Shown one piece after another: positions 1 to 21,653 of a DNA stretch of 21,653 nt (its first letter is position 1; each line of letters begins with the position of its first letter). The translations under genes and the position numbers were made by a program. Below the pieces are notes generated by a model, which worked only from the letters and a program-made list of their open reading frames with translations, was not told the DNA's origin and searched no databases. This DNA comes from a virus: IMG/VR virus record IMGVR_UViG_3300032331_001067, positions 1 to 21,653 of that record; one strand, 5' to 3'.

Positions 1-180
1 ATTCCAGTCAAATAGTAAACTTCCGGCACCTTTATAATAATCATTTTCAAACCCTGGAATAGAATTTAAACAAATTTGATTTTGATCTCCCCAGTCTAAT
101 ACATTTGAACTTAACATTTGATCAAGTTCTAACCATAAAGTTTCATATATTGGTAAATTTAATTCAGTAAAGTATTTCAT
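1..180 (-). CDS. Unidentified protein, 3' part cut by window edge
   Basis: An ATG at 178-180 on the minus strand opens a frame that stays open to base 1, giving the first 60 residues of a protein whose C-terminus lies outside the window. It starts MKYFTELNLPIYETLWLELD and includes a Trp-Gly-Asp-Gln-Asn-Gln run near residues 40-45. The frame begins two bases after the stop of the kinase-like gene, so it continues the same transcription unit. I do not recognise the family. A phage aspartyl/asparaginyl hydroxylase-like protein is a weak possibility, based only on the look of the Trp- and Gln-containing stretch, and is not claimed. The co-directional tight spacing makes it very likely a real gene. 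Confidence 0.7.
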   Translation of the reverse strand, partial: MKYFTELNLPIYETLWLELDQMLSSNVLDWGDQNQICLNSIPGFENDYYKGAGSLLFDWN

Positions 181-182
181 TT

Positions 183-749
183 TTATAAGTACTTTCTAAG
201 TATAGTTTTAAGTTCAGGATCAATTTTAGAAATCCATTGGTCTATCGAATGTTCTTCATCATGTCTATACTCGTCTTTGCGTTCAATCGTATATTTAAAG
301 TCAAAAGCCTTTATTTTTCCGTTATCGTTTATCAAGTTGCACATAGCGTTGTTTCTTTTATAAATGTTATGTGATTGGAAGAATTCAAACATTTCTTCAA
401 GCTGTTTTGATGCATCAGGAATATGTTTTGTGAGTCTATCTATTGGGTTATAATAACTTAATAGGTCAGGTCCTAAATATTCTTGAATAATAAAATGTCC
501 GTTACCCTCAGGTAACTCGCCGTAATCAAGAGTGTTGATTGTGAATTTTGATTTGAGTTTGTTACTCCAGTATATTTCCTTGTTGTAGAGTTTATTAATT
601 TCTTCTATAGTATCATGGTAAGGTTTTCCGCCTCTGATAGTAATACTATCAAGTTTATAGTATTTTTTAACTATCTTTTCTTCTTTGTTTATCCAAACTT
701 CTGCTAATGATCCTCGTGAACCAAGCTGAGTTTGATATAGGTTATACAT
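183..749 (-). CDS. Kinase-fold (protein kinase / LPS kinase-like) protein with altered catalytic loop
   Basis: This 188-residue protein shows the landmarks of a small kinase fold. They are a glycine-rich loop GSRGSLAEVW at residues 10-19, lysines at 28-29 where the ATP-binding Lys is expected, a hinge-like IIQEYLGPDLL at 87-97, and a catalytic/metal-binding region YKRNNAMCNLI...AFDFK at 130-152. In active relatives the catalytic loop reads D-x4-N and the metal loop DFG or IDF. Here the catalytic Asp position appears to be Asn133 and the metal loop is DFK, so activity is uncertain and a pseudokinase is possible. The substrate is unknown. The chosen ATG overlaps the upstream gene by 8 bases and follows an AAGGAG at 760-765 by 10 bases. 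An in-frame TTG at 753-755 lies closer to that site (4 bases) and cannot be excluded. Confidence 0.68.
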   Translation of the reverse strand: MYNLYQTQLGSRGSLAEVWINKEEKIVKKYYKLDSITIRGGKPYHDTIEEINKLYNKEIYWSNKLKSKFTINTLDYGELPEGNGHFIIQEYLGPDLLSYYNPIDRLTKHIPDASKQLEEMFEFFQSHNIYKRNNAMCNLINDNGKIKAFDFKYTIERKDEYRHDEEHSIDQWISKIDPELKTILRKYL

Positions 750-1476
750 TATCAACTATCTCCTTGTAATAAAGATTCAATAACATTTTTACGAATTCTT
801 CTTTTTCTTTTCTAAATGTAGGACCTATCATTAGTTCTAACCAGGACAATATCGCAAGTGTATCTTTATTCACTAACATAGTACAAAAGTCTATCTTCTC
901 GTCGGCTTCCTTTTCATTAAAGGTTGTTAGATATGGTCTAATGCTTTCTTCTGGGCATGGATAACATGCTTGGCCACGCTTGTATTGATAGTCTCTTCCA
1001 TGTTCAGTATTTGGTACTATTGATATACACCGAACATTGTATCCTAATTTTTGCATTTCATTAAATGGTATAATATCATTCCAGGAATGTATACCATATA
1101 GGATTCTTTTGTTTTCCATAGTATAATCATTACCGTCATAGAATTTTTGTGCAGTTGACCCTCGTACCCACCTTGAGGATACGGCTACTAAATGTGTCCC
1201 TAAAAATTCAAAAAACTGAACGTAATCATAAACATTATCAGGTTTACATTTATCAAGAAACCAATTGGTTATTCGTTTTGGTATTAGAATATCGTATTCT
1301 ATTTCCCTTGATGCTTTGTGCGGAGTAATAGTATTACTTGATAATAGGATTTTATTATTATCATAGTTCATTTTACTATCTAGTTCTGACCATAATCTGA
1401 GTAGTAATTGACCGGACGATCCCGGTATGTAATCAATCAGAATCAATTCATTGTTTTCTAAAAATGGAAATTTCAT
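742..1476 (-). CDS. Unknown protein with P-loop-like N-terminus
   Basis: This is a 244-residue protein. After a hydrophobic strand (residues 11-17) it has PGSSGQLLLRL at 18-28, a glycine/serine loop leading into a helix. This resembles the phosphate-binding loop of P-loop proteins, including the PAPS-binding loop of sulfotransferases. A comparable PGGTGGEFL occurs at the same place in the product of 3377-4330, and the two may be distant relatives. Later parts (for example WVRGSTAQKFYDGNDY and CYPCPEES) match nothing I recognise. The sulfotransferase idea is an inference from one motif and could be wrong. The start ATG at 1474-1476 lies one base after the stop of the PLP gene and the end overlaps the kinase-like gene by 8 bases. 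Confidence 0.62.
   Translation of the reverse strand: MKFPFLENNELILIDYIPGSSGQLLLRLWSELDSKMNYDNNKILLSSNTITPHKASREIEYDILIPKRITNWFLDKCKPDNVYDYVQFFEFLGTHLVAVSSRWVRGSTAQKFYDGNDYTMENKRILYGIHSWNDIIPFNEMQKLGYNVRCISIVPNTEHGRDYQYKRGQACYPCPEESIRPYLTTFNEKEADEKIDFCTMLVNKDTLAILSWLELMIGPTFRKEKEEFVKMLLNLYYKEIVDNV
760..765 (-). promoter_or_regulatory. Strong Shine-Dalgarno for the kinase-like gene
   Basis: The minus strand reads AAGGAG here, inside the end of the upstream P-loop-like gene. It sits 10 bases before the ATG at 747-749 and 4 bases before a TTG at 753-755. It shows that the kinase-like gene is translated from its own initiation site despite overlapping its neighbour. Confidence 0.7.
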
Positions 1477-1477
1477 A

Positions 1478-2266
1478 TTAACTCTGTTTGTATCTTTCTG
1501 AAATAATATTAGTTAAGCATAGTCTGTTTACATTACCTCTTTTAAAATCTGAATACTTATCTGTATAATCTAACCCAAACAATATAGTATTTGATGGGAT
1601 AACATCCAATTCAGCACATATTTGCAATTGAGTGTTTAGGTATTTAGTAATCATGTCGTCCGGGGACATTTTATCAATTAAATCATAATGATGTTTGGCA
1701 CTGGCTATGAAAGGATAGTTCCATTCTGTGTAAACCGTTACTGGGTATTTATCTATGGTGTATAGTAGTCCAACTCTATGAAGACCAGTACCAAATGTCT
1801 TAGATAAACTAAAACCAACACTATGTATGTTTTTGTATTGAGTAAAGTCAAATTCTATCCCATGACATATACCAAAAAATGCACAATCTACAAATATGGG
1901 TTTATTGTAAGAATCTGCTATTTTTAATTTCTCATGTGAACTCATTCCGTCCGCACTAAATGGATGACTAATTATAATAGCATCCGCTAAATCTAAATTT
2001 TCAGTAACCCGATCATCTAGCACAAGTTTATGATATCCATATTCTCCTTTGAACACCCCTATCTTATTGTATAACGAATATGTTTGATTAAATGCATCAG
2101 TTAACCCAGACACAATATATGATGCATCGGGTAGTCCAGTAACTGGTTGAGAAGAAGAATGAATCCAATTATCAAATTTATTTTTAAAGGACAAAAACAA
2201 ATTTGGATCATGGGATTGCATATTTAAAGCCATTGCACCCTTCAATAGTTTTTCATGGTTAATCAT
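1478..2266 (-). CDS. Short PLP-dependent aminotransferase-like enzyme (fold type I)
   Basis: The protein has a PLP enzyme active-site pattern: FVDCAFFG (Asp127, expected to contact the pyridine nitrogen) followed by GFSLSKTFG (Lys156, the Schiff-base lysine) and HRVG (Arg164, phosphate contact). This is the class I/II aminotransferase arrangement S-x-S-K...R-x-G. At 262 residues it is far shorter than the usual ~400, with only about 105 residues after the lysine, so most of the C-terminal small domain seems absent or reduced. It resembles the product of 12874-13704 (for example FKNKFDNWI versus FKDKFHNWI). The ATG at 2264-2266 overlaps the upstream radical SAM gene by 8 bases as ATGATTAA. An in-frame GTG at 2312-2314 would add 16 residues, including AKYLNLSTN, which resembles aminotransferase N-termini, so it remains a real alternative. 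Substrate unknown. Confidence 0.78.
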   Translation of the reverse strand: MINHEKLLKGAMALNMQSHDPNLFLSFKNKFDNWIHSSSQPVTGLPDASYIVSGLTDAFNQTYSLYNKIGVFKGEYGYHKLVLDDRVTENLDLADAIIISHPFSADGMSSHEKLKIADSYNKPIFVDCAFFGICHGIEFDFTQYKNIHSVGFSLSKTFGTGLHRVGLLYTIDKYPVTVYTEWNYPFIASAKHHYDLIDKMSPDDMITKYLNTQLQICAELDVIPSNTILFGLDYTDKYSDFKRGNVNRLCLTNIISERYKQS

Positions 2267-3380
2267 TATGTTGGTACTTAAATTTAGGTATTTTGCTATC
2301 GGCACTACTAACACATGATGTACTTATGCAAATCTTAGCTTTATCGAATAATTTGAATCCAGTTTCAATATTGCCAATTGGTTCATCTTTGCAGCTATAG
2401 CTTCTTTTGATGTTGCCATCAGGTTCTCTTATTACTATTCCTTGAAATCCACTATTGCACATCCATCCTTTAAAGTTATTAAAGCCAAATGCATTAAATC
2501 GTTCTGCTTGATCCATATACCATTTCTTGCCTGTGCTGTCAGTAAACTCAACTTGCATATTTGCAGGAACTGATGCATCATTACTATTTAATGTATTTGG
2601 TGGCACTTGAAATTTGGGAATAGGTCTATCTTTCCATACTCTTTTTACTTCTGTATAAGAACGTTGAGGCATGCCATTCCATAACTGCTTCATCTGTTCT
2701 TCAGTATAACCACTGACTACATAGTTGGCAGTAGGATCACTTTGTGGTTTCAATGTCACATTGATTCCTTGATTGTGAAAAAACAATGCATTTTCATAAT
2801 CTCTATCAAACCATGCGGGAACCATAACCATATTGACAGTGATCTGAACATCATGTTCCTGACAGAATATCAATTTGTCTGCAAAGTCTTGCATCTTTTC
2901 AACCGTATCCAAATGCTCTGTGTGTAGACTTGCTGTGATACTAGCACGATGAAATTTCTTAGCATGTTCTACGTATGTTTCAAACCATTTCATATTCCTA
3001 GAACAGTTACTAGTCATGTGTATACTAGTATAATTAGTATTGTCTACATCATCTGCTAGATACTTGAGTATGTCTAAGTACCCCGGATGAAATGTAGGCT
3101 CTCCGCCACTTAAGCTAAAATGAAAACTATTGAATCCATTACCTCTAGCTTGTCGTTTTATCTCATCAATTGTCGTTAAACATAATTCTGTGGGTCTATG
3201 GTCTTTTGTATCACTACGGGCATATGGCCAGCAATAGCTACACTTATAGTTACAGAATCTACCTAATAACCAACTGACTGTAAATAAGTCACGGTATAAT
3301 AGTGTGCGTTGACCTACTTGTACTATATCTTTAAATGGTATTTTAGTGAAGTCATATTCACTATATTTTAAATCTGTCAT
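2259..3380 (-). CDS. Radical SAM protein with C-terminal auxiliary cluster region
   Basis: This 373-residue protein has the [4Fe-4S]/SAM motif CNYKCSYC at Cys43, Cys47 and Cys50. The SAM-binding SGGEPT follows at 91-96 and TSNCSRNMKWF near 125-135. The C-terminus has four further cysteines (308, 330, 351, 356) in the setting FKGWMC ... YSCKDEPIGNI ... CISTSC, as expected for a twitch/SPASM-type auxiliary cluster. Such enzymes start radical reactions by reductive SAM cleavage. The substrate here is unknown. It belongs with the products of 5653-6852 and 13682-14662, which share the FK(G/N)W-x-C entry to the cluster region. The start ATG overlaps the upstream stop as ATGA, and the PLP gene follows immediately. 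Confidence 0.93.
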   Translation of the reverse strand: MTDLKYSEYDFTKIPFKDIVQVGQRTLLYRDLFTVSWLLGRFCNYKCSYCWPYARSDTKDHRPTELCLTTIDEIKRQARGNGFNSFHFSLSGGEPTFHPGYLDILKYLADDVDNTNYTSIHMTSNCSRNMKWFETYVEHAKKFHRASITASLHTEHLDTVEKMQDFADKLIFCQEHDVQITVNMVMVPAWFDRDYENALFFHNQGINVTLKPQSDPTANYVVSGYTEEQMKQLWNGMPQRSYTEVKRVWKDRPIPKFQVPPNTLNSNDASVPANMQVEFTDSTGKKWYMDQAERFNAFGFNNFKGWMCNSGFQGIVIREPDGNIKRSYSCKDEPIGNIETGFKLFDKAKICISTSCVSSADSKIPKFKYQHND

Positions 3381-4330
3381 AATTTATATTTGTTACAATC
3401 AAATCCGTTTTTAGACATGAGTTCTAAATTTTTCTCATGCCACTCTATCAATTTTTCGTGAAACTCATCAGATTCAATATTGAATACTTTTTCTAAATAC
3501 CCTTTTTTAAACAGTTTAGAGTATTTGATTACTGAAATTACTTCATTGCTTAGTTTAGGATAAATGAAATTATATTCTGATTCAAACTTACACATAATAT
3601 GATTATATTTTTTAAACAAAGTTGTTGGATCTGTGGTAAAAATTTCTTGAAATGAAGCAGTAATTTCATTTTTTAATAAATATGTATGTTTGATCACATC
3701 TAATTGAATTTCATACAGCTCTGATATATCATTCTTGATTACCCAATCTAATGCATCATTATATAAATTAAAAATTTTTGCATTGTGTATATTTGAACTA
3801 CGTTCATATTCAAAAAAATTAATCTTTTTATCTTCTGTGGGACAATCATGTTTGATTAATAAGGCTTTTAAGAATAATAAAATTTCTTTATAAGTATGCC
3901 ATTTTTGGTTGTCGGCTAATAGAAAGTATGTATTGTTGTTATGAAAAAAAGAATTAGTAGAAACGTGACACCGTATTAATGGTGGGTTTTTGTCTTGGTT
4001 AAGATAAGCAATAGCTTCATCCGTTTTTTCTTTTATATCAAAATTTAAAAAATCATGTTGATTTTTAATAGCAGTAATAAGTTCATTAACAGTATTTACA
4101 TGTTGTGGTTTTTTTATTCTGCAAGATCCTAATATTTGAAAAAACGGCAATAACCAAACAAGAGTTCTATTTTTATCAGTAACTCGAATGTGCGTAGAAA
4201 TATTTCTAAATTTACTAGAATAGGTAGATATTAAACTACTTAGAAATTCACCACCGGTACCTCCCGGATACATCAAATAGTATGCAGGATAATTTAATAA
4301 TACATTTTTAATTAATTCTTCATCTGTCAT
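3377..4330 (-). CDS. Unknown protein with P-loop-like N-terminus
   Basis: This 317-residue protein begins with a hydrophobic stretch AYYLMY followed by PGGTGGEFLSSLI (from residue 22), a glycine-rich loop plus helix resembling a phosphate-binding loop. The motif is similar to the one in the product of 742-1476. The rest is rich in Lys, Asn and Phe, and I find no further family signature. A sulfotransferase-like or other P-loop nucleotide-binding protein is possible but rests on this motif alone. The ATG at 4328-4330 makes an ATGA overlap with the preceding PP-loop gene, the commonest junction in this operon. An ATG nine bases earlier (4337-4339) would add Met-Ala-His. The gene ends in another ATGA overlap with the downstream radical SAM gene. 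Confidence 0.62.
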   Translation of the reverse strand: MTDEELIKNVLLNYPAYYLMYPGGTGGEFLSSLISTYSSKFRNISTHIRVTDKNRTLVWLLPFFQILGSCRIKKPQHVNTVNELITAIKNQHDFLNFDIKEKTDEAIAYLNQDKNPPLIRCHVSTNSFFHNNNTYFLLADNQKWHTYKEILLFLKALLIKHDCPTEDKKINFFEYERSSNIHNAKIFNLYNDALDWVIKNDISELYEIQLDVIKHTYLLKNEITASFQEIFTTDPTTLFKKYNHIMCKFESEYNFIYPKLSNEVISVIKYSKLFKKGYLEKVFNIESDEFHEKLIEWHEKNLELMSKNGFDCNKYKL

Positions 4331-5007
4331 ATGCGCCATCTATATTCAACGGGAATATTAAATCCCCATTGTCTTTCTTGACACCACCAACATTTTTTGC
4401 AACGATACATCCTAATGTGAGAACATGAACGTGTTATTAATAATAATCGTTTGGTGATATTTTTTTGCTCTGTTATCTCACATATACCTTTTTTGTTAAT
4501 TCCAGCGAACGGCCTAAACAATGTTTGACCATCCGGGAATACGATTAATTTTGGAATATCTGATTCACGATATTCTTCTCGTGCAGAATAATGCTCATCT
4601 GGTGGAATGAAATTAAATGAACTGTCAGGATTTTTTGTAACCCCATCGATAAATGCTTGTATCAGTTCTTTTTCATACAGTTCTGTTACAATTTTGTTTA
4701 CTACATCTTTCTTAAAATCACCACCAAGTGTAGTATACCTGATAATATGTTCTACAAACACATTTGGAAATCGTTTCTTTATTAAGTTCACTACTAGACC
4801 CGCAGCATGTGATGCTACTACATCTTGCTTACTAGTAGCAGTCATGGGATAAAGTTTTATATCTAACTTTTCGACTGTGATATATTCGGCTAAACAATAG
4901 AATAACGTGGCACTGTCTATTCCTCCTGATAATGAGATCGCTAGTCCTTTATAATCTTTGAAATCAAACTCAATCGTGTCTTGTGAAGTTACTATCTTAT
5001 ATGACAT
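4327..5007 (-). CDS. QueC-like PP-loop ATP pyrophosphatase, second copy
   Basis: The PP-loop SGGIDS lies at residues 27-32. Near the C-terminus are four cysteines (195, 203, 206, 209) spaced C-x7-C-x2-C-x2-C, followed by QERQWGF. QueC (7-cyano-7-deazaguanine synthase) has the same fold, length (~220-230) and a zinc-binding cysteine cluster of this spacing after its T-x-S-C segment. QueC adenylates a carboxylate and replaces it by amide and then nitrile, so ATP-dependent activation of a carboxylate is the likely chemistry. The substrate need not be a deazaguanine, because no QueD, FolE or clear QueE is present. The tandem neighbour at 5010-5690 is a close paralogue. The start is fixed by GGAGA 8 bases upstream and by alignment MSYKIVTSQDT / MAYQIVTSQDT. 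An upstream in-frame ATG at 5020-5022 is unlikely. Confidence 0.87.
   Translation of the reverse strand: MSYKIVTSQDTIEFDFKDYKGLAISLSGGIDSATLFYCLAEYITVEKLDIKLYPMTATSKQDVVASHAAGLVVNLIKKRFPNVFVEHIIRYTTLGGDFKKDVVNKIVTELYEKELIQAFIDGVTKNPDSSFNFIPPDEHYSAREEYRESDIPKLIVFPDGQTLFRPFAGINKKGICEITEQKNITKRLLLITRSCSHIRMYRCKKCWWCQERQWGFNIPVEYRWRI
4355..4389 (-). repeat. Near-identical 35-base segment shared by the two PP-loop genes (copy 1)
   Basis: This segment differs from 5038-5072 at one base in 35 by direct reading. It codes for the Cys-Trp-Trp-Cys-Gln-Glu-Arg region of the QueC-like protein. The rest of the two genes is much less alike at the DNA level, so this is either the most conserved part of a tandem duplication or a patch of gene conversion. 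Confidence 0.8.
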
Positions 5008-5009
5008 AT

Positions 5010-5690
5010 TTAAAGTCTCCATTTATGTTCAACTGGTATATTAAATCCCCAATGTCTTTCTTGACACCACCAGCAAGTGTTGCATCTATACTGTTTTCCG
5101 TCGGTGCAAGATTTGGTTATCATTAACAATCTAGTTTTAATCTTTTTCTGCTCAGTAATCTCACACACACCTTTTTTATTGATGCTCGCAAATGGTCTAA
5201 GTCTTACTAAACCTTTATCAATTAATTTAACCTTAGCCATATCTCCGTCACGTTCGGGGATTCGGGTTACGTAATGTTTATCGGGTTCAATAAATTCAAA
5301 CGTATCGTCTGGGTTTTTAGTTACCCCTTCGATCCAACCTTGAATTTTATCTTGAGTTTGTAATTGTGTAACTACCTTAAACCCTTCACTTGCTTTAAAC
5401 CCGCCCCCTCGTGAGATTGACTTGACAATGTGTTCTACTTTAAGTTTTGGAAATCTTCTGTTAACAAACTGTATTACAAGGCTAGCAAAATGACCGCATG
5501 CCGCGTCATTTTTATTAGGGACTGTGATAGCATATATTGTTAAGTCTATATTTTCTTGTGTAACATACTCGCCTATACAATATAATAGTGTCGCACTATC
5601 TAAACCACCTGACAGGTACATTCCTAAACCTGTATAATCTTTTAGGTCTATATCAATTGTGTCTTGTGATGTTACTATTTGGTATGCCAT
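5010..5690 (-). CDS. QueC-like PP-loop ATP pyrophosphatase, first copy
   Basis: This 226-residue protein has SGGLDS at 27-32 (PP-loop for the ATP pyrophosphate) and the QueC-type cysteine cluster Cys195, Cys203, Cys206, Cys209, followed by QERHWGFNIPVEHKW. Length and motif spacing are the same as in the downstream copy, and by eye about half the residues are identical. FASINKKGVCEITEQKKI before the cysteine cluster is also shared. By analogy with QueC it should activate a carboxylate with ATP. The real substrate is open, and QueC-like proteins are also known from anti-phage systems. The ATG at 5688-5690 is supported by AAGGA at 5699-5703, 8 bases upstream, although this makes a 38-base overlap with the radical SAM gene before it. 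Two bases separate it from its paralogue. Confidence 0.87.
   Translation of the reverse strand: MAYQIVTSQDTIDIDLKDYTGLGMYLSGGLDSATLLYCIGEYVTQENIDLTIYAITVPNKNDAACGHFASLVIQFVNRRFPKLKVEHIVKSISRGGGFKASEGFKVVTQLQTQDKIQGWIEGVTKNPDDTFEFIEPDKHYVTRIPERDGDMAKVKLIDKGLVRLRPFASINKKGVCEITEQKKIKTRLLMITKSCTDGKQYRCNTCWWCQERHWGFNIPVEHKWRL
5016..5020 (-). promoter_or_regulatory. Shine-Dalgarno that decides the start of the second PP-loop gene
   Basis: The minus strand reads GGAGA, 8 bases before the ATG at 5005-5007. It lies within the last codons of the upstream paralogue and overlaps the competing ATG at 5020-5022, so only the inner ATG is properly spaced. Confidence 0.7.
5038..5072 (-). repeat. Near-identical 35-base segment shared by the two PP-loop genes (copy 2)
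   Basis: This is the partner of 4355-4389, in the same orientation and at the same place in the upstream PP-loop gene. One mismatch in 35 bases was counted by eye. Confidence 0.8.
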
Positions 5691-6852
5691 TAACTAAGTC
5701 CTTATACTTTTCTTCTTTGTATTTCTTCTGTCTTAAGTCCATTGGGTCTGTGCATCTTACTTTCTCGCATATCACCGGTGTATTTGGTAATTGCACTGAA
5801 TCATCCATTGTATATATGTTAGCTAATGGACCACCTTGAAAACAATTGGCTATAAATATATCTCCATTTGGTGCAACTTTTAATAAAGTAATACCTGCGT
5901 AACAAGTCCAACCTTTAAAATTTGTTTTATATTCAAAATTCATAGCATTGTAGTGAAAATTTTCAGTTACAATACTACCATCGTCCTGCTCAATGTATCC
6001 AATCAACCACTTTCTTTCATTATTTATTGAAGAATACATGTCTTGTAATAATTGTCTATCATTGTCATCATACCAACGTTCTTCACGGGCTAATATTTTG
6101 GTAAATTCTTGTCTGTTGTCATCGTTGGGGGAAACCTTAGTTTCAGTACTAATGTCCGTTTTTGATTTTTTTATTTTCCAACGATAGCTACCATCTGGAT
6201 TTTGTACTTTGTTTTCTTCAACAAAGTACTCAGTTTGTGGACGTATGATCCTATGCTCTATCTTTTCTATACCATACTCTGAAACTAGTTTGGTTAATTC
6301 TTTAATCTCTGTGCTAAACCCGGGTAATGCCATAAAACGTACTACTAATCTTTTTGGTTGCATTTCTCCCAGTTCCCAACCTAATTTATCTTTGGGTATA
6401 GTTAAATTATAATTCTTTCTATAATCTTCTAACTTAAATGCTTTGTCCGTATACTCATTTAACTTAGGCGTTACATGCTCAAAATGTAAACTATACGTAA
6501 TGTTGTCTACGTATTGATACATTTGACATAGATATTCTATAGACCTGCTGCCGTTTGTACATACACTTATTTCATGTTTCTTGTCTTGCAAGTATTTTAA
6601 AAGTTCAATGAAGTCTGGGTTTAGTGTAGGTTCCCCACCAGTCAGACTCCAATGTATATTTGTGCCAAATCTAGCAACTATTTTGTCTACAAATATTTTC
6701 ATTTGATTGAAAGGTACGTGCGCCGAATAATTATCGTGAATAAAATCTGCACAATAACTGCAACTGAAATTACATCGTTTACCAATGTACCAATCAATCA
6801 TCATCGTATTAAGATGATTATCTCTGTATTTTGTAGCTACTAAATTATTCAT
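5653..6852 (-). CDS. Radical SAM protein with C-terminal auxiliary cluster region
   Basis: This 399-residue protein has CNFSCSYC at Cys27, Cys31 and Cys34, WSLTGGEPTLNP around 68-79, and CTNGSRS as a later core strand. The C-terminal part has FKGWTCYAG (Cys317), GDIFIANC (Cys337) and CEKVRC (Cys362, Cys367), which suggests a second iron-sulfur cluster. An insertion of roughly 120 residues between core and tail is rich in charged residues and contains ERKWLIGYIEQDDG. It is a paralogue of the products of 2259-3380 and 13682-14662. The ATG at 6850-6852 overlaps the upstream stop as ATGA. A TTG at 6880-6882 would extend it by 10 residues but is less likely. It is followed by the two QueC-like genes, which makes a functional link with them plausible. 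Confidence 0.92.
   Translation of the reverse strand: MNNLVATKYRDNHLNTMMIDWYIGKRCNFSCSYCADFIHDNYSAHVPFNQMKIFVDKIVARFGTNIHWSLTGGEPTLNPDFIELLKYLQDKKHEISVCTNGSRSIEYLCQMYQYVDNITYSLHFEHVTPKLNEYTDKAFKLEDYRKNYNLTIPKDKLGWELGEMQPKRLVVRFMALPGFSTEIKELTKLVSEYGIEKIEHRIIRPQTEYFVEENKVQNPDGSYRWKIKKSKTDISTETKVSPNDDNRQEFTKILAREERWYDDNDRQLLQDMYSSINNERKWLIGYIEQDDGSIVTENFHYNAMNFEYKTNFKGWTCYAGITLLKVAPNGDIFIANCFQGGPLANIYTMDDSVQLPNTPVICEKVRCTDPMDLRQKKYKEEKYKDLVNGIPNSNITRHN
5699..5703 (-). promoter_or_regulatory. Shine-Dalgarno for the first PP-loop gene
   Basis: The minus strand reads AAGGA, 8 bases before the ATG at 5688-5690 and inside the 3' end of the upstream radical SAM gene. It supports the long 38-base gene overlap as real. 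Confidence 0.65.
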
Positions 6853-7775
6853 AATTTTTCTGATGATATTATTTTTTCCCAATATTTATTTTCATTGCAA
6901 TGTGTTTTGCAAGTAAAAGAACATTGAGATTGCCAACTAGATATTAAATTTTTATATTTTACGTGTTCTATTGCACTGAGTAATGGCATCGTATTTAAAT
7001 CGCACTTGATGTCCTCAGTAGTATAGCTTGCATGAAAATAGCAGCATGGATATAATTTAAAACTGCTACTTATATACATGTATCCTGTTTTTAAACTGCG
7101 ACAATTTATATTAGTTGCAATATCTTTTGAGGCATTGAAACTTCTTTGTTTGACTAAAGGTAAATTAATCAATTCAATAGGCTTGTTTTTAATTTCCCTA
7201 GATGAAGGTTCTGATACAAAGGTATTAACACCTAATTTTTTTGCTAGTTTTTTTGCTTCTTCTACTTGATGTTCATTGTGTTTAAATATTAAAAATTTCC
7301 AATCAGAATATCCGCCGGCGTCTATGTAAGTTTTCATATTCCGCATTATTAATTTCCAATTGGTATCAACACGGTATATATGGTTAGTATCTTCTAACCC
7401 ATCAATACTGAATCTGATACATACACCTGTTCTCTCGCTTATCTCACCCAATTGTTTCCATATTTTGGTGCTTCGTAAACTTCCGTTTGTGTCCAATGAA
7501 ACAGATTTGACATGATCTGCGCTATAATTGATAATTTCAACTATCTCTGGGTTCATCATTGGATCACCACTAGCCCCGCCAAAGTAAAATTTTATATTTT
7601 TTGGATTAGGTATTTGACTTATTAGATTTTTAATTTGATCTAATGATATGTTACTAGTGTCTAATGATTCTGGTGAAGAAAATTCTCTTATGCAAGCTGG
7701 ACATTTGGCGTTACAATAATTTGATAACTCAATCTCAAAATATTTTATATCATCAATGGTTAACCAATCTGTCAC
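6849..7775 (-). CDS. Radical SAM/SPASM-type protein with a GASGDP variant motif
   Basis: This 308-residue protein begins IEL-SNYCNAKCPAC (Cys21, Cys25, Cys28). Where most radical SAM proteins have GGEP it reads FGGASGDPMMNPE. The core also has SLDTNGS, FSIDGLEDTNHIYRV and FKHNEHQVEEA, shared closely with the products of 16071-17123 and 17125-18210. The C-terminal cysteines Cys225, Cys244, Cys245, Cys258, Cys285, Cys289 and Cys293, including YPCCYF and CSFTCKTHC, fit a SPASM domain with auxiliary clusters. SPASM enzymes often act on peptides or other large substrates, but nothing here identifies one. The start is GTG at 7773-7775 in a GTGA overlap, backed by GAGGTG at 7781-7786. Confidence 0.92.
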   Translation of the reverse strand: MTDWLTIDDIKYFEIELSNYCNAKCPACIREFSSPESLDTSNISLDQIKNLISQIPNPKNIKFYFGGASGDPMMNPEIVEIINYSADHVKSVSLDTNGSLRSTKIWKQLGEISERTGVCIRFSIDGLEDTNHIYRVDTNWKLIMRNMKTYIDAGGYSDWKFLIFKHNEHQVEEAKKLAKKLGVNTFVSEPSSREIKNKPIELINLPLVKQRSFNASKDIATNINCRSLKTGYMYISSSFKLYPCCYFHASYTTEDIKCDLNTMPLLSAIEHVKYKNLISSWQSQCSFTCKTHCNENKYWEKIISSEKL

Positions 7776-9064
7776 TTAAACACCTCACTTAAATGAGGGA
7801 ATACTTCTAATACATTCTGATTTCGTTTGATATCAAGTACTTTGGTATACTCTATTAATTCTTCATAACTTCCAGCTGTAGGTAATTCAGTACTGTGTAG
7901 TGCTCTAATTACGTCTTGTATAGAATTTTTTGTTTTTTGGTCAACTGCTTTGTCAATTAATGGAGTTAACTTGCTAATCGCTTCAATTCTTAATGATATT
8001 GGTATGTGTTCTATACGCATTAAGTTTGGATTAGTTACGGGATCCATTCTCCACCACAAGTCCTGTAGTTCATTGTCTTTGGTATAATCAATAAACCAAT
8101 CTATTAGTTTATGCATGGTGCAACTATTATAGGACATCACACTACTAGTTACCCATTTAGTCCAATGACTACCTAACCCTTTAACTAGTTTTAAGTTATT
8201 CTCTATTGCACTCCATTTGCTACCGTAACGTATGTATTCATTCTCTTCACCGTATGCGTCAATACTTATACCAATCCATCCTGTACAAAATTGGTCCCAT
8301 AACTCAATATGACGCTGCTGCAAACTATGTATATTAGTATGTACATGAACATGTATATGCCTGCTGTGCCCACTACTAACTACTTTCTCTACTAACTCCC
8401 ATAGTGTTTTATCTGCCGTAGGTTCTCCGCCGTGTAACTCTAGATATTTAATGTCACTAATATTATCCCAAAATTGATTTAAAAAGAATTCACTTTCTCC
8501 TAAATACCCATTTGAATTGTATTGTATTATTGCCGATTCAGTATTCTTTTTAACACTCAGTGGAAGTTCATTGCTAAATTTAGCAAACTCCTCACGCATC
8601 TTGCTGCTAGTTTGGGGTATGCACATGCGGCATGCTTCATTACATATGCTACTTAAGCGTAACTCCCACCATACTGGCATTGTACTCATCATGCCATTGT
8701 TTTCTTTTGCTTCATCTATCAAGTGTTTGTTATCGTTATAATACGCATCTATTACTGCTTGCCGTTTGCTAGCAACACCCATACTATCTTCTTGGTAGCA
8801 AGTCTCACAAAACTTTATGTATTCATTGTTGATTTTCTTCATGCGAAAATCTTTTAAAAACTCACTATTCCATATTTCTTCTACTGTGTCTTTTGTGAGA
8901 TTACATGCTCTGTTTTTGGATTCTAATATAGTCTCTACTGTTGAATCTTTCTTAATTCCCGGCATGTCCATTACTTGACTGCAAGGTTTCACTTGCCCGT
9001 TAGGTCGTGTGTTCAATGTAATGAACGGCATCAGACAGAATTTAGGCTTGTCTTTATATTCCAT
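7772..9064 (-). CDS. N-twitch radical SAM protein
   Basis: The 430-residue protein has auxiliary-cluster cysteines before the core: Cys10 (FCLMPF), Cys28 (NGQVKPC) and Cys86/Cys89 (FCETCYQED). The radical SAM motif CNEACRMC follows at 141-148. It continues with LHGGEPTADKTLWE, SIDAYGEENEYIRYGSKW and the tail LDIKRNQNVLEVFPHL. This order is that of the 'twitch domain-containing radical SAM protein' family that I associate with marine phage sequences. Function of that family is unknown to me. A His-rich HIHVHVHTN sits in the core. The ATG at 9062-9064 follows AGGGT (9071-9075) by 6 bases and overlaps the upstream gene by 11 bases. It is the last of four consecutive N-twitch genes. Confidence 0.93.
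   Translation of the reverse strand: MEYKDKPKFCLMPFITLNTRPNGQVKPCSQVMDMPGIKKDSTVETILESKNRACNLTKDTVEEIWNSEFLKDFRMKKINNEYIKFCETCYQEDSMGVASKRQAVIDAYYNDNKHLIDEAKENNGMMSTMPVWWELRLSSICNEACRMCIPQTSSKMREEFAKFSNELPLSVKKNTESAIIQYNSNGYLGESEFFLNQFWDNISDIKYLELHGGEPTADKTLWELVEKVVSSGHSRHIHVHVHTNIHSLQQRHIELWDQFCTGWIGISIDAYGEENEYIRYGSKWSAIENNLKLVKGLGSHWTKWVTSSVMSYNSCTMHKLIDWFIDYTKDNELQDLWWRMDPVTNPNLMRIEHIPISLRIEAISKLTPLIDKAVDQKTKNSIQDVIRALHSTELPTAGSYEELIEYTKVLDIKRNQNVLEVFPHLSEVFK
7781..7786 (-). promoter_or_regulatory. Shine-Dalgarno supporting a GTG start
   Basis: The minus strand reads GAGGTG, 5 bases before the GTG at 7773-7775, which is the start codon of the SPASM-type gene. It lies in the last codons of the upstream N-twitch gene. 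Confidence 0.65.
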
Positions 9065-10265
9065 CAAATAACCCTATTAGTTCTGGGTTAGCAATAAAGA
9101 AGTCTTGCTTTCTTTTGTTATCAAAGTGTAGTGTATATTGTTTTAAATCGGGCATTAAATATGTATCATCTTTACTGTACATATAATTAATTTGTGATTC
9201 TAAACTGTTTCTTATCACGTTACCAAAATCATTCTTTCTACTATCTAGTTTCTTTGCTATGATATCTTTATACTTTAGAGGGAGAACTGTTGTACTTAAG
9301 TAGTTTGGGAACGTAACATGAGTAGGATTAATCCAATTACTTTCATTGAAGGGTGTGCTAGCATATTCGTTCCAGTTCTTAATCCACCAATCAAACGCTT
9401 CTGGCATGTTTAATATGTTATTCAAGCTAATTGAACTACGCAATCCAACTCTACAATCAAACTCATGTGTCATCTTTAAGAAATTCTGCATTACTTTTTC
9501 AGCAGTTTCCCACTTGCTTGGGTATCTAACTAGTTCCCATGTAGGGCCTATGCCATCAAAGCTACAAGCAAATTCAATGTACTTAAACTTCTTCCATTTA
9601 TCAATCGTATCTTGTTTAGGGTTTATAGTTAAGTTAGTGCTGTAGTTTAGATAGATATCTGATACATTGACTTGCTGACTAAGTTTATCAAGCAACTTAA
9701 AATGATCAGGGATGATTAGTGGTTCGCCGCCAGTAAACTTAATATGAACAATCTTGTCTAAAAACTTATCAATAGAACTGATATCGCTCTTTGTAAACTT
9801 GTCTTTACTCTTTGTAATTCCGTACAATTCTTTTTCATCGTCAAACCATTTCCATGCATACCTACTATCACACATTCTGCAAGCTAAATTACAATCATTG
9901 CTAATAGCAAGTTCTATCCATCTGATTGTGGGGTCATTTAAATCTTCAATTAGAGTATTTGGAAGTAAGTCAGACATTTGATTGTAACGCTCACGCAAAC
10001 TTTTCTTTCCACTAGCTTCTTCCTGATAACATCTTACACAGCCTGGCACTTCTTGATTGTTAATCATTTTGTGCCTAACATCATTCATAAAATTACCATA
10101 GAATATATCACCCAATGATTGTTTATTAAGATTGTTTTCTTGTTCAATTTCCTTAGGCATATTGAACCTACAGCAAGGTTTTACTCTTCCTTGAGGGTCA
10201 ATAAATTGATGCACCCATGCCATAGAGCACCATGTAGTGTTATCTAAATGATTGTAATCAGGCAT
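9054..10265 (-). CDS. N-twitch radical SAM protein
   Basis: In this 403-residue protein the N-terminal cluster cysteines are Cys13 (WCSMAW), Cys31/Cys32 (GRVKPCC) and Cys76/Cys79 (CVRCYQEE). The radical SAM motif CNLACRMC lies at 125-132, followed by KFTGGEPLIIPDHF, CSFDGIGPTWELVRYPSKW and a tail with DNKRKQDF...NPEL. It is a paralogue of the neighbours on both sides, with the same domain order and tail. Compared with the 10258-11721 product it lacks the ~40 residues between CNLxCxMC and GGEP and is correspondingly shorter. The ATG overlaps the upstream gene by 8 bases. Substrate unknown. Confidence 0.93.
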   Translation of the reverse strand: MPDYNHLDNTTWCSMAWVHQFIDPQGRVKPCCRFNMPKEIEQENNLNKQSLGDIFYGNFMNDVRHKMINNQEVPGCVRCYQEEASGKKSLRERYNQMSDLLPNTLIEDLNDPTIRWIELAISNDCNLACRMCDSRYAWKWFDDEKELYGITKSKDKFTKSDISSIDKFLDKIVHIKFTGGEPLIIPDHFKLLDKLSQQVNVSDIYLNYSTNLTINPKQDTIDKWKKFKYIEFACSFDGIGPTWELVRYPSKWETAEKVMQNFLKMTHEFDCRVGLRSSISLNNILNMPEAFDWWIKNWNEYASTPFNESNWINPTHVTFPNYLSTTVLPLKYKDIIAKKLDSRKNDFGNVIRNSLESQINYMYSKDDTYLMPDLKQYTLHFDNKRKQDFFIANPELIGLFDGI

Positions 10266-11721
10266 AATCTAGTTTAGGTAATTCTCGCCATTCAGCAGTA
10301 GCATCATATATTTCAGGGCACACGCTTTTCCAATCAGTATTTCTTCTATTGTCTAAACTATCTAAAAAATGTATGCAATCTTGTCTTGCCTTTGTCAATT
10401 CACTTTCGGTATAATCAATTTTGTTTATAAATTTAATATAAGTTTCTAGTAACTTACATGCATGTGTTATTTTGTCATCCCAAGTAGTACCAACAACATC
10501 CCCGTACAATGCACGATAGTCTGTTGTTTTAAACTTGTTTTGATATTCTCTATACCTAGCTATGATAGTGTTTTTAAATGAATCTGGAAGTATGTTGATG
10601 TTAAGATATAATGGTCTATGTACCGGATGAACACTTAGCATTAATGGACTTGTTGACCATATAGTTTTTGGCATATAATTATTGGTAAGTACATACTCAA
10701 TAAATTCAGGATATTGCCAAACATTAAGCAGTTGAACCGTTGTAGCTATATGAACCATAAAGTTACCATCGGCTTCTGTAAATTTCCTTAAATTTTCTTC
10801 TATCTTGTGCCATTTGCTAGGAAAACGTATCAAGTCATTGACATCACCAAACCCATCGATGCTAGCTCCTATGATTACCATTTTAAAATGTTTCCATATA
10901 TTCCATGCTCTAGCCGGGATGTTAGTAAGATTAGTGTTGTATTCGATTGTAAGTTTGCTAGCACATCCAGTATCTACACACTTTTGTAAGAATTCATAAT
11001 GTGCATCAATTAATAAAGGTTCGCCACCAACTAAATAAATTTTTCTAAACTGAAGCATGTGCTTTTCTATCTCACTCCAAAGATGTGGGTCATCGCTCCA
11101 TTCGAATGTCTTTGTAGATGGTTTAAGTTTTCCGTTAATATTTGGTACTAGTTCAATCTTCTTTTTGCTATCCCAAAAATAATTAATATTCCATATAGCA
11201 GCATAATCATCATACCATTGATCTGAATCAGTAGGACTGCACATGATGCATTTGAGATTACATAAATTACCAAATCTTATATCCATGTAACTTATAGGAA
11301 AATCATCGTTATCTATAGTTCCATCAGCTTTGGTTAATTCTTTTGCTTTTTTATAACTAGGATAGTTTTCTTTCTCCATAATATCTGCTAATGCACCGCG
11401 CTCATAATGATTTCTAGAAATCATTCCACTATCAAATTCTCTTTGGCATCTGACGCAAGGTTCAGGCCACTCCCCTTTGAGCATCTGCTTACGTGTATCT
11501 TTCATTGCTGAATTATTAAATACTTCTTCAAAAGACGCAGAATCTATGTGTAGTGGAATATTATTTTCATTAACTAGTGTTCCGCGACTTTCGCTTGCAG
11601 CACTATGACAGCAAACTCTGAATGTTCCATTAGCTTTTATGCTAACATGACTCCATGGCAGAGGACACCATGCATTTGGTGCATCTACGTTAGCATCAAT
11701 ATTTTCTTGTTCATCAGTCAT
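10258..11721 (-). CDS. N-twitch radical SAM protein (longest copy)
   Basis: At 487 residues this is the largest N-twitch member here. Auxiliary cysteines are Cys19 (WCPLPW), Cys37/Cys38 (FRVCC) and Cys89/Cys92 (CVRCQRE). The core motif CNLKCIMC is at 154-161, then SPTDSDQWYDDY and an extra ~50-residue segment before YLVGGEPLLIDAHYEFL. SIDGFGDVNDLIRFPSKW and the tail LDNRRNTDWKSVCPEI follow. The extra segment and the longer C-terminal region (from about residue 370) explain its size. The same extra segment style appears in the 14659-16071 product (CSPHDSTGW), which suggests these two are closest to each other. The start ATG overlaps the upstream gene by 8 bases as ATGACTGA. Confidence 0.93.
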   Translation of the reverse strand: MTDEQENIDANVDAPNAWCPLPWSHVSIKANGTFRVCCHSAASESRGTLVNENNIPLHIDSASFEEVFNNSAMKDTRKQMLKGEWPEPCVRCQREFDSGMISRNHYERGALADIMEKENYPSYKKAKELTKADGTIDNDDFPISYMDIRFGNLCNLKCIMCSPTDSDQWYDDYAAIWNINYFWDSKKKIELVPNINGKLKPSTKTFEWSDDPHLWSEIEKHMLQFRKIYLVGGEPLLIDAHYEFLQKCVDTGCASKLTIEYNTNLTNIPARAWNIWKHFKMVIIGASIDGFGDVNDLIRFPSKWHKIEENLRKFTEADGNFMVHIATTVQLLNVWQYPEFIEYVLTNNYMPKTIWSTSPLMLSVHPVHRPLYLNINILPDSFKNTIIARYREYQNKFKTTDYRALYGDVVGTTWDDKITHACKLLETYIKFINKIDYTESELTKARQDCIHFLDSLDNRRNTDWKSVCPEIYDATAEWRELPKLDYA

Positions 11722-12877
11722 ATAGTTCTTTTATTTCTGGCAACACGCTTCTCCAATTTGTGTTTCTAGCAGTGTCTAAGTCATTGAGATAGTTATATAG
11801 AGTTGGACCTAATTCTTCCCATGTATCTTTAGCCATCATATAATTTATATAAAAATCAACACCTGGCACATTTTTTATCTTTTTAGCAACTTTTTCTTTA
11901 AAGTGCCTAGGCAAATTTTGAATACTCATGTGCGCTGGACTTTCAACAAAATCACCCATACGCAATTTGATATCTTTAAAATGTTTCTTACAGTAAGAAT
12001 ATGTCTTATCTAAATGAAATACATTGGTATTATAAAAAGTATAATTAAAATACGCATTAAATTTATTAGACGGGTCTATATTTACGGAATTTATATAAGC
12101 TATTATTTTTTCTAATTCATCCCAGCTAGAAGGGAATCTTAGAAGATCAGAAACTTCATGTGTAGCATCTAAACTTATTCCCAATTGCACATTTCTAAAT
12201 TTTTTCAATTTATCAACGGTTGCAGGAGTTATTAATGTTGCATTAGTTACATATGTTATATCAAGTTCTGATTTGTTATTTTCTACTAACCAATCTAATA
12301 ATAGATTATGCTCTTTGCTAGCAAAAGGTTCTCCACCTAATATGTTTAATTTTTTAAGTGAGTCTACATTATCTCTTACATAATTCCAAATTGAACCTTT
12401 TTCTGATATCCAATCATTGTCTATAGCAAGATTGGGAGTATTTTCGTACTTGTCTAATAACATTGTATCTTGATACCATTTACTACTATTTCCTGTCCAG
12501 CAATGTATGCATTTCAAATTGCATATGTTGCCCACTCTTATATCAATCATGGTTGGTTTTCTGTCAATACTACCATCTTTATTAGTTAATGTACTGACTA
12601 TTGGAAATAACCTTTTGTTATGTGTTTTTCTTTTACTGACCCCGCCCAAATCTTCTTCCATATGACATTTGGTACAATTAGAATTTCTTATGCCGGCAAG
12701 CATATCTAATCGTAATTGTTTGTAATAGTCACTGTTCCATGCTTCATCAATTGTCATGTGTTTTAAACTAGGGTTATTGTTATTAGGTATACTCCTACCA
12801 CACGCCCTCACTCTACCGGAAGGATTCATGCCAATTGATGACCATGCTAATGCACAGGTTGTTCCATTGTCTTTCAT
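11714..12877 (-). CDS. N-twitch radical SAM protein
   Basis: This 387-residue protein has auxiliary cysteines Cys8 (TCALAW), Cys26 (GRVRACG) and Cys68/Cys71 (CTKCHMEED), and a core motif CNLKCIHC at 119-126. These are followed by NILGGEPFASKEHNLLLDW, ISLDATHEVSDLLRFPSSW and the tail LDTARNTNWRSVLPEI. The canonical CxxC-Cys-Cys doublet of its relatives is CG rather than CC at residues 26-27. In the second half GDFVESPAHMSIQNLPRHF replaces a region rich in Trp and Pro in its siblings. The start ATG overlaps the PLP gene's stop as ATGA. It is the first of the four adjacent N-twitch genes in transcription order. Confidence 0.93.
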   Translation of the reverse strand: MKDNGTTCALAWSSIGMNPSGRVRACGRSIPNNNNPSLKHMTIDEAWNSDYYKQLRLDMLAGIRNSNCTKCHMEEDLGGVSKRKTHNKRLFPIVSTLTNKDGSIDRKPTMIDIRVGNICNLKCIHCWTGNSSKWYQDTMLLDKYENTPNLAIDNDWISEKGSIWNYVRDNVDSLKKLNILGGEPFASKEHNLLLDWLVENNKSELDITYVTNATLITPATVDKLKKFRNVQLGISLDATHEVSDLLRFPSSWDELEKIIAYINSVNIDPSNKFNAYFNYTFYNTNVFHLDKTYSYCKKHFKDIKLRMGDFVESPAHMSIQNLPRHFKEKVAKKIKNVPGVDFYINYMMAKDTWEELGPTLYNYLNDLDTARNTNWRSVLPEIKELYD

Positions 12878-13704
12878 TTTATTAACTTTCTAAGTAGTGG
12901 TCTCACACCACATGGTCTACCATTATCCCATGCTAAATGTATTGCTCTAGTTGGGATCAAGTTGTATTCTTCACATATCTGTTTATAAGCATCACCGTAT
13001 TTATTTTGCCAAAAATCAACACCAAACTTATCTATGAATTTAGTCCCCATCCAAACTATTATCTGTGAATTCATATTAAATTCATTTATTATACTGACTG
13101 GTCCCTTCCAACGCTCCCTACAATAACGAACACCTATTCTATTAGCACCTAACCCTAATGCTTTACTTAAACTAAAGCCAATACTCTTTATACAAGGCTG
13201 ATCAAAGTTAAACACGATATCCCTAGAGCACCCATACCAACAAGCATCTATATGAACATTAACGCCTATTTCATTGCACTTAGATAATATGCTATCAGAG
13301 TCAACGTGTATATCACCATAATATGGAAACGGCATACTCATTATCAAGTTGTCACCTGACTGAAATGTATGAAAATTTCGTACAACTAGTTTATCCCCGT
13401 ATAATCGTTGGTGATATCTATACTCATTTTCTAGTACACATACGTTATCTTTCATTTGATGTATGTCATCAATGTACTGAGTTACCCCTGCAATAATGTC
13501 TCTATCAGGAAAACTCTCTAGTCCAGTTACGGTGTTTAACTTGCTAGACACAATCCAATTGTGAAACTTGTCTTTAAAGTCTTGCCATAACTTATCAGGA
13601 TCGTTTGCAAAATTTTCACCTGAGGTTAGTATCGCAGAGATATAATTGTGTACCTCTGAATCATACATACTCTGCGGTCTATCATATTGTAGTAAGTGCT
13701 TCAT
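12874..13704 (-). CDS. Short PLP-dependent aminotransferase-like enzyme (fold type I), paralogue
   Basis: This is a relative of the 1478-2266 product. It has VHIDACWYG (Asp153), SIGFSLSKALGLGANRIG (Lys181, Arg189) and the N-terminal FKDKFHNWIVSS...VTGLE. Residue numbers assume the ATG at 13702-13704, which gives 276 residues. The PLP-binding Asp, Lys and Arg are all present, but the protein stops about 95 residues after the lysine, much shorter than normal aminotransferases. A carboxylate-binding small domain is therefore mostly missing, and the reaction could be something other than transamination. Other possible starts are ATG 13726-13728 (adds 8 residues, 47-base overlap) and ATG 13666-13668 (12 residues shorter, no overlap). 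The signals do not clearly decide. The gene directly follows a radical SAM gene, as its paralogue does. Confidence 0.78.
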   Translation of the reverse strand: MKHLLQYDRPQSMYDSEVHNYISAILTSGENFANDPDKLWQDFKDKFHNWIVSSKLNTVTGLESFPDRDIIAGVTQYIDDIHQMKDNVCVLENEYRYHQRLYGDKLVVRNFHTFQSGDNLIMSMPFPYYGDIHVDSDSILSKCNEIGVNVHIDACWYGCSRDIVFNFDQPCIKSIGFSLSKALGLGANRIGVRYCRERWKGPVSIINEFNMNSQIIVWMGTKFIDKFGVDFWQNKYGDAYKQICEEYNLIPTRAIHLAWDNGRPCGVRPLLRKLIK

Positions 13705-14662
13705 CTTTGTACTTGTGTAATACACCATCCATCTTGCATCCGCAATAACTCTCTGGACACGACATATATTCTGAATTACCCTTTAAGGTACCGTCGTATA
13801 TATTTCCCATTTTGTAATTTAATTTAGGATATCTCCCTCCACCAATTACACTACAAGGCCAAATATCACCATCAAGCCCAATGAACAATCTTTTAATTCC
13901 CGCAGAGCATTTCCAATTCTTAAAACTGTTTTTTTTCTCTATGACAAATGTTTGCCAATTTGTTTTCTCCCCGTCTACAAATAGTTCAGTGGGTGTATGA
14001 ACTATGGCAGATTTCTTAGTTAAGAATTTGTCTCTGTCAAATAGCATCTCCTCACGGGATAGATTCAATTTAGAAAGCATTTCAGGAGTATAATCAAAGT
14101 ATGTACCGGATGAATTAGTTTTATGTCTTGCTAATTTGTAAAAACAATCTACTGCTAAATTATCTTTTATCTTCTTGTATAAATTGTTTATCTTATCAAA
14201 GTGTAATGGGTCTAGCATAAAGCTACTGGTTACTTGATGTGTTTTATGTACTGTGCTTAAATTAGCATAATATAAATCAGGGTCACATAATGCTCCGTGA
14301 TATGTAAAATCTAATAGAACATTCAATTCTAATTCTTCTGCTGCAAATTCTTCCCACCATCTTGTTGAACGGCTTCCGTTAGTTTCTATGGTCGTAATTA
14401 TATTTGATATTTTCTTAGTTTCTTTTAGAAAATCAAGAAGTTGTGGCCACATTGTGGTTTCTCCGCCTAACAAGTCTACGTAGACTTTTTTGTTATTCTT
14501 AGCAAGGTTTTTAATAAAAGTTAACACTAAATCATAATTTGGAAATTTTACTTTATTGTCGTGTAGCATTTCAGGACAATAAGCACACGCAAAATTGCAC
14601 ATGCTTGTGAATTGCCAAGTTAATAAAAAAGCATCTCTGTCATTGCTGTGTATTTCCTTCAT
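13682..14662 (-). CDS. Radical SAM protein with SPASM-like C-terminus, GGET variant
   Basis: This 326-residue protein has CNFACAYC at Cys22, Cys26 and Cys29. The second motif is LLGGETTMWP (66-69 GGET), in which the usual Pro is Thr. ETNGSRSTRWWEEF follows. The C-terminus reads FKNWKCSAGIKRL, GLDGDIWPCS, MGNIYDG and CPESYCGC, with Cys252, Cys270, Cys302, Cys307 and Cys309 available for an auxiliary cluster. The G-x-I-x-P-C followed by G-N-I-Y arrangement is typical of SPASM tails. It is the shortest of the three related enzymes (with 2259-3380 and 5653-6852). It precedes a PLP gene with a short overlap, repeating the order seen at 2259-3380 and 1478-2266. The start ATG forms ATGA with the upstream stop. 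Confidence 0.93.
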   Translation of the reverse strand: MKEIHSNDRDAFLLTWQFTSMCNFACAYCPEMLHDNKVKFPNYDLVLTFIKNLAKNNKKVYVDLLGGETTMWPQLLDFLKETKKISNIITTIETNGSRSTRWWEEFAAEELELNVLLDFTYHGALCDPDLYYANLSTVHKTHQVTSSFMLDPLHFDKINNLYKKIKDNLAVDCFYKLARHKTNSSGTYFDYTPEMLSKLNLSREEMLFDRDKFLTKKSAIVHTPTELFVDGEKTNWQTFVIEKKNSFKNWKCSAGIKRLFIGLDGDIWPCSVIGGGRYPKLNYKMGNIYDGTLKGNSEYMSCPESYCGCKMDGVLHKYKDEALTTI

Positions 14663-16071
14663 TCAACTATTCCTTTTAATAAAGGAAATACTTCAGGAAA
14701 CTTGTCTGTCCAACCTCGTTCTTTGTTTATTAGAGTTAAATATTCTTTAGTTTCGGGCAATCTAGCAGACCAATCTTCTGAATTCATAAAGTCTATAATA
14801 CCTTTGAATCGTTTCATGCCATAGGGTGCTTCTATAAATTTGTCTAAAGTTATACCATTCTCAGCTACGCCAGTAAATTTTTGCCAATTGTCAAGCATCC
14901 ATGGATATAATTCTTCATTGTATTTTTTAGTTATTTGTTCTTTAACTTCTTTGGGCAATACTTTAACATTCAATTGGGGAGGCCAATACGCAAAATGACA
15001 ATTAATACCACCTGCACCAAAGGGCCATGTGTTTATTTTTTTGAAACCTTGCTCAACTTTCCATTTAAGAAATTCAGGTAGATATCCAATATTCAATGCA
15101 GTAATAGTAGTGGCAGTTGTTATTTCAACTGAAGGTGCAGTGTTGTCAAGTTGCCAAAATATATCTTCTTGGTGTTTCCATACAGAAGGATATCTCATGT
15201 AATCATTTACTTCCCCGTACCCGTCGATGCTATAATGAAATCTAACACGTTTAAACTGTGCCCACAAGTCAAACAAATCGCTTCTGCGTTCAACTGCGTT
15301 TGAGTTATATCTTAACTCTATATTTTTGGCATACCCTCTACGTATGCATTCTTCTAATAAATCATAGTGTTCATCAATTATTAAACTTTCGCCACCGGCA
15401 AAATACAATTGATACATATGTGGTATTTGCTCATATAAGTCACTCCAAAATTTAGGATTGTTTTTATGCCAGTTATAACTAGCACCGTCATTCTGTCCTT
15501 TGTTTTCCCATTGACTAGTGTTCTTTAATTTCTCATTTGTTATCTTTGGATAGATAGATTGCCATTCTTTTATCCAACCTGTGCTGTCATGTGGACTACA
15601 CATCACACATGCTAGCTGGCATTTGCTACCCATACGTAAATCAATATATCTTATCTTTGGTGGAATTTTGCCATTTTCATCAGTTTCAGCAATTAATTCA
15701 TTCAAATCAAATCGTTCTGCCCAGTAGTTAGTTTCCCAATTGCGTTTGCTTAAATGACCACTATCTTCTTCTTTATAACACTTTAAGCAACTTGCTGGCT
15801 TTTCTCCTCGCAACATCATTTTGCGTACATTACGCATATAACTAGAGTTCCATGCTTCTTCCAGACTAGTGTGGTTAAAATTAGCTGGAACACCGTCGTC
15901 ATTGCGTACTACACCAACTTCACCTCCACCTATTTTTATATTAGAATCAGGGTCTTGCACAGAACTAGCATTGCTAGTACAACAAGTACGCATCTTGCCA
16001 TCAGGTCTACTACTTAAATGCATCCACGGTAACGCACAGAAGGTAGTAGAAAGTTTTGTTTTATCAGTCAT
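14659..16071 (-). CDS. N-twitch radical SAM protein
   Basis: This 470-residue protein has auxiliary cysteines Cys12 (FCALPW), Cys30/Cys31 (KMRTCC) and Cys95/Cys98 (CLKCYKEED). The radical SAM motif is CQLACVMC at 151-158, with Gln in place of the common Asn. The SAM-binding motif reads YFAGGESLIIDEHYDLL, with Ser in place of Pro in GGEP. HYSIDGYGEVNDYMRYPSVW and a tail with NKERGWTDKFPEVFPLL follow. The interval between the first two and last two auxiliary cysteines is longer than in the siblings because of a glycine-rich KIGGGEVGVVRNDDG insert. The start codon shares one base with the upstream stop (TAATG). It stands apart from the block of four N-twitch genes, separated by a radical SAM-PLP pair. 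Confidence 0.93.
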   Translation of the reverse strand: MTDKTKLSTTFCALPWMHLSSRPDGKMRTCCTSNASSVQDPDSNIKIGGGEVGVVRNDDGVPANFNHTSLEEAWNSSYMRNVRKMMLRGEKPASCLKCYKEEDSGHLSKRNWETNYWAERFDLNELIAETDENGKIPPKIRYIDLRMGSKCQLACVMCSPHDSTGWIKEWQSIYPKITNEKLKNTSQWENKGQNDGASYNWHKNNPKFWSDLYEQIPHMYQLYFAGGESLIIDEHYDLLEECIRRGYAKNIELRYNSNAVERRSDLFDLWAQFKRVRFHYSIDGYGEVNDYMRYPSVWKHQEDIFWQLDNTAPSVEITTATTITALNIGYLPEFLKWKVEQGFKKINTWPFGAGGINCHFAYWPPQLNVKVLPKEVKEQITKKYNEELYPWMLDNWQKFTGVAENGITLDKFIEAPYGMKRFKGIIDFMNSEDWSARLPETKEYLTLINKERGWTDKFPEVFPLLKGIVE

Positions 16072-17123
16072 TATAATTTTTTCATCTTAGTATTAGCCCC
16101 GTACCCGCTACTAAATTCATATCCTGTACCACAAGTACGACCACAAGTATATATTCTATCGGAAGAATCTTCCCATGTTTTTTCTAAATAATTATCGTAG
16201 AATTCATGCTCTAATACTTTATTCCAACCGTGTATACTCAATTTATTAAAATCATTTCCAAATTTATTTAATATTTTTTTTATATCAATTTTCTGTACAT
16301 CTTTTTCACCTTGAAAATGAATTGGAGCACCTACCCAACAACAAGGCCATACTCTAGTTTCAAAGTCAACATAAATCATTTTTTCTTGTTTATATTTACA
16401 AACTATTTCAGTATTTCTTACATACTCCTCAAAACTTCCATAAGATTTAACTACTGCGGCATAATCTTTTAATATAGGATTATCGGTGCGATCTTTAACT
16501 ATTTCTGTTTTTTTATTTTGCACTGTATTTTTATACCCATTGGAGTTTATAAATCTTGTTGTATTTTTTGTGTTAAAAGTTTGAACACCAATCTTTTTGG
16601 CTAATTCCATAGCTTGTTCAACTTGATGTTTATTGTGTTCAAACACTAAGTAGTCCCATCTAGCATTGCCCCCAGCTTCAATAAATGCCTTAACATTTTC
16701 TATAATCTTATTGAAATTGCTATTTACTCTATACAAGTGATTAGTATCTTCTAACCCATCGATACTGAACACAACTTGTAATATGTTTTTTTTGCCTAAC
16801 TCTCTCCACCAAGCTGTATTCCTAGCACTGCCATTGGTAATTATTCTCATCTTATTGAAATTGTTTTGTAAGCACCAATCTAGTGTGTCATCAAATGTGG
16901 GGCTAGCAATCACATCCCCGTAGTTACCGCAATGTAGTATGCCCAAATCTTTTCCTATAAACGGTTCAAAAATCATTTTATAATCATCAACCGTAAGATC
17001 ATTGATTGGCATTGCCGAATTAACCTTGTCTCCTTCAGTCCTGGCGCATTGAGGACACAATAGATTACACCTTGATGTGTGATCGATTTGAATAGTTTTT
17101 ATTTCGTCAAATGGAATATACAT
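16071..17123 (-). CDS. Radical SAM/SPASM-type protein with a GNYGD variant motif
   Basis: This 350-residue protein begins MYIPFDEIKTIQIDHTSRC, with the core motif CNLLCPQC at Cys19, Cys23 and Cys26. In place of GGEP it has LHCGNYGDVIASPTFDD. SIDGLEDTNHLYRVNSN and FEHNKHQVEQAMELAKK match the products of 6849-7775 and 17125-18210 closely. The C-terminus has CKYKQEK, VWPCCWVGAP and YTCGRTCG, consistent with a SPASM-type auxiliary cluster region. The ATG at 17121-17123 begins one base after the stop of the upstream gene. An in-frame GTG at 17181-17183 would add 20 residues and overlap heavily, so it is less likely. The protein ends in a Gly/Ser-rich segment with a basic tail (KMKKL). Confidence 0.92.
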   Translation of the reverse strand: MYIPFDEIKTIQIDHTSRCNLLCPQCARTEGDKVNSAMPINDLTVDDYKMIFEPFIGKDLGILHCGNYGDVIASPTFDDTLDWCLQNNFNKMRIITNGSARNTAWWRELGKKNILQVVFSIDGLEDTNHLYRVNSNFNKIIENVKAFIEAGGNARWDYLVFEHNKHQVEQAMELAKKIGVQTFNTKNTTRFINSNGYKNTVQNKKTEIVKDRTDNPILKDYAAVVKSYGSFEEYVRNTEIVCKYKQEKMIYVDFETRVWPCCWVGAPIHFQGEKDVQKIDIKKILNKFGNDFNKLSIHGWNKVLEHEFYDNYLEKTWEDSSDRIYTCGRTCGTGYEFSSGYGANTKMKKL

Positions 17124-17124
17124 T

Positions 17125-18210
17125 TTATTTAAACTGCTCAGAAAAAGCGTCAAACTCTGTGCTACATTTTTGTGAGCATACACCTAATTTGCCTTCGGAA
17201 ATACTAGTTAAACCCCAACTAAGTTCAATGTCTTTCAATAAGTTATTATTATCTATTACTGTACTCAGTTCATTGTTGATAACATCAATACCTTGTTTAC
17301 CACCTGCATTGTCTATGAAATCCCAAATTTGCTCAGTTCTATAATCTTCATTCCACCATTTATACATGCGACCGGCTGTCCAGCAGCATGGCATTAATAA
17401 TCCTTCAGCAGTAATAAAAATATTACCTTCTTTGGCAACTTTACAATCAATTTTGCAAGTATCGTAATATTTAGTCATGCTTCCGTGCTGTTCAATTATT
17501 GATTGTTCTTTTGATACAATGCGGTTTTGAAATTCTATTTTAGGTTTCTTTAATAGAACTGTTTCTATTCCCTTACGATTCTGTGCTTGATGTTCTTCTT
17601 TTCCTTGGTTTCTAGCAGTACTAAAGAACCTAGCAGTTTTCTTTTTGATAAACTTTTCACAGCCCCATTCATTTGCTAGCCTTTCGGCTTCTTCTACTTG
17701 GTGCTGATTGTGTTCAAATATAATATAGTCCCATCTTGCTCTGCCACCTGCATTGGTAAAACTACGCATACTGTTTTCTACTATACTCCATTTAACATTT
17801 TGGCGATATAGATGATTAGTATCTACTAACCCATCTACGGAGAATATTACAGCACCTTTGTTGTTGTATATCTTTGCTAACTCAGTCCACCAATCAGTAT
17901 CTCTAGCACCTGCATTGGTATTCATACTGAGCCACATGTTAGGATTATGTTCTCTAAAGTAACGGAATACTTCTAGTGTATCTTTAGCAACAATAGGATC
18001 TCCTAAGTTACCGCACATATACATTGTATCTAATTGTTTAATAAACTTAGGTGAGAAAATCTTCTTACAGTCTTCCAACGATAACTCAGCATTGGTAATG
18101 TGTTTATTATCTTTGCCACCATTTTCGTTTCGGTCACACATTGGACAAGCAGCTTGACATAGCTGCGTTATTTCTAAGTGTACTTTCCGTATATCTTTTG
18201 ATTTGTACAT
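17125..18210 (-). CDS. Radical SAM/SPASM-type protein with a GNLGDP variant motif
   Basis: This 361-residue protein has the core motif CQAACPMC at Cys18, Cys22 and Cys25, followed by MCGNLGDPIVAKDTLEV where GGEP is expected. Next come MNTNAGARDTDWWTEL, FSVDGLVDTNHLYRQNVKW and FEHNQHQVEEAERLA. The tail contains CKVAKEGNIFITAEG, LMPCCW and CSQKC, consistent with SPASM. It is adjacent to, and clearly paralogous with, the downstream 16071-17123 gene and more distantly the 6849-7775 gene. The CPxC[DAR]R opening is shared by all three. The start ATG lies one base after the stop of the N-twitch gene upstream. Confidence 0.93.
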   Translation of the reverse strand: MYKSKDIRKVHLEITQLCQAACPMCDRNENGGKDNKHITNAELSLEDCKKIFSPKFIKQLDTMYMCGNLGDPIVAKDTLEVFRYFREHNPNMWLSMNTNAGARDTDWWTELAKIYNNKGAVIFSVDGLVDTNHLYRQNVKWSIVENSMRSFTNAGGRARWDYIIFEHNQHQVEEAERLANEWGCEKFIKKKTARFFSTARNQGKEEHQAQNRKGIETVLLKKPKIEFQNRIVSKEQSIIEQHGSMTKYYDTCKIDCKVAKEGNIFITAEGLLMPCCWTAGRMYKWWNEDYRTEQIWDFIDNAGGKQGIDVINNELSTVIDNNNLLKDIELSWGLTSISEGKLGVCSQKCSTEFDAFSEQFK

Positions 18211-18211
18211 C

Positions 18212-19390
18212 TTAAAATAAATGCTCTAAGTCTTTCTTTAGTTGAGGTACTTCATCCCATATACTAAAAGACTTTTTGTCATTGGCTAAATTTGTAAATT
18301 CTATAAATGTTTTCTGTAGTTCTACGTTTGGCTCACACGGCGTTTTTATGAAGTTAATCAATTCATCTAAAAATCTATATTTTATTTGAATATCTAATGC
18401 TTCAAGTCTACGGGCTACTTCTAATCTAGATTCTAATGGTACTATGTTATTTACATTTAAATGTTTAGGATTTATGCAGATTTGTTTGAAGTTTAACCAC
18501 CATTTGGCATCATTTAATAATTCATTCATGTCCATAATATATTCTGGCAACGTATAAATGTTATAAGGCATAGTAACGTGAATTACTGATCCTCTAGCAT
18601 TTTTGATACTTGTCATTTGTCTAATGTTTTTCTTCACTACTTCATAACTACTAATGCCATCATATCTTACCCAATTACTAACATCATCAGAACCATCGAT
18701 GCTAACACTAAAAAACACACTAGGAAATCTTGAAAAAATTTCATTATATTTCTTAGTCCATAGTGTTCCATTAGTTATAATCTCTACGCTCTTGCATCCT
18801 TTACTCAATAACCATTCTAGCATGTATTCAAAATCTTTAAATGCAAAAGGTTCTCCACCTTTAAAATTGCAGCGTTGCACCTCAATGAACATCTTATCTA
18901 ACACGTTATCTATGTACTTGCGTTTAAATCTAAATGGTTCGTACATTTGTTGATTGCCTAAACTATGCATTTTTCCATCTGGATCAATCTTTGTCCATTT
19001 AGTACTGTTTCTACTGCTGCACATAATACACCACAAATTACAAACATTACCTAAATCAATATCCATATTGATTGGTCTAGAGTAATCCCACAGGCCTTCG
19101 TGCAACACCGCAGTATGCCGCATTGCATTGCGTTGGCTTATTAATTTATTTTTTTCTTTTGAAATACAATTTTTGCATATCTTATTAGAATCACAATCAC
19201 CTGATTGAATTTCTTCTTTACTATCTAACCAAAGTTTACTATTAAAGAAATTAGCCCAATCTAAATCATCGTCCAAATGGCACAATTTAGTATTTGTTGC
19301 ACAGCATACTTTAATGTGACCTTGCGGATCAATATCAATTTGACTTTCGGGCGCCGGGCAATATTTTTCTAATACTAGCTTGTTACTCAT
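18212..19390 (-). CDS. N-twitch radical SAM protein, divergent
   Basis: The first auxiliary cysteines of this 392-residue protein are Cys11 (YCPAPE) and Cys29/Cys30 (HIKVCC), the second pair Cys72/Cys75 (CKNCISKEK). Two further cysteines (37, 66) are not found in its siblings. The core motif CNLWCIMC is at 117-124, followed by CNFKGGEPFAFKDFEYML and SIDGSDDVSNWVRYDG. The usual PSxW after R-Y is absent, and the tail (IWDEVPQLKKDLEHLF) lacks the LDxxRN element. It is therefore the most divergent of the six N-twitch proteins here, and the first to be transcribed. The start ATG overlaps the methyltransferase-like gene as ATGA. Confidence 0.92.
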   Translation of the reverse strand: MSNKLVLEKYCPAPESQIDIDPQGHIKVCCATNTKLCHLDDDLDWANFFNSKLWLDSKEEIQSGDCDSNKICKNCISKEKNKLISQRNAMRHTAVLHEGLWDYSRPINMDIDLGNVCNLWCIMCSSRNSTKWTKIDPDGKMHSLGNQQMYEPFRFKRKYIDNVLDKMFIEVQRCNFKGGEPFAFKDFEYMLEWLLSKGCKSVEIITNGTLWTKKYNEIFSRFPSVFFSVSIDGSDDVSNWVRYDGISSYEVVKKNIRQMTSIKNARGSVIHVTMPYNIYTLPEYIMDMNELLNDAKWWLNFKQICINPKHLNVNNIVPLESRLEVARRLEALDIQIKYRFLDELINFIKTPCEPNVELQKTFIEFTNLANDKKSFSIWDEVPQLKKDLEHLF

Positions 19391-20067
19391 TTAATTCCTA
19401 TCCTCATGTATCTTGTGTACTTATCTAAAAATAATTCACCGTCGTAATAGACATGACTCATTGGTGTTTGATTCGCAAATTCTTCTAAACTACTAGAACA
19501 ATTAACATGTTCTTCTATTTCAAAATTGTTAGATTGAAGTACTACTATTTTACCTTTAGGAATTTTTGAATACCATTCATTAAAATTTTCAATATGTTCG
19601 CAACTTGTATTAATTATAGTATCAGGGCTTTCACTTAAAGATAGACTAGTGCCATTGGAGCGATATGTAGTGTGTTCAGTTGGGTATTTCATACTATGAA
19701 TATCTAAAGTGCTAGCTTTAAATTGCCACCCGTCAATTACCCATGGTTTATTCATAGTGTCGGCAACACTGTAGCATGATGGGTCAATATCAAATGAACG
19801 AATCTTGTCAAATTTATGTCTAACCTTATCAAACATAAAACTGGCTAATGTACCATACCACCCTGCACAGATGAATACCATACCTAATTTGTCAGGTAGA
19901 TGTTCAATTAACCATAATTTACTTTTAATTTGACCTATGCTGTATGCATCAACTAATCCAGATTCTGCTTCCGGGTATGAATGAAGTGTTCTTTTTAGTT
20001 GAGATATAACAGAGTTATCTGGGTAAAGTAATTCTAACCCGTTTAATATATTAACGGTGTTGCTCAT
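19387..20067 (-). CDS. Class I SAM-dependent methyltransferase-like protein
   Basis: This 226-residue protein has motif I-like GMVFICAGWYGT at 62-73. An acidic end of strand 2, SFDIDPSC, lies at 91-98, then STLDIHSM at 119-126. PDTIINTSCEHI at 148-159 occupies the position of the motif IV/post-I segment, and VVLQSNNFEIEEH follows. Motif I has Ala-Gly-Trp rather than the classic GxGxG, so it is a non-canonical but recognisable Rossmann methyltransferase of a kind I associate with marine phages. The substrate is unknown. The ATG at 20065-20067 follows AAGGGA (20075-20080) by 7 bases and overlaps the upstream gene by 17 bases. A TTG one codon earlier is less likely. It lies between the glycosyltransferase-like gene and the radical SAM block. 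Confidence 0.75.
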   Translation of the reverse strand: MSNTVNILNGLELLYPDNSVISQLKRTLHSYPEAESGLVDAYSIGQIKSKLWLIEHLPDKLGMVFICAGWYGTLASFMFDKVRHKFDKIRSFDIDPSCYSVADTMNKPWVIDGWQFKASTLDIHSMKYPTEHTTYRSNGTSLSLSESPDTIINTSCEHIENFNEWYSKIPKGKIVVLQSNNFEIEEHVNCSSSLEEFANQTPMSHVYYDGELFLDKYTRYMRIGIK

Positions 20068-21653
20068 CAAACTTTCCCTTCAACCATTCAAAATCATTAA
20101 TCTTCTTTAGTGCTTCTAAATTACCAATATTACTAGTGCCATACTCTTCACCTGCAATAGCACCGGCGATAGCATACTTACCAAATGGTCTGTCAAGACC
20201 AACAGTACACCAAATTTCTAATCTTTCTAATGTCTCTTTGTCGTTCTGTCTATCAATTACTTTGCTTGACAGTTTGCAGCATTCTCTGAATCCACTACGC
20301 CATGCACTAAATGCATCAGTATTGAAACTTGTTATGTTACTTACTTCAAATACGGGCTTATACTTAGTGCTGATACTAGTGGTCATGTCAGGCTTACTCA
20401 AGTCCATGTTGATTGTTAACTCTCTAGGAAATAACTTGATGCCACCAAATCCATACTCTAAGTCATTGACTGGATTCTTGCTACGCCAAACATGAACCCA
20501 ATCCATCTTGTTTGGATGTACAATATAGTCAAAATGAAAGTTCTTGTGTATGACAGCATCACCGTCAACTACCCAGAACATCTTGGTAGTGGCTAAGTTA
20601 GCAGCAGCAATATGTGCATTGTGTATGCCTTTAACACCGTCGATTCGTTTTGCTCTTGGAAATCTATTCTTAAGATTAGTCCAGTTCTCCTCAGCATTAG
20701 GTTCGTTGTATGTTACCATGACAATATCATACTCATACTCGTTTATGGTATCAACTGAATGTATTGTTTTTAATTGTCTGTCAGGGTTAAATTCTATAGT
20801 CTTAAAGAACTTACTCTCTATTGCTGGTAATGGTTCGCATATAAACACTTGAGTAGATATTATTTTACCTAATGACAAACATTGTTTCATAGCATCTTCC
20901 TCAGACAGATTAGCTACAGTGGTTTCATACAAGTTGTTTAGGTAATCAAAATCTCTTACTTGAGTATGATCCCAATCACTAAATTGTACTTTGTAACACC
21001 CTTGTCTAGCACCTAATATAGACCATATGCCGTTGTCAACGTCTAGTCCAACAGTCATCCAAATTCGTGCTCGGTTTAAGTTTCCAATGTCTAGTGAAGA
21101 TAAATCTTCTACGTTGTTTCCGTTGTCTAAGCACATCTTGACACCTTCACGGAATCCAGCACGCCATGCTTGTAACTTACTAGTGTTATTGTGTATTACA
21201 GAATATGACTTATCTATTGCCATGTAATTCAATGCCCAACAGAAGTCTACTTGCGTTCTAGGGTCATTAGGGTCTGCTGCTTCGTGCGTTCTCATATCAA
21301 GCATTGCTTGTACGGGCCAACATTTAATGCCACCGTTGCCGTACAATAAGCCGTTGATACTATTTTTACTAGGCCAACTAAAGACGGTTTTACTATCGTC
21401 AATTGAATCATCTAGTACCAGTGTTTGATGTAGATACTTGTGGTCAATGACCGCATCACCGTCAATAACTGATACTCGTGGGGTAGTTGCTATTTTTGCA
21501 ACTGCTTTGTGTGCCGCGTCACTACCTTTCACTCCATGAACCCTTTTGGCATAAGGAATTTTTGTTAGCAAATCTTCCCAATTTGCTTGTGCATTAGGCT
21601 CATCATAGCTAAGATAGACAACATCGTATTCGTAGATTTTAAATTCTTTGCTC
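20051..21653 (-). CDS. Repeated-domain glycosyltransferase-like protein, 5' end outside window
   Basis: The frame is open through the right edge. The 533 visible residues include 27 (ending PNAQANWED) before a TTG at 21569-21571 that could be mistaken for a start. Two copies of one domain are seen with a period of about 299 residues. Each copy has YDVV/YDIV then a Y(D/N)EPNA-x2-NW strand, AKR-x2-GVKG, a V(I/V)DGDAVI motif, Y-G-x-GGIK and AWR(A/S)GFRE. The DGDA motif sits at the end of a strand as the metal-binding DxD does in GT-A glycosyltransferases, so nucleotide-sugar transfer is the best guess, not proven. Between the copies is a roughly 70-residue linker with CEPLPAIESKFF. A further copy may precede the window. 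The protein is transcribed first of those seen and overlaps the methyltransferase-like gene. Confidence 0.8.
   Translation of the reverse strand, partial: SKEFKIYEYDVVYLSYDEPNAQANWEDLLTKIPYAKRVHGVKGSDAAHKAVAKIATTPRVSVIDGDAVIDHKYLHQTLVLDDSIDDSKTVFSWPSKNSINGLLYGNGGIKCWPVQAMLDMRTHEAADPNDPRTQVDFCWALNYMAIDKSYSVIHNNTSKLQAWRAGFREGVKMCLDNGNNVEDLSSLDIGNLNRARIWMTVGLDVDNGIWSILGARQGCYKVQFSDWDHTQVRDFDYLNNLYETTVANLSEEDAMKQCLSLGKIISTQVFICEPLPAIESKFFKTIEFNPDRQLKTIHSVDTINEYEYDIVMVTYNEPNAEENWTNLKNRFPRAKRIDGVKGIHNAHIAAANLATTKMFWVVDGDAVIHKNFHFDYIVHPNKMDWVHVWRSKNPVNDLEYGFGGIKLFPRELTINMDLSKPDMTTSISTKYKPVFEVSNITSFNTDAFSAWRSGFRECCKLSSKVIDRQNDKETLERLEIWCTVGLDRPFGKYAIAGAIAGEEYGTSNIGNLEALKKINDFEWLKGKFDEQHR
20075..20080 (-). 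promoter_or_regulatory. Shine-Dalgarno for the methyltransferase-like gene
   Basis: The minus strand reads AAGGGA, 7 bases before the ATG at 20065-20067, inside the 3' end of the glycosyltransferase-like gene. Confidence 0.6.

Follow-up and report, generated by a model that had tools for sequence, protein, structure and literature searches.

Why would a bacterial virus carry twelve different radical SAM enzymes side by side, and what might they make? A dozen such proteins per genome has been a puzzle to phage annotators since 2010, and the question is raised in compact form by the window considered here, the whole stretch of 21,653 nucleotides (positions 1 to 21,653 of IMG/VR record IMGVR_UViG_3300032331_001067), which is a fragment of a bacterial virus carrying such a set.

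Extent and integrity of the array

The window contains 22 open reading frames, every one on the minus strand, with borders that overlap or lie no more than 1 nt apart. Twelve of these match the radical SAM profile PF04055, all within 17 kb between positions 2259 and 19390, with E values from 3e-17 to 8e-5 across the twelve proteins in a profile search of this record. The Pfam cut-off is passed by ten; the two below it, g17 (20.1 bits) and g19 (21.6 bits), are backed otherwise, g17 by a high-confidence model with the radical SAM fold and by its match to the N-twitch profile NF033640, and g19 by 36% identity to its homologue g18. The CxxxCxxC motif is intact in all twelve, and motif and profile together place each protein in the superfamily with predicted cluster binding. 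These matches, with auxiliary cysteines in each protein, bear out an earlier note on this DNA that had read the twelve as genuine twitch-type enzymes. The genes are as follows.

g22: 20051..21652, minus; predicted tandem GT-A glycosyltransferase of two modules, truncated at the 5' end by the contig border
g21: 19387..20070, minus; class I SAM methyltransferase-like protein
g20: 18212..19390, minus; N-twitch radical SAM (PF04055 33.5 bits); 87% identical to its relative in L069, pN/pS 0.12
g19: 17125..18210, minus; C-twitch radical SAM, core family OG2; CQAACPMC at residue 18, C256/C275/C345/C349
g18: 16071..17183, minus; C-twitch radical SAM of the g19 family (PF04055 32.8 bits), four auxiliary cysteines
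g17: 14659..16071, minus; N-twitch radical SAM, core enzyme, OG1; AlphaFold model pLDDT 89
g16: 13682..14662, minus; radical SAM type B, auxiliary cysteines after the core (PF04055 45.6 bits, SPASM 20.3 bits); no relative above 29% among 80 viral loci
g15: 12874..13728, minus; PLP-dependent fold-type-I enzyme; D161 and K189 invariant (alignment A5); weakly matched in the PDB by an aminotransferase (E 0.0095); 79% to L043, pN/pS 0.17
g14: 11714..12877, minus; N-twitch radical SAM (NF033640 305.7 bits)
g13: 10258..11721, minus; N-twitch radical SAM (NF033640 356.5 bits); groups in the tree with L043, L030 and a Bdellovibrionales protein, L131
g12: 9054..10265, minus; N-twitch radical SAM (NF033640 305.7 bits)
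g11: 7772..9067, minus; N-twitch radical SAM (NF033640 294.1 bits); SPASM domain at residues 11-91, 37.7 bits
g10: 6849..7775, minus; C-twitch radical SAM (PF04055 42.8 bits), in the g18/g19 family at 29-30%
g09: 5653..6882, minus; radical SAM type B (PF04055 55.2 bits); auxiliary C327/C347/C372/C377
g08: 5010..5690, minus; QueC-like PP-loop ATPase with C-terminal CX7CX2CX2C; 54% to g07, SGGxDS loop and Cys motif conserved
g07: 4327..5022, minus; QueC-like PP-loop ATPase (PF06508 24 bits, cut-off 22)
g06: 3377..4339, minus; protein with a GGTGGEFL loop, at a guess kinase- or sulfotransferase-like; no match in Pfam, PHROG or NCBIfam; 44% to the L043 gene at the equivalent position
g05: 2259..3380, minus; radical SAM type B, OG12 (PF04055 48.2 bits), core partner in bacteria; 95% to L010, pN/pS 0.08
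g04: 1478..2314, minus; second PLP-dependent enzyme, 31% to g15 with D and K in common
g03: 742..1476, minus; protein with no family match and no relative among the 80 loci
g02: 183..755, minus; protein without a family match, 35% to an L010 protein, kinase-like by eye

The order g21-g20-g19-g17-g15-g14-g13-g11-g09-g07-g06-g05 recurs in contig L043, from another metagenome, and g15-g14-g13-g11-g10-g09 in contig L030. Since this collinearity is found in independent contigs, the array is neither a chance grouping nor an assembly artefact. Recent tandem duplication is likewise ruled out, because the twelve genes fall into three old families with only 21-36% identity within each, and every paralogue is nearer to genes of other phages; g15-g14-g13-g11-g09 forms a block inherited together. 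Purifying selection acts on those window radical SAM genes that have relatives above 50% identity, with pN/pS of 0.08-0.47 and dS saturated in many pairs.

It is scarcely credible that these genes are selfish or decaying DNA without a joint function. High member turnover, with 45 singleton radical SAM groups among viral relatives, would fit such decay, but none of the twelve proteins has lost its catalytic or auxiliary cysteines, the pN/pS values are low and gene order is kept in L043 and L030.

Radical SAM families

Every one of the three families has a conserved set of four auxiliary cysteines. These cysteines precede the core in g11, g12, g13, g14, g17 and g20 (CX17C...CX2C) and follow it in the C-twitch proteins g10, g18 and g19 (CX18C...CX3C) and in the type B proteins g05, g09 and g16 (CX17-21C...CX4C); the count of six before and six after given in the earlier note is therefore correct. 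The conserved cysteines place the proteins in the Twitch/SPASM subgroup with putative auxiliary clusters. A full SPASM domain has seven cysteines, whereas the window families have only four. Membership of NF033640 (N_Twi_rSAM) is set at 170 bits or more over the full length, and five proteins pass (g11 294, g12 306, g13 357, g14 306 and g17 411 bits); at 160.8 bits g20 falls slightly under 170 and is therefore counted, with the six other window proteins, as a non-member.

The family carries no function in NCBIfam and, to our knowledge, no N-twitch enzyme has a known substrate. The auxiliary domain at the N terminus aligns with the C-terminal twitch of the aminoglycoside enzyme BtrN (E 6e-6), in which the domain order is reversed. 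The closest folds to g17 are the peptide-modifying SkfB, CteB, SuiB and anSME, and level with them the sugar enzymes BlsE and DesII (Z 10.7-11.1), so that the fold search does not tell peptide from sugar enzymes.

Viral relatives and the conserved core

The viral origin proposed for the window is supported. A search with g17 recovered no fewer than 130 related stretches in IMG/VR. Several of them sit in T4-type phage contigs with up to 23 radical SAM genes, and other loci of about 20 kb hold up to 14. The genes that constantly accompany g17 are g18/g19, g21 and g22; OG2, the g19 family, is present in 32 of 37 long loci, and the glycosyltransferase, a near-constant core member, in 67 of 81 sources with the window counted. 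The remaining radical SAM genes form about 98 groups in 80 viral loci and are swapped like cassettes. Neighbouring viral genes, typed by sequence, include UDP-glucose dehydrogenase, DegT/StrS aminotransferase, carbamoyltransferase, amidinotransferase and cytidylyltransferase.

The g22 protein is predicted to be a two-module GT-A glycosyltransferase. Its DxD (D363, D365) is invariant in alignment A8, the second module is modelled by AlphaFold at a pLDDT of about 90, and the top Foldseek matches of the model are glycosyltransferases, led by the two-module chondroitin polymerase K4CP (E 3e-5); the Pfam match is weak (E 1.6e-3). The function of g21, conserved as a family in about 70 viral loci, is read from motifs as methyltransferase-like. 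Neither Pfam nor the PDB yielded a family match, a PDB search with the g21 profile giving nothing usable, and the protein is 27% identical to an annotated methyltransferase of Pelagibacter phage Mosig.

Relatives of the array adjoin VrlC (L081, L086) or tail-fibre genes (L011-L013, L068, L074), while array G004 lies near replication genes, away from tail fibres. The window fragment holds no structural gene.

Chromosomal counterparts in Bdellovibrionota

The system is not confined to viruses: the viral core, together with g05- and g15-like genes, is also chromosomal in Bdellovibrionota, where g17 orthologues are adjoined by g05 orthologues of 58-67% identity. The bacterial loci were collected via g17 and belong to this single phylum; MAG loci L091, L092, L106 and L107 were excluded, being viral contigs that had been binned. 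PF00535 (family-2) glycosyltransferases occur no more than 25 kb from the core in 8 of 12 genomes, where 2.3 were expected (P about 4e-4, in an estimate that treats glycosyltransferase genes as unclustered). O-antigen-type genes also adjoin the core, with rfbF/G/H-like genes in G149, WecB/WcaJ-like genes in G071 and AsnB/OafA-like genes in G181. A large bacterial array of about 16 radical SAM genes (G022) has no obvious glycosyltransferase inside, and a first look at one bacterial genome gave up to 42 N-twitch candidates. In the g17 tree the viral sequences group as one clade (97) that arises from within the bacterial ones; the alternative of a single bacterial clade is rejected only marginally (AU p 0.047).

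What the island may make

The chances are about even that the window represents a surface-glycan tailoring island of T4-type phages, in which a constant transfer core is combined with exchangeable radical SAM steps. Because the core genes are chromosomal in Bdellovibrio-like bacteria beside sugar-coat genes, an unusual surface sugar is most likely what is made and varied; we infer the sugar substrate, each reaction and the final target. The products of g22, g21, g17 and g18/g19, frequently joined by those of g05 and of the PLP gene g15, would make a sugar unit and attach it. The remaining radical SAM enzymes, together with PLP enzymes and QueC-like ones that form amides, would supply exchangeable steps in which the sugar is dehydrogenated, epimerised, deaminated or altered in some other way. 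The product may end up on the polysaccharide of the infected cell's envelope, where it would block rival phages, or alternatively on the phage's own tail-fibre proteins.

This glycan reading is favoured by the predicted g22 fold with its invariant DxD, by the sugar-type viral neighbours and the homologous island of Mosig, as far as sequence likeness goes, by relatives beside VrlC or tail-fibre genes, and by the chromosomal core near PF00535 and O-antigen-type genes. The BtrN-like auxiliary domain also points towards sugars, cassette turnover around a constant core suggests the pattern of glycan loci, and published work on pelagimyophages assigns radical SAM cassettes, alongside LPS genes, to the host-recognition cluster (PMC7029224). 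Against it stand the lack of any known N-twitch substrate, the equal nearness of g17 to peptide enzymes, the position of G004 and the composition of G022; moreover, g22 is the only sugar-nucleotide gene of the window, which showed neither a polymerase nor a flippase. The earlier note had left open a dedicated pathway or one reaction applied to many targets. Its multi-step alternative is upheld by the old families and the co-inherited block, and a glycan pathway is favoured over the one-reaction version because of the sugar-type neighbours.

It is unlikely, if worth weighing, that the radical SAM enzymes instead modify peptides or proteins directly, as in RiPP-like maturation or on virion adhesin side chains, with the glycosyltransferase and methyltransferase decorating the same protein. 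In fold, g17 is best matched by peptide maturases, and a virion-like gene (f25) accompanies f21, f4 and radical SAM genes in phages and in the Bdellovibrionales chromosome L113. A precursor peptide is nevertheless absent from the window, a fragment in which the array has neither intergenic space nor a conserved short ORF beside a maturase, and Pfam detected no PqqD-like domain for leader binding. The one candidate precursor, the small ORF f2 of 37 loci, was rejected, having no cysteine, being absent from the window and lying apart from the array in L047. SdpA/SdpB-like membrane pairs in bacterial loci have no Pfam or NCBIfam support as a sign of peptide maturation.

A soluble small molecule or cofactor, such as a guanidino, carbamoyl or amino metabolite acting in infected cells with no polymer-bound sugar, is a distinctly improbable product. 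Amidinotransferase-, carbamoyltransferase-, PLP- and QueC-like enzymes do recur, and a metabolic benefit to the infected host was proposed by the authors of the CP220 study (PMC2853527), but the glycosyltransferase belongs to the near-constant core and the chromosomal copies lie close to polysaccharide genes. Very little probability is attached to hypermodification of DNA, by which radical SAM, PLP, QueC-like and glycosyltransferase genes would build a modified base shielding the phage genome. Phage base-modification pathways do employ radical SAM, PLP and glycosyltransferase enzymes, and g07 has its QueC-like match. However, g07 reaches only 17 bits against a QueC equivalog cut-off of 150, by which queuosine-type modification was rejected, profile searches of the window gave no FolE, QueD or QueE equivalog and no TET/JBP or hydroxymethylase match, and the same core adjoins envelope genes in bacterial chromosomes.

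If the glycan reading is true, the 98 radical SAM groups in 80 viral loci would constitute a large reservoir of C-H-activating sugar enzymes, and a concrete link would join phage host-recognition islands to the envelope of predatory-type bacteria.

Comparison with known systems

Phages with 11-12 radical SAM proteins are already known, as are radical SAM cassettes in host-recognition clusters, and the supposition that such numbers were unprecedented in phages has to be dropped. The T4-superfamily Campylobacter phages CP220 and CPt10 have 11 and 12 radical SAM proteins, five of them in one exchanged module, accompanied by two nucleotide-diphospho-sugar transferases and an amidinotransferase (PMC2853527). 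The radical SAM proteins of this module match the window C-twitch and type B profiles (E 1e-22 to 1e-31); in the stretch compared, however, there is no convincing N-twitch member (best score 36 bits), the density is lower (6 in 25 kb) and the g17-g21-g22 core is lacking. A marine T4-like Tara genome, ERS488813_N000010, has 12 radical SAM genes, noted with Fe-S supply proteins (PMC5332604). The window is compared with it by this count and by description; the genes were counted as Fe-S proteins and the paper describes no operon, family or function for them (PMC5332604).

It is possible, and only tentatively proposed, that the loci represent an undescribed glycan-diversifying system, common to marine T4-type phages and Bdellovibrionota, in which a glycosyltransferase-methyltransferase-radical SAM core and a large exchangeable repertoire of permuted N-twitch enzymes would write variable unusual sugars on envelopes or tail fibres; no description of such a system was found in the literature searched. 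A close counterpart is the host-recognition cluster of pelagimyophages, where radical SAM cassettes occur alongside glycosyltransferase and LPS genes (PMC7029224). In these phages, including isolate Mosig EXVC030M (MT647606), the cassettes sit between VrlC and tail fibres, a position shared by the VrlC- and tail-fibre-adjoining relatives above but not by G004. Mosig has homologues of g15 (E 3e-34), in a family that includes an annotated aminotransferase, of the C-twitch family (E 3e-31) and of g21 (E 4e-20), and its island is annotated with a DegT-type sugar aminotransferase, a carbamoyltransferase, an epimerase, a methyltransferase and three MoaA-like radical SAM proteins, these three being its only annotated radical SAM genes, with no full-length N-twitch array. 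Since this cultured relative, growing on Pelagibacter, has related genes and bacterial chromosomes have the core, both the function of N-twitch enzymes and the reason for multiple radical SAM genes are testable.

The radical SAM array

The window, an IMG/VR virus record of 21,653 bases, holds 22 ORFs, all on the minus strand, with neighbouring ends overlapping or abutting. Twelve of the encoded proteins match PF04055, and CxxxCxxC is present in 12/12. The earlier note, which had counted twelve radical SAM enzymes, was correct in number, coordinates and cysteine order. The twelve belong to three families, each with four conserved auxiliary cysteines. The NF033640 cut-off is exceeded by five N-twitch members and nearly reached by g20.

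Radical SAM families in the window
N-twitch family (auxiliary cysteines before the radical SAM core), minus strand: g11, g12, g13, g14, g17, g20
C-twitch family (after it), minus strand: g10, g18, g19
Type B family (after it), minus strand: g05, g09, g16

Among the remaining genes, g22 is predicted to fold as a pair of GT-A modules, with a DxD that is invariant; glycosyltransferases rank highest among the structures matching the model, headed by the two-module chondroitin polymerase. The PLP aspartate and lysine are kept in g15 and g04. QueC-like PP-loop ATPases are encoded by g07 and g08, neither of which is QueC itself; enzymes that form amides and nitriles belong to this fold class. No match in any family searched was obtained for g02, g03 and g06 (window 183-1476 and 3377-4339), and g03 had no relative among 80 viral loci.

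Relatives in viruses

Searches with g17 recovered at least 130 related viral stretches, of which 80 loci were kept. The highest numbers of radical SAM genes per contig were 23 (242 kb), 22 (328 kb) and 20 (59 kb), with up to 14 per 20-kb locus. One contig, G004 (177 kb), belongs to a T4-type phage whose major capsid protein and TerL match those of cultured Pelagibacter phage Mosig at 65% and 58%, and G003 is a more distant one. The g17 orthologue group is present in all 37 long loci by construction; the g18/g19 group, which was not bait, was found in 32. Grouping at 40% identity sorts the 537 radical SAM proteins into 98 groups, of which 45 have a single member. With the window counted among 81 sources, the g21 methyltransferase family occurs in 70 and the g22 glycosyltransferase family in 67. 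The viral islands consist of a constant core and exchangeable steps.

Paralogues within the window share 21-36% identity, and for most the nearest relative lies in a different phage contig, at 45-95% for all genes but g16, for which the best value is 29%. Values of pN/pS were 0.08 (g05 versus L010), 0.12 (g20 versus L069), 0.18 (g17 versus L009) and 0.17-0.47 in other pairs above 50% identity; since dS is saturated in many pairs, these indicate purifying selection and not its exact strength. In locus L043, 12 window genes stand in unchanged order; the block g15-g14-g13-g11-g10-g09 is preserved in L030. The array genes are multi-gene cassettes passed on together, rather than scattered insertions.

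Genes resembling those for ClpS, ClpP, Nfu and SufT/PaaD were recognised by eye immediately upstream of the array, within the first 8 kb of L047, L053, L055 and L066; they may supply or repair its Fe-S clusters. The viral array also occurs in MAG contigs labelled Rickettsiales, Gammaproteobacteria, Chloroflexi and Acidimicrobiaceae (L091, L092, L106, L107), where many genes are 58-98% identical to viral loci; these are probably viral contigs in bins.

The core in Bdellovibrionota

In a genome scan, nearly all contigs with g17 orthologues (50-60% identity) were from Bdellovibrionota, apart from viral contigs in bins. Profile A1 matched 57/290 genomes of the phylum sample at E<=1e-60; first-look candidates numbered up to 42 per genome, of which just five per genome were scored. 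Chromosomal loci combine g17, g21, g22 and g18/g19-, g05- and g15-type genes, adjoined by housekeeping genes. On the G022 chromosome (L201-L203, C1 735-795 kb), 30 kb contain ~16 radical SAM genes, most of them N-twitch, accompanied by a PLP enzyme and a gene resembling amidinotransferases. The g17 tree unites the viral rows in one clade (SH-aLRT 97) that lies within the bacterial ones. Since a tree with all bacterial rows in a single clade is rejected by a narrow margin only (AU p 0.047), an origin of the phage core in Bdellovibrionota is likely but unproven. In another tree, g13 groups separately with a Bdellovibrionales protein.

Pairs of membrane proteins (~160 aa and ~300 aa) repeatedly adjoin the radical SAM core in Bdellovibrionota, in places with a small RR-type-signal protein; they have no Pfam or NCBIfam match.

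SdpA/SdpB-like pairs, recognised by eye
L093 432-1343
L098 1554-2988
L100 936-2269
L102 19110-20559

In a Bdellovibrionales chromosome (L113 13051-21271), a gene for a phage virion-like protein (f25), f21 and two f4 genes precede radical SAM genes, in the same order as in viral L011-L013 and L068; the stretch adjoins pheT- and rplS-like genes.

Possible function

Glycosyltransferases of PF00535 lie <=25 kb from the core in 8/12 Bdellovibrionota genomes versus 2.3 expected (P ~4e-4, an estimate that ignores gene clustering and shared ancestry). O-antigen or exopolysaccharide-type genes, named from sequence, directly adjoin the core in G149, G071 and G181. Some phage relatives adjoin VrlC or tail fibres, and cultured Mosig has related genes at that position. 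Together with the g22 GT-A model and the PLP and QueC-like enzymes, these neighbourhoods favour a surface-glycan tailoring island, a reading to which about an even chance is given. Its main rival, direct modification of peptides or virion proteins, appears rather unlikely; in its favour, the g17 fold is equally close to peptide maturases and sugar enzymes, and a virion-like protein gene accompanies the radical SAM genes of L113.

Comparison with known systems

The system is of real biochemical interest, and the literature searched contained no N-twitch core, no chromosomal counterpart in Bdellovibrionota and no function. Campylobacter phages CP220 and CPt10 encode 11 and 12 radical SAM proteins; five of these and an amidinotransferase make up an exchangeable module, taken up en masse in the authors' view (PMC2853527). 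A Tara T4-like genome with 12 radical SAM genes is mentioned in PMC5332604, and the pelagimyophage host-recognition cluster contains radical SAM cassettes (PMC7029224). The CP220 amidinotransferase (L236 14512-15573) shares 37% identity across 360 residues with a protein encoded in Bdellovibrionota locus L159.
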